Assembly (NCBI RefSeq): GCF_009017255.1
Contig: NZ_WBZB01000017.1
Span: 26,902-90,901 of the forward strand
Direction: 5' to 3'
DNA from: Alkaliphilus serpentinus
Lineage (GTDB): Bacteria > Bacillota > Clostridia > Peptostreptococcales > Natronincolaceae
Length of the DNA: 64,000 nucleotides
Under the pieces are notes generated by a model that ran no database searches, was not told the origin of the DNA, and saw only the letters and a program-made list of their open reading frames with translations. Made by a program: the position numbers and the translations under genes. Positions 1-64,000 of this stretch are shown here, piece after piece. Each line of letters starts with the position of its first letter. Position 1 is the stretch's first letter.

Positions 1-1
1 T

Positions 2-916
2 GGCTACCTATCAGAAGAGTATGGAATACATTTAAAGCCAACAGGAAACATTAAGGAGCTTAGGATTTTTTCGGAAAATAAAGAAGCTTCCATTAAGGGG
101 CAGCTTGGATTTTCCAATATAAGGGGAAGGGATGAGGATTCCTATGAGATGCAACTATATAAGCAATTTAGAGGAAATGTGGTCTTCAATTCAAGATACA
201 CCTATGAGGAACTGTTACAGGACTTTACCCATGTAATTCTAGCTACGGGAGACGCAGCAGATGCTAAAAAAATTCAGAATTACAAGGAGGAGTTAACAGT
301 AACCATAAGGGGTGTAATGGTGGAGGGAGACTTTGACCGATATAAGGCAGCTGCTTGGCTTGATAATAATTTTGCCCCCCAGGGTTATGGGTATTGTATC
401 CCCATCTCGGAAGAAGAGGCCAATATTGTAATTGCCTATCCTGATTATCCTCACAATAAAGAGATGGATATTAATCAATTATGGAGTAATTTCTATGATA
501 GAGCTTGTAGAGATTTAAAGCAAGATTTAAGAATTACTGATAAGTTTGAGATCACACGTTATATCATTGGAATGTGTCAGTACCCCCGCATTGGCAACAC
601 TTTTTTTGTAGGTAATAACTTCGGTTCAATTATGCCATTTTTAGGCTTTGGACAATTTGCCGCCATCCTTACTGGAGTCTATGGGGCTAAGGATATTTTA
701 GGTCAGGGGAAATATGAAGAATTAACCAATCATTTACGAAAGTCCTATAATAACTCTCTGGTTCTTAGAAGAAGCCTCGAGAAGTTGAATAATCAAAAGC
801 TAGACTTATTGGTTGGAAGTATGAATAACAGAGTAGTTGAACGAATTTTTAATACAAAACATGCGGATCCTTTGAGGTATTTAGCGTATCTTCTAAGACC
901 CTTGTCGAGAAAATGA
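2..916 (+). CDS. FAD-dependent oxidoreductase, C-terminal part (cut by window edge)
   Basis: The reading frame is open to the left edge, so the first in-frame ATG at 149 is internal. The residues before it (GYLSEEYGIHLKP and onward) continue the same fold. A segment reading HVILATGDAADA resembles the conserved ATG motif of two-dinucleotide-binding FAD enzymes, and GNTFFVGNNFGSIMPFLGFG near residue 200 of the visible part resembles the C-terminal flavin contact of the geranylgeranyl-reductase/FixC-like family. The N-terminal GxGxxG nucleotide site must lie upstream of the window. Substrate unknown. A strong terminator follows directly, so this is the last gene of its transcript. Confidence 0.6.
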   Translation, partial: GYLSEEYGIHLKPTGNIKELRIFSENKEASIKGQLGFSNIRGRDEDSYEMQLYKQFRGNVVFNSRYTYEELLQDFTHVILATGDAADAKKIQNYKEELTVTIRGVMVEGDFDRYKAAAWLDNNFAPQGYGYCIPISEEEANIVIAYPDYPHNKEMDINQLWSNFYDRACRDLKQDLRITDKFEITRYIIGMCQYPRIGNTFFVGNNFGSIMPFLGFGQFAAILTGVYGAKDILGQGKYEELTNHLRKSYNNSLVLRRSLEKLNNQKLDLLVGSMNNRVVERIFNTKHADPLRYLAYLLRPLSRK

Positions 917-937
917 AATATCTGTTGAAATAGAGTT

Positions 938-964
938 GGAGTTGACTATCAACTCCTTTTTTAT
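938..964 (+). terminator. Rho-independent terminator after the FAD oxidoreductase
   Basis: A seven-base-pair stem GGAGTTG (938-944) / CAACTCC (950-956) with loop ACTAT is followed by a T tract from 957. Confidence 0.85.
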
Positions 965-1080
965 TTTACAAAAATAAACAAAATTACAAAAAATAATACA
1001 AAATGTTAAATGAAGGGTTTAGAATATTTTTGTTGAATATTAATATCAAAACCATATAAATCTAATGGAGGGAAGAACAA

Positions 1081-1491
1081 TTGAAAATTTTACTAAATAA
1101 TCTAGATAAACTTGAGGAATATGCAGAAATACTATCAACGGCAGCATCTTATACAAAAATGGATTTTCTTGAAACTCCCTTAGTTTATGGAGGTGCAGAA
1201 CGATTTATCTTAATGGGTTATCAAAATATCCTTGAAAGCTGTTATTTGGTAATTCAGGATAGTAATCATAAAAGTCCATTAAATCAACTAGATATTGTAT
1301 CGGTGCTGGAGGATAAAAGAGTTATTCCACCTTGGCTAAGCAGTAATCTAAAAGAAAGAATTAAATATATATATACATTGGAATATGACTTATTAAGGCA
1401 CATTAGTAAAGATGAGTTATATATTCTTCTAGAGAACTATGTCAGTGATTTTAGAAACTTTAAGAAATATGTACTTGAATATATCAAATAA
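1081..1491 (+). CDS. DUF86/HepT-like small helical protein
   Basis: 136 residues, starting at TTG 1081, which has GGAGG at 1067-1071 nine bases upstream. The layout resembles DUF86 proteins (HepT/YutE): an N-terminal helix, a central GGAERFILMGYQNILESC helix around residues 38-55, then a segment VLEDKRVIPPWLSSNLKERI comparable to the Dxxxxxgvi region. The RX4-6H RNase motif of HepT toxins (usually RNxLVHxY) is not recognisable; the matching stretch reads YIYTLEYDLLRH. No MntA-like nucleotidyltransferase antitoxin lies next to it. It is flanked by a terminator upstream and about 300 bases of non-coding DNA downstream, so it is probably monocistronic. Family assignment is tentative. Confidence 0.5.
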   Translation: MKILLNNLDKLEEYAEILSTAASYTKMDFLETPLVYGGAERFILMGYQNILESCYLVIQDSNHKSPLNQLDIVSVLEDKRVIPPWLSSNLKERIKYIYTLEYDLLRHISKDELYILLENYVSDFRNFKKYVLEYIK

Positions 1492-1788
1492 TCAAAACCG
1501 CTAATAGAGATTGTGTGAATAATTAACAATAGAAATTCTAGGCAATTGTTAAATGTTACAAAATTATTAAAGGCATAGGTTAGTGATGCATGAAAGAGTA
1601 TATAAAAAGGGCTTGCCTAGTAAATTTAAATACAAGCATAAATATTATGACAAGAAGCTTTAGTTTAGAAGAAATATACTACACTAAGGTTTTTCTTATA
1701 AAAACCATTAATAAGGAGGTGGAAGTAGGTAGATAAAATAATTAGGTTTTTGCATATTGTAAAGTAGAAAAGAAGGGGTGAAGAAACA
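1492..1788 (+). other. Leader region of the giant secreted protein gene
   Basis: 297 AT-rich bases without a credible gene. The only visible structure is an 8-bp inverted repeat CTAGGCAA (1538-1545) / TTGCCTAG (1613-1620), 67 bases apart. The ribosome site of the next gene lies at about 1774-1779. No known riboswitch was recognised. Confidence 0.4.
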
Positions 1789-4700
1789 ATGGGAAGAAAG
1801 ATTTTTAGGGGATGGAGCTTAATATTAATTTTTGCTCTAGTTATAAGTAGCGTTTTTTCCTTTGCAAAAGTGGACTATGTATTAGGTGAGGAAAATCCAA
1901 TTACTGTTGCAGAAGCAATTGTAAATAATACTGGGACGAAATCTGTGGTTGGTTACATTGTGGGAACAGTGACAACTGGCCCAACTTATCAACGTGAAGG
2001 ACCCTTTACTGTTTATACAAACTTAGCTATTGCAGATAGTCCAGAGGAGACAGATGCCTCAAAGATTCTGCCAGTTCAATTGCCTAGTGGTTCCATAAGA
2101 ACAGAGCTGAACTTGGTGGATAATCCACAAAATCTAGGCAAAAAAATTGTTATCAATGGAAGTCTAGAAGCTTACTTTGGTGTCTCAGGGCTGAAATCGC
2201 CTACAGGCTATCAGTGGGTTCCAGAGGAAGGTGGGGTTCTGTCAATTAGTCACACACCAGTAGCTACTGCTAGGGAAGGTGAAGATATACCTATTAATTT
2301 CACTGTTGCCAATGAAACAGGCAGTGTAACAGGAGCGGTATATCATAAATATACAAATGAAATAACTTATAATTTTATTAATACAACTGGAAGTGCTATT
2401 ATACCAGCAGCTGAGGTTGTAGAAGGAGAAATAGAATACTACATAGAGGTCCAGGATGATAATGATATAGTCAGGAGTCCTGAAACAGGTGCTCATATTA
2501 TCACCATTCAACCGCAACTGGTAGTCAGTACCATAGCGGAAATAAAGGGATTACCAGTAGGTACTGAGATGGCTGTTGAAGGTATTGTAACCACAAATCC
2601 AGGGAGCTTTGGAGGAAAAGGCTTTTACCTACAGGATTCAACGGCTGGAGTCTACTCTTTCCACTTTTCAAATGATTTTGGAGTTGAAAGAGGAAACCTC
2701 ATAAGGCTGGTTGGAACAACCTCAGAATATAATGGAGGGTTTCAAATATCACCAACGGCTGTTGAAATCCTAAGTACCAGTACTGTTGAACCAACTGCTA
2801 GGGAGATTGCTATTTCAGATATCGGTCTAAATAATGAAGGACAGTTGGTGACAGTGAATGCTGTAACGGTAACCAGCTTTGATTCCGACAACTACAAAAC
2901 TGCAATGCTAACCATTACAGATGGTATCAATACAGGCATTATCAAATTAGACAATAGAACTGGATACAATTCTGACCAGCTGGCTGCTAAGGTTACTGTT
3001 GGTGATGAGCTGGATGTTGTTGGTGTAGTAGGGTATCAGAGTAACGAATATAGAGTTTTATTACGTGATTTAGATGATGTAACAGTTCTTGGGGCATCTA
3101 CTGTAGCTCCAGTAGTTGCTACACCCGAGGCGGGAGCAGTTACAGCTGGCACTCAGGTTACATTGACCACTGCTACTGAAGGTGCAGCTATTCTATATAC
3201 AACTGGAGCTGGAGACCCAGATACAGAATATACACAACCAATCGTTATAAATGAAGCCACTACAATTAAGGCTATGGCAACAAAAGAAGGTTTGAATAAT
3301 AGTAGTATTAGTACCTTTGCTTATACAATGAGAGAAGAGGGAGTTTTACCTATATTAGAGGTTAAAAAGCTTCCATTAAACTCTACTGCAGAGTTAAGGG
3401 GAGTTGTAACAGCCTTAACGGGTAGCAGTAATAGAGAGGCCTATATTCAAGATGAAATGGCTGGTCTTCAAATTAACCTACCTGATATAGCAACTAAAGT
3501 AAAGGTAGGAGATATAATTAAGGCTTCTGGTCAATTGCAGGAATATAGGGGAGAACTACAATTTGTTCCAGCTAGTCTAGAGGATGTTATTGTTGAAAGC
3601 GGCAATAATCCATTGCCACAAGTAATGGATGTATCCTTAAAACAGGTTTCTCAAGCTAATGGAAGGATTTCAGTAGATACAGCCCTGATTAATTATCAAG
3701 GTAATGAGGGGACAATCACTGTAAGGGGTGTTATTACTGATGTGTTGCCAAATGGTCAATATGCAATGGAGATTGCAGACCAAGTCGATCCTACAAGGGT
3801 TATGTCTGTAGCCTTGCCGGCAGAATATAGAGAGGAATTTAGTCCCTATAGCAATCCATCGGCTGTTGGTAGAATAGTTCTGGTAACAGGCCAAGAAAAG
3901 AACTATTTTAACAAGCCTGCCATTAGACAAGTAAGTAGCTATGATCCCAATACTGGAATTTCGACCAAAGGAGAGTTCCATGTAGGTTATGATATAGAAG
4001 GCATGATGGTTGCTACAGAAGCCTTTGAAGTAGTTTCTAAGGATGGCTATGGCTTTATAGGAAAGACAGGTGAAGTCGAAGCTTATATTTACACCGGTAG
4101 AGCTACCAATTTCAATCTATCAGAAATAGAGATTGGTGATTGGTACTCAGCTAAAGGAATAGTAGCCTATTACAACCGCCCTCAATTAAAGCTCATTGAC
4201 GGTGGGGATTTAAAGGCTGAACTTCCTCCAAATGGAAAAGATCCAAGTAATCCTTTGGTGTTAGATGCTAAACCAGGTAACTTTGTATCAACCTTTAATC
4301 AAAGCCCCTTGATATCTGCAAGACTAGAGGCTACAGCAGCTGCTATTGATTTCAACAATGTAAGACTTCTGTTTAATGGGATAAGGGTCGAGCATACATT
4401 AGATGCTTCAACAGGCATCATATCTTATCAAACAGCAAATCTAGATTATGGTGAGCATGATGTAGTTATTTATGTACCTGATGTTGAGGGTAGAATGAAG
4501 GAGTTTAACTGGTTCTTTAGGGTTGAAAAGGAAAATCCTAATTATAATTTCTACTATGGAATACCCCATGCCCATACAGCCTATTCTGATGGAGCAGGTA
4601 CTCCTAATGAGGCCTATGAGTATGCAAAGACTAATAATCTAGATTGGTTATTTATAACCGATCATTCCAATTGGTTGGATGGAGTAACAGAGGGTAACTA

Positions 4701-7623
4701 TGAGTATGATCCAGTTGCCAATGAGTATGTTGAAGTGGTAGGCTCCCAATGGCACTCAACAAGACTAGAAGCTGAAGCCATTAATGAAAAATATGCCGGT
4801 GAATTCTTAGCAATAAGGGGCTTTGAAATGACCTCCAGTATTTGGGGTCACACCAATAGCATTAATAGTGATACCTATGTTGAAGCAAAAAAACAAATGG
4901 TACCATTAAGTGAATACTATGACTGGGTAACAGATGTATCAACAAGATCAGGGGCTAAAGTATTTAATGCCTTTAACCATCCCAATTGGCCCGACGATTC
5001 CTTTAATAATCTAGCCTATGTAGCAAGTCTGGATAGATACTTTAACGGTATAGAGGTAGGAAATGGGGCACCCCCATATAGCTACGCTAGAGCAGAAGGT
5101 CACTACTTTAAAGCCCTGGATAATGGCTGGAGATTAGGAGCCTTAAATGGTCAGGATAACCATGCTAAAAACTGGGGAGATCCAGATTCCTTAACGGTCG
5201 TAATAGCTGAATCATTAGATACAGATACGCTAATCGATGCAATGAATGCAAGAAGGATGTATTCTACAGAGACAAGGACTTTAGAACTGACGGTGAAGGG
5301 TAACGGACATTGGATGGGGAGCGTTCTTGATGTAAATGCAGGTGATGAAATTAATTTAGATATCCTTGCAGAGGATTCGATGGTTAAGATAGATAAACTA
5401 CAATTAATAACAAATGGTGGTAATATCCTAGATGAAAAGGTATTTAGTGGTGGAACCAACAGTGCTGCATGGAATTTAACTCTAAATGCCAGTGGAGGGG
5501 CCCAATGGTTTGTTGTTAAGGTAATTCACTCCAATGGAGGATGGGGCCATGCATCACCTATATTCACTGCTGCTGGAGAAAATGATGTTAAGCTAACCAA
5601 TATTACTGTAAATCCAAATCCTACTCTGCCAGGATTCAATACTGAGGTTGAAGCCACAGTTTCAAATATGGGGTTACGGGCTGTTGACGGCATTGAGGTC
5701 AATTTCTATGCTAACAGCATCAGTAGCGAAAACTTAATAGATGTTGTAGCCTTAGATGGAAAATTGGACCCAGGAGCCAGTACAAAGCTAAGCACAACAT
5801 GGCTACCCGTCACCCATGGAGAACAAAGAGTTTTTGCAGTTTTAACCCCTATAAGTGGCGTAACCACAGTAACTGAGATATCCACAAATGTTAAGGTGGT
5901 AAAGCCCATAGGTAAAAAGATCCTCTTTGACGGTGGTCATAATAATGCAGATGTACCTGGAACAGTTGTTAAGATAATAGAAATGCTTAGATTATATGGC
6001 TATGAGGCAGTAATCAATACCAAAAAATATACTCCAGAGCTATTAGAAAATGTAGACGTACTAATCATTAATACACCATTAAATGCTGATAATGGATTTA
6101 CCGAAGCAGAAGAAGAGGCAATTGCTGCTTGGGTTAATGCAGGTGGAGCAATAATGATGGCATCAAAATCCAATTATAATCAAGATAGTACAATATTAAA
6201 CAGCTTGATGACTGAAATCGGTTCCACCATCAGATTCAATAATGATAATATCTACGAGCCAGAGGGTTCTAGCAAGTATACTGGTGGTATGGTTTGGTCC
6301 ATTATCATGGAGAACTTACCATCTACCCCTAGTGGATTAAATGAGAACATGGAGGCTATAAGAATATTTAGTGGATGCTCCTTAGTAACAGAGGTTAATG
6401 GTGGGTTTGGACCATTGGTTAATAATCCAGAAACGGGCTTGGAAATATTACTATACGCCAACGATACCTCCTACAATGCCTTGGCTGGATCAAATGCTTA
6501 CATTTATAACGAAGAGGGCCAGCTTAATGGAGATACAATTCCTGTTATTGCAACTGAAAGAGTTGGTAACGGTAGGCTGGTTGCAGCGGGTAGACACTTC
6601 TATTCAGACTTTGAAATTGGTAACAATGTAAGTAATACAGTATTAACCCTACAGACAATAGATTGGCTTGCTGGTTATGACAGGGTTAGAACCATTACTG
6701 ATATTAGAGAAAATGCCGTGGTGGGGGATGTTGTTACTGTAAGGGGTATTGTTACAGCACCTACAAATCATTTCTTTGATGTTGTTTACATTCAGGATGA
6801 AACCTCTGGCGTAGCCATATATGGTTCGCAGCTTCATGATAACCTACCTATTGGAACAGAAATTATCGCAACCGGTAAGGTAACTTACTTTGAAGGTGAA
6901 TTGGAATTAGCCTTTGAAAATTATGATTATGAGGTACTGTATATAGGACCGATAGAACCGGTAATTCCAACAAAAGTTTCTACAAATGAAGCAATGGCCG
7001 CCGGAGTAGAAGGTAAGTTGGTAACCACAGAGGGTATCATTGTTAACTATAACGAAGTAGATGGTAATTTTTCAATAGATGATGGAAGCGGAGAGGCTTT
7101 TGTTCAAATTGATGGATATCTAAACTTAGGTATGGATAGATTTAAATTAGGAGATCGGGTTTCTGTAACGGGTGTTGTCTCCCATGGGTCTGTTGGACCA
7201 AGAATTAGGGTTAGATTCTATGATGACCTGGAGTTGGCTGAAGAAATTATAACTCCTACTATTCAATTGGAGGGAGTTATAGCTAATAAAACAAACTTCC
7301 AACCAAAATCCACTATACCCTTTAAGTTTAGTATTCTTAATGTAGATGGAGTGCCAGAAGCTATGGATGATGTAACGGTAAAAATCTATGATGGAGACAA
7401 TTTAATTGTAATCTTTGAAGAGGGAAGAGGTCCTAATAGGATCCACAGAGCTGGTAAACCAGGGCAGTACAAGGTAAATATCCATACCAATTCTTTGAAA
7501 ATACAGGAAGGGGAATATACAATCGTTATAGAATTTAACTACGATGATGAAAGGATTAGTCTCCACGCTGTAGATATAACAATAGGCAAAAATAAGGATG
7601 AGCAAAAGGGTAAAAATAAATAA
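1789..7623 (+). CDS. Giant secreted multidomain protein with PHP (CehA/McbA-type) metallohydrolase core
   Basis: 1944 residues. The N-terminus has a basic start and a hydrophobic stretch (about residues 8-27), a typical signal peptide. Visible order: OB-fold-like modules (about 37-160, 245-430, 520-810) with repeated VRGVVT...YIQDE patterns as in YhcR-like nucleases; a chitobiase-C-like module (440-515); a PHP-type hydrolase (about 920-1170) with HAH (927-929), ITDHSN (~958), FEMTS, NAFNHPNW and NGQDNHAKNW as likely metal ligands, as in CehA-like proteins; a CARDB-like beta domain (1266-1374); a DUF4350/GATase-like domain (1376-1630); two more OB modules (1634-1820); and an Ig-like tail. No LPXTG or SLH anchor was seen, so it is probably released or loosely wall-bound. 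A phosphodiester or phosphate-ester substrate is likely but unproven. It has its own ribosome site and terminator. Confidence 0.8.
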   Translation: MGRKIFRGWSLILIFALVISSVFSFAKVDYVLGEENPITVAEAIVNNTGTKSVVGYIVGTVTTGPTYQREGPFTVYTNLAIADSPEETDASKILPVQLPSGSIRTELNLVDNPQNLGKKIVINGSLEAYFGVSGLKSPTGYQWVPEEGGVLSISHTPVATAREGEDIPINFTVANETGSVTGAVYHKYTNEITYNFINTTGSAIIPAAEVVEGEIEYYIEVQDDNDIVRSPETGAHIITIQPQLVVSTIAEIKGLPVGTEMAVEGIVTTNPGSFGGKGFYLQDSTAGVYSFHFSNDFGVERGNLIRLVGTTSEYNGGFQISPTAVEILSTSTVEPTAREIAISDIGLNNEGQLVTVNAVTVTSFDSDNYKTAMLTITDGINTGIIKLDNRTGYNSDQLAAKVTVGDELDVVGVVGYQSNEYRVLLRDLDDVTVLGASTVAPVVATPEAGAVTAGTQVTLTTATEGAAILYTTGAGDPDTEYTQPIVINEATTIKAMATKEGLNNSSISTFAYTMREEGVLPILEVKKLPLNSTAELRGVVTALTGSSNREAYIQDEMAGLQINLPDIATKVKVGDIIKASGQLQEYRGELQFVPASLEDVIVESGNNPLPQVMDVSLKQVSQANGRISVDTALINYQGNEGTITVRGVITDVLPNGQYAMEIADQVDPTRVMSVALPAEYREEFSPYSNPSAVGRIVLVTGQEKNYFNKPAIRQVSSYDPNTGISTKGEFHVGYDIEGMMVATEAFEVVSKDGYGFIGKTGEVEAYIYTGRATNFNLSEIEIGDWYSAKGIVAYYNRPQLKLIDGGDLKAELPPNGKDPSNPLVLDAKPGNFVSTFNQSPLISARLEATAAAIDFNNVRLLFNGIRVEHTLDASTGIISYQTANLDYGEHDVVIYVPDVEGRMKEFNWFFRVEKENPNYNFYYGIPHAHTAYSDGAGTPNEAYEYAKTNNLDWLFITDHSNWLDGVTEGNYEYDPVANEYVEVVGSQWHSTRLEAEAINEKYAGEFLAIRGFEMTSSIWGHTNSINSDTYVEAKKQMVPLSEYYDWVTDVSTRSGAKVFNAFNHPNWPDDSFNNLAYVASLDRYFNGIEVGNGAPPYSYARAEGHYFKALDNGWRLGALNGQDNHAKNWGDPDSLTVVIAESLDTDTLIDAMNARRMYSTETRTLELTVKGNGHWMGSVLDVNAGDEINLDILAEDSMVKIDKLQLITNGGNILDEKVFSGGTNSAAWNLTLNASGGAQWFVVKVIHSNGGWGHASPIFTAAGENDVKLTNITVNPNPTLPGFNTEVEATVSNMGLRAVDGIEVNFYANSISSENLIDVVALDGKLDPGASTKLSTTWLPVTHGEQRVFAVLTPISGVTTVTEISTNVKVVKPIGKKILFDGGHNNADVPGTVVKIIEMLRLYGYEAVINTKKYTPELLENVDVLIINTPLNADNGFTEAEEEAIAAWVNAGGAIMMASKSNYNQDSTILNSLMTEIGSTIRFNNDNIYEPEGSSKYTGGMVWSIIMENLPSTPSGLNENMEAIRIFSGCSLVTEVNGGFGPLVNNPETGLEILLYANDTSYNALAGSNAYIYNEEGQLNGDTIPVIATERVGNGRLVAAGRHFYSDFEIGNNVSNTVLTLQTIDWLAGYDRVRTITDIRENAVVGDVVTVRGIVTAPTNHFFDVVYIQDETSGVAIYGSQLHDNLPIGTEIIATGKVTYFEGELELAFENYDYEVLYIGPIEPVIPTKVSTNEAMAAGVEGKLVTTEGIIVNYNEVDGNFSIDDGSGEAFVQIDGYLNLGMDRFKLGDRVSVTGVVSHGSVGPRIRVRFYDDLELAEEIITPTIQLEGVIANKTNFQPKSTIPFKFSILNVDGVPEAMDDVTVKIYDGDNLIVIFEEGRGPNRIHRAGKPGQYKVNIHTNSLKIQEGEYTIVIEFNYDDERISLHAVDITIGKNKDEQKGKNK

Positions 7624-7648
7624 TGAAGGCATAAAACTCTAAAGATGG

Positions 7649-7676
7649 AAGCTCTTCAGTTAACTCTGAAGAGCTT
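7649..7676. terminator. Terminator hairpin between convergent genes
   Basis: An 11-bp stem, AAGCTCTTCAG (7649-7659) with CTGAAGAGCTT (7666-7676) and a six-base loop, lies between the ends of the giant secreted protein gene (+) and the XRE-TPR regulator gene (-). The T tracts are weak on both sides. Confidence 0.6.
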
Positions 7677-7699
7677 TCAAACTTGAAAATTATTTTGAC

Positions 7700-8995
7700 T
7701 TAAATTACAGAATCCTCCTCATCAAGGTGAGAAAGATAATTAATAGATAAATTATAATACTTCTTTGCTTCTATAGGATCAATATCAATTAGAATATCTG
7801 CCAATAGCTTGGAATACTTGACGATGAAGTGTATTTCACCTAATTCTATGTACCCATTGATGGCTAAAGCAAGATATTTTATAGCTATGCTATTTTCTCC
7901 CTTCAATCTGTACAATTTCCCTAGCTGACTATACAGCTTATAGCAGGGAGCTAAATTATCTGCCCTTTGAAGAGCCTCAAGATGCTTTAATGCAAAGGCC
8001 TCTGCCTCAATCAGCTGGTTGGCATCTACAAGCACTAGAACTTTATCGGCTATATTGGCATTTATACCAAACTCATTATTGATTTTGCTGGCAATGTCTC
8101 TACTCTTCTTTAATAATTTTAATCCATCCTTTATTCTTCCCTCGGCAGCCACCACAAGACCGAGAATATTATTGACTTCACAGCTTATAATTTCGTAATT
8201 TAGAGACTTATTGATAGCGATCGCCTTCGAGATATGGACCTTCGAAGTAATATAGTCTCCAATCATATAGCTACAGTAACCTATACGAACATGACAGTCT
8301 AGTAGGGTATCGGTTATGTACTGCATCTGGCAATGGTGGATATTTTTTTTAAAGGCCTTAAGGGCCCTTTTAAATCTACCAGTATTTGAGTAGGCTGTAC
8401 CTATATTTAGATAAGCCTTAGCCTGTAAAGAAGGTATATTTAAATGGTTTTCTTCAATTACCCTTAAGGAGCGTTTAAACTCTCCAATAGATCGTTCATA
8501 ATGGTTTAAGCTAAAATAACTGAGGCCTAGAAAACTGTAGCCTTCGGCCAAGGCCTCTAATAAAGATAAATCCTCCATGGGAGAAAGGGACTTTTGAAGG
8601 ATCTCAATGGCCTCTAAATATCTTTCTGATGAATATAAAGATTTCCCTAGATAGAACATTGATAAACAATAAAAGGAGCTTTGGCTTCTAGAATACCTAG
8701 TGACAATATCTTCAAAGACCTTTAGGGCTTTAGGGTACTGTTTTTGCAAATAATAATTCTCTCCTTTTATGAAGGCCCTTTGTATTTCACTAGTGGCTTC
8801 ATTAGCCTCATCTAAAAAATAAGAAATGGGAGCATCTAATCGCTGGGATATTAAAGTTAAAACCTTCATTGAGGGCTCTACAATACCTTTTTCAATTTGA
8901 CTTATATATCCCTTAGTGAATTCTTGACCCCCAAGCTGTTGTTGAGTTAAGCCGGCTTCCCTTCTTTTTGCTTTAATTCTCTCGCCTATATTCAT
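7700..8995 (-). CDS. XRE-family transcriptional regulator with TPR repeats
   Basis: 431 residues. Residues 1-65 form a Cro/C1-type helix-turn-helix (MNIGERIKAKRREAGLTQQQ, then KGYISQIEKG, the recognition region). The rest is a run of helical TPR-like repeats (for example AYLNIGTAYSNTGRFKRALK), the layout of peptide-responsive regulators such as PlcR/Rgg/Rap relatives. The start has AGGAGGG seven bases upstream. It is transcribed divergently from a GNAT acetyltransferase; a 17-base palindrome in the shared intergenic region is a plausible operator. No small signal-peptide gene was seen beside it. Ligand and targets unknown. Confidence 0.85.
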   Translation of the reverse strand: MNIGERIKAKRREAGLTQQQLGGQEFTKGYISQIEKGIVEPSMKVLTLISQRLDAPISYFLDEANEATSEIQRAFIKGENYYLQKQYPKALKVFEDIVTRYSRSQSSFYCLSMFYLGKSLYSSERYLEAIEILQKSLSPMEDLSLLEALAEGYSFLGLSYFSLNHYERSIGEFKRSLRVIEENHLNIPSLQAKAYLNIGTAYSNTGRFKRALKAFKKNIHHCQMQYITDTLLDCHVRIGYCSYMIGDYITSKVHISKAIAINKSLNYEIISCEVNNILGLVVAAEGRIKDGLKLLKKSRDIASKINNEFGINANIADKVLVLVDANQLIEAEAFALKHLEALQRADNLAPCYKLYSQLGKLYRLKGENSIAIKYLALAINGYIELGEIHFIVKYSKLLADILIDIDPIEAKKYYNLSINYLSHLDEEDSVI

Positions 8996-9036
8996 TTATA
9001 TCCCTCCTGATGATATCAGAAATTATCCACCATAAT

Positions 9037-9053
9037 GTTTAATTATATTAAAC
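9037..9053. promoter_or_regulatory. Palindromic candidate operator between divergent genes
   Basis: GTTTAAT-TAT-ATTAAAC is a perfect 7-bp inverted repeat lying 41 bases upstream of the XRE-TPR gene and just upstream of the GNAT promoter. Binding by the adjacent regulator is inferred from position only. Confidence 0.4.
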
Positions 9054-9059
9054 TTTATA

Positions 9060-9088
9060 TTGACCAATGTATAACTATATTATACAAT
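9060..9088 (+). promoter_or_regulatory. Sigma-A type promoter of the GNAT gene
   Basis: TTGACC (9060-9065), a 17-base spacer and TACAAT (9083-9088) precede the GNAT start by 44 bases. Confidence 0.65.
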
Positions 9089-9132
9089 AAAATTGAGTTA
9101 AAATATAGAAAATATTACTAGGGGGTTGCTAT

Positions 9133-9942
9133 ATGAGTCATAGAGATGTATTTAAAAGGGCTGAGGGGATGAAATATAAGTTTTTATTTCATTCTCAAGA
9201 GCATGGAGATGAGTTCTTCAATAACTCGAAAAACATCATTATTGATGATGAAGAAGTTCTCCTTTTTCTAGAGGTTGATGAGAGCATCAATGTATATTGG
9301 GCTGGAAGTTCTTTCAAAACCATTGCAGATGCCTTTGGTAAGTTGGAAGAAAGGCTTCCAAAGGGAACAACTGTGAAGATAAATGCAGGAGAAGATCAAT
9401 ATACGAAGGGTTTAGCTGTAGAGACTATTAATTCCTTTACTAAAGTGGGTTGTGAATTGGAATTTCATCGTATGGGTATGCGAACCCAAAATCTTGAGGG
9501 GGTAAACGCTGATACCAGTGGGTTGGAGGAGGCTTCATTAGAGGACAGTAAAGCTATTTTTAGAATTATTGCCACTGCTTTGGGGGATGAAAAATTTGGA
9601 ATGGATGCTGAAGAATTTAAGGAGTACATTCAAAAGGAAGGCAACCATGTTTTTATAATTAAATCAGCCTCGGAGATTGCTGGAATAGTATTTGCCAGTA
9701 TTTATAAAAGTAGGGATAGAAAAACTGTATTCATTAGGGGTCTTGCAGTTGACGAAGCTCATCGAGGTAAGGGTTACTCAAAAAGCCTATTATATAAGGC
9801 CTTTCAATGGGCAAAGGAAAACGGAGCAACTGATTCTATGCTATGGGTGGAGAAGGATAATGATGTAGCAATTAATCTGTATGAGAAGTTTGGTTATTCC
9901 CCCTATGGTGATGAGGAGCTAATTTTTACTTATACAATTTAG
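9133..9942 (+). CDS. GNAT-family N-acetyltransferase
   Basis: 269 residues. The C-terminal half (about 130-269) is a GNAT fold: GLAVDEAHRGKGYSKSLLYK contains the RGxGxS/A acetyl-CoA pyrophosphate loop, followed by MLWVEKDNDVAINLYEKFGY, the typical beta5-alpha4 end with the NxxAxxLYEKxGF pattern. The N-terminal 125 residues are a separate alpha/beta domain with no recognised motif. GGGGG precedes the start by about seven bases. It is transcribed divergently from the XRE-TPR regulator, which may control it. Substrate unknown. Confidence 0.8.
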   Translation: MSHRDVFKRAEGMKYKFLFHSQEHGDEFFNNSKNIIIDDEEVLLFLEVDESINVYWAGSSFKTIADAFGKLEERLPKGTTVKINAGEDQYTKGLAVETINSFTKVGCELEFHRMGMRTQNLEGVNADTSGLEEASLEDSKAIFRIIATALGDEKFGMDAEEFKEYIQKEGNHVFIIKSASEIAGIVFASIYKSRDRKTVFIRGLAVDEAHRGKGYSKSLLYKAFQWAKENGATDSMLWVEKDNDVAINLYEKFGYSPYGDEELIFTYTI

Positions 9943-9950
9943 TTATGAAA

Positions 9951-9974
9951 AGAGAATCTCTAAATAGATTCTCT
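9951..9974 (+). repeat. Left copy of duplicated terminator hairpin
   Basis: AGAGAATCT (9951-9959) and AGATTCTCT (9966-9974) form a 9-bp stem. The same 24 bases recur at 10199-10222. This copy lacks a T tract because a MITE-like element begins right after it. Confidence 0.8.
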
Positions 9975-10198
9975 CAGACCATCGAAAAAGTATAAAACTA
10001 CAATTAAACACCTATATTCTTAGATAATGAGAAATCTGCGGAGATAAGAATAAAAGAACGAGAAAATTACAGAATAGTATTTTCAATGTTTGAGCCGAAG
10101 GTGAGTTTTGAAAATACCTGTAATTTTTAAGTTCATCCTGCCTTTTGACCAAGAGCCAATTTTTCAGTTTTAAAATATAGGGGTTTTTCGATAACCTC
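9975..10198. mobile_element. MITE-like element inserted at a terminator
   Basis: About 224 bases with imperfect terminal inverted repeats: the left end has ATCGAAAAA (about 9981-9989) and the right end its complement TTTTTCGAT (about 10184-10192), and each inner flank carries an AAAACT-type block. A long central hairpin pairs AATTACAG and GTATTTTCAA (about 10065-10088) with TTGAAAATAC and CTGTAATT (about 10108-10129). There is no open reading frame. Both sides carry the same 24-base terminator hairpin, consistent with a target duplication. Confidence 0.6.
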
Positions 10199-10228
10199 AG
10201 AGAATCTCTAAATAGATTCTCTTTTTAT
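10199..10228 (+). terminator. Terminator of the GNAT gene (right duplicate)
   Basis: The same 9-bp stem as at 9951-9974 (10199-10207 with 10214-10222), here followed by a T tract from 10223. It is the functional-looking copy, now displaced about 250 bases from the gene it serves. Confidence 0.7.
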
Positions 10229-10393
10229 TTGCCTTTTTATAAATGATAGAAAGGAAAAATATCATCTGAATAGAAGATATAAAATAGATTCATAAGAAAA
10301 TATTGAGGAGGCTTTATTGGGGAATATAAAACCATAGAGAGTTGATTATATCATCAGATTTATTGAATGATTATGGGAATACCTGAAGGATAA

Positions 10394-11917
<1,524 letters not shown>

Positions 11918-11983
11918 TTTACATATAACTTAAAAGAATGAATAAGATAATAAAGAAAATGTTATTGTCAGAGACTTGGAGAG

Positions 11984-12031
11984 CCATATAAGATACCCAA
12001 TTAATAAGGGGTTGTTTTGTATGGTTTTTTT
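11984..12031 (+). terminator. Terminator after glpK
   Basis: A long stem of about 15 pairs with G-T wobbles: CCATATAAGATACCC (11984-11998) pairs with GGG...TTTTGTATGG ending at 12024, followed by seven T residues. Confidence 0.75.
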
Positions 12032-12295
12032 ATGTTCATTTAAATGAGAGAGTAGATCTACTAATTACAACTGTAGAGAAACTACAAAAGAAATTTTTAA
12101 TAATTGCCATCCTGTAATATAATAAAGTACAATAGAAAGTGAAGATATTAATAGAATGACTGATGTTTAATAAGATTTACCACTAATTATCATATTATTT
12201 TATGTTGATATAAGGTGAGTAGTTATTGTATATTTTATATAAGAGTCTAAAAAAATTTCGAGTGAGCCTTATGGCCAACTGAAGGAGCTGGTAGG
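12032..12295 (+). other. Intergenic region upstream of the PucR regulator
   Basis: AT-rich, with no credible open reading frame and no recognised structured RNA. The pucR-like gene promoter must lie here, but no clear -35/-10 pair at standard spacing was found. Confidence 0.35.
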
Positions 12296-13951
12296 ATGAA
12301 AAGGCAAAATGGAATAACCGTGGATGACATCATGAAATTAAAATGTATGGAAAATTGCAAAGTGATTGCTGGGGCCAATGGTCTTAATAATCCCGTTGCA
12401 AAGGTTAACATGACTGTGGATCCGGATATTCTAGCATGGCTAGATGCAGGAGAATTCTTATTAACAACTGCTTATTCCTTTAAGACTGAAGATATAGAGG
12501 TTCAAAAGAACCTTATAACCCATTGCGCCCAGAAAGGGGTGGCAGGCATAGGTATAAAGGTATATCCTTATGTAGAGGCTCTTCCTGAAGAAATAATCGA
12601 AACAGCCAACCAATTGAATTTTCCAATAGTTGATATATATCATGAGACTCCCTTGTCGGATATAACTTCCGACATCTTTAAGGAAATTTTTAATAAGCAG
12701 GCCTCCCTTCTTCAAAGGTTAGAGAAAATCCATGAGCAACTGATGCATGTTGTTCTTAGTGGAGGAGAGATTAAGGATGTAGTAAGGGTGGTTCATGAAA
12801 ATCTGCAAAATCCAATACTGGTTAAGATAGAGCATCAAGAAGAAGTGACTATGGGGCTTAATGAGTATATCAAAGACACAAGTGCTTCCTTGTTAAGTAA
12901 TTATACCCGATTTTACGATAGTATGGAGAATAAGGTTAAGGAAAGGAAGTTCAATGAGACAATTGAGCTTATAAATGGTCAACGGGTAAGGCGTATGGTT
13001 ATGCCAATCATTGTTAAAAACAATGTCTATGGACATATATTCTCTTGGGCCCTTAAAACTCCCTTGGGAGGCTTCGACCTATCGGTATTGGAGACTGCTT
13101 CAACAACTATTGCTTTAGAGGTATTAAAACAGCTTTCTATAAGAGATGTTGAAAATCGCCATAGGGCTGAATTTATGGAGGATCTTTTATCCTTAGATAT
13201 GAATCGAAAGGAAAAGGCCCTTGAAAAGGCAACTGTGTTTAAGTTGGGATACGATCAAAAATATGCAATGATCTTGATACAGCTGGAGAACATAGGAGAC
13301 ACAATGATTGAAGATATTCTGCAAAAGGTTGCTCTAATCAATAATGATATAGATCGATTGTCGACTGAATTAAAGCTAAACTCCTTTATTGTTAGCAAAA
13401 CCGACGGTATCTATATAATGCTTTCCTTTAATAATGAAAAGAGCCCCTACAATATTATTCCTGAATTCTGCAATAAATTGGAAAAGCTATTGAGTTTAAG
13501 ATTAAAAAAGGATGAATATAAAATTGGTATCGGTCGATTATATAATGGGTTATCAAAGGTTTACAAAAGCTATATTGATGCTTCCAAGGCTATAGTAAGT
13601 GGTGGCTTAATTGGTGAGGAGAATGTTGTTTATTTCGAAAAACTGGGAATCTACAAAATCCTATGCCAGGATGTTTTAAAGGAGGAGCTGGAAAAGTTCT
13701 ATTCGGTAACCCTAGAGCCTTTAGTGGAGTATGATAGAAAGAAATCAACAGAGCTGGTTAAAACCTTAGAATCTTATTATTTTAACAATGGTAATCTTAA
13801 AAAGCTATCGGATGATTTATATACCCACTACAATACAACCCTGTACCGTCTTCAAAGGATTCAGGATATTACTGGAATGCAGTTGGATAATCATAAGGAT
13901 CGTTTGAATTTGGAAATTGCCTTAAAAATTAAAAGAATATTAAAAAAATAA
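12296..13951 (+). CDS. PucR-family transcriptional regulator
   Basis: 551 residues. The N-terminal ~125 residues are a PucR domain (GITVDDIMKL, then GGAxGLxxPVxxVxMxxxPD-like pattern and GEFLLTTAYSF). The middle resembles the CdaR/GGDEF-like sensor region. The end (about 490-551) carries the HTH_30 helix-turn-helix, seen as LSDDLYTHYNTTLYRLQRIQ. PucR of Bacillus subtilis controls purine catabolism, and this gene sits just upstream of the purine locus, so control of that locus by a purine-derived ligand is a strong inference. The bidirectional terminator after it separates it from the convergent cyclase gene. Confidence 0.9.
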   Translation: MKRQNGITVDDIMKLKCMENCKVIAGANGLNNPVAKVNMTVDPDILAWLDAGEFLLTTAYSFKTEDIEVQKNLITHCAQKGVAGIGIKVYPYVEALPEEIIETANQLNFPIVDIYHETPLSDITSDIFKEIFNKQASLLQRLEKIHEQLMHVVLSGGEIKDVVRVVHENLQNPILVKIEHQEEVTMGLNEYIKDTSASLLSNYTRFYDSMENKVKERKFNETIELINGQRVRRMVMPIIVKNNVYGHIFSWALKTPLGGFDLSVLETASTTIALEVLKQLSIRDVENRHRAEFMEDLLSLDMNRKEKALEKATVFKLGYDQKYAMILIQLENIGDTMIEDILQKVALINNDIDRLSTELKLNSFIVSKTDGIYIMLSFNNEKSPYNIIPEFCNKLEKLLSLRLKKDEYKIGIGRLYNGLSKVYKSYIDASKAIVSGGLIGEENVVYFEKLGIYKILCQDVLKEELEKFYSVTLEPLVEYDRKKSTELVKTLESYYFNNGNLKKLSDDLYTHYNTTLYRLQRIQDITGMQLDNHKDRLNLEIALKIKRILKK

Positions 13952-13970
13952 GCCCAGATGGGCTTATTTT
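13949..13970. terminator. Bidirectional terminator between pucR-like and cyclase genes
   Basis: TAAGCCC (13949-13955) pairs with GGGCTTA (13960-13966) around loop AGAT. Read on the plus strand a short T run follows; on the minus strand the stem is followed by seven T residues. Confidence 0.85.
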
Positions 13971-13981
13971 AGGTTATGATT

Positions 13982-14674
13982 TTATTCTTCTAGTAAGGCA
14001 ACTGCTCTTATGGGAGATCCAGAGCCTCCTCTAATTTTCAAAGGTAGACCAAAATATAAGAATCTCTTATTTACCAAAAGATGAAGATTTAAAAGATTTT
14101 CCGTGTTGGTTATGTCATATTCACCACATACTAAGTGACCGGAGAAGTTGATATCATCTGGATGATCAATGGCAGGTGCATCCACCCCGATATTAACCAC
14201 ACCAGCTTCTGCTAACCATTTAGCTGCTGCATAGCTTAAACCGGTATAGGTGGTTTGCCATTTGTCAGTACCATAATGACGATCATGATGGCCGGTATAC
14301 ATAAGTAAAATATCGCCCTTTTCTATTTTTAAACCAGACTTGGCAACGGCTTGCTCTAAATCTTTGGGTTCAATATAGCGAGTAGGGGGTATGTGGGAGA
14401 GATCGATGCAAATTGCGCTTCCCCAGAAATACTCCAAAGGCATATTTTCAATAGTAGCACCAGAGGGCTTATATTCCCAAACAGCATCGCAATGGGTGCC
14501 ACCATGCTCGCTTATAAGCAAATTTCTAGCTGAAAAGCCTAAAGCCTTACTACCAGTTGTCTGCATATTCTCCTCGTGGGTCATATTGGTCATAATAAAG
14601 GTAGGTTGATGCATGGGGAATACAGACATTCCTTGAAAAATTTCCTGTGATAAATCGATTAGCTTTAATGGCAT
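13982..14674 (-). CDS. Cyclase-family metal hydrolase (kynurenine formamidase / isatin hydrolase-like)
   Basis: 230 residues, close to the family norm. Members hydrolyse amide or cyclic amide bonds (formylkynurenine, isatin) at a Zn or Mn site. The metal motif is seen as HGGTHCD (H57, H61, D63), but the usual downstream His (HxGTHxDxxxH) is Glu67 here. GVDAPAIDHPDD (about 163-174) is the second conserved block. Start supported by GGGAG about nine bases upstream. It faces the PucR gene and lies beside the purine locus, so opening of a cyclic amide intermediate such as 4-imidazolone is possible; this is inference only. Confidence 0.75.
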   Translation of the reverse strand: MPLKLIDLSQEIFQGMSVFPMHQPTFIMTNMTHEENMQTTGSKALGFSARNLLISEHGGTHCDAVWEYKPSGATIENMPLEYFWGSAICIDLSHIPPTRYIEPKDLEQAVAKSGLKIEKGDILLMYTGHHDRHYGTDKWQTTYTGLSYAAAKWLAEAGVVNIGVDAPAIDHPDDINFSGHLVCGEYDITNTENLLNLHLLVNKRFLYFGLPLKIRGGSGSPIRAVALLEE

Positions 14675-15031
14675 TTTCTATTCTCCCTTCTTAATTTTAT
14701 TTCTCTGGGATAAGTAAATTAATTATAAAGGTAGCTTGGGGTCAAGAATAATATTATTATACATTTTTTTTTATAGAATTCCTACTAAATATATTACCCG
14801 TCTTTCATTACTTAAAACTAAATAATAATTGTTATACATCCTTTGAAGTTAGTAATTAGAATGCGTGAATATAAATGGTGCTAAAAAAAACAAAAGAACA
14901 GTTTTTTAAAAAATTATAAAAACTATACAAAGGCAATGGGGATATTAAGAAAGTAATCCTATGAATTTTATGTACAAACTACAAAGTATTTTTTTGATTT
15001 TTGTGATAACTTATAAGAGTGTAGATTAATT
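14675..15031. other. Intergenic region between cyclase and chemoreceptor genes
   Basis: 357 AT-rich bases between divergently transcribed genes. It must hold both promoters, but no convincing -35/-10 pair, hairpin or known riboswitch was recognised. Confidence 0.35.
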
Positions 15032-16654
15032 ATGAAAACGTATACAACTAAACAGTGGATAAGGGGGAGTTGGATGAAGGGGTCAAGAGCAAAGGTTCTA
15101 TTTTTTGTTGTATTGATATCTGCTTTAATAACATCTCTAGTGATTTACGGGTCGAAGGCAATTTCTGGGATAATACCACTAGTATTGCTTGGTGGGGCAG
15201 TATTGTTGGGAACTACCTCAATATTATATCAGGTTTTTTTAAAACCCTTGAATAAAATTCAAGAATACATTCAAAAAATAAATCAGAATGACCTAATGTT
15301 TGAGGTTAAGGATGAAAACCTAGGGATATATAATGGAATAGTTGAAGATTTTAAAACCATGATATCCAACATGAAGAAGAATTTCAGGCAGGAGGTCCAT
15401 ATTGCAACAGAGATTGCAGAGGTTACCGGTCAGCTAAATGTTGTATCTAATGAATCTACCGAAACCATGTCAGCAATAGCCGCTTCTACAGAGATAACCT
15501 GTAAAAGAGGTGAAGAGCAATTTGCAATGCTGAATGAAATTGCAAAGGAAAATATGGGGATGATGGAAACCCTTAATAAAGTTAGTGCAGAAATGAATGG
15601 TACTACTGCCTTTACAACTGAAACCATCAGGGAAGCCCAAAGGGGAATAAATGCTACTGCTATAATTAAAGAAAAGATGGAAGAAATTAAAAAAGCTGTT
15701 GAAGAAACTGCCCAAAGAGTTGATAAGCTTAAAGGGGATTCCACTAAAATGGGAAGTATGATGGAGCTGATTGGTGATATAACAGAGCAAACCAACCTAC
15801 TGGCATTAAATGCCTCTATAGAAGCAGCCAGGGCTGGAGAGCATGGAAGGGGCTTTATGGTTGTAGCTCAAGAGGTATCTAAGCTTTCACAGGATACTAA
15901 AGGAGTTTCAACAGAGATTGAAGAGATCCTTACAGTTCTACAAAAGGAAGTAGCCCTAATAGGCGAATGGATGAAGAAGGAAAAGCTTCAGGTGGAGGAA
16001 AGCTATAGATTAATAAATGAAACAGTAGAGGATTTTTATAAGGTTAATAATGCATTACAGTTAAGTGTTGACAAGGTTGAAAATATGAATAAAAGCATCA
16101 TCAAGGTTAACGAACGAGGCAATAGCTTTGCAAAAAACATCGAGGATGCAGCAGCCTTCTCAAAGGAGATTTCAGCCCAGATGCAGCACTCCACAGCAGA
16201 GGTTCTTATGCAGGATGAAAGGCTTCTTAATCTTAAAACCATTACAAGCAAGCTATATGAGAATGCAGACAATATGCAGCAGTATATTACCAGTCAGGTA
16301 ATGGAGGGTAAAATGCTGAAGGCAGTTAACTACATTAAAAATACCACAATAAATACCCCATTAAATCATCAAAGGGTTTCAGATCTACTAAAGGAAACTG
16401 GAATGGACGCTATTTATATTACCGACAACAAGGGTGTAGTATCCTATTGTAATAATCAAGATACCATAGGATTAAACCTATATGAGGTTGACAAGAGCTT
16501 CAGTGCCCTAAGGGAAGGAAAGGCTAAATACGTAGCAACTCCGGTGAAGAAAAGAGTAGAGGATGGTAGGCTTTTTAAATTCCTTGCCATCATAGATGAA
16601 AAAGGAATTATATACCAGGTGGGACTTTCGATAGAATCCTTATTAAAGTTTTAA
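15032..16654 (+). CDS. Methyl-accepting chemotaxis protein with C-terminal sensor-like domain
   Basis: 540 residues from ATG 15032; an internal ATG at 15074 has GGGGGAG four bases upstream and may be the true start (526 residues). Two membrane segments (about 26-44 and 49-70) are joined by a loop too short for an extracellular ligand domain. A HAMP-like linker and the methyl-accepting core follow; the signalling tip is [20 protein letters not shown] (from ~252). The last ~95 residues ([37 protein letters not shown]) look like a small Cache/PAS-type sensor placed after the signalling core, an uncommon order. It precedes the xanthine genes, so sensing of purines is conceivable. Confidence 0.88.
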
Positions 16655-16705
16655 ATTTGAGAAAGATATTTTTATATACATATAAATTAAGGAGGAATAA
16701 TCATC

Positions 16706-17611
16706 ATGAAAGAAAAACAATATGTATTAGCTGTGCCAAACTTCAGTGACGGAAGAAGAAAAGAGGTTATAGAAGCTGTGGTTGAGCCCTTTAGAAATGC
16801 TGAGGGAGTTACTCTAGTTAGCTATGAACCAGAGCATGATTTCAACAGAACAGTAGTTACCGTGATCGGTGAGCCAGAGCCTTTAAAAGAAGCATTGCTA
16901 CAAATGGCAGGCAAGTGCTATGAATTAATCAACATGGAGGAGCAAGAAGGAAGTCATCCGAGGATTGGTGCCCATGATACAATTCCGCTATTCCCCTTCA
17001 AAAACATCACCCTTGAAGAGTGTACTGCCTTGGCTGAAGAAATTGGAAAAGAAGTTTATGCAAGATACCAAGTTCCAGTATATTTCTCAGGACAAAATGC
17101 TCGAAATGAAGATAGAAAGGCTTTATCTTTCATTAGAAAGGGTCAATATGAAGGGTTAAAAAAGGTAGCCCATACCGATGAAAGAAAACCGGATATAGGA
17201 CCAGCTGCCCTTCACCCAACAGCAGGTGCAACTATTGTTAGTGCAGATAGTGAAGGTTTAACAGCTTATAATGTTTTCTTAGCCACAGAAGATTTAAATA
17301 TTGCTAAAGCCATTGCTAAAGGAGTTAGAGGACCAAGTGGTGGATTCTCAACAATCAGAGCAGTGGGAATCAAGTTCCCAGAGAGATCTGGTGTGGTTGT
17401 ATCAATGAATATGTTTGACTGTGGAGCAACTCCTTTATATAGAGCCTTTAATTTTGTGAAACAAGAAGCAGCAAGATATGGGGTTATTGTAACAGGGTCA
17501 GAAATTGTTGGGCCAATAAAACTGGACTATGTCTTGAATTCTTTTGAATATTACTTAGGCTTAGAGAACTTCAGAAAAGATCAAATTCTTGAAACACACC
17601 TAATGAAATAA
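16706..17611 (+). CDS. ftcD: Formiminotransferase (formiminoglycine/glutamate formimidoyltransferase)
   Basis: 301 residues, the length of the stand-alone formiminotransferase part of FTCD, without a cyclodeaminase domain. It moves a formimino group to tetrahydrofolate. Family blocks: VPNFSDGRR at the N-terminus, GSHPRIGAHDTIPLFP (about 85-100, active-site His region), ARNEDRKALSFIRKGQYEGL and GPAALHPTAGATIVSA. In histidine breakdown the donor is formiminoglutamate, but no hut genes are present. In purine-fermenting clostridia the last step is formiminoglycine plus THF to glycine plus formimino-THF, which fits this locus. First gene of the microcompartment run; GGAGG upstream of ATG 16706. 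Confidence 0.93.
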   Translation: MKEKQYVLAVPNFSDGRRKEVIEAVVEPFRNAEGVTLVSYEPEHDFNRTVVTVIGEPEPLKEALLQMAGKCYELINMEEQEGSHPRIGAHDTIPLFPFKNITLEECTALAEEIGKEVYARYQVPVYFSGQNARNEDRKALSFIRKGQYEGLKKVAHTDERKPDIGPAALHPTAGATIVSADSEGLTAYNVFLATEDLNIAKAIAKGVRGPSGGFSTIRAVGIKFPERSGVVVSMNMFDCGATPLYRAFNFVKQEAARYGVIVTGSEIVGPIKLDYVLNSFEYYLGLENFRKDQILETHLMK

Positions 17612-17671
17612 ATAATAGTTTTTTTATATAACTAATATATCAATCAAAATTAATTAAAGGGGGACAAATTT

Positions 17672-19087
17672 ATGAAGTATGATGTTGTTTTAAAAAATGC
17701 TAGAATTCCTCAGGGAAATGAAACTGTAGTAACACATATTCTGGTAAAGGATGAAAAAATCGCAGGTTTTGTTACTGACTTAGAAGGTATAGAATATGGA
17801 AGAGAAATCGATGCAGAGGGACATTTAACCCTTCCAGGCTGCTTTGACTCTCATACCCACTTTATGGATCCTGGCTTTACCCATAGAGAAACCTTCTTAA
17901 CAGGATCATCCTCTGCTGCAGCTGGTGGATTAACCATGATTATGGATATGCCCTGCTGCTCAAAGCCTTCAGTAAGAGGTGTAGAAGAGCTAGAGCACAA
18001 GCTGAATGCCATTAAGGATCAAGCGGTTATTGACTATGCTATGTGGGGTGGAGTAACTGGCGAAGACATTAGAGCTGGTAAGAAGCAAATTGTAAAAGAA
18101 CAAGCTGATTACGGTGTATGCGCCTTTAAAGTTTATATGACTCCTTCAGTACCTACCTATGAAAGGGTAACGGATCCTGAAATGCTTGAAGCCTTTAGAT
18201 GGGTTGCAGAAACTGGAGTTCCAGTAGGAATCCATGCTGAAAACTTTGCGATGTGCGATTATTTTGTGAAGAAGTTCCAAAAGGAAGGTAGAACCGATGG
18301 TCCAGCTTGGGCAGAAGCAAGATGCGTAGAAGCTGAGCAGGCAGCCATTGAACTAGGAATTAACTTTGCTGAATCTACTGGTGCAAGACTTCACATTGTT
18401 CATATGAGTGCAGGAGTTGGTGCAAGATTGATAGGAGCTGCTAAAAAGAGGGGATTAAGTGTTACATCAGAAACCTGCCCTCACTATTTAATGCTTAACT
18501 ATCAAGATGCAATGACCGAGCATAGACAATTTGCAAAAATCGCACCACCTTTAAGAACTAAGAAGGATAATGAAGAGCTTTGGGAAGGGTTAAGGAATGG
18601 AAGCGTAGACTTCATGGCTACAGACCACGCTCCATATGAAATTGCAACTGAGAAGGAAGGTCCAGGAATGGATATATGGTCAGCCTTCCCAGGTATCCCA
18701 GGTGTTGAAACTTTAGTTCCGATAGTAGTTAGTGAAGGGTATAACAAGGGAAGATTATCCTTAAGCAGACTTGTTGAAGTGCTTAGTACAGCACCTGCAA
18801 GACAATATGGTTTATATCCTAAAAAGGGTGCCACTATGATCGGTTCTGATGCAGATTTCACCATCATTGATTTAGAAAAAGAATGGACCATCGATCAAAA
18901 GGAAACCTATTCTATGGCTAAATACAATCCATTGCACGGAATTAAGCTAAAGGGTAAGCCAGTTAAAACGATTGTACGTGGAACCTTAGTATATGACGAT
19001 AAGGAAGGTATTGTTGTTGAGCCAGGTTTTGGTCAATTTGTAAGACGTCAAAGAATAGAAAAGCTTGAAAGAACAATAACATACTAA
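17672..19087 (+). CDS. Dihydropyrimidinase/allantoinase-like amidohydrolase, candidate xanthine amidohydrolase
   Basis: 471 residues, cyclic amidohydrolase family (hydantoinase, allantoinase, dihydroorotase). All metal residues are visible: H61 and H63 (DSHTHFMDPG), carbamylated Lys candidate K153 (FKVYMTP), H188 (GIHAEN), H244 (HIVHMS) and D318 (MATDHAPYE). The family opens six- or five-membered cyclic amides. The first step of anaerobic xanthine breakdown is hydrolysis of the pyrimidine ring to 4-ureido-5-imidazolecarboxylate, so this gene is the best candidate given its neighbours. Preceded by AAAGGGGG. Allantoinase activity is the main alternative, but no allantoate-degrading genes are present. 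Confidence 0.88.
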   Translation: MKYDVVLKNARIPQGNETVVTHILVKDEKIAGFVTDLEGIEYGREIDAEGHLTLPGCFDSHTHFMDPGFTHRETFLTGSSSAAAGGLTMIMDMPCCSKPSVRGVEELEHKLNAIKDQAVIDYAMWGGVTGEDIRAGKKQIVKEQADYGVCAFKVYMTPSVPTYERVTDPEMLEAFRWVAETGVPVGIHAENFAMCDYFVKKFQKEGRTDGPAWAEARCVEAEQAAIELGINFAESTGARLHIVHMSAGVGARLIGAAKKRGLSVTSETCPHYLMLNYQDAMTEHRQFAKIAPPLRTKKDNEELWEGLRNGSVDFMATDHAPYEIATEKEGPGMDIWSAFPGIPGVETLVPIVVSEGYNKGRLSLSRLVEVLSTAPARQYGLYPKKGATMIGSDADFTIIDLEKEWTIDQKETYSMAKYNPLHGIKLKGKPVKTIVRGTLVYDDKEGIVVEPGFGQFVRRQRIEKLERTITY

Positions 19088-19118
19088 TTAGAGAACTATG
19101 AAAAATGGAGGAAAGAAA

Positions 19119-19721
19119 ATGCCAAGACACGCGATATTAGTAATAGACATGTTAAACGACTTTGTAGGAGTTAAGGCTCCATTAAGATGCCCAGGTGGAG
19201 AAGAAATCGTTGCTGATCTACAAAAGCTATTTAAATGGGTAAGAAGCAGAAATAACGACGATGTTCAATTAGTTCATATTCAAGAAGCCCATAGAAAAAA
19301 TGATGCAGACTTTAGAGTAAGACCCGTTCATGCTGTTAAGGGTTCTTGGGGTTCAGACTTCATCCCTGAGCTATATCCAGAGGGTGAAGAATATATTGTA
19401 CAAAAAAGAAGACATAGTGCCTTTGCCCACACTGACTTAGATTTATTCTTACGTGAAGAAGCAATTGATACAGTAGTTGTTACGGGTGTTTGGACAAATG
19501 TATGCGTAAGAAGCTCTGCTACCGATGCTTTAGCAAATGCATACAAGGTAATCACCTTAAGTGATGCCTGCGCTTCTAAAACGGAAGAGATGCATTTAAA
19601 TGGATTAAAGGACCTAAGTATATTCACCAAGATTATGACAGTTGATGAATATATTCAAGCTTGGGAAAAAGGTGAAGATCCATGGCTTGGCGGCGGAGAC
19701 GCTGAAAATAAAGTAGAATAG
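19119..19721 (+). CDS. Isochorismatase-like cysteine hydrolase, candidate ureido-imidazolecarboxylate amidase
   Basis: 200 residues from ATG 19119, which has GGAGG eight bases upstream; an in-frame ATG at 19098 lacks a site. The catalytic triad of the family is visible as D10 (VIDMLNDF), K96 (VQKRRHSAF) and C129 (GVWTNVCVRSSATDA). Relatives include N-carbamoylsarcosine amidase and the ureidoacrylate amidohydrolase RutB, which remove a carbamoyl group as CO2 and ammonia. Placed right after the ring-opening enzyme, it would convert 4-ureido-5-imidazolecarboxylate to the amino acid form. The C-terminal tail (WLGGGDAENKVE) is polar and looks flexible. Confidence 0.88.
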   Translation: MPRHAILVIDMLNDFVGVKAPLRCPGGEEIVADLQKLFKWVRSRNNDDVQLVHIQEAHRKNDADFRVRPVHAVKGSWGSDFIPELYPEGEEYIVQKRRHSAFAHTDLDLFLREEAIDTVVVTGVWTNVCVRSSATDALANAYKVITLSDACASKTEEMHLNGLKDLSIFTKIMTVDEYIQAWEKGEDPWLGGGDAENKVE

Positions 19722-19728
19722 TTTTAGC

Positions 19729-19764
19729 TAGAACCTGCCTATCCAATAAGATAGGCGGGTTCTA
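19729..19764 (+). promoter_or_regulatory. Strong intercistronic hairpin
   Basis: TAGAACCTGCCTATC (19729-19743) pairs over 15 positions (one G-T) with 19750-19764 around loop CAATAA. There is no T tract, so partial attenuation or mRNA processing and stabilisation is more likely than full termination. Confidence 0.55.
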
Positions 19765-19799
19765 ATGATAGTATGCCAACACTAGAAAGTGGTGAGGAG

Positions 19800-20357
19800 A
19801 TGCGGATAGTTGTAGGAATATCTGGAGGAAGCTGTGGGATTTATGGTGTGGGACTCTTAAAGGTTTTACAGGAGCTTAATATAGAAACCCATCTTGTAGT
19901 TTCTACAATGGGGGAATATGTTGTTAAGCACGAATGTGGTATGGACTTAGATGAGCTAAAAGGCCTTGCAACCCATTATCACAATAATAAAGACCTTGCT
20001 GCACCAATATCCAGTGGATCCTTTAAAACCAACGGAATGATTATTATACCCTCCTCAATGAGAACCTTAGCAGCAGTAGCAAATGGTATTTCTGATAATC
20101 TACTGACAAGGGCAGCCGATGTAACGATAAAAGAGAGTAGAAGGCTTGTAATCGTCCCTCGGGAGACACCATTAAGCGTAATTCATTTAGAAAACATGCT
20201 AAAGCTCGCTAAGATGGGGGTTAGGATAATGCCAGCAGCACCAGGCTTTTACCATCAACCAGAAACCATTGAAGAGATTGTAAGCATTATAGTTGGACGA
20301 GCCCTAGACCAACTGGATATAGAGCATAATTTACTAAAAAGATGGGGCGGAGTTTAA
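19800..20357 (+). CDS. UbiX-like flavin prenyltransferase
   Basis: 185 residues from ATG 19800, the normal UbiX length; the in-frame ATG at 19773 would add nine poorly conserved residues, while MRIVVGISGG is the standard UbiX opening. UbiX enzymes join dimethylallyl phosphate to FMN to make prenyl-FMN, the cofactor of UbiD decarboxylases. Seen: GISGGSCGIYG (usually GxSGASG) and the C-terminal PRETPLSVIHLENMLKL with RIMPAAPGFYH, the conserved phosphate and prenyl-site region. It is followed by a UbiD gene, so the pair very likely works together. Confidence 0.92.
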   Translation: MRIVVGISGGSCGIYGVGLLKVLQELNIETHLVVSTMGEYVVKHECGMDLDELKGLATHYHNNKDLAAPISSGSFKTNGMIIIPSSMRTLAAVANGISDNLLTRAADVTIKESRRLVIVPRETPLSVIHLENMLKLAKMGVRIMPAAPGFYHQPETIEEIVSIIVGRALDQLDIEHNLLKRWGGV

Positions 20358-20360
20358 AAC

Positions 20361-20390
20361 GCACAACGGGGACGGTTCTTATTGGGCAAT
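20361..20390. repeat. REP-like hairpin repeat, copy 1
   Basis: Thirty bases starting GCACAACGGGGACGG and ending GGGCAAT. They match the repeat at 30144-30173 with one mismatch. The GGGGACGGTTCTT core is one I recall as a dispersed repeat of many Firmicutes. It lies between the UbiX and UbiD genes. Confidence 0.7.
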
Positions 20391-20448
20391 ATAAACAACT
20401 CAAAAAGCAATAATATAGGTATAATTAAGAATTAAGAATATAAGACCG

Positions 20449-20498
20449 AAATTTGCAACTGCAAATATCCTCAACAATTCAACAATTCAACATTCAAT
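20449..20498. repeat. Short copy of composite heptamer-array element
   Basis: A small hairpin ATTTGC-AACT-GCAAAT (20451-20466) is followed by direct TTCAACA-type heptamers (20471-20498). Longer relatives lie at 39631, 44239 and 52434. Confidence 0.6.
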
Positions 20499-20530
20499 AT
20501 AATAGATTCTTATCAGAAAGGAGGGGCTAG

Positions 20531-21886
20531 ATGGAAAGACAAATGCTGAGGGCTGCTTTAGATAAGTTAAAAAGAAAGGGCGTACTTCTAGAATGTAATA
20601 AGGAAGTAGACCCAAAGTTTGAGCTAGGAGCAGTCTTAAAACACTTTAGTAACGAGGTACCAATCCTATTCAAAAAGGTTAAAGGTAGTAAAATACCGGT
20701 TGTTGGGGCTATGTTTGGTGAAAGAAAAATCTATTATGATATGCTGGGAATCACCCATGAGGAAAGAATCTTTAAAATGATGGATGCTATAGCCAATCCA
20801 AAGCCAACAAAGCTATTGACAAAGGGCCCAGTAATGGAGAACATCATTACAAAAAATATCGATTTGCCTAAAATGTTTCCGATTCCAACCTTCCATGAAG
20901 AAGATTCTTCAAGCTACATAACAGCTGGCCTTGTAGTGATAAAGGATCCAGAAACCGGTCAAAGACATGTGTCTGTTAGAAGGCTTCAGATTAATGGCGG
21001 AAATGAAATGAGCGTACTGGTGGCATCGCCCCTTGCAAACAAGCAATATTTAGAGATGGAAAAGTTAAACAAACCACTGGAGATTGCTGTCGTTTTAGGG
21101 TATGATTATAGTATATTGTTAGCGTCTCAAATAAGCAGTGAAACCTATGGTGTAGATAAATATGAAGTGGATAGCGCCCTGCGGGGAGAACCATTGGAGC
21201 TTGTTAAGTGTCATAGCATAGATTTAGAGGTTCCAGCCCACGCAGAAATTGTATTTGAAGGTATTATGCCTCCCCATCGACGAGTTACTGAAGGCCCCTT
21301 TGGGGAGTTAATGGGATACTACGGCAATGTTGGTCCCCATCCAGTTATGGAGGTTAAAGCCATCATGCACCGTAACAACCCAATCTTTCAAACTGCCTTC
21401 CCTTCAAGGGAGGAGCATTTATCTAATGGGCTAATTAGAGAAATAGAGTTATACTCTGCTTTAAAGACCATGGTGGATGTAAAGGATGTCAATGTAACTG
21501 TATCTGGAGGCTGTAGATTCCATGCCTTTGCAGCTATAAACAAGCGAAATGCTGGAGATGGTAAAAGTGCCATTATAGCCGCACTAGCCAGCAGTAAGGA
21601 TGTAAAGCACGTAGTAATCGTAGATAACGATGTAGATATATTTAGTCATGATGATATGGAATGGGCAATAGCATCAAGAGTGCAGGCATCAAGAGATTTA
21701 GTGGTTATACCTGGCGCCTTAGGGTCAGGACTGGAACCATCCCATGGATTGAATGGCGTAACCGACAAAATCGGTATAGATGCTACTAAACCACTAGGTG
21801 ACGCTGGTAAAAAATTTGAAAGAGCAAAAATTCCTGGATTTGAAAAAATCGATATTGAAAAATATCTTCCAGGAATCAAATTATAG
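20531..21886 (+). CDS. UbiD-family prenyl-FMN decarboxylase, candidate aminoimidazole-carboxylate decarboxylase
   Basis: 451 residues, the typical UbiD length. These enzymes decarboxylate aromatic or alpha,beta-unsaturated acids using prenyl-FMN. Visible blocks: HVSVRRLQINGGNEM (prFMN/metal region with the active-site Arg), HAEIVFEGIMPPHRRVTEGPFGE (conserved catalytic Glu pair in EGPFGE) and VVIVDNDVDIFS near the C-terminal dimer domain. AAAGGAGGGG precedes ATG 20531. In xanthine fermentation 4-amino-5-imidazolecarboxylate is decarboxylated to 4-aminoimidazole; a UbiD/UbiX pair between the amidase and the shell genes fits that step. Substrate not shown by sequence alone. Confidence 0.92.
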   Translation: MERQMLRAALDKLKRKGVLLECNKEVDPKFELGAVLKHFSNEVPILFKKVKGSKIPVVGAMFGERKIYYDMLGITHEERIFKMMDAIANPKPTKLLTKGPVMENIITKNIDLPKMFPIPTFHEEDSSSYITAGLVVIKDPETGQRHVSVRRLQINGGNEMSVLVASPLANKQYLEMEKLNKPLEIAVVLGYDYSILLASQISSETYGVDKYEVDSALRGEPLELVKCHSIDLEVPAHAEIVFEGIMPPHRRVTEGPFGELMGYYGNVGPHPVMEVKAIMHRNNPIFQTAFPSREEHLSNGLIREIELYSALKTMVDVKDVNVTVSGGCRFHAFAAINKRNAGDGKSAIIAALASSKDVKHVVIVDNDVDIFSHDDMEWAIASRVQASRDLVVIPGALGSGLEPSHGLNGVTDKIGIDATKPLGDAGKKFERAKIPGFEKIDIEKYLPGIKL

Positions 21887-21904
21887 TAAGGGTGGTAATG
21901 GACA

Positions 21905-22171
21905 ATGAAGCAAGCCTTAGGTTTTGTTGAAACTCGAAGTCTTGTTGCAGCAATTGAAGCAGCTGATGCCATGGTTAAGTCTGCAAATGTAAGAATCGTT
22001 GAATTTAACTATGTAGGATCAGGTGTAGTGGCAGTAGTTGTAGCAGGAGAGGTTGCTGCAGTGCAAGCAGCTGTAGCAAGTGGAGCTGAATCAGCAGCTC
22101 AAGTATCAGAGGTTATTTCCACTAACGTAATTGCAAGACCCCACGATGAGGTGGACAAGCTTTTAGATTAA
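21905..22171 (+). CDS. BMC-H microcompartment shell protein (pore GSG type)
   Basis: 88 residues, one BMC domain (PduA/EutM/CcmK family) that forms flat hexamers in the shell. Signature: ALGFVETRSLVAAIEAADAM, then VGSGVVAVVVAGEVAAVQAA and the ending VIARPHDEVDKLL. The pore loop VGSG is close to the KIGSG of PduA, suggesting a narrow polar pore. It starts 18 bases after the UbiD gene, so decarboxylase and shell are translated from one message. Confidence 0.97.
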   Translation: MKQALGFVETRSLVAAIEAADAMVKSANVRIVEFNYVGSGVVAVVVAGEVAAVQAAVASGAESAAQVSEVISTNVIARPHDEVDKLLD

Positions 22172-22198
22172 AGTAAATTTTAGATGGTGGTGATAGGT

Positions 22199-22585
22199 TT
22201 GGCAAATCCATTGACAAGGGTCATAATGAATAATATTGCTGGAAAATCCATTCCCAATCATAAAGGTACCAGCAATGAAATAACTACCAGCTTAAAGGAT
22301 CATGAAGAGCAATTGTTAAAGGGCATCATTAACAAAAATAAAAGAGTTGATAATATTAGGGATAAGAGCTATTCCACCAATAGACCACAACAGGTACATT
22401 TAACTTCTCTTACAGAGCTTGCTTCTAAATCCAGCAAGAATCCAGAGATGCTAGAAGATCCAGGGAAGGAAGGATTTACTCCTCCGGTTAAAAATGACGT
22501 CATGGTGAAAAAGCACGTAATTGCAGGGAATCACGTAGACCTGCTATCCCTTGGCTCCATGGCAAAAAAAGGTTCTATAAAGTAA
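22199..22585 (+). CDS. Orphan shell-cluster protein, disordered, possible scaffold or linker
   Basis: 128 residues from TTG 22199, chosen because GGTGGTGAT (about 22186-22194) sits at normal spacing to it, as before the preceding shell gene; ATG 22184 (133 residues) has no site. No family recognised. The N-terminal ~17 residues (ANPLTRVIMNNIAGKS) could form an amphipathic helix like an encapsulation peptide. The middle is polar, rich in Lys, Asn and Ser, and likely unfolded. A second short hydrophobic stretch lies at the end (HVDLLSLGSMA). Lying between two BMC-H genes, it may tether cargo to shell or nucleate assembly. Function unproven. Confidence 0.7.
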   Translation: MANPLTRVIMNNIAGKSIPNHKGTSNEITTSLKDHEEQLLKGIINKNKRVDNIRDKSYSTNRPQQVHLTSLTELASKSSKNPEMLEDPGKEGFTPPVKNDVMVKKHVIAGNHVDLLSLGSMAKKGSIK

Positions 22586-22610
22586 TGAACTCTTAATAGG
22601 AGGTGTGTAA

Positions 22611-22988
22611 ATGAAGGCAGCATTAGGATTAATAGAAGCCATTGGTCTAACATCAGCCGTAGCAGCTTTGGACGCAGCCAGTAAGGCCGCCGATGTTAAG
22701 CTTGTAGGTTATGAAAAGGTAATAGGGGTTGATAAGGTTGTAAGTGTTACAATTCAGATTGCAGGTGAGGTAGCAGCCGTTAAGGCCGGTGTTGAGGCTG
22801 GTGTAGCTGCAGCCAATAAAATAGGCAGAATTGTATCAAGCCATGTAATTCCAAGACCCCATGAAGAGGTTGAGATGCTTATTAAAATCTTTGAGCAAAA
22901 CTTAAAGGATAAAAAGGCTCCAGCATCAAACCCAGAGGTGGCAGAAAAACCCCAGGGTAAAACTAAAAAACAAGAAGCCAATAAATAA
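22611..22988 (+). CDS. BMC-H shell protein with charged C-terminal tail
   Basis: 125 residues: a BMC domain ([20 protein letters not shown] to [12 protein letters not shown], about residues 1-88) plus a ~35-residue Lys/Pro/Glu-rich tail that is probably disordered. The pore region reads [11 protein letters not shown], one or two residues longer than normal and without GSG, so the central pore should differ from the other two shell proteins or be blocked. Tails on BMC-H proteins can face the lumen or cytosol and bind partners. AGGAGGTG precedes ATG 22611. Confidence 0.95.
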
Positions 22989-23026
22989 AAAGTCTAATAA
23001 AGATAAAAAATAAGGAGGATTTTAAT

Positions 23027-23302
23027 ATGAGTCAAGCATTAGGTTTGGTAGAAACTAAAGGTTTAGTAGGAGCAGTTGAGGCAGCAGATGCAATGGTAAA
23101 AGCTGCAAATGTTACAATCGTTGGATACGAAAAAATCGGTTTTGGTTTGGTAACTGTAATGGTAAGAGGAGATGTTGGAGCAGTAAAGGCAGCAACAGAC
23201 GCTGGAGCAGAAGCAGCTAGAGCAGTAGGAGAGCTTTATTCTGTACATGTAATCCCAAGACCACACTCAGAAGTAGAAAGAGTTCTATTAAAGGGTGAAT
23301 AA
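23027..23302 (+). CDS. BMC-H shell protein (pore GFG type)
   Basis: 91 residues, very close to PduA/PduJ in pattern: [52 protein letters not shown]. The pore loop is KIGFG where PduA has KIGSG; the Phe should narrow the pore or make it hydrophobic. Likely the bulk shell tile. TAAGGAGG precedes the start. Confidence 0.97.
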
Positions 23303-23348
23303 TCTCTACAATCTCTATAGGTAGATACTCCATATGAGGGGGTAAAGC

Positions 23349-24137
23349 ATGAGTCGATATAATCAGACCCAAAGAATCATAGAGCACCTAATACTAAGAA
23401 GCAATAGTTCCATAAGTAATCAGGGAGGCACCAAGCATTTGATGGTTGCATTAACTGGTACCAATATCAGCAGAGATCAGGTTTTTAATGATTTATCTTC
23501 CTTAAGCAAGGAAGGCTTTACCTATGATATTGTTCTTTCGGATAGCGGAGAAGAAATCAATGATATCAGTGAAATTCGCCGTTACTTAAATCCAAAGGAA
23601 CTCTATACAGAAAAGCTTCCCCTAGCTAGAGAAGGATATCTGGAGGGTATTGATGGCTTTCTAGTGCCTTTAATAACTCAAAACACTGCTATTAAGCTAT
23701 CCCTTGGTATACAGGATCAGTTGGTGCCTAGAATGCTATGGCAGGCTCTATGGCAGGATAAGCCTGTATGGATGAACTTCAAAGATCTATTACAATATAA
23801 AGGTCTAGCAACCAATAACCCCCATTTAATTGAAAAGCTGAAGGGAACAATTGCTGAATTAAAGAAGATGGGTGTTAGAGCCTACGAATTTCCTTTTAAT
23901 ATGGGGGAAGTCAAAAAGGTATTAAACTTTAATAAGAATAATACGGGGGACATGAAAGGATCAAACAATCCTAAGGTTGAGTTTAAAGGCAATGAAGAAC
24001 GCAGGGTAATAACAGAGAGTGACATCTTGACTTCTAAGCCTTCCAATGGTGAAATAATGATTCCAGCAGGAGCTATTATTACACCCCTAGCTAAGGATAC
24101 AGCAAAGGCACTGGGGCTTAAAATAGTTAGAAAGTAA
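23349..24137 (+). CDS. Microcompartment-associated flavoprotein-like protein
   Basis: 262 residues. Residues ~25-195 read like a Dfp/UbiX-type flavoprotein fold (HLMVALTGTNISRDQ; GIDGFLVPLITQNTAIKLSLG; TIAELKKMGVRAYEFP). After a low-complexity Asn/Lys linker (~200-215), the last ~45 residues (RRVITESDILTSKP, then IPAGAIITPLAKDTAKALGL) match a short module seen at the termini of other microcompartment proteins such as EutT-like ones. I recall flavoprotein-like proteins in several microcompartment loci with no settled role. It lies between BMC-H and BMC-P genes. A role in cofactor handling is a guess. Confidence 0.65.
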   Translation: MSRYNQTQRIIEHLILRSNSSISNQGGTKHLMVALTGTNISRDQVFNDLSSLSKEGFTYDIVLSDSGEEINDISEIRRYLNPKELYTEKLPLAREGYLEGIDGFLVPLITQNTAIKLSLGIQDQLVPRMLWQALWQDKPVWMNFKDLLQYKGLATNNPHLIEKLKGTIAELKKMGVRAYEFPFNMGEVKKVLNFNKNNTGDMKGSNNPKVEFKGNEERRVITESDILTSKPSNGEIMIPAGAIITPLAKDTAKALGLKIVRK

Positions 24138-24161
24138 ACCCCGTCTAAAGGAGAGGGTACA

Positions 24162-24446
24162 ATGCATATTGGCAGAGTCATTGGAACGATAGTGGCTACG
24201 AGAAAGGATGAAAGGCTTGTAGGGAGTAAGCTAATGCTTACCCAGCCTTTAAATATTGATGAAGTGCCTGTAGGTGATCCACTAATTGCAGTAGATACCG
24301 TTGGGGCTGGAATCGGAGAATTAGTTATTTATGCTAAGGGTACAGCCGCTAGACATGCTGCAGAAAAGCTTCAATCCCCAATCGACGCAGCTATTGTAGG
24401 AATTATAGACAATATAGATGTTTATCGTGATTTAATTAAAAAATAA
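24162..24446 (+). CDS. BMC-P pentameric vertex protein (EutN/CcmL family)
   Basis: 94 residues. It forms the pentamers that close the shell vertices. Signature: MHIGRVIGTIVATRKDERLVG, then KLMLTQPL, VDTVGAGIGELVIYAKGTAAR and the DAAIVGIIDNIDV ending. It is the only BMC-P in the window. Twenty bases separate it from the next gene, the adenine-deaminase-like enzyme, placing that enzyme in the same operon. Confidence 0.97.
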   Translation: MHIGRVIGTIVATRKDERLVGSKLMLTQPLNIDEVPVGDPLIAVDTVGAGIGELVIYAKGTAARHAAEKLQSPIDAAIVGIIDNIDVYRDLIKK

Positions 24447-24466
24447 ATAAGGAGGGGAGTAATAAA

Positions 24467-26281
24467 TTGTTAGACGTTAAATGTATAAAAACAGCTATGG
24501 AGTATAGAGAGCTGATAGATATACTAATGTCAGATAAGCACTTTGCTGATGTAGTATTATATCAAGGAAACGTTGTTAATGTACTAACTAGAGAAATCTA
24601 TAGAGCAGATATCGCCTTTAAAGGAAAATATATTCTAATGGTTGGAGATGCAGAAAAGCTTATTGGACCGGATACGATTGTTGTAGATGTTCAAGGTAAG
24701 TATCTATCTCCTGGTTTTATCGACTCCCATATGCACTTCGAAAGTAGTATGTTAACGATTACAGAGTTCTCGAGGCTATCCATACCCTCAGGAACAACAA
24801 CCCTTGTGGCGGATCCCCATGAAATTGGGAATGCCTTAGGACCAATAGGAATCAAAGCCATGGCTGAAGAAGCCAGTGTTGTTCCAAACCATGTACATTT
24901 GGTGGTGCCAGCCCTAACTCCAGATTCCCCGGATTTAGAGACAGCAGGCTATGACATTACCTCCAAGGATATGAAGGAAATTTTAGGCTATCCAAATGTT
25001 ATTGGTATAGGAGAGCTACAGGGCTTTAGTAATGCCAAGCACGTTTATAGAAATACACCTGAAGTAATTACAGATTTATTAGCCTCCACCATATATGCTA
25101 GAAGTATTGGTAAAATGGTGGATGGAAATGCTCCTGAGCTTTTTGGGAATGAACTGGCAGCCCATATTATCTCCACAGCGGGTGAGTGCTCATGTCATGA
25201 GACCACTACAAAGGCAGAGTGTGTAGAAAAGCTACGTCAAGGCGTATATGTATTTATGCGGGAAGGATCCACCCAAAGGAATATGGCAGAATGTATTAGA
25301 GCCGTTACTGAAGAGGGTTTTGATTCAAGACGATGCATTTTAGCAACTGATGATATGGTGGCAGAGGATTTAGAAAAGCTAGGCCACATGAATGAAATTG
25401 TTAAGAGAACCATCAATGAAGGTGTTAATCCAGTCGAAGCTATTCAAATGGTAACCATAAATCCTGCAACATACTTTGGATTAAAAGACAGGGGAATATT
25501 GGCTCCAGGTAAGCTGGCTGATGTAGCCATCATAAGTGACATTAATAATATGGTAGTAGATGCTGTTTTCCTTGAAGGAAAGCTTGTGGCATCTCAGGGT
25601 AAGCTACTAATTGATCTGCCTACCTATACCTATCCAGATGAGGTTAAGCATTCTGTAAAGCGTAACCCAGTTACTGAAGAGGAGTTAAAGATTCCTGCCA
25701 ATGGTAGCGAAGCAACAGTAAGATGTATTGGGTTAATTCCAGATCAAAACCTTTCAGATGATCATGAGGTGAGAGTAAAGGTTCAGCAAGGAGCAGTTCA
25801 AGCTGATGTAAGACAGGATGCCCTTTATATTGTTTGTGTTGAAAGGTATGGCAGAAACGGCAGTATCGGAAAGGCTTTAGTTAAGGGCTTTGGTTTAGAG
25901 CAAGGAGCCTTTGCAGAAAGTGTTGCCCACGATACCCATAATATTATGGCCGTTGGCACCAATCTAAAGGATATGGCAGCTGCGATAAACCATGTTATTG
26001 AAATGGGTGGCGGTTTAGCAGTAGCCAAAGGTGGAAGAGTGATTGATGATTTAAGACTTCCAGTTGGTGGCTTAATAACCGATGAGCTAACCGGACCAGA
26101 GGTAAGCTTAAAGATTGCTTCCATTGAAAAAACCGTTAAAGATCAATTAGGTGGTAAGGTTCATGCGCCATTTATGCATTTATCCTTCTTAGCTTTATCA
26201 ACAAGTCCTAAGTGGAAAATTACCGATCAAGGCTTAATTGATGTTAACAACTTTGAAATTCTACCTCCTGTTGTAGAATAG
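24467..26281 (+). CDS. Adenine-deaminase-family hydrolase, diverged; candidate 4-aminoimidazole deaminase
   Basis: 604 residues from TTG 24467, with GGAGGGG nine bases upstream. Ade-type amidohydrolase: PGFIDSHMHFESSM (metal His pair), VADPHEIGNALG, ILATDDM, and the C-terminal Ade domain (VAHDTHNIMAVG, LPVGGLITDE). Compared with the second paralogue in this window, conserved DGHxP is DGNAP (N221), and the THECT-type block is CSCHETT, so a metal or substrate ligand has changed. Family members use a two-iron or manganese centre; classical aminoimidazole deaminase of purine clostridia needs iron. Its position inside the shell operon supports 4-aminoimidazole as substrate. Adenine remains possible. 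Confidence 0.85.
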   Translation: MLDVKCIKTAMEYRELIDILMSDKHFADVVLYQGNVVNVLTREIYRADIAFKGKYILMVGDAEKLIGPDTIVVDVQGKYLSPGFIDSHMHFESSMLTITEFSRLSIPSGTTTLVADPHEIGNALGPIGIKAMAEEASVVPNHVHLVVPALTPDSPDLETAGYDITSKDMKEILGYPNVIGIGELQGFSNAKHVYRNTPEVITDLLASTIYARSIGKMVDGNAPELFGNELAAHIISTAGECSCHETTTKAECVEKLRQGVYVFMREGSTQRNMAECIRAVTEEGFDSRRCILATDDMVAEDLEKLGHMNEIVKRTINEGVNPVEAIQMVTINPATYFGLKDRGILAPGKLADVAIISDINNMVVDAVFLEGKLVASQGKLLIDLPTYTYPDEVKHSVKRNPVTEEELKIPANGSEATVRCIGLIPDQNLSDDHEVRVKVQQGAVQADVRQDALYIVCVERYGRNGSIGKALVKGFGLEQGAFAESVAHDTHNIMAVGTNLKDMAAAINHVIEMGGGLAVAKGGRVIDDLRLPVGGLITDELTGPEVSLKIASIEKTVKDQLGGKVHAPFMHLSFLALSTSPKWKITDQGLIDVNNFEILPPVVE

Positions 26282-26392
26282 GAGGCTATGAAAGGGGGAC
26301 AGTCATAAACTTTACAGCTTTAGGTGGCACAAAAAAAGAAAGGTTGTATTAGCTTCAAAAAACATATACCAAAAATATGAGGGGGTTTTTTT

Positions 26393-27712
26393 GTGAGTTT
26401 AAGAACCGAAAGTAGTTTCTTAGAAAGAAGGTTTAAGTTAAGTGAACACAAAACCAATGTAAAAACAGAAATCCTTGCTGGTATTACAACTTTCATGACA
26501 ATGGCGTATATCTTAATTGTAAACCCATTGATTCTGTCTGATGCAGGAATGGATTTTGGTGCAGTTTTCACTGCTACTGCACTTTCATCAATTGTCGCAA
26601 TTTTAGTAATGGCTTTTTATGCTAATTATCCCTTTGCTTTAGCACCTGGTATGGGATTAAATGCATTTTTTGCCTACACAGTTGTTCTGCAAATGGGTTA
26701 TTCTTGGGAATTTGCCCTTACAGCAGTTTTAATTGAAGGTATAATTTTTATACTAATGTCTTTTGTTAATGTAAGGGAAGCAATTATTAACTCTATTCCA
26801 ATCAATCTTAAGCATGCAGTATCCGTTGGAATTGGATTATTTATTGCATTCATAGGATTAACTGGTGCTGGAGTAGTTAAAACAGGAAATGGAACCATTG
26901 TTGCCTTAGGAGACTTAACAGCAGCAGCTCCTTTACTAGCCCTTTTAGGTATTGTTATTACAGGATTCCTATTGGCTAAAAAGGTAAAGGGTGCTCTTCT
27001 ATTCGGTATCCTTGCTACTACCATCATAGGTATACCAATGGGAGTAACCCAATGGCCAGGTTGGAATCTTATAAGTGCTCCTCCTTCATTATCACCAATA
27101 TTCTTCAAATTTGATTTTGCCAATATATTCACCTTTGATATGCTAGTTGTTGTATTTACCTTCTTATTTGTAGATGTGTTTGACACAGTTGGTACATTAA
27201 TAGGTGTATCATCAAAGGCAAATATGCTAGATAAAGAAGGTAAACTTCCAAGGGCAAAGCAAGCTTTATTTGCTGATGCTATAGGAACAACAGTAGGTGC
27301 TTGTTTAGGAACCAGTACAGTTACAACCTATGTTGAAAGTGCTTCTGGAGTTGCAGAAGGTGGAAGAACTGGTTTAACAGCCCTTTCAACTGGAGCCATG
27401 TTTGCAATAGCTCTATTCCTTTCACCGCTATTCATCATGATCCCTTCAGCAGCAACTGCACCAGCATTGGTATTAGTAGGTCTATTCATGATGTCACCTA
27501 TCAAGAATATAGATCTTGATGATTTTACAGAAGCCATTCCAGCCTTCCTAACAATCATCATGATGCCTTTAGGCTACAGTATTGCTGATGGTATAGTATT
27601 TGGTATCGTTTCATATGTATTATTAAAGCTTTTCACTGGTAAAGGTGGTAAAGTATCTCCAATACTATATATATTAGCTGTGCTATTTGTCTTAAAATTC
27701 CTTGTTCACTAA
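26393..27712 (+). CDS. Purine permease, AzgA/PbuG type (NCS2 family)
   Basis: 439 residues, about 12-13 membrane segments. The start is GTG 26393 with GAGGGGG about seven bases upstream. Signature of the COG2252 group: ERRFKLSEHKTNVKTEILAG, TFMTMAYILIVNP, LAPGMGLNAFFAY and DVFDTVGTLIGVSSKA. Members import hypoxanthine, guanine or adenine by proton symport. It sits between the shell operon and the deaminase and dehydrogenase genes, so it supplies purine bases to the pathway. Xanthine itself is usually moved by the other (UraA-like) NCS2 branch. Confidence 0.92.
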   Translation: MSLRTESSFLERRFKLSEHKTNVKTEILAGITTFMTMAYILIVNPLILSDAGMDFGAVFTATALSSIVAILVMAFYANYPFALAPGMGLNAFFAYTVVLQMGYSWEFALTAVLIEGIIFILMSFVNVREAIINSIPINLKHAVSVGIGLFIAFIGLTGAGVVKTGNGTIVALGDLTAAAPLLALLGIVITGFLLAKKVKGALLFGILATTIIGIPMGVTQWPGWNLISAPPSLSPIFFKFDFANIFTFDMLVVVFTFLFVDVFDTVGTLIGVSSKANMLDKEGKLPRAKQALFADAIGTTVGACLGTSTVTTYVESASGVAEGGRTGLTALSTGAMFAIALFLSPLFIMIPSAATAPALVLVGLFMMSPIKNIDLDDFTEAIPAFLTIIMMPLGYSIADGIVFGIVSYVLLKLFTGKGGKVSPILYILAVLFVLKFLVH

Positions 27713-27751
27713 TAGTGGATTATAGGCCATAGGAAGTTAAGGAATAATTTA

Positions 27752-27780
27752 TAGCTCCCATTCCCTTGGGATGGGAGCTA
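27752..27780 (+). terminator. Hairpin terminator after the purine permease
   Basis: TAGCTCCCAT (27752-27761) pairs with ATGGGAGCTA (27771-27780), with an inner CCC/GGG extension. The T tract is poor, so leakage into the next gene is likely. Confidence 0.55.
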
Positions 27781-27805
27781 ACTTATATCCATAATTTATG
27801 AGTAG

Positions 27806-27837
27806 CTATCAAGCTGGTATTGATACTTGCTTGATAG
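27806..27837 (+). promoter_or_regulatory. Leader hairpin upstream of the guanine-deaminase-like gene
   Basis: CTATCAAGC (27806-27814) pairs with GCTTGATAG (27829-27837) around a 14-base loop, 61 bases before the next start. It does not match the purine riboswitch core as far as I can tell. Function unknown. Confidence 0.35.
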
Positions 27838-27898
27838 GTGCCCATAAGGCAGCTTAAAGACTTATATTGAAGGAAGCAAAATTTAGGAGGCTAATACG

Positions 27899-29236
27899 AT
27901 GAATAAAATATTAATTAAAAATGCACTTATAGTTACTATGAATAATAGGAGGGATATATTCAAAGGCGACATCTTAATTGAGGGAGATAGAATTAAGGAA
28001 ATGTCCCCTAAGTTAGAGATGGAGGCCGATACGGTTATAGATGCCACCGGCAAAACGGTTATACCTGGTATGATACAAACCCATATTCACTTAACCCAAA
28101 CCCTTTACAGAGGTCAAGCAGATGATCTAGAGCTTTTAGACTGGTTAAAACAGAGGGTATGGCCATTGGAGGGATCCCATACAGCAGAGTCTAATTATGT
28201 TTCTGCAAAGTTAGGAATTGCTGAGCTTATTAAGGGAGGAACAACCTCTATAATTGATATGGGGACAGTAAACCACTCTGATTCAATTTTTGAAGCCATT
28301 GAAGAAAGTGGGTTTAGAGCAATATCTGGTAAGTGTATGATGGACTACGGAATTGGTGTTCCAGACACCCTAATGGAGGATACCAATGAATCTATCAAGG
28401 AAAGTGAAAGGCTGCTGAAAAAGTGGCATGGTAAGGCAAACAACAGAATCCAATATGCTTTTGCACCAAGGTTTGTGGTATCTTGTACCGAAGAGCTTTT
28501 AGTGAAGGTAAGGGATTTGAGTAAGGAATATGGTGTGATGGTTCATACCCATGCTTCTGAAAATAGAGGAGAAATTGAATTGGTTCAAAGGGATAGAGGC
28601 ATGAGAAATGTACTATATCTCGACAAACTGGGAATGACTGGTGATCAGCTGATTCTTGCCCATTGTATCTGGTTGGATGACGAGGAAATGAAGATTTTAG
28701 CAGCAACTGGTACGAAGATTTCCCACTGTCCAAACTCTAATTTAAAGCTTGCATCAGGGATTGCAAAAATACCAGAGTTATTGGAGATGAATGCTTCTGT
28801 ATCAATTGCAGCCGATGGAGCTCCTTGCAATAATAACCTTGACATCTTTAAGGAGATGAGAAGTGCAGCCCTGATTCAAAAAGCAAGATTATTAAGCCCA
28901 ACTGTAATGCCAGCCCATAAGGTATTTGAGTTAGCAACCATCGGTGGAGCTCAAGCAATGGGAATGGAAAAGGAACTTGGAAGTCTAGAAGTAGGTAAAA
29001 AGGCAGATATAGTTATTCTAGATTTAAATAAAATCCACTGCAGTCCTTCCGATGAGGTGGATGTTGTATCGAGAATTGTTTATTCAGCTGATGCCTGTGA
29101 TGTTGACACTACAATAATTGACGGAAAAATTGTAATGAAAAATCGGGAGCTTTTAACCTTGTCGGAGAAGGAAATTATGGAGGACTCCAACAGACTGGTA
29201 AAACAGCAAATTCAATTGGCCAATGTAAAAAAATAA
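27899..29236 (+). CDS. Amidohydrolase of the guanine deaminase / ATZ-TRZ group
   Basis: 445 residues. Mononuclear metal amidohydrolase pattern: PGMIQTHIHLTQTLYRG (HxH), MVHTHASENRGE (His plus catalytic Glu), LAHCIWL (His) and AADGAPCNNN (Asp). Close in type to guanine, 8-oxoguanine and deoxyadenosine deaminases. In this context guanine to xanthine is the simplest role and would feed the dehydrogenase-independent entry. Hydrolysis of 4-imidazolone to formiminoglycine (an HutI-like reaction) is an alternative, because no separate imidazolonase is obvious. AGGAGG precedes ATG 27899. Confidence 0.85.
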   Translation: MNKILIKNALIVTMNNRRDIFKGDILIEGDRIKEMSPKLEMEADTVIDATGKTVIPGMIQTHIHLTQTLYRGQADDLELLDWLKQRVWPLEGSHTAESNYVSAKLGIAELIKGGTTSIIDMGTVNHSDSIFEAIEESGFRAISGKCMMDYGIGVPDTLMEDTNESIKESERLLKKWHGKANNRIQYAFAPRFVVSCTEELLVKVRDLSKEYGVMVHTHASENRGEIELVQRDRGMRNVLYLDKLGMTGDQLILAHCIWLDDEEMKILAATGTKISHCPNSNLKLASGIAKIPELLEMNASVSIAADGAPCNNNLDIFKEMRSAALIQKARLLSPTVMPAHKVFELATIGGAQAMGMEKELGSLEVGKKADIVILDLNKIHCSPSDEVDVVSRIVYSADACDVDTTIIDGKIVMKNRELLTLSEKEIMEDSNRLVKQQIQLANVKK

Positions 29237-29244
29237 TGTTTGAT

Positions 29245-29270
29245 AAGGGGGAGAGGATACTTCCCCCCTT
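29245..29270 (+). terminator. G/C-rich intercistronic hairpin
   Basis: AAGGGGGA (29245-29252) pairs with TTCCCCCCTT (29261-29270, one extra C). A very short T run follows. It may limit read-through from the deaminase gene into the dehydrogenase genes. Confidence 0.45.
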
Positions 29271-29292
29271 TCATATAGAGGAGTGAAAAGTA

Positions 29293-30213
29293 ATGGATAT
29301 AAAAAACGTATTCCAAGCAAAAGATGTACCTGAGGCTATTAACTTATTAGATCAATACGGGGAAGCTGCAAAGGTTATTGCTGGAGGTACAGACATTATA
29401 ATTGCTTTAAGAGAAAATCACGTTAAGGTATCGGTTTTAGTTGACATATCATCCATTAAAGAGCTAAAGGAAATAAAGACTTCAGATGATTGGGTTGAAA
29501 TGGGGGCGGCTGTTACCTTTACAGAGGTGATGGATTATTTTAAGGGTCATAAGGAATACTCAGGTTTAATTGAAGCTGCTTCATTAGTAGGATCACCCCA
29601 AATAAGAAATGCAGCTACTATTGGCGGGAATATATGTAACGCCTCACCAGCGGCCGACTTTGTACCACCTTTACTGGCTTTAGACGCAGTTCTTACAGTA
29701 GAAGGTAAAGAAGGTAAAAGAGAAGTTCGATTAGAGGATTTCCTTTTAGACAAGGGTAGGGTAGATTTAAACAAAGGAGAGCTTCTTACTACCATTAAAT
29801 TTATAAGGCTTCGGAAGGGTCAAACTGTGACCTTTAGTAAGCTAGGCTTAAGAAAGGCTCTAGCCATATCAAGACTTTCTACAGCGGTTTATTTGGAAAT
29901 AGATGATGACGAAAAGTGTGCAGAGGTGAGAGTTGCCAGTGGGTCCATCGGAAAGCATGGCCTTAGAGAAAGGGTTGCAGAAGAATCCCTAAAGGGAAAG
30001 AATTTAGATAAAGCTGCTATAGATGAAGCCTCAAAGGTTTTAAGTAACGAAGTAGAAAAAAGACTTGCTGGCCGTTCCAGCTGTGAGTTTAAAAAGGACG
30101 CAGTAGAGGGAATATTCCTGAAGGCAGTAGAAAAGGCAATGGTGCACAACGGGGACGGTTCTTATTGTGCAATGGGCACTCAATATTATCCCAGAGCAGC
30201 GGGAAAGGAATGA
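29293..30213 (+). CDS. Xanthine dehydrogenase-type FAD-binding subunit
   Basis: 306 residues, CoxM/XdhB family: the flavin subunit that passes electrons from the iron-sulfur subunit to NAD(P) or another acceptor. Seen: VIAGGTDIIIALRE (FAD loop, about 35-48), IRNAATIGGNICNASPAADF (second FAD loop, about 105-125) and LGLRKALAISRLSTAV. The last ~24 residues (from MVHNGDGSYCAMG) are encoded by a REP-like repeat at 30144-30173 and the DNA after it, so the natural C-terminus has probably been replaced. Ends seven bases before the iron-sulfur subunit gene. Confidence 0.93.
   Translation: MDIKNVFQAKDVPEAINLLDQYGEAAKVIAGGTDIIIALRENHVKVSVLVDISSIKELKEIKTSDDWVEMGAAVTFTEVMDYFKGHKEYSGLIEAASLVGSPQIRNAATIGGNICNASPAADFVPPLLALDAVLTVEGKEGKREVRLEDFLLDKGRVDLNKGELLTTIKFIRLRKGQTVTFSKLGLRKALAISRLSTAVYLEIDDDEKCAEVRVASGSIGKHGLRERVAEESLKGKNLDKAAIDEASKVLSNEVEKRLAGRSSCEFKKDAVEGIFLKAVEKAMVHNGDGSYCAMGTQYYPRAAGKE
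30144..30173. repeat. REP-like hairpin repeat, copy 2, inside coding sequence
   Basis: Thirty bases matching 20361-20390 with one mismatch; here the ends GCACAA and TTGTGC pair perfectly. It is read in frame as HNGDGSYCA near the end of the FAD subunit. Confidence 0.75.
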
Positions 30214-30220
30214 TAATAAA

Positions 30221-30697
30221 ATGAAAACCATAAATGTAAAGATCAACGGTGAAAATTACACCCGTGAAATTAACGAAGATATGAGATTACTGGATTTTAT
30301 TAGAGATGAGCTAAAGCTCTATGGTACAAAAGAAGGCTGTGGTGAAGGTGAATGTGGTGCCTGCACTGTGATAATGGATGGAGTAACAGTGAACTCTTGT
30401 ATGGTGATGGCCTTTCAAGCTAATAACAAGGAAATATTAACAATAGAAGGTATGGAGGATGAAAAGGGTCTTCATCCTATTCAACAAGCTTTTTTAGATG
30501 AAGGAGCAGTTCAATGTGGTTTTTGCATACCAGGGATGGTACTGTCAGCTAAAGCCCTCTTAGACAAAAATCCAAAGCCTTCACGAAAGGAAATTAAAGA
30601 AGGTATATCTGGAAACCTATGCAGATGTACAGGTTATAACAAAATCGTGGATAGTATCGAAAAGGCTTCCCAATATTTAGAGGGGGAGGATCAATAA
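30221..30697 (+). CDS. Xanthine dehydrogenase-type 2x[2Fe-2S] subunit
   Basis: 158 residues from ATG 30221 (AAAGGAATG upstream); upstream in-frame ATGs overlap the previous gene. It carries both clusters of the family: the plant-ferredoxin type C40, C45, C48, C60 (GCGEGECGACTV) and the helical-domain type C99, C102, C134, C136 (CGFCIPGM, NLCRCTGY). It moves electrons from molybdenum to FAD. Its stop overlaps the next start by one base (TAATG), so translation is coupled. Confidence 0.96.
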   Translation: MKTINVKINGENYTREINEDMRLLDFIRDELKLYGTKEGCGEGECGACTVIMDGVTVNSCMVMAFQANNKEILTIEGMEDEKGLHPIQQAFLDEGAVQCGFCIPGMVLSAKALLDKNPKPSRKEIKEGISGNLCRCTGYNKIVDSIEKASQYLEGEDQ

Positions 30698-31959
30698 TGA
30701 AGAAAAATCTAGAGGTTGTAGGAAAAAGCGTCATCAGAGTGGATGGATTTTCAAAGGTTACCGGCAAGGCCACCTACTCTCAGGATTTAACGATGGATAA
30801 TATGCTATGGGGAAAAACCCTAAGATCTACAAAGCCCCATGCTAACATAAAGCTGAATTTAACAAAGGCAGAGGTCATTCCTGGAGTGGTACGTATTCTA
30901 ACCTATAAGGATGTACCCCATAATCATCATGGAGTGGTTTTTAAGGACCACGAAGTTTTAAGTAGTGGAAGGGTTCGCTCAATAGGTACTCCCATTGCCT
31001 TTGTGGTGGCAGAAACCGAAAAAATTGCGGTAGAAGCAATGAAGGCAATAGAAGTGGAATATCAGGAGTTGGAGGCAGTCTTCGATCCTGTTGAAGCCAT
31101 GAAGGAGGATGCACCTAAGGTCCATGAAAATGGCAATCTTCTCTATCACTATAAGCTTAGATTGGGAGATGTAGATGCTGCCTTTAAGGAATGTGCTGTA
31201 ATTGTTGAGAATCAATACAAAACCTCAATGGTTGACCATGCTTTTTTACAGCCAGAGGCAGGTATAGCTTATTTAGAGGAGGATATGGTGGTGGTTTGTG
31301 CTGCTACTCAATACCCCCATTTTGATCAGCTTGAAATTGCTGAGGCGCTGGAAGTTCCTACAGAAAAGGTGAAGGTATTAAATCCAGCCGTTGGTGGTGC
31401 CTTTGGTGGTAGAGAAGATATTACAATGCAAATACATCTGGCATTGGCTTCAAAGCTAACGGGAAGGCCAGTAAAAACGGTTTACTCTAGAGAAGAATCC
31501 TTTGTAGCCCATAGTAAAAGACACCCAATGATTATGAGCTATAAAACCGGAGCAGATAAAAACGGTAAGCTTATAGCTATGGAGGCTAAGATTGTAGGAG
31601 ATACTGGAGCCTATGCATCATGGGCCATTAACGTTTTAAGAAAGGCAGGAGTCCACGCAACTGGGCCCTATGAAATACCCAATGTCAAGGTTGATAGCTA
31701 TGCCGTTTATACCAATAATCCCTTTGCAGGGGCCATGAGGGGCTTTGGTGCAACTCAAACACCTATTGGTCATGAGCAGCAAATGGATATGTTAGCAGAA
31801 AAGCTTAATATGAACCCTTTAGAAATAAGATTTTTAAATGCATTAAAAAAAGGCTCAAAAACTGCAACCGGTCAGATTCTAGAAGAGAGCTTCCCTTTGA
31901 AGGAATGCTTAGAGGTATTAGAAAAAGCCTTTAAAAAAGATGCAAAGGGGGTTGAATAA
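30697..31959 (+). CDS. Molybdenum hydroxylase large subunit, N-terminal half of the usual chain
   Basis: 420 residues. It covers the first part of the molybdopterin subunit of xanthine dehydrogenase-like enzymes: RVDGFSKVTGKATYSQDL opening, FLQPEAGIAYLEE, VGGAFGGRED (Mo-site loop) and AMRGFGATQTPIGHEQQMD (cofactor-contact RGFG). The chain stops where related single-chain enzymes continue; the C-terminal half is the next gene, one base downstream. The same large/medium split is known for nicotinate dehydrogenase of Eubacterium barkeri (NdhL/NdhM), a seleno-molybdenum enzyme of similar organisms. Substrate here is probably hypoxanthine or another purine, given the context. Confidence 0.9.
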   Translation: MKKNLEVVGKSVIRVDGFSKVTGKATYSQDLTMDNMLWGKTLRSTKPHANIKLNLTKAEVIPGVVRILTYKDVPHNHHGVVFKDHEVLSSGRVRSIGTPIAFVVAETEKIAVEAMKAIEVEYQELEAVFDPVEAMKEDAPKVHENGNLLYHYKLRLGDVDAAFKECAVIVENQYKTSMVDHAFLQPEAGIAYLEEDMVVVCAATQYPHFDQLEIAEALEVPTEKVKVLNPAVGGAFGGREDITMQIHLALASKLTGRPVKTVYSREESFVAHSKRHPMIMSYKTGADKNGKLIAMEAKIVGDTGAYASWAINVLRKAGVHATGPYEIPNVKVDSYAVYTNNPFAGAMRGFGATQTPIGHEQQMDMLAEKLNMNPLEIRFLNALKKGSKTATGQILEESFPLKECLEVLEKAFKKDAKGVE

Positions 31960-31960
31960 T

Positions 31961-32935
31961 ATGAAGAAACGTGGATTTGGCTACGGATGCATCTTTTATG
32001 GAACAGGTTACGGCAATGGCTTCCCCGACATATCTAGATCTATTGCTGAGCTTGATACAAAGGGGCATATTAATATTTATGTAGGAGCAACAGAAGTGGG
32101 GCAAGGGGCTAAGACAATTCTAGGACAAATAGCTGCAGAAGCCCTGGATGTACCTGTTGAAATCGTTACTTTAATCCATGAAGACACCAGCATTACCCCT
32201 GATGCAGGTACAGCTGCTGCCAGTCGACAAACCTATAATACAGGAAATGCTGTTAAGATCTCTGCTGAGGAGTTAAAGAAGGAAATCATAGTTGTTGCCA
32301 AGGGTTTATTAAATGAAGACCACCTAGAAATCAGTAATGGAGTAATTAGATCTAATACTTCTGATAAAACCCTGACGCTAAAGGACATTGCCGAAGCTTC
32401 TGGCGGAGGTTTTTTAAGAAAAGACGGGATATTTCAGGCCAACACAACAGAAATGGACCCGGAAACAGGTCAAGGGAATCCCTATTGGCCTTACACTATA
32501 AATGCCTATGCAGTTGAGGTTGAGGTAGATACAACAACTGGAATAGTAGATATCATCAGAGCTGCATGCAGTCAGGACGTTGGTAGAGCCATTAACCCTA
32601 GTCTTGTTGAAGGTCAGATAGATGGCGGTTTTGCAATGGGGTTAGGCTATGCAATCTTTGAAGATATTAATTTAGATAAAGGTAGAATAAAGCATAATCG
32701 CTTTACCAATTATTTAATTCCAACAGCTTTAGATATGCCAGAGATAGAAAAAATTATTGTAGAGGATCCTGAGTCTACAGGACCCTTCGGAGCAAAGGGA
32801 ATAGGGGAGCCTGTTATGATAGCCGCTGCACCGGCAATACTAAATGCTATATATGATGCAGTGGGTGTAAGGTTAACAGAGATTCCTGTAACTCCTGAAA
32901 AGCTTTTAAAGGCCTTAAAGAAAAGGGAGGGATAA
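31961..32935 (+). CDS. Molybdenum hydroxylase medium subunit, C-terminal half of the usual chain
   Basis: 324 residues from ATG 31961, with AAGGGGG (the end of the previous gene) as ribosome site; the in-frame ATG at 31940 lies inside the previous gene. Seen: VGATEVGQGAKTILGQIAAE (molybdopterin contacts, conserved EVGQG), ACSQDVGRAINPSLVEGQIDGG and FGAKGIGEPVMIAAAP, where the Glu of GIGEP matches the catalytic base of xanthine dehydrogenases. Its own site and start argue for a true two-gene subunit and against a sequencing frameshift. Confidence 0.9.
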   Translation: MKKRGFGYGCIFYGTGYGNGFPDISRSIAELDTKGHINIYVGATEVGQGAKTILGQIAAEALDVPVEIVTLIHEDTSITPDAGTAAASRQTYNTGNAVKISAEELKKEIIVVAKGLLNEDHLEISNGVIRSNTSDKTLTLKDIAEASGGGFLRKDGIFQANTTEMDPETGQGNPYWPYTINAYAVEVEVDTTTGIVDIIRAACSQDVGRAINPSLVEGQIDGGFAMGLGYAIFEDINLDKGRIKHNRFTNYLIPTALDMPEIEKIIVEDPESTGPFGAKGIGEPVMIAAAPAILNAIYDAVGVRLTEIPVTPEKLLKALKKREG

Positions 32936-32940
32936 ATTGT

Positions 32941-34665
32941 ATGAAGGAAGCTATAAAAAAGAGAATTGATATAGCCGCTGGAAGAGAAAAGGCAGATCTA
33001 GTATTAAAGAATGGAAGAATTATCAATGTATTTTCTCAAGAGATCATAGAGGGGGATATTGCAATACAGGATGGTGTAATAGTGGGCATAGGCAGCTACG
33101 AAGGTGAAGTCGAAGAGGAACTAAATGGAAAATTTGTTTCTCCAGGCTTAATTGATGGTCACGTTCATATTGAATCCTCAATGGTATCTCCCGGACAGTT
33201 TGCTAGAGCTATTGTTCCGAGAGGAACAACTACTATAGTTGCTGATCCCCATGAAATTGCCAATGTTTGCGGAGTTGAAGGGATTGAGTATATTATAAGG
33301 TCTAGCCAGGACCTACCATTAAATGTTTATGTTATGCTGCCCTCCTGTGTTCCAGCCACACCATTTGAAAATTCAGGAGCCGTTTTAGGGGCTAAGGAGC
33401 TGGCTCCTCTAATGGGTCATGAAAGAGTCTTAGGCTTAGGTGAGTTAATGAATTACGTAGGAGTTGCAGCAGCAGATGAAGAAATCATCAATAAAATTCT
33501 GGTGGCTGGTGATAAAATCATAGATGGTCATGGACCTAGTATAGAAGGTAAAGACCTAAATGCATACGTGGCTGCAGGGGTTAGAACAGAGCATGAATGC
33601 TCCACAGTTGAAGAAATGAAAAACCGCTTGAATCTTGGAATGTATATATTAGTAAGACAAGGATCAGCTGCTAGGGATCTAGAAACCCTGGTAAGGGGAA
33701 TTACAAAGGAAAATTCTAGAAGATGCCTCTTCTGCACAGATGATAAGCACCCTGACGATATCATTTTAGGAGGTCATATAGACAACAACCTTCGTCTAGC
33801 CGTAAAGCATGGAATTGATCCTATAACGGCAATTCAAATGGCTACAATTAATGCAGCAGAATGCTATCGCTTAAAAAATACAGGAGCTCTAGCTCCTGGA
33901 TATAAGGCAGATATTGTGATATTTGACGATTTGAAGAATTTTGAGGTATCGAAGGTTTACAAGGATGGTAAGCTGGTGGCTGATAATAAAAAAGCATTGT
34001 TCGACGTTAATCCATCGGATTATTCTAAGGTCATCAATACAGTGAACCTTAAGGAAATAACCAAGGAGGACCTACAGTTAAAGGTTACCTCCGATATTGT
34101 AAATGTAATAAAGCTTCTGCCCCACAGTATCGTAACTGAAAAGGTTGTTAGAAAGGTAGAAACAGAGAATAGCAAATTTAAATACCATAAGAGCTTAGAT
34201 ATCTTAAAGCTTGCCGTTATTGAAAGACATAAGGCAACAGGAAATATTGGCCTTGGCTTGGTGGAGGATTTCAAGCTTAAGGGTGGGGCTATTGCATCTA
34301 CCATAGCCCATGATTCTCACAACTTAATTGTTATTGGGGATAATGATGAGGATATGCTTCTGGCCATTCAAGAAGTAGAAAGAGTAGGTGGAGGAATCAC
34401 CATTTGTAGTAATGGAGAGGTTAATAGAACCTTATCTCTACCAATAGGGGGCTTAATTTCTGATGGGACAATGGAGGAGGTAAATCAGCAGCTTAATGAA
34501 ATGCTGGATATTGCCTATAACCGTCTAGGGGTAAGTACTGAAATTGATCCATTTATGACATTATCCTTCTTGGCTCTGCCAGTTATACCACAAATTAAAC
34601 TCACCGATGAAGGATTGTTTGATGTAACGGTGTTTGATTTTATTGACCTTAGTATTAAAGAGTAA
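32941..34665 (+). CDS. ade: Adenine deaminase
   Basis: 574 residues, the normal bacterial Ade length. It converts adenine to hypoxanthine and ammonia at a two-metal site. Seen: PGLIDGHVHIESSM, VADPHEIANVCG, IDGHGPSIEGKDLNAY (H197 in the conserved DGHxP), TEHECSTVEE, FCTDDKHPDD and the C-terminal TIAHDSHNLIVIG and LPIGGLISDG. It keeps the canonical residues that the paralogue at 24467 has lost. Last gene of the purine run, six bases after the molybdenum medium subunit; its product feeds the dehydrogenase. Confidence 0.95.
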   Translation: MKEAIKKRIDIAAGREKADLVLKNGRIINVFSQEIIEGDIAIQDGVIVGIGSYEGEVEEELNGKFVSPGLIDGHVHIESSMVSPGQFARAIVPRGTTTIVADPHEIANVCGVEGIEYIIRSSQDLPLNVYVMLPSCVPATPFENSGAVLGAKELAPLMGHERVLGLGELMNYVGVAAADEEIINKILVAGDKIIDGHGPSIEGKDLNAYVAAGVRTEHECSTVEEMKNRLNLGMYILVRQGSAARDLETLVRGITKENSRRCLFCTDDKHPDDIILGGHIDNNLRLAVKHGIDPITAIQMATINAAECYRLKNTGALAPGYKADIVIFDDLKNFEVSKVYKDGKLVADNKKALFDVNPSDYSKVINTVNLKEITKEDLQLKVTSDIVNVIKLLPHSIVTEKVVRKVETENSKFKYHKSLDILKLAVIERHKATGNIGLGLVEDFKLKGGAIASTIAHDSHNLIVIGDNDEDMLLAIQEVERVGGGITICSNGEVNRTLSLPIGGLISDGTMEEVNQQLNEMLDIAYNRLGVSTEIDPFMTLSFLALPVIPQIKLTDEGLFDVTVFDFIDLSIKE

Positions 34666-34680
34666 TTTCAAGCTGTTAAA

Positions 34681-34806
34681 GTAGGCTATTGATAAGTACC
34701 CATCTTCTGTGTTGCTTCAAAAACCTAGTATCCTCACGTATTAGCATATACGCTGCGGTACTAGGTTTTCTTGCGCCTTGAATCTGAATACTTTTGAATA
34801 GCCTAC
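34681..34806. repeat. Palindromic intergenic element, full copy
   Basis: The ends are inverted repeats: GTAGGCTATT at 34681-34690 against AATAGCCTAC at 34797-34806. Inside, AAAACCTAGTA (34720-34730) pairs with TACTAGGTTTT (34759-34769), a strong hairpin that could also end the adenine deaminase transcript. No coding capacity. Confidence 0.7.
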
Positions 34807-34902
34807 CCGAAATGGAAAATAGCTAAGTGAAATGGCACCTTGCTGAGCTCTCTGAAAAACAAAAAAAAGGGGAAAATGCTTGTAGAAATTATTGTATGTT
34901 TT

Positions 34903-34990
34903 ATAAACCTAGTATCCTAGCGTATAGTATATACCCTACGGTACTAGGTTTTCTTGCGCCTTGAATCTGAATACTTTTGAATAGCCTATC
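34903..34990. repeat. Palindromic intergenic element, truncated copy
   Basis: It repeats the right-hand part of the element at 34681-34806: the hairpin AAACCTAGTA/TACTAGGTTT, then TTGCGCCTTGAATCTGAATA and the terminal GAATAGCCTA. The left terminal repeat is missing. Confidence 0.7.
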
Positions 34991-35155
34991 CGAAGATTTC
35001 GAAGGGATGGGGAAGCTCACACAAAGTTTTTGTGCAGTAACTATTAACAACAGCCTGTAAAGTTTGTTATTAGGCTCCTTGAGGCATTGTGTAAATAGTA
35101 GTAAATATATGATAAAATAACTATTAGTATTATCGAAAGAAGGGGGATTTTTAAA

Positions 35156-35842
35156 ATGACTATTCTAAAAAACGATTGGCAGCAGCTTTTAGAGGAAGAG
35201 TTTAAAAAGGACTATTACTTAAAGCTAAGACAAGCTTTAGTAAAGGAATATAAAGAGCATCCAATATATCCAGATAAGTATGATATTTTCAACGCCCTTC
35301 ATTATACAGCCTATAAAGATACTAAGGCAGTAATTCTAGGGCAGGATCCCTATCATGGACCTGGACAGGCCCATGGCCTTAGCTTCTCAGTAAAGCCTGG
35401 GATAAAGCAGCCCCCATCCCTGCAGAATATCTTTAAAGAGCTACAGGAGGACCTAGGCTATAGCATCCCCAACAATGGATATCTAGTAAAATGGGCCCAA
35501 GAGGGGGTTCTGCTGTTAAACACAGTACTAACGGTAAGACAAAGTCAACCCAATTCCCATAAGGATTTAGGCTGGCAAATCTTCACCGATAGGATTATTT
35601 CATTATTAAATGAAAGGGAAAACCCTGTGGTCTTTATTTTATGGGGTAAAAATGCCCATGACAAGGAGGGTATAATAACCAATAAGCATCACTATATTAT
35701 AAAATCTCCCCACCCTAGTCCCTTCTCAGTATATCGGGGTTTCTATGGAAGCAAACCCTTTTCTAAAACCAATAGCTTCCTTAAAAAACAGGGTTTCAGG
35801 GAAATCGATTGGCAAATAGAAGACATAAAACCCAATGAATAA
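35156..35842 (+). CDS. ung: Uracil-DNA glycosylase (family 1)
   Basis: 228 residues, normal length. It removes uracil from DNA in base excision repair. Motifs: [18 protein letters not shown] (catalytic water-activating Asp and uracil pocket) and [13 protein letters not shown] (DNA-intercalation loop, usually HPSPLSxxRGF). AAGGGGG precedes ATG 35156. It stands alone between the repeat-rich region and the release-factor-like gene. Confidence 0.97.
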
Positions 35843-35984
35843 AGAATAATTAGTAATGAATAATTTGTAATGACAACCCATTAAAAGTCCATTAAGCCAT
35901 CCTCCTTTGTTTTATTGTAATGATAATAGGGTATTCAATAAATATGAAGTTATTTATCAGAAATGTTCTATAAGGAGGGAGACA

Positions 35985-37115
35985 ATGAAACTTTTTACGA
36001 GGCAACAATTGGCACGACTAACTGAAAGCAAAGAGGGCCATCATATATCTCTTTATGTCCCCACTGAAGTAAAGGGGGAGGAAAAACTAGGCAGAATAAA
36101 GCTGAAAAATCTATTAGCTGAGGCAAGGGATATATTAAAGGCCAAAAACTTGAGGGGCAAAACTATAGATGATTTACTTTCACCTGCTGAAAAGCTTCTT
36201 GAAGATAGGATGTTTTGGAGTTATCAAAGCCAAGGATTAGCAATTTTTTTAAGGGAGGATTTCTTTCAGTATTATCAAGTCCCCATCCAATTATCTCAAC
36301 AGGTGACAGTAGGTAATTTCTTTAATGTTAAGCCACTATTTCCACTATACAATGGTGATCAAAAATTCTATGTTTTAGCATTGAGTCAAAATTCCATTCG
36401 GCTTCTTCAATGCACCAGTCAATTATATCAAGAGCTTCCCCTTGAGGATGTTCCAAAAAGCTTAGAAGAAGCCATGAGATATGATGTTTACCAGAAGCAT
36501 ATTGAAATGTTTGGCCAAGGAGGAGAAGGAGTTGCCTACCATGGTCAGGGATATGGTATGGAAAATACAAAAGATCAGGTCCTTAGATTCTTCTATGATA
36601 TTGATTCGGGAGTAAGGAAAATTCTCCAACGAGAGGAGGCACCCTTAATTTTAGCAGGGGTAGAATATCTTTTCCCTATCTATCGTGAAGCAAACTCCTA
36701 TCACAACCTAATGGATGAAGGGATCGTAGGCAATCCTGATGAAAAAACGTCAAAGGAGCTTCATAAAAGGGCCTTGACTATTATAGAACCCTATTATAGA
36801 AGTCAGAGGAAGGAGGCCCTAGAGGAGTTTAGCAACCTTTTAGGTACTGGTAAAACTTCGGGATCATTAGAGGAGGTTCTAAATGCCTCTCTTGCAAAGA
36901 GGATTGATAAACTGTTTGTTGCAAAGGATAAAATCCTATATGGAAGGCTGGATGGTTACGGTAAGGTTCAATTACATGAAAAAATACAAACTGATAGCGA
37001 GGATCTACTGAATATTGCTGCCCTTCAAACTTTGGCAAATGGTGGAAGGGTATATGCTTTAGAGGAGGATAGGCTTCCTACCGAAGAACCTATTGCAGCC
37101 ATTTATCGTTATTAA
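35985..37115 (+). CDS. baeRF3-type (archaeo-eukaryotic release factor-like) protein
   Basis: 376 residues from ATG 35985, chosen for AAGGAGGG at 35972-35979; the frame is open upstream to an ATG at 35907 without a site. The pattern HHISLYVPTEVKGEE near the N-terminus, FYVLALSQNSIRLLQCT in the middle and GRVYALEEDRLPTEEPIAAIYRY at the end match the bacterial eRF1-like family 3, which has a fold like eRF1/Pelota. Such proteins are thought to act in ribosome rescue or in conflict systems; function is not established. A terminator follows. Confidence 0.75.
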   Translation: MKLFTRQQLARLTESKEGHHISLYVPTEVKGEEKLGRIKLKNLLAEARDILKAKNLRGKTIDDLLSPAEKLLEDRMFWSYQSQGLAIFLREDFFQYYQVPIQLSQQVTVGNFFNVKPLFPLYNGDQKFYVLALSQNSIRLLQCTSQLYQELPLEDVPKSLEEAMRYDVYQKHIEMFGQGGEGVAYHGQGYGMENTKDQVLRFFYDIDSGVRKILQREEAPLILAGVEYLFPIYREANSYHNLMDEGIVGNPDEKTSKELHKRALTIIEPYYRSQRKEALEEFSNLLGTGKTSGSLEEVLNASLAKRIDKLFVAKDKILYGRLDGYGKVQLHEKIQTDSEDLLNIAALQTLANGGRVYALEEDRLPTEEPIAAIYRY

Positions 37116-37137
37116 TTCAGGAATAACTATTAGAAGT

Positions 37138-37172
37138 AAACTCTCAAAAAAAGTTTTTGGGAGTTTTTTTAT
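37138..37172 (+). terminator. Terminator after the baeRF3 gene
   Basis: AAACTC (37138-37143) with CAAAAA pairs with TTTTTGGGAGTTT ending near 37166, followed by a long T-rich tract. Confidence 0.85.
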
Positions 37173-37234
37173 TTTTTTGCAGGCTTTTTTGTAAATAATA
37201 CGTCTATATATATGAGTAAAAGGAGGGGAGCAAT

Positions 37235-37774
37235 ATTAATGAGGAACGCATTATTAAAGAGGTATTAGCCGGGGATATCCATGCCTTCTCAAAATTAGTT
37301 GAGGCATATAGAAAATACGTATTTGCAATTATAAATAACATTATTCGAGATCCACAGGAAACAGAAAATATTGCTCAGGAGGTTTTTATACAGGCCTATA
37401 GCTCCCTCTCTACATATCAATTTAAGGGTTTTAAAACTTGGATTGGCAGGATTTCCACCAACAAATCCATTGACTATATCCGCAGTAAAAGAAAGGTTCA
37501 GGTGATTCCTTTAGAATATATAGATGAAAGGGAGTGGCTAGAGGATAAGCCTCTTGAGGAAGAAATCATTCAAAGGGAAGAGGTTGAAGCAATCAAAAAT
37601 CTATGTGAAGGCATTCCCCAGAAGTATAGTAATGTATTAAAGAAATACTATCTTCAGTCATTAAACTGTAGAAGGATTGCAGAAGAGGAAGGAATCAGTA
37701 TAAAAACAGTGGAATCTAGGCTTTATAGAGCAAGAAATCTACTCAAAGTAAAATGGAAGGAGGGCGGACCATGA
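37235..37774 (+). CDS. ECF-type RNA polymerase sigma factor with apparent ATT start
   Basis: 179 residues if translated from ATT 37235. The frame is open from 37220 but has no ATG, GTG or TTG until GTG 37502, which would remove all of region 2. From ATT the protein opens NEERIIKEVLAGDIHAFSKL, a standard ECF start, and AGGAGGGG (37221-37228) lies six bases upstream. Region 2: DPQETENIAQEVFIQAY and FKTWIGRISTNKSIDYI. Region 4: KNLCEGIPQKYSNVLKKYYL, then IAEEEGISIKTVESRLYRAR. The stop overlaps the start of the anti-sigma gene (ATGA). Confidence 0.85.
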   Translation: MNEERIIKEVLAGDIHAFSKLVEAYRKYVFAIINNIIRDPQETENIAQEVFIQAYSSLSTYQFKGFKTWIGRISTNKSIDYIRSKRKVQVIPLEYIDEREWLEDKPLEEEIIQREEVEAIKNLCEGIPQKYSNVLKKYYLQSLNCRRIAEEEGISIKTVESRLYRARNLLKVKWKEGGP

Positions 37775-38223
37775 AGCATTATGATCAAAAGTATTGGAAG
37801 GCATATACACTAAATATTATTGATGAAGATGATCGTATAGAAATGGAAAATCATCTTTATAGCTGTGATGAATGTATGGATATTTATCTTCAACATTTAG
37901 ATGAAATTCATGAAGAGGAGTTCAGGGAATCTGCCACCTTTACTAAGACAGTGATGAGTAGTATTTATCAAATTGAAGAACGTAAAAATAAAGTTTATAG
38001 GTTTAAACTCTTTAAGTATTATGCAATAGCAGCTAGTATTACCCTAATATTGGTTTCTACAGGGGTTTTTGATGTAATCGGCAGAAGTACCCCTAAGCTA
38101 ATGACAGCCTTGGATGATTCCACCCACAAGATAGAGATGGCCATGTTTGGAGGCTGGAGTCAAGAAATTTTTGATAGAGGTAAAAGCATTTTCAATAATT
38201 TCAGTATAAATATAAAGGAGTGA
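37771..38223 (+). CDS. Anti-sigma factor with zinc-finger and one membrane segment
   Basis: 150 residues from ATG 37771, overlapping the sigma stop as ATGA; GGAGGG lies nearby upstream. A cytoplasmic N-terminal domain has HLYSCDEC (HxxxCxxC), the zinc-binding anti-sigma (ZAS) motif, followed by a helix. A membrane segment lies at about residues 85-105 (YYAIAASITLILVSTGVF) and an extracytoplasmic tail of ~45 residues follows. It very likely binds and inhibits the sigma factor encoded just before it. Confidence 0.85.
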   Translation: MKHYDQKYWKAYTLNIIDEDDRIEMENHLYSCDECMDIYLQHLDEIHEEEFRESATFTKTVMSSIYQIEERKNKVYRFKLFKYYAIAASITLILVSTGVFDVIGRSTPKLMTALDDSTHKIEMAMFGGWSQEIFDRGKSIFNNFSINIKE

Positions 38224-38227
38224 TTGT

Positions 38228-38731
38228 ATGAAAAGCAAATTATGGACATTTTTATTCTCATTGATACCTGGTGCCGGACATATGTACCTTGGAATGATGC
38301 GTAGGGGTGTGCAGCTAATGGCTCTATTTATGCTACCCATTATGATTGCTGGTTTCTTTAGATTAGAACTATTTTTATTTATTCTTCCGATAATTTGGTT
38401 TTATAGCTTCTTTGATGCTATGAACCGTGGAGCTTCACCTGAAAAAAGGGTGGACGATGATGTACCAATTGTAAAATGGGTTATCCATAATCAAGCTATC
38501 CCTTATAAAAGCTCAAAGCTTTTGGCCTATGGATTAATTATTTTTGGAGGTTATCTATTATTTGATCGATTATTCATGACATCTATGTATTATTATCAAA
38601 TACCGTATCATACCCGAGTAAATATGCAAACAGCATTTCTTGCAGTAATTTTCATAGCTGGAGGAGTATTTTTACTCAAGGGTTCAAAGGTAAAAAGGGA
38701 GGATGAGGAAAAATGCGACAATGGAGAGTAG
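38228..38731 (+). CDS. Membrane protein, TM2-like
   Basis: 167 residues with about four to five hydrophobic segments. The opening LFSLIPGAGHMYLGMMRRGVQ resembles the TM2 domain (GxGxxYLG between two helices); a further pair of helices lies in the second half (KLLAYGLIIFGGYLLF; TAFLAVIFIAGGVFLL). Third gene of the sigma operon, four bases after the anti-sigma gene and overlapping the next gene by 19 bases. Probably part of the envelope response controlled by the sigma factor; function not known. Confidence 0.75.
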   Translation: MKSKLWTFLFSLIPGAGHMYLGMMRRGVQLMALFMLPIMIAGFFRLELFLFILPIIWFYSFFDAMNRGASPEKRVDDDVPIVKWVIHNQAIPYKSSKLLAYGLIIFGGYLLFDRLFMTSMYYYQIPYHTRVNMQTAFLAVIFIAGGVFLLKGSKVKREDEEKCDNGE

Positions 38732-39624
38732 GAACCTTATCTATGGGACTAACCCTTATAGTCCTTGGAATTACCTTATTGCTATCGATGATCAATGGCT
38801 ATGAGATAGCTTCCTATGTTATAAAGTTTTGGCCAGTTATTCTGATTGTGATAGGTGTAGAAATCCTCCTTTATATCTATCTTTCTAAAGAAGAAAGTCC
38901 GAAGGTGAAATATGATGGCTTTAGTATATTTATGATTATCCTCATTGCCATAATAAGCCTAGGTTTTTATTCCATTTCTGCCATCGGTATTCTACCCCGC
39001 TTAGCAGCTATGGCAGAAGGGGTTGATTATAGCTTAAATATTAAGCTTCAAGAGAAACAAGTAGATTCAACCATTGATAAAATCGTAGTTGATTTGCCCA
39101 ATAATTATACTTATATAGGCAGTACCCATGATCAAAAGATCCTCCTTTCTGGGAAGGGAAATGTATTTGCAATATCTAAGGACAATGCTGAAGATCTCTT
39201 GAGAAACATTGAATTAGTAACCTATCAGGTTGACAACACCCTACATATATCTGTAGATGGCATACAAAGAAATAACGACCTAAGGGAAAAAATCACCAAC
39301 TTAAGTTTTAACTTGTATCTTCCAAAGGGGATTGATGTTGAAATAAAAAGGGTTAACTATCATGGTCATGGAGTAGAAATTGATGGAAGAGATATAGAGG
39401 GAAATTGGATTGTTGATGTATATGGAAATACCATAGTGCAGATAGACGAAGAGAGCATTTTAAAGATTGATGCAGACGTTGAGGAATTTGATTATTCAGG
39501 GAATATTGATTGGGTAATCGAGAAGAAAAATGATGTGGTTAAAGGAGTATCCTATATTTCAGGGAAAGGTGAAAACACCTTAAGGCTTATCAAGGGTAGT
39601 ATTGAGGTAGTTAAGATAGACTGA
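38713..39624 (+). CDS. LiaF-like membrane protein with extracytoplasmic beta domain
   Basis: 303 residues. Two hydrophobic helices (about 8-27 and 37-55) form a LiaI/LiaF-type TM pair (LIVLGITLLLSMI; FWPVILIVIGVEILL), followed by a third helix (~70-95) and a ~200-residue beta-rich domain (KIVVDLPNNYTYIG; INLSFNLYLPKGIDVEIKR-like) resembling DUF4097/LiaF C-terminal domains. Overlap with the preceding gene shows co-translation. LiaF-like proteins sense or dampen envelope stress signalling. A terminator lies downstream of a repeat region. Confidence 0.7.
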   Translation: MRQWRVGTLSMGLTLIVLGITLLLSMINGYEIASYVIKFWPVILIVIGVEILLYIYLSKEESPKVKYDGFSIFMIILIAIISLGFYSISAIGILPRLAAMAEGVDYSLNIKLQEKQVDSTIDKIVVDLPNNYTYIGSTHDQKILLSGKGNVFAISKDNAEDLLRNIELVTYQVDNTLHISVDGIQRNNDLREKITNLSFNLYLPKGIDVEIKRVNYHGHGVEIDGRDIEGNWIVDVYGNTIVQIDEESILKIDADVEEFDYSGNIDWVIEKKNDVVKGVSYISGKGENTLRLIKGSIEVVKID

Positions 39625-39630
39625 AAAGGC

Positions 39631-39794
39631 AATGAGTAATGAGGGAATAGGGAATATGGAATAGGTAATAGGTAAAAAATAAGTGAATAGTGAATAACTA
39701 ATAGTGAATAGTAAAAGTATTAAGAGATATAAGCATGAAATTTCTGGAAATTACTACAATAGTTAAACATTAACATTCAACATTTAACATTCAA
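39631..39794. repeat. Composite heptamer-array element, copy 2
   Basis: GGGAATA and GTGAATA-type heptamers (about 39631-39715), a middle segment with GAAATTTCTGGAAATT, then TTAACATTCAACATT-type heptamers (about 39766-39794). Same order as the copy at 52434. Confidence 0.65.
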
Positions 39795-39826
39795 TAAAGG
39801 AGTAGAAAATTCTACTCCTTTATCAT
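39795..39826 (+). terminator. Terminator hairpin of the sigma operon
   Basis: TAAAGGAGTAG (39795-39805) pairs with CTACTCCTTTA (39812-39822). Followed by TCATCTTCTT, a moderate T tract. Confidence 0.6.
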
Positions 39827-39830
39827 CTTC

Positions 39831-39859
39831 TTGACAAATAGTGCATTTGATATTAAATT
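39831..39859 (+). promoter_or_regulatory. Sigma-A promoter of the FAD oxidoreductase pair
   Basis: TTGACA (39831-39836), 17 bases, TAAATT (39854-39859). Confidence 0.7.
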
Positions 39860-39911
39860 AGGGGTTGAAGGGAAATAATAGATCTACAGAATGGAAAATA
39901 AGGAGCTTATT

Positions 39912-41156
39912 ATGAAGGATGAAAATAGAGTATTGATAATTGGTGGGGGAGCTGCAGGATTAACTGCGGCTATTGCTGCTGCTAGAAACAAGGCAGAGGT
40001 CATGATTCTTGAGGCCTCTGATCGGGTAGGAAGAAAAATTCTTGCCACAGGTAACGGAAGATGTAACTTAACAAACGTTAACATGGATATTAAACGATTC
40101 CATGGAGAAAATGTTAAGTTTGCTAAAGGCCCCCTAAAACAGTTTGATGTAGACCAGGTAATAAATCTTTTCGAGTTTTTAGGTATTAGCTGTAAGGTAG
40201 AAGATGGCGGAAAGGTTTATCCCTATTCAGATCAAGCATCCAGTGTCTTGGATGTCTTAAGATATCAGCTACAGGCTTTAGGGGTGGAGGAAAGGTGCAA
40301 TTCAAAGGTAAAGGGAATTAAGCCTTCAAAGGGGGGCTTTAAGGTGATCCTAGAGGATGACACAACTATTCATGGAAATAAGGTTATTGTAGCCACTGGA
40401 GGTATGGCCAGCCCTCAGCTGGGGTCAGATGGTAGCGGATATAATCTACTAAAGGCCCTAGGTCACAGTATTATAGAGCCCTTTCCTGCATTAATACAGT
40501 TAAAATTAGAGGCAAAATTTCTAAAAGGGATTTCTGGAGTAAAATTTGTAGGGGAAGCCTCGATAGAGATCGATGATAAAGCCCTGAGGATAGAGGGTGG
40601 AGAAATTTTATTCACAGATTATGGAATATCAGGGCCCCCGATATTACAGCTGAGTAGACTTGCTTCAGAGGGGTTGATGACTGGTAAAATACCCTATATT
40701 ACACTGGATTTGTTTCCACAACTAACTAAAGAGGAACTCTATGCCAATCTAAAGCTTAGACTGGCATACCAGCCTGAAAGGCCACTGGATTTTAGCTTTA
40801 TTGGACTAATTAATAAAAAGCTGATACCAGTTGTATTAAAGGAAGCCAACCTATCATCTCCAACAAAACCATCAGTCCAAGTGAAAGATCAAGAAATCAG
40901 AAGGCTGGTGGAACTCCTTAAGGGATGGAGATTAAAGGTTAATGGAACCCAGGCATGGAAACATGCCCAGGTAACAGCTGGCGGTATCAAAGTAGATGAG
41001 GTTGACCCCAGAACAATGGAATCAAGGCTTATTCAGGGACTGTATATAGCTGGTGAAATCTTGGATATTGATGGAGATTGCGGTGGATTTAATCTACAAT
41101 GGGCATGGTCAACCGGATATATAGCAGGAGAGGCGGCAATCCTCAATCATACATAG
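39912..41156 (+). CDS. BaiN/HI0933-family NAD(P)/FAD-dependent oxidoreductase
   Basis: 414 residues from ATG 39912, chosen for AAGGAG six bases upstream; ATG 39891 lacks a site. Seen: VLIIGGGAAGLTAAIAAARN (FAD-binding GxGxxG), RKILATGNGRCNLTN (family signature) and AGEILDIDGDCGGFNLQWAWSTG (C-terminal FAD contact). The family is flavin-dependent; some members reduce double bonds (BaiN in bile acid metabolism), most are uncharacterised. It lies 13 bases before a second FAD enzyme and shares its promoter. Confidence 0.9.
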   Translation: MKDENRVLIIGGGAAGLTAAIAAARNKAEVMILEASDRVGRKILATGNGRCNLTNVNMDIKRFHGENVKFAKGPLKQFDVDQVINLFEFLGISCKVEDGGKVYPYSDQASSVLDVLRYQLQALGVEERCNSKVKGIKPSKGGFKVILEDDTTIHGNKVIVATGGMASPQLGSDGSGYNLLKALGHSIIEPFPALIQLKLEAKFLKGISGVKFVGEASIEIDDKALRIEGGEILFTDYGISGPPILQLSRLASEGLMTGKIPYITLDLFPQLTKEELYANLKLRLAYQPERPLDFSFIGLINKKLIPVVLKEANLSSPTKPSVQVKDQEIRRLVELLKGWRLKVNGTQAWKHAQVTAGGIKVDEVDPRTMESRLIQGLYIAGEILDIDGDCGGFNLQWAWSTGYIAGEAAILNHT

Positions 41157-41169
41157 AAGGGAGATTAAG

Positions 41170-42765
41170 ATGCTTAGGATATCTGAAATAAAATACCCTA
41201 TTGAGACACCAGAAAATCAAATAAGGAATGAAATAATCAAGAGGCTTAAAATTAAAGATGCCGATTTAATTGAATATACCATCTATAAAAAATCCCTTGA
41301 TGCCAGAAAAAAAGATCAAATCTACTTTGTTTACATAGTAGATGCTAAGGTCCATAATGAAGCTGAGTTACTGAAAAGGGTTAAAGGTCCACAAATTACC
41401 ATCACACCAGATTTGGAATATAAGCCTGTAGCTGCTGGGGAAAGGGACCTTGAAGAAAGACCCATTGTAGTTGGTACTGGACCTGCTGGTCTTTTTGCTG
41501 CTCTGGTATTGGCGGAGGGGGGATATAAGCCCTTATTGCTGGAGCGAGGAAAATCTGTTGAGGAGAGAACTAAGGATGTAGAGGAATTTTGGAATACAGG
41601 AATCCTTAAAGAAGAATCCAATGTTCAGTTTGGTGAGGGGGGAGCCGGCACCTTTTCCGATGGGAAGCTGACAACTCAGATAAAGGATCTAAGATGCAGA
41701 AAGGTTCTAAAGGAGATGATTGTAGCTGGGGCCCCTGAAGAAATCATCTACCATTACAAGCCCCATGTAGGTACAGATCTTTTGAGGGGTGTAGTTAAAA
41801 ATATAAGGGAAAGAATCATTGCCCTTGGTGGAGAAATGCGATTCAATTCTAAGGCGACGGACTTAATAATAAAGGATGATGTCATTAAGGGAGTTATTGT
41901 AAATGGAGGGGAAGAAATATCATCTGAGGCAGTAATTTTAGCCATAGGCCACAGCGCAAGGGACACCTTCCATACTCTATACAATCATTCGGTTGAAATC
42001 CATCAAAAGCCCTTTTCCATTGGAGTTAGAATAGAGCATCCCCAAGGGGCAATAGATAGGAATCAATATGGGAAATATGCTGGACATGAGAAACTGGGGG
42101 CAGCCGATTATAAGCTAAGCCATCATTGTAGCAATGGTAGAGGAGCCTATACCTTCTGTATGTGCCCTGGTGGTGAGGTGGTGGCTGCTACTTCAGAGGT
42201 AGGCCGGCTTGTAACCAATGGTATGAGTTATCATGCAAGGGATGCAGAAAATGCCAATAGCGCTTTACTGGTGGGGGTTGGTCCAGAGGATTTTGAAAGT
42301 GAGCATCCTCTAGCTGGTGTATTCTATCAGCAAAAGTGGGAGGAAGCTGCCTTTAAGCTGGGGGGAAGCAATTATCATGCCCCCTGTCAGTTGGTGGGGG
42401 ACTTTTTAAAGGACAAAACATCTAAAGAAGTAGCCGGTGTAAAACCCTCCTATAAGCCAGGAGTTACCATGACAGATTTAAGGCAATGCCTGCCTCCCTA
42501 TGTAACAGAAGCCATGAAGGAGGCCATCATAGCTTTAAACAATAAAATAAGAGGCTTTAGTAATCCTGAGGCTGTACTAACAGGGGTTGAAACCCGAAGC
42601 TCATCTCCCATAAGAATTCTTCGAAATGACGAAATGGAAAGTAATATCAAAGGGTTATATCCAGCTGGAGAAGGGGCTGGTTATGCCGGAGGAATTGTAT
42701 CTGCGGCAGTAGACGGAATAAAGGTTGCTGAGGCTATCATAAGAAAATATGCACCATTAAAATAA
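41170..42765 (+). CDS. COG2509-type FAD-dependent dehydrogenase
   Basis: 531 residues. An N-terminal ~95-residue domain precedes the nucleotide site PIVVGTGPAGLFAALVLAEG. The next blocks, VQFGEGGAGTFSDGKLTTQ, AILAIGHSARDTF-like and CMCPGGEVVAATSE, are typical of this widespread uncharacterised family, and YPAGEGAGYAGGIVSAAVDG is the C-terminal FAD contact. Second gene of a two-gene operon ending in a clear terminator. Substrate unknown. Confidence 0.9.
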   Translation: MLRISEIKYPIETPENQIRNEIIKRLKIKDADLIEYTIYKKSLDARKKDQIYFVYIVDAKVHNEAELLKRVKGPQITITPDLEYKPVAAGERDLEERPIVVGTGPAGLFAALVLAEGGYKPLLLERGKSVEERTKDVEEFWNTGILKEESNVQFGEGGAGTFSDGKLTTQIKDLRCRKVLKEMIVAGAPEEIIYHYKPHVGTDLLRGVVKNIRERIIALGGEMRFNSKATDLIIKDDVIKGVIVNGGEEISSEAVILAIGHSARDTFHTLYNHSVEIHQKPFSIGVRIEHPQGAIDRNQYGKYAGHEKLGAADYKLSHHCSNGRGAYTFCMCPGGEVVAATSEVGRLVTNGMSYHARDAENANSALLVGVGPEDFESEHPLAGVFYQQKWEEAAFKLGGSNYHAPCQLVGDFLKDKTSKEVAGVKPSYKPGVTMTDLRQCLPPYVTEAMKEAIIALNNKIRGFSNPEAVLTGVETRSSSPIRILRNDEMESNIKGLYPAGEGAGYAGGIVSAAVDGIKVAEAIIRKYAPLK

Positions 42766-42788
42766 GAGCTGACTAGGCTCTTATTTTA
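42761..42788 (+). terminator. Terminator after the FAD oxidoreductase pair
   Basis: AATAAGAGC (42761-42769) pairs with GCTCTTATT (42777-42785), then TTAA. The stem overlaps the stop codon. Confidence 0.8.
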
Positions 42789-42854
42789 ATGAAGGGGGAA
42801 AGATATGTAAGTTTTAAGTAGGAATGAGTAATAAGCAATGAGTAACGATGCAAC

Positions 42855-43036
42855 TTATCTTGTCATACTTCTTATGTCTTCATCGGTGGATTCTGGCTCT
42901 TTAAACCTATCATTTAAAAATGGTAGAAAACCATCAAGATCAAAGATGCTAGCAACTATCGTTATAGGAAGAGAAAGTATAAATAATATGATATATAATA
43001 GATTTTTAAATGGTTTAGGTAACTTTCTTTATTATA
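42855..43036 (-). pseudogene. Possible remnant of a small membrane protein gene
   Basis: On the minus strand a frame of about 57 codons reads KLPKPFKNLLYII, then FILSLPITIVASIFDLDGF and FKEPESTDEDIRSMTR before a stop at 42855-42857. It has a protein-like composition: one hydrophobic segment and an acidic tail. No usual start codon is present and two stops lie just upstream, so it is probably a decayed gene end. It is bounded on both sides by TATTAC/GTAATA-type repeat tracts. Confidence 0.25.
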
Positions 43037-43169
43037 TAAAAGATTAAGTAAAAGTAAATATTTGGTTGCTAAATCATACATTTAAATGTCTAAAATGTCT
43101 TAAACAGCAACTATATACTATCCTTCTATTTTCCACCTATTACCTATTACATATTACTTATTATTTGCC

Positions 43170-44207
43170 TTAGAAGTAGCTTTCCTTAATCCTCTCAGCA
43201 AATTTCTTAGCTCTGCCTTCAATCCCTGGTAGCCTTTCAATAGCCCCTTTATCATTGCCGGTTTCCATAAGGCTAAAATTGGCTGGAAGATAAAAGCCCT
43301 TGTTGATATTTAAAGCATCTATCAATTGCCGAGCCAAGGAGTCGCTGCCAGAGTTTCCCGAAACAATAATAGAATGAAGCCTTTTTTCATTAAAGCTTAT
43401 TTTCCTGTAAAGGGAGGTTAATCTGTTGATTACTGCCAGAAGGTTGGAGGAGAGGGAATCGTTGTAATTGGGACAAATCCAGATAATACCGTCGGCCCCC
43501 TCTATGGTTGGAATGATTTCCTCAATCATTACTCCACCATAATAACAACTATCATTTAAACCATAGGCTTTACAGGTTTTGTAGGGACAACCATAACAAT
43601 CATACACCGAACCATTCTCAACATGAAGTTCCTGTATCTTATAATCCTTAAGATGTTCCGCTGTCATACTCCATAGCCTTAGGGTGTTGGAGGTTTTTCT
43701 AAAGCTGGAATGGATGGCCACCAGCTTAGGGTTTTCTATTGGCAATACTTTCTCTGATAATAATCTTTCGGTAAGGGTTTTAGAACGTTCTAGGGATATT
43801 TCTTCTAAGGATGAATCCATAACCTTTTGCCATGTTAAAAAGTTTCTTAAGTCATCGGTTGCCTCAACCATTGGATGACCAATAAAGCTACAGCCAAGAC
43901 TATTGGCTATAAAAACTATATGGGAGGCAGCCGACTTCGTATAAAGCTGACTATTGCTTTGTATTAAAATCCCAGCTGTAGAGCCCTTAAGGGGTTCCTC
44001 TTCAGATGCTAAAGTAGACAGAATTTCCATAATGGGAAGGCATGCACCAATATTATCCAATTGGACCACAAAGAGAATTTTTTTGTTTTTTAAATCCTCA
44101 AGCTTATGGGTACTATCAATAATTTTATAGTCAATACCCTCCAAGGCCCTTTCCATCATATTCTTTAACTGCTGAGAAAGCTTTGGACTCTTTATAACAT
44201 ATAGCAT
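43170..44207 (-). CDS. Flavodoxin-like NAD(P)H-dependent oxidoreductase
   Basis: 345 residues. The second half looks like a flavodoxin/FMN-reductase fold: KIQELHVENGSVYDCYGCPYKTC, ADGIIWICPNYNDSLSSNL (FMN loop) and LHSIIVSGNSGSDSLARQL. The CYGCPYKTC segment with a further Cys (DSCYYGG) recalls cysteine-bearing multimeric flavodoxins. The first half (KILFVVQLDNIGACLPIMEIL) is a separate alpha/beta domain. AAAGGA lies about ten bases before the start. Transcribed separately from the genes upstream, with a repeat element between. Function not known. Confidence 0.65.
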   Translation of the reverse strand: MLYVIKSPKLSQQLKNMMERALEGIDYKIIDSTHKLEDLKNKKILFVVQLDNIGACLPIMEILSTLASEEEPLKGSTAGILIQSNSQLYTKSAASHIVFIANSLGCSFIGHPMVEATDDLRNFLTWQKVMDSSLEEISLERSKTLTERLLSEKVLPIENPKLVAIHSSFRKTSNTLRLWSMTAEHLKDYKIQELHVENGSVYDCYGCPYKTCKAYGLNDSCYYGGVMIEEIIPTIEGADGIIWICPNYNDSLSSNLLAVINRLTSLYRKISFNEKRLHSIIVSGNSGSDSLARQLIDALNINKGFYLPANFSLMETGNDKGAIERLPGIEGRAKKFAERIKESYF

Positions 44208-44238
44208 ATAGATTCATTCCTTTCAGTAGAAGGCTTTT

Positions 44239-44503
44239 AATGTTAAATGTTGAATGTTGAATGTTAAATGTTAAATGTTGAATGTTGAATGTTGAATGTT
44301 GAATTAATGAAAAAATTTGCTTAACAAATTTCAATATTATAAGAATAGATTAATGTAGCTAGCTAATTCCACAGAAAACTCTAAAATATACTTATGAAGT
44401 TTTATGTCAAATTCCTAGCTAAGGGACTAACACAACAGATAAGCTGACGGTTATCTGCTTATAGTTATTCACTATTCACTATTCACTAGTTCTTCCCTAT
44501 TAC
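44239..44503. repeat. Composite heptamer-array element, copy 3 (inverted)
   Basis: About ten TGTTGAA/TGTTAAA heptamers (44239-44307), a hairpin AAATTTG/CAAATTT (44313-44331), unique spacer, then TATTCACTATTCACT repeats (from ~44465). It runs in the opposite orientation to copies 2 and 4. Confidence 0.7.
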
Positions 44504-45757
44504 CTATTCACTGCCTTTCCCCAGTTCCTCCAGCAACTGATATGTTCCCTTAAGCCTTTCTAAAAGCTGAGGATGAAGATGATTGGCCTCCACTTCCACA
44601 CCTTGACTAGTGAATCTATTTAAGGCGCCCATATAAACTCCCCCCATATAGGTGGCGCTATAATGCCAGTTCCCCCTTATGGTGTCTAGGATTGATAAAG
44701 CTCCAGAGGATAGGGCAGGGGCAATATAGGGCTTAAAGCCAAGACTTCTGATTTCAAGATTGGCTGTTTTAGCTTTTTCCGTAAGATATAGAGATTTTTC
44801 ATGGTTATAATTATGGATATTGTCGGCAATTATTAAGCCCTCGCCGTGGGGACCATAAGCTCTTCCCTCAGTCTCATAGTAGGGGGCTGTCGAATGGTCC
44901 ATTGCATAGTAAAGAGCTCGAGCATTCATCACTCCTAGGCCGTAGCCTCTAATTTGGTCAGGCAATAGACCTTTATAGTCCATATTGCCATCAGTGTCAG
45001 TGTTGCTGGCTTTTAAAAGGGAGCTGCAAAGAAGGTCTACTGGGTCAGAAACAACGGCAAAAATGCCTTTATAACCGACATCCCTGGCCATTTTTCCATA
45101 GGTACTAAGGATTTTAGCATTTTCCTTAAGCTGTACCATCCGAACATCGATATTTTCCTCTCCAATGGCAGGAACCCTGGCTGCTACACAAAATATAAAT
45201 AAATCACAGTTAAAAAGATTATTGAAATCTAAGGGAACAACCTTAGCCATAGGTTGATTAACGCCATATATCTGATTGGCTTCCCTTTCCCAACGTTGTA
45301 GCTTGTTGGGATTCCGATCATAGATTCCAATCTCCTTGATACAATCCCCGCCCAAAAGCTTAAGGCCTATTAAAAGGTTGCTACCAACGTCTCCAAGTCC
45401 AAGGATATTTACCCTCCACTTTGGTGGAGGAGAAAGATTCAAAACATCCTGCCAATCATCATAGGCAGTATTGATGGATACTACCTCTCTATTATGGATT
45501 CTATCTATTAACCAAGGAGGAAGATTTCTTTGGGATTCCTCTAAAGCTAGGAGGTTTATTCCCTCTTCCTTTATAAATAGCTGAGAAGGTTGAGTCACAA
45601 CAAAGCTCCTTCTTGATTTGCCTCTATCAAAGTTCTTTAAGAAATATAGGTTATCCTTTGATAAATCAACAGTTGAAACAGATATTTTCTCTAAACAGCT
45701 ATACTCTTCGAAGGAGAAGAGAAGCTTATTCTGATAACGATAAAAATGCATTTTCAT
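44504..45757 (-). CDS. Lactate/malate dehydrogenase-like protein
   Basis: 417 residues. The N-terminal ~110 residues are unique. Then a Rossmann NAD-binding domain (VNILGLGDVGSNLLIGLKLLG, about 114-134) and the LDH/MDH pattern DLFIFCVAARVPAIGEENIDVR, which takes the place of the usual AxxPRKPGMxR loop, and FAVVSDPVDLLCSSLLKAS with the conserved NPVD-like turn. The usual catalytic His block is not obvious. Its start lies inside the end of the 1642-residue fusion gene (32-base overlap), so the two are co-translated. Substrate unknown. Confidence 0.75.
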   Translation of the reverse strand: MKMHFYRYQNKLLFSFEEYSCLEKISVSTVDLSKDNLYFLKNFDRGKSRRSFVVTQPSQLFIKEEGINLLALEESQRNLPPWLIDRIHNREVVSINTAYDDWQDVLNLSPPPKWRVNILGLGDVGSNLLIGLKLLGGDCIKEIGIYDRNPNKLQRWEREANQIYGVNQPMAKVVPLDFNNLFNCDLFIFCVAARVPAIGEENIDVRMVQLKENAKILSTYGKMARDVGYKGIFAVVSDPVDLLCSSLLKASNTDTDGNMDYKGLLPDQIRGYGLGVMNARALYYAMDHSTAPYYETEGRAYGPHGEGLIIADNIHNYNHEKSLYLTEKAKTANLEIRSLGFKPYIAPALSSGALSILDTIRGNWHYSATYMGGVYMGALNRFTSQGVEVEANHLHPQLLERLKGTYQLLEELGKGSE

Positions 45758-48700
45758 AACCTCCTGTATGACTGGTTATAATACTAGATTGTAGCCTCTT
45801 TAATAGCTCTAAATCATTTTTTAAATAGCTGGAGGGATTTAAATTTAAGTCATAATGCATATTTTTCCCATGGTCAGGACATCGGGGATACAGTATAACC
45901 TCCCCTAAAAGTCCAAGGGTTAAGGTTCTTTCATTAAGTCTTTGATATTCAGCCTCTAGAGTTGCTAAGAGCTTAAGGGAATTGGTTATGGCCACCTCCG
46001 ATAGGTCATAGATTGATTGGTTGCTTACTCCCTTAATAAAGGCTGGTGAGGTGTAGGGAAATATTAAGTTTACTGAGGATAATAGGTTCCCCTCAGGATA
46101 TTTTCCCCTCCAAAGGGTGTCACCTCCGATAAAGGGATAAAGGAGATTTTCATTAAACCATAATCTAAGCTTTGGAATAAAGTAGGCACTATCCACCTCT
46201 CTATTGTCGATTTCCATTAATTCTTTACCCATTCCAGATAAAATACCAACAATTGTTTTCTTAACTTCTATGCCCTCTTTTTTTAGTAGGGGGCTTAATG
46301 CCTTAATTCTATAGCCCTTGTTAAGGAGGTCGTCTACCAAAATCACTGAACGATTAAAGGATTTGATCATTTTAATCTGATTATTAAGATCCAAATAGTG
46401 GGGATATGCCCCTATTGTAAATTTCTTTAAGTCCGGATAAAACATCTTTTCTGTATGAAGGGATTTGGTAACGGTATTGGGAACAATCATTCTATTTAAA
46501 ATATTGCCAAAGGGAACACACATATATTTACCCAAACTACGGGTCTTGGTTTGTATTGGGAGGACATTGTTCTCATTACAAATTTTACGCACCAATGTTT
46601 CATCGATGATATCTCTATCAAAGGATAAAACTAGATTACCCGGATAGAGCTTTGTAAGGGCCCTCTGGAGATCCTTTCTAGTTTCCCTAATACAGCTTTT
46701 TATATTGGGATTGCTTCTAAAGGGCTCCTTTATAATGGTTTCAATATCTAAGTACAGAGTGCAGGGATTAGACATATCTACTACCATAATGGGATTTCCT
46801 TCAGCATTTGAAAGCTTCATGAAACCATGGAGATAAATGAGCTCCATTAAATCAGAGGATAGGTTCTTATCAATCCTATTCTGATAAAGACCAAAGCTGT
46901 AATCGTTGCTTAAGCAATGGGCTAGGGTTTCAGTTAAAATGATCTGATTCAGGTTTTTGAAATTTTCCTCCTTTGTAGTGAAGATTCCATCTATCATAAT
47001 GATACGACCCTTATAATTACTTCTGATAAAACCTGTTACGTCATTTTCTTTAAATTCACTGTAAATTGAAGCTGAGGGTATCCAATGGAAGATAGAATAG
47101 GCAATGATTCGATCATTATTTATTATATCTTTAATTAAAATCATCTTGCTATAGGGTTTCTGAAATATGCCTTTAATATGATTCCTAGCTTCCTGACGAT
47201 TCTTGTGGAACTCACTGGTTACTATACCAACAAGTTCATCATTATATTCATCCACCTCTTCAACTCTTATGGATATGGTTTGAAGGATCGACTTATATTG
47301 AGGCTCCTTTCTATAGAGATTGTTCTCGTAAACAAACCTTTCTGCTAGGGGATCAATGAGCTTTGAAATGTCTCTATTCTCATCAATATAGGTTCTTATT
47401 TGTGTAGAACTAATGTCCTCATATTGAGGTGGCAAATTTAATCGAATAATTGGAGCATCTATTTTAGTAATTGCCTTGGTTAAAAGGTTTTCATTTTCAT
47501 CCCCTAGATCATCGGCATCTCTACGTTCAAACACGATATGGGGAAAATTGTGAATGGAATAGGGGCGGCATTCCTCTTTATAGGCTGAGGCATTCAATAG
47601 TACGTCACTACCTACTACGATGTAAACTAGGGTATCACCAAAGTTCTCCTTTAATTTCTTTAGGTCCGTTGGATTTGAAATATTTGTTGGAAAATCCTCA
47701 GGATATAGGTGGATATCCATTTCGTCTGCAATGGACATATGAATAATCTTCTTGCGAATTAGATTAGGCTGGGTTCGTTTTGACCATGAAAATTCATCTA
47801 CTGCAAGGAATATCTCAAAACCATAATTTCGAATGGCTTTAACGATTTCCTTGTGGCCCAGGGTAAAGGGGTCAAAGGTACCCGGGAAAAAAGCAACCCT
47901 TGTTGGATCCTTAATGGTTATACCCCCCTCTTGGAAGATATATTCAGATATAAAGCGGTAGATATTATTTAAACCCGAGGAATTTGTAAGGAACAACAGG
48001 TCATTATCCTCAGTGTCTGATAAAAGGGTTAAAATTTTCTTAGCCATTAATTGAAAAATAAAGTGCTTTTCTTCAAGCTCCAGCTTCTTAGAGGCGAAGA
48101 CTTCCTTACCAATTACGCTAAAGGATATTTGTCTTATCTGAAGATCATCATGAACCAATCCATTTAACAAAATTCCTAGCATTTTCTTCAACCTGTTTTG
48201 ATAGGCTTCCTCTTCCTCATTAAAGAGGAGCTTATATTTTGGATAATTTGAAATTAAAATTCCAACGGTCCTTAAAAGAAGGGAGTTAATTTGAGGATTT
48301 GCTTGCTTTATTTTATCTATAAGGTCATTCAAAAGCTCATCCAACTCGAAGGGACGAAGATAGATGATGATTTGACCCAGATAATTAGGTATATATTTGG
48401 TAAATTGATAGCCTTCGATTTCCAATGCCCTTAAGAGCTCGATGGCAATATCATTACGCTGCTCCAAGGGAAGGTGGGGGAAAATAGCCACTAAGGATTT
48501 TCCTGCTCTATTACGGACAGTCTCAATGGCACTCACCTTCAGCAAATTACAAAAATGCATAGCCGTATAAAGACCGTCAATTTGTTTATCCTCTAAAAAA
48601 TACTTTAATAGCATCTCCACCTGTATCTTTTTGGTAACGTAATTGGTGGCTGTCTTTAAATTACTCAAAAATATATCTGAGGCCCTTTCCATATCTACTA

Positions 48701-50654
48701 GGGTAGCTTTGTAGTAGTGGTTTATGATTCCATCCTCTAGGGCAAGCTTTCTAGAGAGCTTCAGCCGAATGAAGTTTTCTGCAGGGGAAGCATAGTTATA
48801 GTCTTGAATATAATGATATAGCTTATTTAATAGAGTCTCATTGGTCCTTATGGTGGACTTCATATAATAGATGGTTTCGAGGGAAGTGATCCTCAGGTCA
48901 GGGCTTTTACTTTCTAAACCCCTTTCAATATAACTAAAAAGTATTTCTAGGCCATTATGATCATCTGTTAGAGGAACGTGTTTTATGACATCCAAGAGAT
49001 AAACATTAATCTCATTAAAATTAGTGTTTTCCTGTTGAAAATAATAGAGGATGATTTTCTTATAGTCTTCATCCTGGATTGCTTTACAATTGGAGAATAA
49101 GGATGAAATTAATACCTGCATACTATATCCCACCCAGCTTCGATGAATGGGAATCATTTTATGATCAGGGTATATCAGTAGCTTTAAATAATCATCAAGG
49201 ATTTGACAGCTGGTTATTTCAGCCGATGGAAGAGCTACATGCTGAGGCACTTCCTTTCTATAATCCTCGTCAAAGGTTGCGATTAAAATGCCCATCAGCT
49301 CTGCACATTGCCTACGGATATCCTCTTCCTGATGGATCAGATTTTCATATAGAAACTTCAAGGTAATTATTTTCTGTTTTGGGGTTAAGTAGGTGGAGTA
49401 TTCCTGAAAAATATCAAGATATTCCCTTAAGGATTTTGGATCCTTTTCACTTCGGGCAATTTCCAAAATCTCATTTAAGGAGGTTTCATTTCTCAATTTG
49501 TGCATTAGGTTGATATTATGCTTAATAGCAAGATATTTTAAATGTTGGGTAATATCCTTACCCTTCATTAGTGGGTAATACCTTTTTTCTTTTTGAAAGT
49601 TTATGGTGGCAGGATTCTCGCTACGGGTTTCAATTCCAAGGCTAAGGATATAGTCCTCAAAATCCCGCATTTTATTATAAACCCTTCTATAGCGTCTTTC
49701 TTTGGCATCATCCACATTATCCAGCTTACTCAGAATCACATCAAAGGAATCCTTAAGATTAAAGATCTTCATAATAAAGCCCTCAGGGGTAGGTGCATTT
49801 TTTACCCGAAAGTCTGAGTAAATAAGAATTAGAGATTCTATCGAAAGATTTTCTAGCTCTAGGTCCCATGTCGAATGGTTCAGGGCTATATGACCGATAT
49901 AGGGGATATCACGTTTCTTAAACCATAAATCTGTATAGTAATAATGAAGATAGGCAACTCGCTTTGTTTCAAAGCTTCTGCAACCAAATTTTCCGATATC
50001 ATGGCCAGCGGCTGCTCCTGACACCCTTCCTAAATCTATCGGCACACCAGCTTCATAAAGTTGTCTTCCAACAAACATTGCCAAATAGTGAACCCCACAA
50101 ATATGATCAAGGGTATTATGACCGATAACATCTTGATTAAGCTTCATCATCTCGTAGATATATTCTTTATGAAAGGTTCCTACAAAGTTTTTGTACTCAT
50201 CTGAAACATTGTACTTTTCCATTTCTTTAGGAGTAAGGAATATAAGGGGATATTTACTTTGTAGGGTTTTATCCTCAGACTGCTTCTGTATTTCACAGAT
50301 GACCTGCAAAACCTTTAGATATAGGCGACAGGCTGCATCCCACTCCTTTTTCAACTGGATCTCCACTGATTCTGGAAAGGAAAGACTCAAAGAATATTGA
50401 TATATGTAGAACAAAGGATTATCAGGCTGTGTATCTCCCCATAGCTTATTTAATAGATTACATAGTAGCTGGTATACAGCTTGACTTGTAAATGTGAGGT
50501 TTTCTGCTATACTAGATATGTTGGCTATAAAGTATGGGCCCTCAATTTCCTGCTTAATCATTTCTTTATTCAGCTGAAGTTCCGATAAAAAGTCGGGATT
50601 TAATAATGGTCTACATACCTCCTGATACATTTTTCTGGGAGTAATATTCGTCAT
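45726..50654 (-). CDS. Giant fusion: HD domain, helical repeats, NadD-like nucleotidyltransferase, acetyltransferase-like and PRTase-like domains
   Basis: 1642 residues. Seen: an HD-type phosphohydrolase (about 170-330; GAAAGHDIGKFGCRS puts His-Asp at ~218); a long helical HEAT-like region (~390-900); a nucleotidyltransferase of the NadD/cytidylyltransferase type (~918-1090; FFPGTFDPFTLGHKE with T/HxGH, then SSTQIRTYI); an alpha/beta region possibly GNAT-like (~1125-1290); and a phosphoribosyltransferase-like domain (~1360-1560; SVILVDDLLNKGYRIKAL is the PRPP loop). No signal peptide. NadD and an HD protein (YqeK) are neighbours in many Firmicutes, so a role in NAD or dinucleotide metabolism is conceivable. 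I do not recognise this architecture. Confidence 0.8.
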   Translation of the reverse strand: MTNITPRKMYQEVCRPLLNPDFLSELQLNKEMIKQEIEGPYFIANISSIAENLTFTSQAVYQLLCNLLNKLWGDTQPDNPLFYIYQYSLSLSFPESVEIQLKKEWDAACRLYLKVLQVICEIQKQSEDKTLQSKYPLIFLTPKEMEKYNVSDEYKNFVGTFHKEYIYEMMKLNQDVIGHNTLDHICGVHYLAMFVGRQLYEAGVPIDLGRVSGAAAGHDIGKFGCRSFETKRVAYLHYYYTDLWFKKRDIPYIGHIALNHSTWDLELENLSIESLILIYSDFRVKNAPTPEGFIMKIFNLKDSFDVILSKLDNVDDAKERRYRRVYNKMRDFEDYILSLGIETRSENPATINFQKEKRYYPLMKGKDITQHLKYLAIKHNINLMHKLRNETSLNEILEIARSEKDPKSLREYLDIFQEYSTYLTPKQKIITLKFLYENLIHQEEDIRRQCAELMGILIATFDEDYRKEVPQHVALPSAEITSCQILDDYLKLLIYPDHKMIPIHRSWVGYSMQVLISSLFSNCKAIQDEDYKKIILYYFQQENTNFNEINVYLLDVIKHVPLTDDHNGLEILFSYIERGLESKSPDLRITSLETIYYMKSTIRTNETLLNKLYHYIQDYNYASPAENFIRLKLSRKLALEDGIINHYYKATLVDMERASDIFLSNLKTATNYVTKKIQVEMLLKYFLEDKQIDGLYTAMHFCNLLKVSAIETVRNRAGKSLVAIFPHLPLEQRNDIAIELLRALEIEGYQFTKYIPNYLGQIIIYLRPFELDELLNDLIDKIKQANPQINSLLLRTVGILISNYPKYKLLFNEEEEAYQNRLKKMLGILLNGLVHDDLQIRQISFSVIGKEVFASKKLELEEKHFIFQLMAKKILTLLSDTEDNDLLFLTNSSGLNNIYRFISEYIFQEGGITIKDPTRVAFFPGTFDPFTLGHKEIVKAIRNYGFEIFLAVDEFSWSKRTQPNLIRKKIIHMSIADEMDIHLYPEDFPTNISNPTDLKKLKENFGDTLVYIVVGSDVLLNASAYKEECRPYSIHNFPHIVFERRDADDLGDENENLLTKAITKIDAPIIRLNLPPQYEDISSTQIRTYIDENRDISKLIDPLAERFVYENNLYRKEPQYKSILQTISIRVEEVDEYNDELVGIVTSEFHKNRQEARNHIKGIFQKPYSKMILIKDIINNDRIIAYSIFHWIPSASIYSEFKENDVTGFIRSNYKGRIIMIDGIFTTKEENFKNLNQIILTETLAHCLSNDYSFGLYQNRIDKNLSSDLMELIYLHGFMKLSNAEGNPIMVVDMSNPCTLYLDIETIIKEPFRSNPNIKSCIRETRKDLQRALTKLYPGNLVLSFDRDIIDETLVRKICNENNVLPIQTKTRSLGKYMCVPFGNILNRMIVPNTVTKSLHTEKMFYPDLKKFTIGAYPHYLDLNNQIKMIKSFNRSVILVDDLLNKGYRIKALSPLLKKEGIEVKKTIVGILSGMGKELMEIDNREVDSAYFIPKLRLWFNENLLYPFIGGDTLWRGKYPEGNLLSSVNLIFPYTSPAFIKGVSNQSIYDLSEVAITNSLKLLATLEAEYQRLNERTLTLGLLGEVILYPRCPDHGKNMHYDLNLNPSSYLKNDLELLKRLQSSIITSHTGGYENAFLSLSE

Positions 50655-50838
50655 AAGCCTTCCTCCTATGGATTAATTTCTTATTATCAATTATATCCTA
50701 TTAAAAATGCATTAATAAAGAAGTTTTGAAAAGATTATGATGAATTAGTAATTAGATAAAGCAGATTGAAACTCCTCTGTAGATGAATAAGTCTAAAAAT
50801 AGGAACTTTACTAGCTTTGGTCTAGGATGATTTTCGAG

Positions 50839-50867
50839 TTGACAGAGAATCCTACCTATGCTAAAAT
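50839..50867 (+). promoter_or_regulatory. Promoter of pyrC-pyrF
   Basis: TTGACA (50839-50844), 17 bases, TAAAAT (50862-50867). The transcript begins just before the PyrR loop. Confidence 0.8.
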
Positions 50868-50879
50868 ACTTTAAGATGT

Positions 50880-51083
50880 GTCAACCTTTAATTTGGTACA
50901 GAGAGACCAGAAAGGAATGATGAGAATGAAAATCAAGGTATTATTTTGCTGTAGAAAATTACAGGATACAAGGAACTATAGTATTTTTGATTATTTACAT
51001 CAACAATCTATAGTATATGTTACTTTTAACGATTATAGGAGCAATGGTGGAAGTTTTTAAACTTCTTCTATTGCTCTTTTTAT
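50880..51083 (+). promoter_or_regulatory. PyrR-type attenuator leader of pyrC
   Basis: A PyrR binding loop TGGT-ACAGAGAG-ACCA (50894-50909) is preceded by TTTAA and followed by GAAAGGAATGA. A CTGTA/TACAG hairpin and a terminator (GAGCAAT at 51039-51045 with ATTGCTC at 51070-51076 plus T tract) follow. With UMP or UTP, PyrR should favour termination. Compared with the classical CCAGAGAGG core, two positions differ (AC and GA), and stem pairing is kept. Same design as the leader of carA. Confidence 0.8.
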
Positions 51084-51110
51084 TATTCTTAGAAGACTAG
51101 GAGGGATGGT

Positions 51111-52433
51111 ATGAAGCTGCTAATAGAAAATGGAAGACTCATAAATCCTGCCACAGCAACAGATGAAGTGTTGAACTTGCTAGTGGAGGAGGGGAAGATC
51201 AAAAAGATATCAAAGACCAAAATTATCGAAGAGGCTGAGAAATATATTGATGCTGATGGCTGCTGGGTGGTACCAGGCTTGATTGATCTACATGTTCATT
51301 TCAGGGAGCCGGGATTTACCCATAAAGAGACCATATTTACAGGAAGCCTAAGTGGGGTCATGGGGGGCTTTACAACTGTATGTGCCATGCCCAACACGAA
51401 GCCAGCTATTGATAGTCCCCAAAGAGTTCAGGAGTTATTGGCTAAAAGGCAGGAGGCTGGGGTAATAAAGATCCTCCCCATTGGTAGTATAACGAAGAGC
51501 CAAGCCGGAGAGGAGTTGGTGGATATTTTAGCTCTAAAGAAGGCAGGGATCTGTGGAATCAGTGAAGACGGTAAAACTGTGATGGAGGAAAAGCTGATGA
51601 AATGGGCAATGGATAGGGCGAAGGAAGAAAATCTTCCAATCCTTGTCCACTGTGAAAATCATAAACTGGTTGCTGGAGGTGTGATGAATAAGGGGAAATT
51701 AGCGGAGACCCTTGGCTTGGAGGGTATCCCCCCCGAGGCAGAGGATTCTATTACCAAGAGGGATATTCAACTGGCCCAGCAAGTTGGGGCAAGGCTCCAC
51801 ATTTGTCATGTTAGCACCAAAGGAGCTGTGGATCTGATACGGATGGCTAAGATTAAGGGTACAAAGGTAACTGCTGAGGTTTGCCCCCACCATTTCACAT
51901 TGACAGAAGAGACGGTGGGCCACGGTGACCCTAATGCAAAAATGAACCCACCCCTTAGAGGTAAAGAGGATGTTGAAGCCATCCTTGAAGGCCTTAAGGA
52001 TAACACTATAGAAATGATAGCCACAGATCACGCCCCCCATCATGAGGATGAAAAGGCCCTAGGCTTTAAGGATGCACCCTTTGGAATAGTGGGACTGGAA
52101 ACAGCACTATCCCTTAGCATAACAGAATTGGTTCAAAAAGGGACATTAACACCCCTTCAGCTTATTGAAAAACTCAGCTATAACCCTGCCAGACTTCTCG
52201 GGCTAGAGACAGGAGATCTTAGTGAAGGAAAAACTGCAGATATCACAATCATTGACCCAAGGATGGAATACACAATTGACAAAGAAAAATTTTACTCTAA
52301 GGGTAAAAACACCCCCTTCCATGGCAGACGGGTTAAGGGAAGGGTGATGTACACTATAGTGGATGGTAGGATTGTTGTGGATAAGGGTAGGCTGATACCA
52401 GAGTTGGAGGAGAAATATAAAGAATATAGGTAA
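51111..52433 (+). CDS. pyrC: Dihydroorotase
   Basis: 440 residues. It interconverts carbamoyl aspartate and dihydroorotate in pyrimidine synthesis. Motifs: DLHVHFREPGFTHKET (HxH and substrate Arg), ICGISEDGKTV (at the place of the bridging Lys/Asp region), LVHCENH, RLHICHVSTKGA and IATDHAPHHEDEK (active-site Asp). AGGAGGG precedes ATG 51111. Controlled by the PyrR leader upstream; followed by a repeat tract and pyrF. Confidence 0.95.
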   Translation: MKLLIENGRLINPATATDEVLNLLVEEGKIKKISKTKIIEEAEKYIDADGCWVVPGLIDLHVHFREPGFTHKETIFTGSLSGVMGGFTTVCAMPNTKPAIDSPQRVQELLAKRQEAGVIKILPIGSITKSQAGEELVDILALKKAGICGISEDGKTVMEEKLMKWAMDRAKEENLPILVHCENHKLVAGGVMNKGKLAETLGLEGIPPEAEDSITKRDIQLAQQVGARLHICHVSTKGAVDLIRMAKIKGTKVTAEVCPHHFTLTEETVGHGDPNAKMNPPLRGKEDVEAILEGLKDNTIEMIATDHAPHHEDEKALGFKDAPFGIVGLETALSLSITELVQKGTLTPLQLIEKLSYNPARLLGLETGDLSEGKTADITIIDPRMEYTIDKEKFYSKGKNTPFHGRRVKGRVMYTIVDGRIVVDKGRLIPELEEKYKEYR

Positions 52434-52742
52434 TAAGTAATAAGTAATAGAGAATAGGTAAGAGGCAGGGAATAGGGAATAGGGGATAGGGAAAAAGCAG
52501 GTAATATGTAATAAGGAATAGGGAACAGGTGAAAGACAAGTAATAGGGAAGAACTAGTGAATAGTGAATAACTAATAGTGAATAGTTAAAAGATTAAAGG
52601 AGAAAAGATGTAAAATGAAATTTGTAAAGCAAATTTCTACAATAATTCAACATTCAACATTCAACATTCAACATTTAACATTTAACATTCAACATTGAGT
52701 TTTTAATCAACTCAACATTACTCATTACTAATTACTCATTTT
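52434..52742. repeat. Composite heptamer-array element, copy 4 (longest)
   Basis: GTAATAA/GGGAATA/GTGAATA-type heptamers (52434-52595), hairpin GAAATTTG-TAAAG-CAAATTTC (52617-52637), then TTCAACA/TTTAACA heptamers (about 52645-52698) and ACTCATTACT remnants. It sits between pyrC and pyrF without a terminator. Confidence 0.75.
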
Positions 52743-52764
52743 ATTATGAAGGAGGTTTTTTATA

Positions 52765-53691
52765 ATGATCGATAGACTTATTAGAAAAATCCAAGAAAAA
52801 AATAACCCAACGGTGGTGGGGTTAGATCCAAGGCTAAGCTTTATACCCCAGTGGATAAAAGATGAGAATTTTGAAAAGTACGGAAAAACTCCAAAGGCTG
52901 TAGCTGAGGCCTTCCTACAGTTTAATAAAGAAATTATAGACCATATTCATGACCTTGTACCAGCAGTAAAACCCCAAATTGCCATGTATGAGCAATATGG
53001 AGCTGAAGGGGTAGAGGCATATATTAAAACCATCGAGTATGGAAAGAAAAAGGGCTTGGTGATTATCGGGGATATTAAAAGGGGAGATATTGCATCCACT
53101 GCAGAGGCCTATTCAAAGGGTCATATCGGTAGAGTTGACATTGAAGGTGAGGAATTTGAAATTTTCAAAGAGGATTCCATAACCATCAATCCCTACCTGG
53201 GTTACGATTCTATAGAACCCTTCCTAGAGGACTGTAGGGATTATGATAAAGGCCTCTTTGTGCTGGTAAAAACCTCTAATCCCAACAGCGGTCAAATACA
53301 AAATCTATCCATTGAAGGAAAGTGTATTTATGAAATAATGGGAGATTTGGTATCCCAGTGGGGGGAAGGACTAAAAGGCAGTAGTGGATATAGCAGAATA
53401 GGAGCTGTGGTTGGGGCCACCCATCCAGAGGAGGCGGCTAAGCTTAGAGAAATCATGCCCCACACCTACTTCTTGGTCCCTGGCTATGGGGCCCAAGGGG
53501 GAAATGCAGAGGACTTAAAGGCATGCTTCAATAGGGATGGCTTGGGAGCTATTATAAACTCTTCTAGAGGAATCATAGGGGCCCACAGAATGGTTGAAAA
53601 TAAAGAAAGATTTAAAGAAAAGGAGTTTGCGATGGCTGCAAGGGAAGCTGCCCTTGCAATGAAGGTTGATTTGCAAAAGGTCATAGGGTAA
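52765..53691 (+). CDS. pyrF: Orotidine 5'-phosphate decarboxylase (group 2)
   Basis: 308 residues, the longer group 2 type. It decarboxylates OMP to UMP. Seen: VVGLDPRLSFIPQW at the N-terminus, PAVKPQIAMYEQYG and IGDIKRGDIASTAEAYS, with the Lys-Asp charged network (DIKRGD), and YFLVPGYGAQGG (phosphate site). AAGGAGG precedes ATG 52765. Second gene of the pyrC unit. Confidence 0.96.
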   Translation: MIDRLIRKIQEKNNPTVVGLDPRLSFIPQWIKDENFEKYGKTPKAVAEAFLQFNKEIIDHIHDLVPAVKPQIAMYEQYGAEGVEAYIKTIEYGKKKGLVIIGDIKRGDIASTAEAYSKGHIGRVDIEGEEFEIFKEDSITINPYLGYDSIEPFLEDCRDYDKGLFVLVKTSNPNSGQIQNLSIEGKCIYEIMGDLVSQWGEGLKGSSGYSRIGAVVGATHPEEAAKLREIMPHTYFLVPGYGAQGGNAEDLKACFNRDGLGAIINSSRGIIGAHRMVENKERFKEKEFAMAAREAALAMKVDLQKVIG

Positions 53692-53761
53692 TTCCATAAA
53701 AAACGAATCAACAGAATAAGGTTATTTAGGGACTAGCATTGTATTATACCAAATAAACCCT

Positions 53762-53790
53762 TTGACAACTGCTCCCACCTATGATAACAT
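53762..53790 (+). promoter_or_regulatory. Promoter of carAB-pyrKDE
   Basis: TTGACA (53762-53767), 17 bases, TAACAT (53785-53790), just before the second PyrR leader. Confidence 0.8.
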
Positions 53791-53804
53791 ATTTTGAAGA
53801 GTGT

Positions 53805-54041
53805 GAGTCTACCTTTAAATTGGTCCAGAGAGGCCAGAAAGGAATGAGAAACCATGAAAAAACTGACTAAGTTTTTTTGCTGTAAAAAATTACAGGTAAT
53901 TAACAATGGTAACCAAATAGAAAGGGTCCTAAAGGAAGTTCTATTACCCTTTTGTTTTTTTATTGTTACTTCATCGCTATTAACTATAACTAGAGCAATA
54001 GAAAGAAGATTATTTAAATCCTCTTTTTATTGCTCTTTTTG
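53805..54041 (+). promoter_or_regulatory. PyrR-type attenuator leader of carA
   Basis: A canonical PyrR binding loop GGTCCAGAGAGGCC (53822-53835) with TTTAAAT before and AGAAAGGAATGAG after it. Next comes the CTGTA/TACAG antiterminator-type hairpin near 53879, and a terminator with GAGCAATA (53993-54000) pairing TATTGCTC (54028-54035) plus five T residues. It matches the core better than the pyrC leader does. Confidence 0.88.
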
Positions 54042-54109
54042 TTATCTAAAAGCATTCCTGTAGACCACCTTAACAAGCTAATCTAAAATACTAAGAAGAG
54101 GTGATTAAA

Positions 54110-55195
54110 ATGAAGGCAGCTTTAATATTGGAGAATGGAATGATATTTCATGGACGGGCCTTTGGGGCCATCGGTGAGACAACAGGAGAAGTAGTTTTCA
54201 ATACAGGAATGACAGGATATCAAGAGGTTCTTACAGATCCCTCCTACTATGGTCAGATTGTTACCATGACCTATCCCTTAATAGGGAATTATGGGATTAA
54301 TTTAGAGGATGGAGAGTCTAAAAGCCCTAAGGTTAAGGGCTTCATAGTAAGGGAGAAGTCTGACAAACCAAGTCACTGGCGATGTGAGATGGATATTGAT
54401 GGGTACCTAAAGCAGCAGGGTATTATGGCCATCGAAGGGATTGATACCAGAGCCTTAACCAAGATTATTAGGAATCAAGGAACATTAAAAGGAATCATCA
54501 CAGTAGATAAACTAACCTCTAAAGAGGTTCAAGAAAAGCTAAAGGCAATTGATAATGTCAATGCAGTAAAGGAAATGACCACCAAAGAGATTTACAGTAT
54601 AGATGGCACTGGAAAGCATGTGGCAATTATAGATTTCGGCATAAAAGCCAATATTCTACGTGCCCTTGAGAAGAGGAATTGTAAAATAACGGTTTTTCCA
54701 GCCTTTACCTCTGCTAAAGAAATTCTTATCCATAAACCAGATGGGATTCTTCTATCCAATGGACCTGGAGATCCTAAGGATTTGCTGGAAATTAAGAAGA
54801 CAATTTCAGACCTTATGGGTAAAATGCCCATCTTTGGAATATGCCTAGGCCACCAGCTTCTGGCTCTAACACTAGGTGGAGATACTGAAAGACTTAAGTA
54901 TGGCCATAGGGGATGTAATCATCCAGTAAAAGATTTAATCAATAAAAGGGTCTATATTACCTCTCAAAATCATGGATATGTTGTTAGGGATGAAGGATTA
55001 AGTAAAGAGGCATATGTCAGTCATGTTAATTTAAATGACAATACAATTGAAGGTTTACAGCATAAGACCTTACCAATATTTAGTGTGCAGTTTCATCCAG
55101 AGGCATCACCGGGGCCAAAGGAAACAGAATATCTATTTGACAAATTTATTAAGCTGATGGAGGTGGAGGAAGGATGCCAAAGGATCATCGTATAA
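54110..55195 (+). CDS. carA: Carbamoyl-phosphate synthase small subunit
   Basis: 361 residues from ATG 54110. GTG 54101 is in frame but belongs to the ribosome site AAGAGGTGA. The glutamine amidotransferase subunit gives ammonia to CarB. Seen: [30 protein letters not shown] and [16 protein letters not shown] (nucleophile Cys), and [12 protein letters not shown] (His/Glu of the triad). It overlaps carB by 22 bases. Confidence 0.97.
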
Positions 55196-58100
55196 AGAAG
55201 GTATTGGTGATAGGATCAGGACCAATTATAATAGGTCAAGCTGCTGAATTTGACTATGCTGGAGCGCAGGCCTGTAGAGCTTTGAAGGAGGAAGGTATAG
55301 AGGTTGTTTTGATAAATAGTAATCCTGCCACCATTATGACGGATAGAGAAATTGCAGATAAAATATACATTGAGCCCCTTACGGTGGAGTTTGTTGAAAA
55401 AGTCATTCAAAAGGAAAGACCCGATAGCTTATTGGCAGGAATGGGTGGACAGACGGGATTAAATCTGGCAGTTGAGTTATACGATAGGGGTATACTAGAT
55501 AGATATCATGTAAGGATTATAGGTACCTCCATAGAGTCCATTAAGGAGGGAGAGGATAGGCAACTCTTCCAACAGCTTATGGAAAAGCTTGAACACCCAG
55601 TGGTTGAAGGGAAAATTATAAGCAGTCTACAGGAGGGATTAGATTTTGCTAAAGCCATGGGCTTTCCAGTGGTGGTGAGGCCTGCCTTTACCCTTGGAGG
55701 TACTGGTGGAGGAATTGCAGATACAATAGAGGAGCTTTATGAGATCTTGATCCAAGGCCTACAGCTAAGTAGGGTAGGTCAGGTACTATTAGAAAGGTCC
55801 ATTATGGGCTGGAAGGAAATAGAGTATGAGGTAATTCGGGATGGATTTGGCAACTGTATTACTGTGTGTAACATGGAAAATATTGATCCAGTTGGAGTTC
55901 ATACAGGGGACAGTATTGTAGTGGCCCCCTCCCAAACCTTAAATGACAAAGAATATCAGATGCTTAGGAATGCGGCTATAGACATTATTAATGAGATTAA
56001 AATTGAAGGGGGCTGTAATGTTCAATTCGCCCTCCATCCCAAGAGTATGGAATATGTGGTTATAGAAATTAATCCAAGGGTTAGTCGTTCCTCTGCCTTA
56101 GCATCAAAGGCAACGGGTTACCCAATTGCAAAGGTAGCCGCTAAAATCGCCCTAGGATATGATCTAGATGAGATAACCAATACTGTAACGGGTAAAACCT
56201 TAGCATGCTTTGAGCCAACCCTTGATTATGTTGTGGTGAAGCTTCCGAAATGGCCCTTTGAGAAATTTCCCGGTGTCAACAGACGGCTAGGAACCAAGAT
56301 GATGGCAACTGGTGAAACGATGGCCATAGGAAATAGCTTTCAAGCAGCCCTACTGAAGGGAATTCGGTCATTGGAAATTGGACAATATTCCTTGGAAAGA
56401 AAATCCCTAAAGGAGATGGATTTGGAGGAGTTAAGAAGGCGAATTCAAATACCCAGCGATGAGAGGATATTTGAAATTGCTGAAATGCTACGAAGAAGCT
56501 ATAGGGTTGACAAGATTTGTCAGAATACTGGGATAGATAGCTTTTTTATTGATATGCTGAGGGATATAGTACTGGTGGAAGAAGATTTAAGAACTTTGAA
56601 ATTAGAGGAGTTAGACGAGGATACCCTTAGGACCTTAAAAAAGAAGGGTTTTTCTGATAAGGGGATTGCAGATTTTATAAACACCTCACCCCAGGAGATT
56701 TATAATCTTAGAAAAAAGTTGAAGATTGAAGCCTCCTATAAAATGGTGGATACCTGTGGTGGTGAATTTGATGCACAATCCCCCTACTTTTATTCCACCT
56801 ATGATGAGGTGGATGAGGTGGTGGTTTCCGATAGAAAAAAGGTTATGGTAATAGGTTCCGGACCCATAAGAATTGGTCAGGGAATTGAGTTCGACTACTC
56901 TTCTGTCCATTGTGTAATAGCCCTTAAGCAAATGGGTATAGAAACTATAATTGTTAATAACAATCCAGAAACCGTCAGTACAGATTTCGATATATCCGAT
57001 AAGCTATACTTTGAGCCCTTAACAGAGGAGGATGTCCTCAATATAGTTGAAAAGGAAAAACCCTATGGGGTTATTCTACAATTCGGGGGACAAACAGCAA
57101 TCAAGCTGGCCAACTTCTTTAAAGCCATGGACATTCCCATACTAGGTACCCAACCTCAGGAAATTGATACTGCAGAGGATCGAGAAAAGTTTGACGCTAT
57201 AATGGAAGAGCTTAATATACCTAGACCCAAAGGTAGGGCAGTTTGGGGGGGAGAGGACGGCCTTAAGGAGGCAGAGGCAATTGGTTATCCTCTAATCGTC
57301 AGACCTTCCTATGTACTAGGGGGACAAGGGATGGAGATCACCTACAATAAAGAAGAACTTCATCAGTATTTAACCATGGCCTTTAATAGAGATAAAAAAA
57401 ATCCAGTATTAATAGATCGATATCTTTTAGGTAGAGAATTAGAGGTTGATGCCCTATGTGATGGCGAAAACATCCTTATACCTGGTATTATGGAGCACCT
57501 TGAAAGGGCAGGGATTCATTCTGGAGATAGTATCAGTATATATCCTAGTAAAAGCATTAGCCCTGAGATAGAGGCCAAAATTTCAGATTATACCTCTAAG
57601 ATTGCAAAGACTTTGAAGGTAAAAGGAATGATTAATCTTCAATTTATCCACTATAATGATGATTTATATGTTATTGAAGTGAATCCAAGATCCAGTAGGA
57701 CCGTACCCTATATCAGTAAGGTAACAGGAGTACCAGTGGTGAATCTGGCAACAAGGATTATGCTGGGGGAGAAGCTAAAGGATTTAGACTATGGAATAGG
57801 TCTTTATCAAAATATTGAACTGGTAACGGTTAAGGTTCCGGTTTTTTCTACAGAAAAGCTGGCAATGGCTGAAATAAGCCTTGGACCAGAAATGAAGTCT
57901 ACAGGAGAAGTTCTTGGAATAGGCAGAAGCCTTGAGGAGGCAATGTATAAGGGCTTTGTAGCAGCTGGGTTAAAGCTACCTAAAAAGGGTGGGGGCATCT
58001 TGGTAACCCTAAAGGACCATGATAAAGAACAGTTTATTCCAATGGCCAAGGAGCTTACTGGCTTAGGTTATAAAATTCTTGCTACCTCAGGGACAGCAAG

Positions 58101-58398
58101 GTATCTTAAAGAGTTAAATATACCCATTAAAGAGGTAAAGAAGATAGAAGATGGAGTACCAAATATATTAGATATCATAAGAAGTGGTATAGTAGAGGTG
58201 GTTGTCAACACCCCAACTAGGGGTAAGGACTCAAGAAGGGATGGTTTTAGAATACGTCGAGCTGCCATTGATAATGGCATCAAGGTTTTAACATCTTTAG
58301 ATACTGTAGCAGCTATGGTGGATTTGCTAAAAAAGGATATAAAGCCTGATTCAATGGAGGCTATAGAACTGGGAGGGAAATCAATAAATGAAAAGTAA
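55174..58398 (+). CDS. carB: Carbamoyl-phosphate synthase large subunit
   Basis: 1074 residues, full length. Two ATP-grasp halves (about 1-400 and 550-935), each with the family pattern: [20 protein letters not shown] in the first, [20 protein letters not shown] in the second; also [12 protein letters not shown] and [12 protein letters not shown]. The C-terminal MGS-like allosteric domain ([16 protein letters not shown], then [20 protein letters not shown]) should bind UMP/IMP-type effectors. It overlaps carA by 22 bases and pyrK by 11. Confidence 0.97.
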
Positions 58399-59161
58399 GA
58401 CTACTGGAATAGTTCTAGAAAACCATGAAATTGCAAAGGGTATTTATCAAATGAAACTTGCCGTAGGCGACACAGCTAAGGAGGCAAAGGTAGGACAATT
58501 TATCAATTTATATTTACCAAGGCGAGATTTGCTTCTTCCAAGACCCATTAGTATTTCTCAGATTAGTATAGGTGAAGGAACCTTTAAATTGGTTTATGGA
58601 GTTGTTGGAAAGGGAACAAAGGAACTATCCAAAATGAAGGAAAAAGAAGGGATCCCTTTTATGGGTCCTTTAGGAAATGGATTTAAGGTAGATGAAGGGG
58701 TCAAAAATCATATTCTAATTGGAGGGGGAATTGGAGTTCCACCACTATTACAGCTGGCCTCAGAGCTTAAAGGGAATATCAGTGTTTACCTCGGGTTTAG
58801 GGAGGAACCCTTCTTGGTGGAAGAGTTTAAAAAATATTCAAATCAGGTCTTGATAGCAACAGAGGATGGTAGCTATGGTGCCAAGGGGGACGTAATAAAG
58901 TTGTTAGATGAAAATCCTCCAGAGGGTGAAATGGTATATAGCTGTGGTCCCAAACCAATGCTGAAGGCTGTAGCAGATTGGAGCAGGGCTGTAGATATTA
59001 ATGCTCAACTATCTATGGAGGAAAGAATGGCCTGTGGAATAGGAGCTTGCTTGGTATGTACCTGTAAAATAAAAGATGAAGGTTTAATGAAGTGGCAAAA
59101 TAAAAGGGTATGTAAGGATGGTCCAGTATTCTTAAGGGATGAGGTGGTATGGAATGATTAA
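58388..59161 (+). CDS. pyrK: Dihydroorotate dehydrogenase electron transfer subunit
   Basis: 257 residues. The FAD and [2Fe-2S] subunit that lets class 1B dihydroorotate dehydrogenase use NAD. Seen: [12 protein letters not shown] (FAD-binding RPxS), [16 protein letters not shown] (NAD site), [15 protein letters not shown] and the cluster [14 protein letters not shown] with C in VCKDGPVF. It overlaps carB and pyrD, so the three are co-translated. Confidence 0.96.
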
Positions 59162-60065
59162 ACCAGATTTAAGTGTGAATATAGCTGGAGTTCAATTAAA
59201 GAATCCTGTGATGACTGCTTCAGGAACCTTTGGCTCAGGAAGGGAGTATGGTGAGTACCTTGATTTAAATCAACTGGGGGCTGTTGTAACAAAGGGGGTA
59301 GCCAATATCCCCTGGAAAGGAAATGATGGAGTTAGGGTGGCAGAGGTCTATGGAGGAGTGCTCAATAGTGTGGGTCTACAAAACCCAGGTATAGATGAAT
59401 TTATCAAAAAAGACATCCCCTTTCTAAGACAATATGATACAAAAATCATTGTCAACATTGCTGGAAGAACCCTTGAGGATTACTGTCAGGTGGTGGAGGC
59501 CTTGAGTCATGAGGATATTGATATGTTGGAGCTAAATATATCCTGCCCCAATGTTAAAGAGGGGGGTGTTGCCTTTGGTACAAATCCACAAATGGTTCAT
59601 CAAGTAACATCAGAGGTAAAAAGAAGGGCTAAGCAGCCTCTAATTGTAAAGCTTTCCCCTAATGTCACGGATATTGTTGAAATCGCCAAGGCAGCAGAGG
59701 CCGCAGGAGCTGATGCATTATCTTTAATCAATACCTTATTGGGAATGGCTATTGATATAAGAAAAAGAAAGCCTATATTAGGGAATGTAGTCGGAGGGCT
59801 ATCCGGTCCTGCTATAAAGCCAGTGGCTTTAAGAATGGTTTATCAGGTTGCAAGGTCAGTGAAGGTCCCTATTATAGGGATGGGGGGAATTATGTCAGGA
59901 GAGGATGCTGTGGAGTTTCTATTGGCTGGAGCAACAGGAGTAGCGGTGGGAACCGCCAACTTTGTTAATCCAGCTGCTACAACGTCTGTTATTAAGGGTA
60001 TAGAAGACTATTTAATAGATCAGAAGGAAAGTAGTGTAAATAATCTTATTGGTAAATTAAAATAG
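59154..60065 (+). CDS. pyrD: Dihydroorotate dehydrogenase class 1B catalytic subunit
   Basis: 303 residues from ATG 59154 (GAGGTGG six bases upstream, inside pyrK); ATG 59139 has no site. It oxidises dihydroorotate to orotate with FMN. Seen: PVMTASGTFGSGREY, NSVGLQNPGI and ELNISCPNVKEGG, with the active-site Cys of class 1, and IIGMGGIMSGEDAVEFLLAGA (FMN phosphate). Partner PyrK is encoded next door, as expected for class 1B. Confidence 0.96.
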   Translation: MIKPDLSVNIAGVQLKNPVMTASGTFGSGREYGEYLDLNQLGAVVTKGVANIPWKGNDGVRVAEVYGGVLNSVGLQNPGIDEFIKKDIPFLRQYDTKIIVNIAGRTLEDYCQVVEALSHEDIDMLELNISCPNVKEGGVAFGTNPQMVHQVTSEVKRRAKQPLIVKLSPNVTDIVEIAKAAEAAGADALSLINTLLGMAIDIRKRKPILGNVVGGLSGPAIKPVALRMVYQVARSVKVPIIGMGGIMSGEDAVEFLLAGATGVAVGTANFVNPAATTSVIKGIEDYLIDQKESSVNNLIGKLK

Positions 60066-60080
60066 AGAGGAGAATTTCAT

Positions 60081-60662
60081 ATGATAAGCAGGGAAAGGGT
60101 AATTGAAATACTGAAGGAATCTGAAGCGTTGTTGGAGGGACATTTTATATTGACATCGGGAAGACACAGTAATCAATATATGCAGTGCGCTAAGGTTTTA
60201 CAATATCCATGGTTCACAGAGGAATTATCTGCAGCTTTGGCAGAGGATTTTAAGGATAAAGGTGTGGAAATTGTTATTGGGCCAGCCATGGGAGGGATCA
60301 TCATTGCCTATGAATTGGCTAGAAAGCTTAAGGCAAAGAATGTTTTCGCTGAGCGTGAAAATGGAAAAATGACCTTAAGAAGGGGTTTTGTAATACCAAA
60401 GGGTGCAAGGGTGTTGGTGGCTGAGGATGTAATAACAACAGGTGGATCTGTTAGAGAGGTTATAGATATAGTCAAGGAGCAGGGGGGAATAGTAGTTGGT
60501 GTGGCTCTACTGGTGGATCGAAGTAATGGCGCTATAGACTTTGGGGTACCCTTATCAGCTGCCTTAACTACTGAGGTAATATCCTACACCCCGGATGAAT
60601 GTCCTTTATGTAAGGCTGGAGAATTACCGGCAATTAAGCCTGGAAGCAGAAGCTTGAAATAG
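60081..60662 (+). CDS. pyrE: Orotate phosphoribosyltransferase
   Basis: 193 residues. It joins orotate to PRPP to make OMP, used by PyrF. Seen: GHFILTSGRHSNQYMQCAKV near the N-terminus, FAERENGKMTLRRGF (flexible loop) and VLVAEDVITTGGSV, the PRPP-binding motif. Last gene of the car-pyr unit; pyrB (aspartate carbamoyltransferase) and pyrR are not in this window. Confidence 0.96.
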   Translation: MISRERVIEILKESEALLEGHFILTSGRHSNQYMQCAKVLQYPWFTEELSAALAEDFKDKGVEIVIGPAMGGIIIAYELARKLKAKNVFAERENGKMTLRRGFVIPKGARVLVAEDVITTGGSVREVIDIVKEQGGIVVGVALLVDRSNGAIDFGVPLSAALTTEVISYTPDECPLCKAGELPAIKPGSRSLK

Positions 60663-60683
60663 AAAATATGTATAATGTACTTA

Positions 60684-60712
60684 AAAACCACTTCGAGAGA
60701 ATTGGTTTTTTT
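60684..60712 (+). terminator. Terminator of the car-pyr operon
   Basis: AAAACCA (60684-60690) pairs with TGGTTTT (60703-60709), followed by T residues. Confidence 0.75.
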
Positions 60713-60785
60713 CTTTTAATAAGAACCTTCTCCGAAAATGATAAATTATGATATATTATAGATAAAAAAGTCGGGAGATGGAAAT

Positions 60786-60989
60786 ATGAAGCTTAATACT
60801 ATTTTGAAAATTACCGGTATGGTATTAATAGTGATAGCAGTTGGTACGATAATAGGTGTAAGAGAAAGTTACACAGCCACCCTAACTACAACCTATGTAT
60901 TGGAATTACTTAAGGGCTTTGTAATGTTATTAATGGGCATATTTTTATCCTTTGACCTGTATAAGGTGTTTTTTAGAAATAGAAAATAG
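60786..60989 (+). CDS. Small membrane protein, two membrane segments
   Basis: 67 residues. Two hydrophobic helices: about 8-24 (ITGMVLIVIAVGTIIGV) and 38-58 (LELLKGFVMLLMGIFLSFDL), with a basic C-terminus (FFRNRK). GGGAGATGG lies about six bases before ATG 60786. No family recognised. It sits between the pyr terminator and the agr genes on the same strand and may be part of either no operon or the agr transcript. Confidence 0.6.
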   Translation: MKLNTILKITGMVLIVIAVGTIIGVRESYTATLTTTYVLELLKGFVMLLMGIFLSFDLYKVFFRNRK

Positions 60990-61063
60990 TTTATGGTGAA
61001 TTAAAGGGAATCTATTAGGGGATGTCGAAAAATTACAAATATTGTCACGGAGGAGGACATCTG

Positions 61064-61789
61064 ATGAAGATAACCATAGGAATAAGTGATGATTCAAGGA
61101 TACAGGTGGAGTTTATTAAGGACTGTATAGAAAAAATGAATTTGTCTTATGAAATAGACTTCGTACTTTCATTTACAGGGAAAGAGCTTTTAGATTCTTC
61201 TAAGATTTTTGATATTGTTTTTTTAGACATTGAAATGGGTGATGTTAACGGAATTGAAGTAGGAAAAGAGATACATAAAAAAAGTCCAAATGCAATTATA
61301 ATCTTCATTACTGGCTATAAGCAGTATGCCCTTGAGGCCTTTGAGATCAATTCTTTTCAATACTGTATAAAGCCAGTGTCAATAACAAAGGTAGAGGGGT
61401 TGGTGAATAAGGCCATTATAAGACTTAATGAGAAAAAGGCCTATGAAGATAAAATTAATAGCCTGACTATTAAAAACAGAGACGAAATTACAACTATTAG
61501 TTATGATGATATTTATTATATTGAAAAATGCTGGAAGAAAGTTAAAGTACATTGTAAAAATGATACCTACGAAATGTATTGCTCCATAAAGGAATTAATA
61601 AAGAAAATTGATAAAAATATATTCCACTTATGTCACCAAGGATTTATTGTAAACATAAGCAAAGTAAAATGCATTAAAGGTAATGAAATATTTTTTAAAG
61701 AAAAATTTAATAGCACTATTCCTATAAGTAGAAGGTATAAAAAGCAAGTGATTAATGCCTTTGAAGGATACTTATACAATAATAGCTAG
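61064..61789 (+). CDS. agrA: LytTR-family response regulator (AgrA-like)
   Basis: 241 residues from ATG 61064, chosen for GGAGGAGG seven bases upstream; ATG 61022 lacks a site. Receiver domain ~1-125 with the phospho-Asp in DIVFLDIEMGDVNGIEVG and the conserved Lys in QYCIKPVS. LytTR DNA-binding domain ~140-241 (ISYDDIYYIEKCWKKVKVHC; LCHQGFIVNISKVKCI; IPISRRYKKQV). It is followed by the sensor kinase, AgrB and AgrD, so it should respond to the cyclic peptide made by them. Confidence 0.92.
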   Translation: MKITIGISDDSRIQVEFIKDCIEKMNLSYEIDFVLSFTGKELLDSSKIFDIVFLDIEMGDVNGIEVGKEIHKKSPNAIIIFITGYKQYALEAFEINSFQYCIKPVSITKVEGLVNKAIIRLNEKKAYEDKINSLTIKNRDEITTISYDDIYYIEKCWKKVKVHCKNDTYEMYCSIKELIKKIDKNIFHLCHQGFIVNISKVKCIKGNEIFFKEKFNSTIPISRRYKKQVINAFEGYLYNNS

Positions 61790-61812
61790 GTAAATGAAGG
61801 GAGGTTATGGTT

Positions 61813-63135
61813 TTGAATATAGCAATGAACTTTTTAACTAATTTAATCGATTTGCTTCTTTTGTTTGTTTTTTTCGTTTATTTGTTTAAAGAAAAACCTA
61901 TTTTTAAAAAAGGTATGATTCTAATAATAATTCTTGGATTGGCTAATACTTTTGTAAATCAATATCTAGGACTAGGAAGCTTGTTAGGTTTTTTTATCAT
62001 GGTAGTAATTACTGGATGGATATTTATAGTACTATTTAGAAAAAAGCCTATTTTTACATACTTAATACTTTTAGTTGGTCTTATACTAATATTTATTGGA
62101 GAATTGGTAGCTGTTAACTTAATTGTTTTTATTTTTCATATCTCGCCAGAAAAGCTATATCACATTAACATATATAGAATATTAGCTATTATACTTGCTA
62201 AGCTAGGTTGTTTGGTTTTAATGTTAATATTATTAAAAAGCATTAATATAAGAAAGTATCAAAATGGGAAACTAGTATACCCTCTTTCCTTGATTTTAAT
62301 ATTTAATGTAATTATAATATATATGACATTCATCCTTTATAAAAATATGAGGCCCAATGATAATCTAGATTATGTTAGCATTCTAGGTATGGCTTCGGGT
62401 GCAGTAATTTTTACGTGGTTGGTATTTATGATCATGAGGAAGATCATGATTCAAAATCAAAAGGAACTCTACTGGACAATGAGAGAAAAGGAATATCAGA
62501 ACCAAAGAGCTTATTTTGGCAATTTACAAGATCTTATTACATCTCTTAAGGCTCAGAGACATGACTTTAATAATTATCTAAGTACTGTATACGGTATGAT
62601 ACAGTTAGAGAAGTATACAGAGGCAAAAAAATTTATAATGTCTCTGGTTGATAATGTATCTGAGTTAAACGATATTTTACGCGCTAACCATCCTGTAATA
62701 TCCAGCCTGCTAAATTTAAAATATCAGTTGGCAAAAAAAGAAAACATCAATATGGTATCTACTATATCATTGCCTGAGGAAATGGAGTTGGATTATATCG
62801 ACCTATCCATTATAATTGGTAACCTCTTGGATAATTCCATAGAGGCCTGTAAGAAAATCCAGGATGGTGAAAAAGTAATACAAATAGAGATGTTCAACAG
62901 AGATGAATATATTGTACTAAATATTACAAACAGTAAAGATTCTCGAAATTTGTATGTAAAGGAGGATTCCTTAGAGAGATATACCACTAAAGCAGATTAT
63001 GATAATCATGGTTTTGGCCTCTCAAATGTAAAGCAAGTTGTTGAAAAGTATAAAGGTATAATCACTATTGAGGATTTAGACCATACCTTTAGGGTGAGAA
63101 TCACCCTTCCTAACAAAAATGATATGGCAGGGTGA
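61813..63135 (+). CDS. agrC: AgrC-like sensor histidine kinase (GHKL)
   Basis: 440 residues from TTG 61813, eight bases after AAGGGAGG; ATG 61807 is only two bases from that site. About six to seven membrane segments cover residues 1-210 and should form the peptide sensor. The kinase region has the AgrC-type His box SLKAQRHDFNNYLSTVYG (phospho-His ~255), N box IIGNLLDNSIEACKK and G box HGFGLSNVKQVVEKY. It phosphorylates the response regulator encoded upstream. No terminator separates it from agrB. Confidence 0.92.
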   Translation: MNIAMNFLTNLIDLLLLFVFFVYLFKEKPIFKKGMILIIILGLANTFVNQYLGLGSLLGFFIMVVITGWIFIVLFRKKPIFTYLILLVGLILIFIGELVAVNLIVFIFHISPEKLYHINIYRILAIILAKLGCLVLMLILLKSINIRKYQNGKLVYPLSLILIFNVIIIYMTFILYKNMRPNDNLDYVSILGMASGAVIFTWLVFMIMRKIMIQNQKELYWTMREKEYQNQRAYFGNLQDLITSLKAQRHDFNNYLSTVYGMIQLEKYTEAKKFIMSLVDNVSELNDILRANHPVISSLLNLKYQLAKKENINMVSTISLPEEMELDYIDLSIIIGNLLDNSIEACKKIQDGEKVIQIEMFNRDEYIVLNITNSKDSRNLYVKEDSLERYTTKADYDNHGFGLSNVKQVVEKYKGIITIEDLDHTFRVRITLPNKNDMAG

Positions 63136-63247
63136 TTTGTCAATTATTCCATTTCAACAACCGATTTTGACAAAATTATTGAATAAATTACAGTGAAATG
63201 ATATATAAATTATAAGAATATTCAAAATTTGTATTGGGGGAACAGTT
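63136..63247 (+). promoter_or_regulatory. Region before agrB with inverted repeat
   Basis: An 8-bp inverted repeat TTTGTCAA (63136-63143) / TTGACAAA (63167-63174) lies 74 bases before agrB. It contains a TTGACA but no clear -10 at standard spacing. It could be a regulator site controlling agrBD; this is inference. Confidence 0.35.
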
Positions 63248-63835
63248 ATGCTATACAATTTTGCGTATAATTTAGCAGTAAAACTAGAAAAGAATTCTTT
63301 AATAAAATATGATGATATAGATTATTGTCGTTATGGAATAGAAATGTTTGTTATTACAGTCTTTAAAACAACAATATTACTAGCTTTAGCGGCTGCTGCA
63401 GGATTTACAAAAGAATTAATAGTATATATGATTGCTTTTAGCACACTAAGGATACAGGCTGGTGGCATTCATGCTGATTCTATTATTCTATGTTTATCTG
63501 TAACTGCTTTAACAGCTTATACAGCTATTAAACTCAGTTCAATAATACCGATTGAAATCAGTTTATTGTTTGTAATGGTTTGTCTTATGATATCTGGCAT
63601 ATTCATTTATCTCTACTCTCCAAAGGATACGCCTAATAAGCCTCTTGATAATGAAGAACGAGTTGTATACAGGCGAAGAAGTCTAATTACCTACATAATA
63701 GGTTGTGGAATTATATTAGTTTTTAGCTTTTTAAGAAGGGATTTATTGTACTATACTAACATTGCTTCCTTAGGGTTTTTAATTGAGGCTGTAACCCTGA
63801 CTCCAATGGTGTCAGGTATAATAAAAACAAGGTAA
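63248..63835 (+). CDS. agrB: AgrB-like autoinducer peptide processing protease
   Basis: 195 residues, about six membrane segments. The AgrB catalytic His and Cys pattern is present: RIQAGGIHADSIILCLSVT (G-x-H ... C, His ~77 and Cys ~84), usually written RxxaGGxHaxs...C. It cleaves AgrD at its C-terminal side and forms the thiolactone. GGGGG lies about eight bases before ATG 63248. agrD follows 19 bases later. Confidence 0.93.
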   Translation: MLYNFAYNLAVKLEKNSLIKYDDIDYCRYGIEMFVITVFKTTILLALAAAAGFTKELIVYMIAFSTLRIQAGGIHADSIILCLSVTALTAYTAIKLSSIIPIEISLLFVMVCLMISGIFIYLYSPKDTPNKPLDNEERVVYRRRSLITYIIGCGIILVFSFLRRDLLYYTNIASLGFLIEAVTLTPMVSGIIKTR

Positions 63836-63854
63836 TCTACAGGGAGGTGAAAGG

Positions 63855-63971
63855 ATGAAAAGAAATCTATTAAAGATGGTTGCTTCACTGGCTGTAGTTT
63901 TTGCAGGATTAGGAGTAAGTATTAACTGTTTTGGAATGCTATATCAACCTAAAGCACCTCAGAGAAGGTAG
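63855..63971 (+). CDS. agrD: AgrD-like cyclic lactone autoinducer precursor
   Basis: 38 residues, too short for usual gene calls. An amphipathic N-terminal leader (MKRNLLKMVASLAVVFAGLG) is followed by the core with Cys25 (INCFGML) and the conserved tail YQPKAPQRR, the AgrD signature (YxPKxP). The mature signal is probably a thiolactone ring from Cys25 through the residue four places on (CFGML), with a short N-terminal tail. AGGGAGGTGAAAGG precedes ATG 63855. Confidence 0.9.
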   Translation: MKRNLLKMVASLAVVFAGLGVSINCFGMLYQPKAPQRR

Positions 63972-64000
63972 TTAGAAAATTAAACCAAAGAAAAATACCA

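Follow-up and report, generated by a model that had tools for sequence, protein, structure and literature searches.

The closest described systems to the locus reported here are the microcompartment loci catalogued as the BUF class (Axen 2014, PMC4207490), for which a xanthine pathway, "Xau", was later predicted (Ravcheev 2019, PMC6620236) and which also appear as BUF1, or XAU, in a microcompartment survey (PMC8156839). In the parts of these sources available to us, the shell protein BMC-T is listed for BUF as a description drawn from four species (Axen 2014), and the literature on the class and the pathway contains, to the same extent, no experimental demonstration of an XAU shell or of its purpose. 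For the enzymes, a 2025 paper (PMC12507026), again in its accessible part, credits Tong 2023 with identifying the xanthinase gene cluster and, with the same credit, gives xanthinase a kcat of 0.1 per second; the description of such loci as biochemically unproven in the initial annotation is thus outdated as far as the enzymes are concerned.

The locus that we describe lies in a 64,000-nucleotide stretch of Alkaliphilus serpentinus DNA (the window) and is a further case of this already catalogued XAU/BUF1 type. One BMC-P gene and three BMC-H genes are present as open frames, interleaved with the matching set of enzyme genes (ORF list, Pfam, NCBIfam), just as had first been described, and the "xanthine utilisation" type then mentioned from surveys is real, being the Xau/BUF1 of Axen 2014 and Ravcheev 2019. 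Shell genes cluster with xanthine-type hydrolases, a UbiD decarboxylase and a formimidoyltransferase, the combination that Ravcheev 2019 gives for XAU, and orthologues of the reference locus Amet_4568–4587 stand in the same order (window compared with A. metalliredigens, loci L145 and L157), apart from an extra A. metalliredigens frame between the FTCD and HydA genes (4585 by count) that is absent from the window. In shell types, enzyme families and order we therefore see no difference in kind from that reference, as far as the available parts of the three sources describe the class. The BMC-T that Axen 2014 lists for BUF has no counterpart here, as Pfam shows no tandem BMC among the frames of the locus, and the frames with two BMC matches in the same genome sit at another locus, C60; because the A. 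metalliredigens Xau reference stretch likewise shows no BMC-T, we do not treat this protein as defining for XAU. A scan of the 19 frames from 16706 to 34665 gave no match to any family of aldehyde dehydrogenases, phosphotransacylases or B12 enzymes, which bears out the earlier remark that no aldehyde-handling core is present, and the absence of alcohol dehydrogenase, aldehyde dehydrogenase and phosphotransacylase that marks XAU is seen in the Pfam scan of the window locus. An ordinary aldehyde metabolosome was rejected on the same scan, the pfam00171 core and the other core enzymes being absent from the locus. XAU represents a proposed third paradigm of microcompartments, one without any aldehyde chemistry.

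The reading that we favor, and hold to be fairly probable, is that the enzymes of this XAU/BUF1-type microcompartment ferment xanthine to glycine via 4-aminoimidazole, and that its shell encloses the decarboxylation, deamination and ring opening of aminoimidazole intermediates and is not built for the opening of xanthine; each substrate, and which enzymes lie inside the shell, we infer. The claim that the gene families fit the clostridial xanthine pathway step by step holds up, with a family match for every step (Pfam, NCBIfam) and orthologues in Gottschalkia acidurici; the main texts on that pathway, searched for a microcompartment, mention none. All genes given here are on the forward strand except that of the cyclase. 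Xanthine would be supplied by a xanthine/uracil-type permease (26393–27712; PF00860), by deaminases and by a molybdenum dehydrogenase. The deaminases are an accessory purine deaminase of the 5′-deoxyadenosine deaminase type (an amidohydrolase, 27899–29236; NF005557 above cut-off) and, as a putative feeder enzyme, adenine deaminase proper (32941–34665; TIGR01178 650.8 bits, cut-off 472.5). The xanthine dehydrogenase-type enzyme (Xdh) comes in four pieces (29293–32935), namely an FAD subunit (29293–30213; PF00941, PF03450), a 2Fe-2S subunit (30167–30697; PF01799, PF00111), and the first (30697–31959; PF01315, PF02738) and second (31940–32935; PF20256) halves of a molybdopterin subunit. Upstream lies the gene for a PucR-type purine catabolism regulator (12296–13951; PF07905, PF13556), which falls in one cluster with frames from 42 further loci (of 77) and adjoins the locus in G. 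acidurici and A. metalliredigens too; the initial annotation had overlooked it, along with the small gene at 22199–22585 and the EpiD/UbiX-like protein at 23349–24137.

Xanthine would be opened to 4-ureido-5-imidazolecarboxylate by a dihydropyrimidinase/allantoinase-like hydrolase (HydA-like, the predicted xanthinase; 17672–19087; Pfam, NCBIfam, and hydantoinase 1gkr), whose residues H61, H63, K153, H188, H244 and D318, which we take to be metal ligands, are 100% conserved in 70 aligned rows. An isochorismatase-like cysteine hydrolase (Iso, the predicted 4-ureido-5-imidazolecarboxylate amidohydrolase; 19098–19721; Pfam, NCBIfam) would then remove the carbamoyl group; among solved proteins it is very close to 3hb7, with an N-carbamoylsarcosine amidase-related protein next, and its D17, K103 and C136 are found in 100% of 68 aligned rows. 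Decarboxylation, predicted to be of 4-amino-5-imidazolecarboxylate, would fall to UbiD (20531–21886; Pfam, NCBIfam), with prenyl-FMN from the flavin prenyltransferase UbiX (19773–20357; NF004685 and TIGR00421 above cut-off). UbiD residues R151, E254, E259 and H296 are present in 100% of 83 aligned rows and are kept in the nearest solved relative by sequence, 6h6v, presumably the furandicarboxylate decarboxylase HmfF, from which the window enzyme differs in its predicted ring (imidazole) and in its partner enzymes.

The next step, deamination of 4-aminoimidazole, would be carried out by an Ade-like amidohydrolase (24467–26281; Pfam, NCBIfam) that scores barely above the TIGR01178 cut-off (477.0 versus 472.5). 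The full active-site set of adenine deaminase is not found in it: HxH, E183, H244 and D295 are kept, whereas residue 221 is Asn instead of the His found in the window's adenine deaminase, and the loop next to it is also different, the active-site roles of the compared residues being our assumption. A plain adenine deaminase was rejected on account of this Asn and the altered loop, and also because adenine is not used by C. acidurici, even though its annotation includes adenine deaminases. For 4-imidazolone, conversion to formiminoglycine is predicted for a cyclase-family metal hydrolase encoded on the reverse strand (13982–14674; PF04199), whose frame clusters with those of 56 other loci of 77, whose nearest solved relative by sequence is kynurenine formamidase and whose motif residues are mostly kept (61 aligned rows). 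This conserved gene likely supplies the missing imidazolone-opening step; the span first described, 16706–34665, leaves out this best candidate for it. The formiminotransferase FTCD (16706–17611; PF07837/PF02971; TIGR02024 above cut-off) would finally transfer the formimino group from formiminoglycine to THF.

It is informative to examine these assignments in light of their distribution. UbiD, the Ade-like enzyme and the HydA-like enzyme share one and the same set of 13 genomes out of 391 in the class; BMC-H genes adjoin UbiD in 13/13, and the PF04199 cyclase is found in 12 of these, the contig of the 13th genome ending near there. Of the 77 named loci, 76 show shell matches, L078 with its 37% UbiD being the odd one out, and so do 62 of 62 loci from the genome searches, many of which are the same places. 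One genome search gave 46 places, 16 of them without a locus, of which six were inspected (G281, G064, G164, G492, G398 and G502, the last equal to L074); another gave 26 places, and among the six that lacked a locus G337 was inspected. The comparison of gene order across genomes that had been suggested as a check shows much the same order recurring in related loci, and this, together with the co-occurrence, excludes chance adjacency of shell and enzyme genes. Among the carriers, with the gene set, is G. acidurici 9a, a classical purine fermenter whose growth is supported by xanthine and uric acid; the main text of its genome paper does not mention a microcompartment. Being cultured and sequenced, it could be used at once for electron microscopy and proteomics. 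C. cylindrosporum is not among the matches listed for a Caloramator UbiD (best 120 of 3030).

The most telling loci are those without the presumed xanthinase. Fifty-four loci have UbiD flanked by 5 kb or more on either side (those with shorter flanks were left out, as were L078 and L143, with a 37–44% UbiD and no shell). In this set the Ade-like gene is present in 54/54, at 65–89% identity, the HydA-like gene in 50, Xdh in 46 and the permease in 42. The four HydA-less loci, which sit on at least three branches of the UbiD tree, retain the cyclase, UbiX, UbiD, three BMC-H, BMC-P and the Ade-like enzyme, and within the stretches examined Xdh is absent from all four and the permease from three. 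A genome-wide HydA search in three of the four genomes found no match at E 1e-30 in two and a 39% piece only in the third; mere assembly gaps were rejected as an explanation, G502 being listed as 100% complete and having no HydA match. Neofamilia massiliensis is among the genomes with no HydA-like match. On the opposing side, L071, a metagenome bin listed without a completeness value, keeps a permease-like piece and has a UbiD of odd composition on a long branch of the tree, and L067, a draft, was seen at locus level. The cyclase, for its part, is not within the 21 kb examined at L016 and L020, both of which have HydA, nor in L073.

With the shell and the late enzymes retained, and the presumed xanthinase missing, in four loci on at least three branches, the presence of the shell appears to be tied to aminoimidazole chemistry and not to xanthine opening. 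These loci lend indirect support to the earlier suggestion of a shell for the aminoimidazole and imidazolone steps, and they suggest that the intermediates being guarded are 4-aminoimidazole and 4-imidazolone; by the same token, "dedicated to xanthine" is too narrow. They also speak against a shell around the whole pathway, with xanthinase and all later enzymes inside, whose benefit would be to concentrate a slow first enzyme. The low kcat cited above, and a HydA-like gene that is present in 50 of the 54 loci and lies close before the shell genes, would suit such a shell; the second HydA-like copy that the A. serpentinus and G. acidurici genomes each carry away from the shell locus does not, and we regard this arrangement as somewhat unlikely. 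The order of steps is affected as well. In the accessible part of Ravcheev 2019, whose assignment rests on homology reasoning, the opening of xanthine is given to the cyclase (Amet_4587), that of 4-imidazolone to the HydA-like enzyme (Amet_4584) and the deamination of 4-aminoimidazole to a DadD-type deaminase (Amet_4572) (we mapped the tags onto genes by gene order). HydA-less loci with cyclase, UbiD and Ade-like genes and without Xdh, and mostly without the permease, make sense only with HydA as an early enzyme and the cyclase as a late one, and a DadD homologue of at least 60% occurs in just 30/54 loci, as against the invariable Ade-like gene; the published order is thus quite improbable.

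It is also worth considering that some loci without xanthinase carry M20 hydrolases and AbgT or TRAP transporters, which invites the thought that the compartment serves some other imidazole or purine and not xanthine at all. Set against this are the window's own HydA-like enzyme, purine permease, Xdh, purine deaminases and PucR, and the presence of the locus in a xanthine and uric acid grower, G. acidurici; we consider the idea very improbable. A broader proposal, which retains xanthine as one substrate and which we advance tentatively, as something that may well prove wrong, is that XAU compartments are general aminoimidazole organelles, with a fixed core (UbiX, UbiD, Ade-like, mostly the cyclase, three BMC-H and BMC-P) assembled by a dedicated linker, the motif-bearing protein X, and fed by exchangeable upstream modules: xanthinase with permease, or M20 hydrolase with AbgT/TRAP transporter, the latter perhaps for amide conjugates of aminoimidazolecarboxylate.

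The shell genes surround two proteins that bear on how such a compartment might be loaded. BMC-H1 (21905–22171; PF00936) has a Gly-Ser-Gly pore, with Ser at position 39 in 100% of 82 rows; BMC-H2 (22611–22988; PF00936) has a charged C-terminal tail (tail comparison); BMC-H3 (23027–23302; PF00936) has an aromatic pore residue, position 39 being Phe in 87%, Tyr in 10% and Ser in 2% of 79 rows; and the BMC-P pentamer gene follows at 24162–24446 (PF03319). Between BMC-H3 and BMC-P lies a flavoprotein-like protein of 262 aa (23349–24137; PF02441 just below cut-off, EpiD by profile, TIGR02536 far below cut-off) with an encapsulation-peptide-like N-terminus, the helix pattern matching in 40/53 versus 4.5 shuffled. 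Cargo would be linked to the shell by this protein together with protein X, because both carry such N-termini and most core enzymes show none. That the enzymes bear no targeting peptide is nevertheless a weak claim, because the crude helix pattern is also matched by the Iso N-terminus (64/67 versus 20.6 shuffled), the UbiX C-terminus (48/75, a count without shuffle control) and, somewhat, the cyclase N-terminus (30/60 versus 20.1 shuffled). The counts for hydrophobic moment, disorder and helix pattern exclude locus L073.

Protein X, small, of low complexity and conserved in position between BMC-H1 and BMC-H2, is, judging from its sequence and setting, a candidate scaffold, possibly one that attaches enzymes to the shell. 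Its open frame runs from 22184, and the likelier start is the TTG at 22199 (gene 22199–22585), which GGTGGTGA precedes and which agrees with a database copy of 128 aa. A positional counterpart was found in 91 of 92 distinct H1–H2 intervals of related loci; from 147 oriented loci, 49 duplicate regions were dropped, as were six with fewer than two BMC-H after UbiD (L039, L066, L068, L078, L089 and L143), and the 90 left were joined by L002 and L020, missed by the script, where X is present on inspection. X is mostly low-complexity with short conserved motifs (compared with shuffles; alignment A2, 48 rows hand-picked from 89), and substitutions in it are mostly amino-acid-changing. The hydrophobic moment of its first motif is not above the best shuffle, and the copy of X in the window lies, narrowly, on the ordered side of the line used for disorder. 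No Pfam or NCBIfam family was matched and no named relative was found among database relatives; comparison with solved proteins gave two chance-level matches only (E 0.5 and 0.77) and no CsoS2-like similarity. From general background on the carboxysome linkers CsoS2 and CcmN, and as far as the available sources describe them, X shares their anatomy only (small size, mostly low complexity, a few short motifs under conservation, and a gene placed among those of the shell); no sequence relation was found, and we do not file X as a member of the CsoS2-like scaffolds. To our knowledge no dedicated scaffold of a catabolic microcompartment is known so far, and X would be the first; as an assembly hub, it would offer a small handle for loading shells. 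X might instead position the compartment in the manner of McdB, or act as an unattached encapsulation-peptide protein from which condensation starts. McdB mediates carboxysome positioning, and according to the accessible part of PMC12339742 encapsulation peptides can drive condensation, whereas no ParA/McdA-type partner was recognized by inspection of the recurrent families (clustered frames) of these loci. Such roles appear rather doubtful beside that of a cargo scaffold.

A promoter and terminator scan stayed at chance level. The accessory methyl-accepting chemotaxis protein (15032–16654; PF00015) has a good match in L002 only (65%), with 26–28% in four others. In keeping with the predicted fermentation, the A. 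serpentinus genome encodes formimino-THF cyclodeaminase, formate-THF ligase and two GrdB.

The locus in the window belongs soundly to a microcompartment class that is already catalogued. ORF, Pfam and NCBIfam checks upheld the gene placements of the initial annotation, and its statement that the families of an aldehyde core are missing agrees with a Pfam scan, in which none of them matched at this locus. The plus-strand, operon-like run opens with a formiminotransferase (FTCD), a dihydropyrimidinase/allantoinase-like hydrolase (HydA-like, the predicted xanthinase), an isochorismatase-like hydrolase (Iso-like), UbiX, UbiD, BMC-H1, a small protein denoted X, BMC-H2 and BMC-H3; it continues with a flavoprotein-like protein, BMC-P, an Ade-like protein, a permease, a DadD-type deaminase, four pieces of a molybdenum dehydrogenase (Xdh) and an adenine deaminase. 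Upstream genes encode a PucR regulator, a PF04199-family cyclase (13982-14674, minus strand) and a chemoreceptor. Tong's 2023 abstract is said to describe a prenyl-FMN decarboxylase together with four hydrolases, each from a different family, and this fits the genes here. The 'xanthine utilisation' type that the initial annotation mentioned is indeed found in published surveys: such loci from four Firmicutes species were named BUF under the heading 'A Third BMC Paradigm?' (Axen 2014, PMC4207490), xanthine utilisation (Xau) was predicted from A. metalliredigens genes (Ravcheev 2019, PMC6620236), the class was named BUF1 in a 2021 survey (PMC8156839), and XAU is among the types in a 2024 review (PMC11346464). 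A xanthinase-pathway gene cluster, credited to Tong 2023, has also been identified recently and is present in Clostridia and Bacilli; the kcat given for xanthinase is 0.1 per second (PMC12507026). What is new here is the cyclase as the candidate for the missing step, the predicted reassignment of three steps, the relatives without the xanthinase, the locus in Gottschalkia acidurici, and protein X.

By gene order, the A. metalliredigens tags correspond to the cyclase (Amet_4587, in locus L157) and to the HydA-like (4584), Iso-like (4583), UbiD (4581), Ade-like (4574) and DadD-type (4572) genes. Ravcheev 2019 (PMC6620236) assigned 4587 to xanthine opening, 4584 to imidazolone opening and 4572 to deamination; we predict instead that the HydA-like protein (4584) opens xanthine, the cyclase (4587) opens imidazolone, and the Ade-like protein (4574) carries out the deamination. 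This reassignment is argued for by occurrence among the 54 loci flanked on each side by 5 kb or more, where the Ade-like gene is present in all 54 whereas a DadD homologue at 60% or above is present in 30. The other counts are 52 for Iso-like (divergent ones included), 50 for HydA-like, 50 for the cyclase (51 if L145 is counted, where the stretch ended short of the cyclase), 46 for Xdh, 42 for the permease and 41 for FTCD. It is also argued for by the loci lacking HydA-like, which are without early genes and keep the late ones. For the HydA-like, Iso-like, UbiD and cyclase proteins, conserved residues were followed across 61 to 83 rows, with presumed roles for the individual residues. The Ade-like protein retains HxH, E183, H244 and D295 but carries Asn221 at a position occupied by His in the adenine deaminase of the window.

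In a sample of 391 genomes of the window's taxonomic class, searches with UbiD (query P0096, from G. acidurici), Ade-like and HydA-like matched the identical 13 genomes at the thresholds used, and in all 13 BMC-H matches adjoin UbiD; the cyclase was matched in 12, and in the thirteenth (G364) the contig stops shortly beyond FTCD. Among 77 loci from a scan of named genome contigs, 70 had at least four shell matches and six had one to three, namely L023, L032, L039, L066 and L069, all at contig ends, and L068, from which the BMC-H stretch is absent. The single locus with none, L078, has a 37% UbiD. Shell matches accompany all 62 loci from genome searches with UbiD, many of which duplicate the named loci; one further genome (G398) has a 44% UbiD without a shell, and among the places inspected no UbiD of at least 50% identity was seen without a shell match. 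Two clostridial-type loci sit in records labelled Calditrichales (L065) and Lutibacter (L075); these labels look doubtful, since 4320 bases of L065 are found unchanged in G155, a genome of the same class as the window, and L075 clusters with Thermotaleaceae in the UbiD tree. The window's own genome also carries a second HydA-like gene, 69% identical (L148, contig C31, 9536-10942, minus strand), and the stretch examined around it contains no shell or pathway genes.

The HydA-like gene is absent from four loci: L067 (Synergistales), L071 (Oscillospiraceae), L074 (Neofamilia massiliensis) and L144 (genome G492). All four retain the cyclase, UbiX, UbiD, BMC-H1 to BMC-H3, BMC-P and Ade-like; FTCD is present in three of the stretches and absent from that of L144. 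No HydA match at E 1e-30 was found in the Neofamilia genome G502, listed as 100% complete, or in G668, the genome of L071, and G492 gave a 39% piece only; in contrast, L070 and L077 (labelled Deltaproteobacteria) have a 64% HydA elsewhere in the genome. On the UbiD tree the four rows require three changes, which well-supported branches enforce; shuffled labels equalled this result in 24 of 500 cases, and we therefore claim no clustering of these rows. In this tree L071 forms a long branch with an unusual composition and is flagged as such. Related M20 hydrolases (44-48% identity) occur in L067, L071 and L074, an AbgT transporter (64%) occurs in L067 and L074, and L144 has a TRAP transporter and a carbon-nitrogen hydrolase, along with an isochorismatase that is 70% like that of L067. 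Thus, the shell seems to accompany the aminoimidazole steps, with feeding enzymes that look interchangeable. Points against this reading are the small number of such loci (n=4), the draft status of two of the records, the permease-like piece of L071, and three loci (L016, L020 and L073) with HydA and no cyclase in the stretches examined.

Genome G408, whose UbiD is 100% identical to P0096, a protein of G. acidurici 9a, holds in order PucR, cyclase, HydA-like, Iso-like, UbiX, UbiD, BMC-H1, X, BMC-H2, BMC-H3, flavoprotein-like, BMC-P and Ade-like genes. According to the 2012 genome paper on this organism (PMC3519856), no genes could be found for converting xanthine into formiminoglycine, and the terms 'microcompartment', 'shell', 'carboxysome' and 'ethanolamine' are absent from its main text. 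It also reports that adenine is unused despite annotated adenine deaminases, which would fit an Ade-like protein with another substrate. A second HydA-like copy lies at 457455-458804 of contig C2 of G408, and the G. acidurici X (L092, 584-1192, minus strand) is missing the C-terminal motif of its relatives in L093-L096 and L098.

Protein X (22199-22585), between BMC-H1 and BMC-H2, matched no Pfam or NCBIfam family. A positional counterpart is found in 91 of the 92 distinct intervals between these two genes, the window's included (90 with a scripted ORF, among them L073 with a different protein, plus L002 and L020 by inspection). With L073 left out, its length ranges from 70 to 260 aa, and its alignment contains three conserved motifs with variable K/N/S-rich stretches between them: an N-terminal one around NPLARV(I/V)MxN(I/V)xxK, a middle one around NLxx(K/R)EExLLxx(I/L)IxK, and a third, (I/V/M)(T/S)L(D/E)(E/D)L(A/V); some longer members end in PKVSLxSIGKK. 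Four strict patterns, derived from the same data on which they were scored, matched 70, 62, 78 and 15 of 90 X proteins as compared with at most 3, 3, 9 and 1 in 200 shuffles. Of the 90, 88 carry one or more of the first three patterns (L073 and L083 carry none), and the window's own X does not match the strict third pattern. Across 15 chosen pairs, substitutions at codon positions 1, 2 and 3 numbered 276, 220 and 456, a pattern consistent with translation, but X is fast evolving; amino-acid-changing codons outnumbered silent ones in 14 pairs. By the charge-hydropathy rule 65 of 89 X proteins are disordered, versus none in nine other families of the locus, with the window's own X just on the ordered side. 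Motifs 2 and 3 have a mean amphipathicity above all 200 shuffles; motif 1 does not. A profile search returned 23 proteins, none with a Pfam domain and the named ones hypothetical or uncharacterized, and literature searches limited to open-licence papers found no earlier description of X. In L073 (Carboxydothermus islandicus, 11642-13930), the position of X holds a 324-aa protein that, judged by eye, resembles a EutL-type shell protein whose N-terminus is helical; the frame that follows BMC-H3 (195 aa) is, also by eye, EutJ-like.

An N-terminal helix pattern like that of encapsulation peptides occurs in 73 of 89 X proteins (12.2 in shuffles) and in 40 of 53 flavoprotein-like proteins (4.5 in shuffles). 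It is rarer than in shuffles in HydA, Ade-like, FTCD and UbiX, equal to them in UbiD (14/82 vs 13.7) and somewhat above them in the cyclase (30/60 vs 20.1); Iso also lies above (64/67), this match probably being its core strand. The C-terminal pattern was counted in 48 of 75 UbiX proteins, a figure without a shuffle comparison. We infer from these sequence features that X is a candidate linker or scaffold. The flavoprotein-like protein (23349-24137, 262 aa) is EpiD/UbiX-like with an encapsulation-like N-terminus. Inside the shell, it could act as a carrier of prenyl-FMN for UbiD or in the maturation of this cofactor, though it has a weak match to TIGR02536, a family of ethanolamine loci.

BMC-H3 (23027-23302), the most conserved hexamer of the loci, has Phe in 87% of 79 rows, and Tyr in a further 10%, at a pore position that is Ser in BMC-H1 of the same loci. 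It is suggestive only that a flat aromatic ring there would suit a compartment for flat imidazoles. The window's own genome encodes formimino-THF cyclodeaminase and formate-THF ligase on contig C12 and has two GrdB genes, so the predicted products, glycine and formimino-THF, could be used through these enzymes. On contig C60 (14322-30052), this genome carries another microcompartment locus, with several BMC-domain frames, two of them with double BMC matches. Within the window, a 1642-aa frame (45726-50654, minus strand) has a cytidylyltransferase-like domain as its sole recognised domain, and next to it lies a protein of 417 aa whose NAD domain is of the lactate/malate dehydrogenase type.
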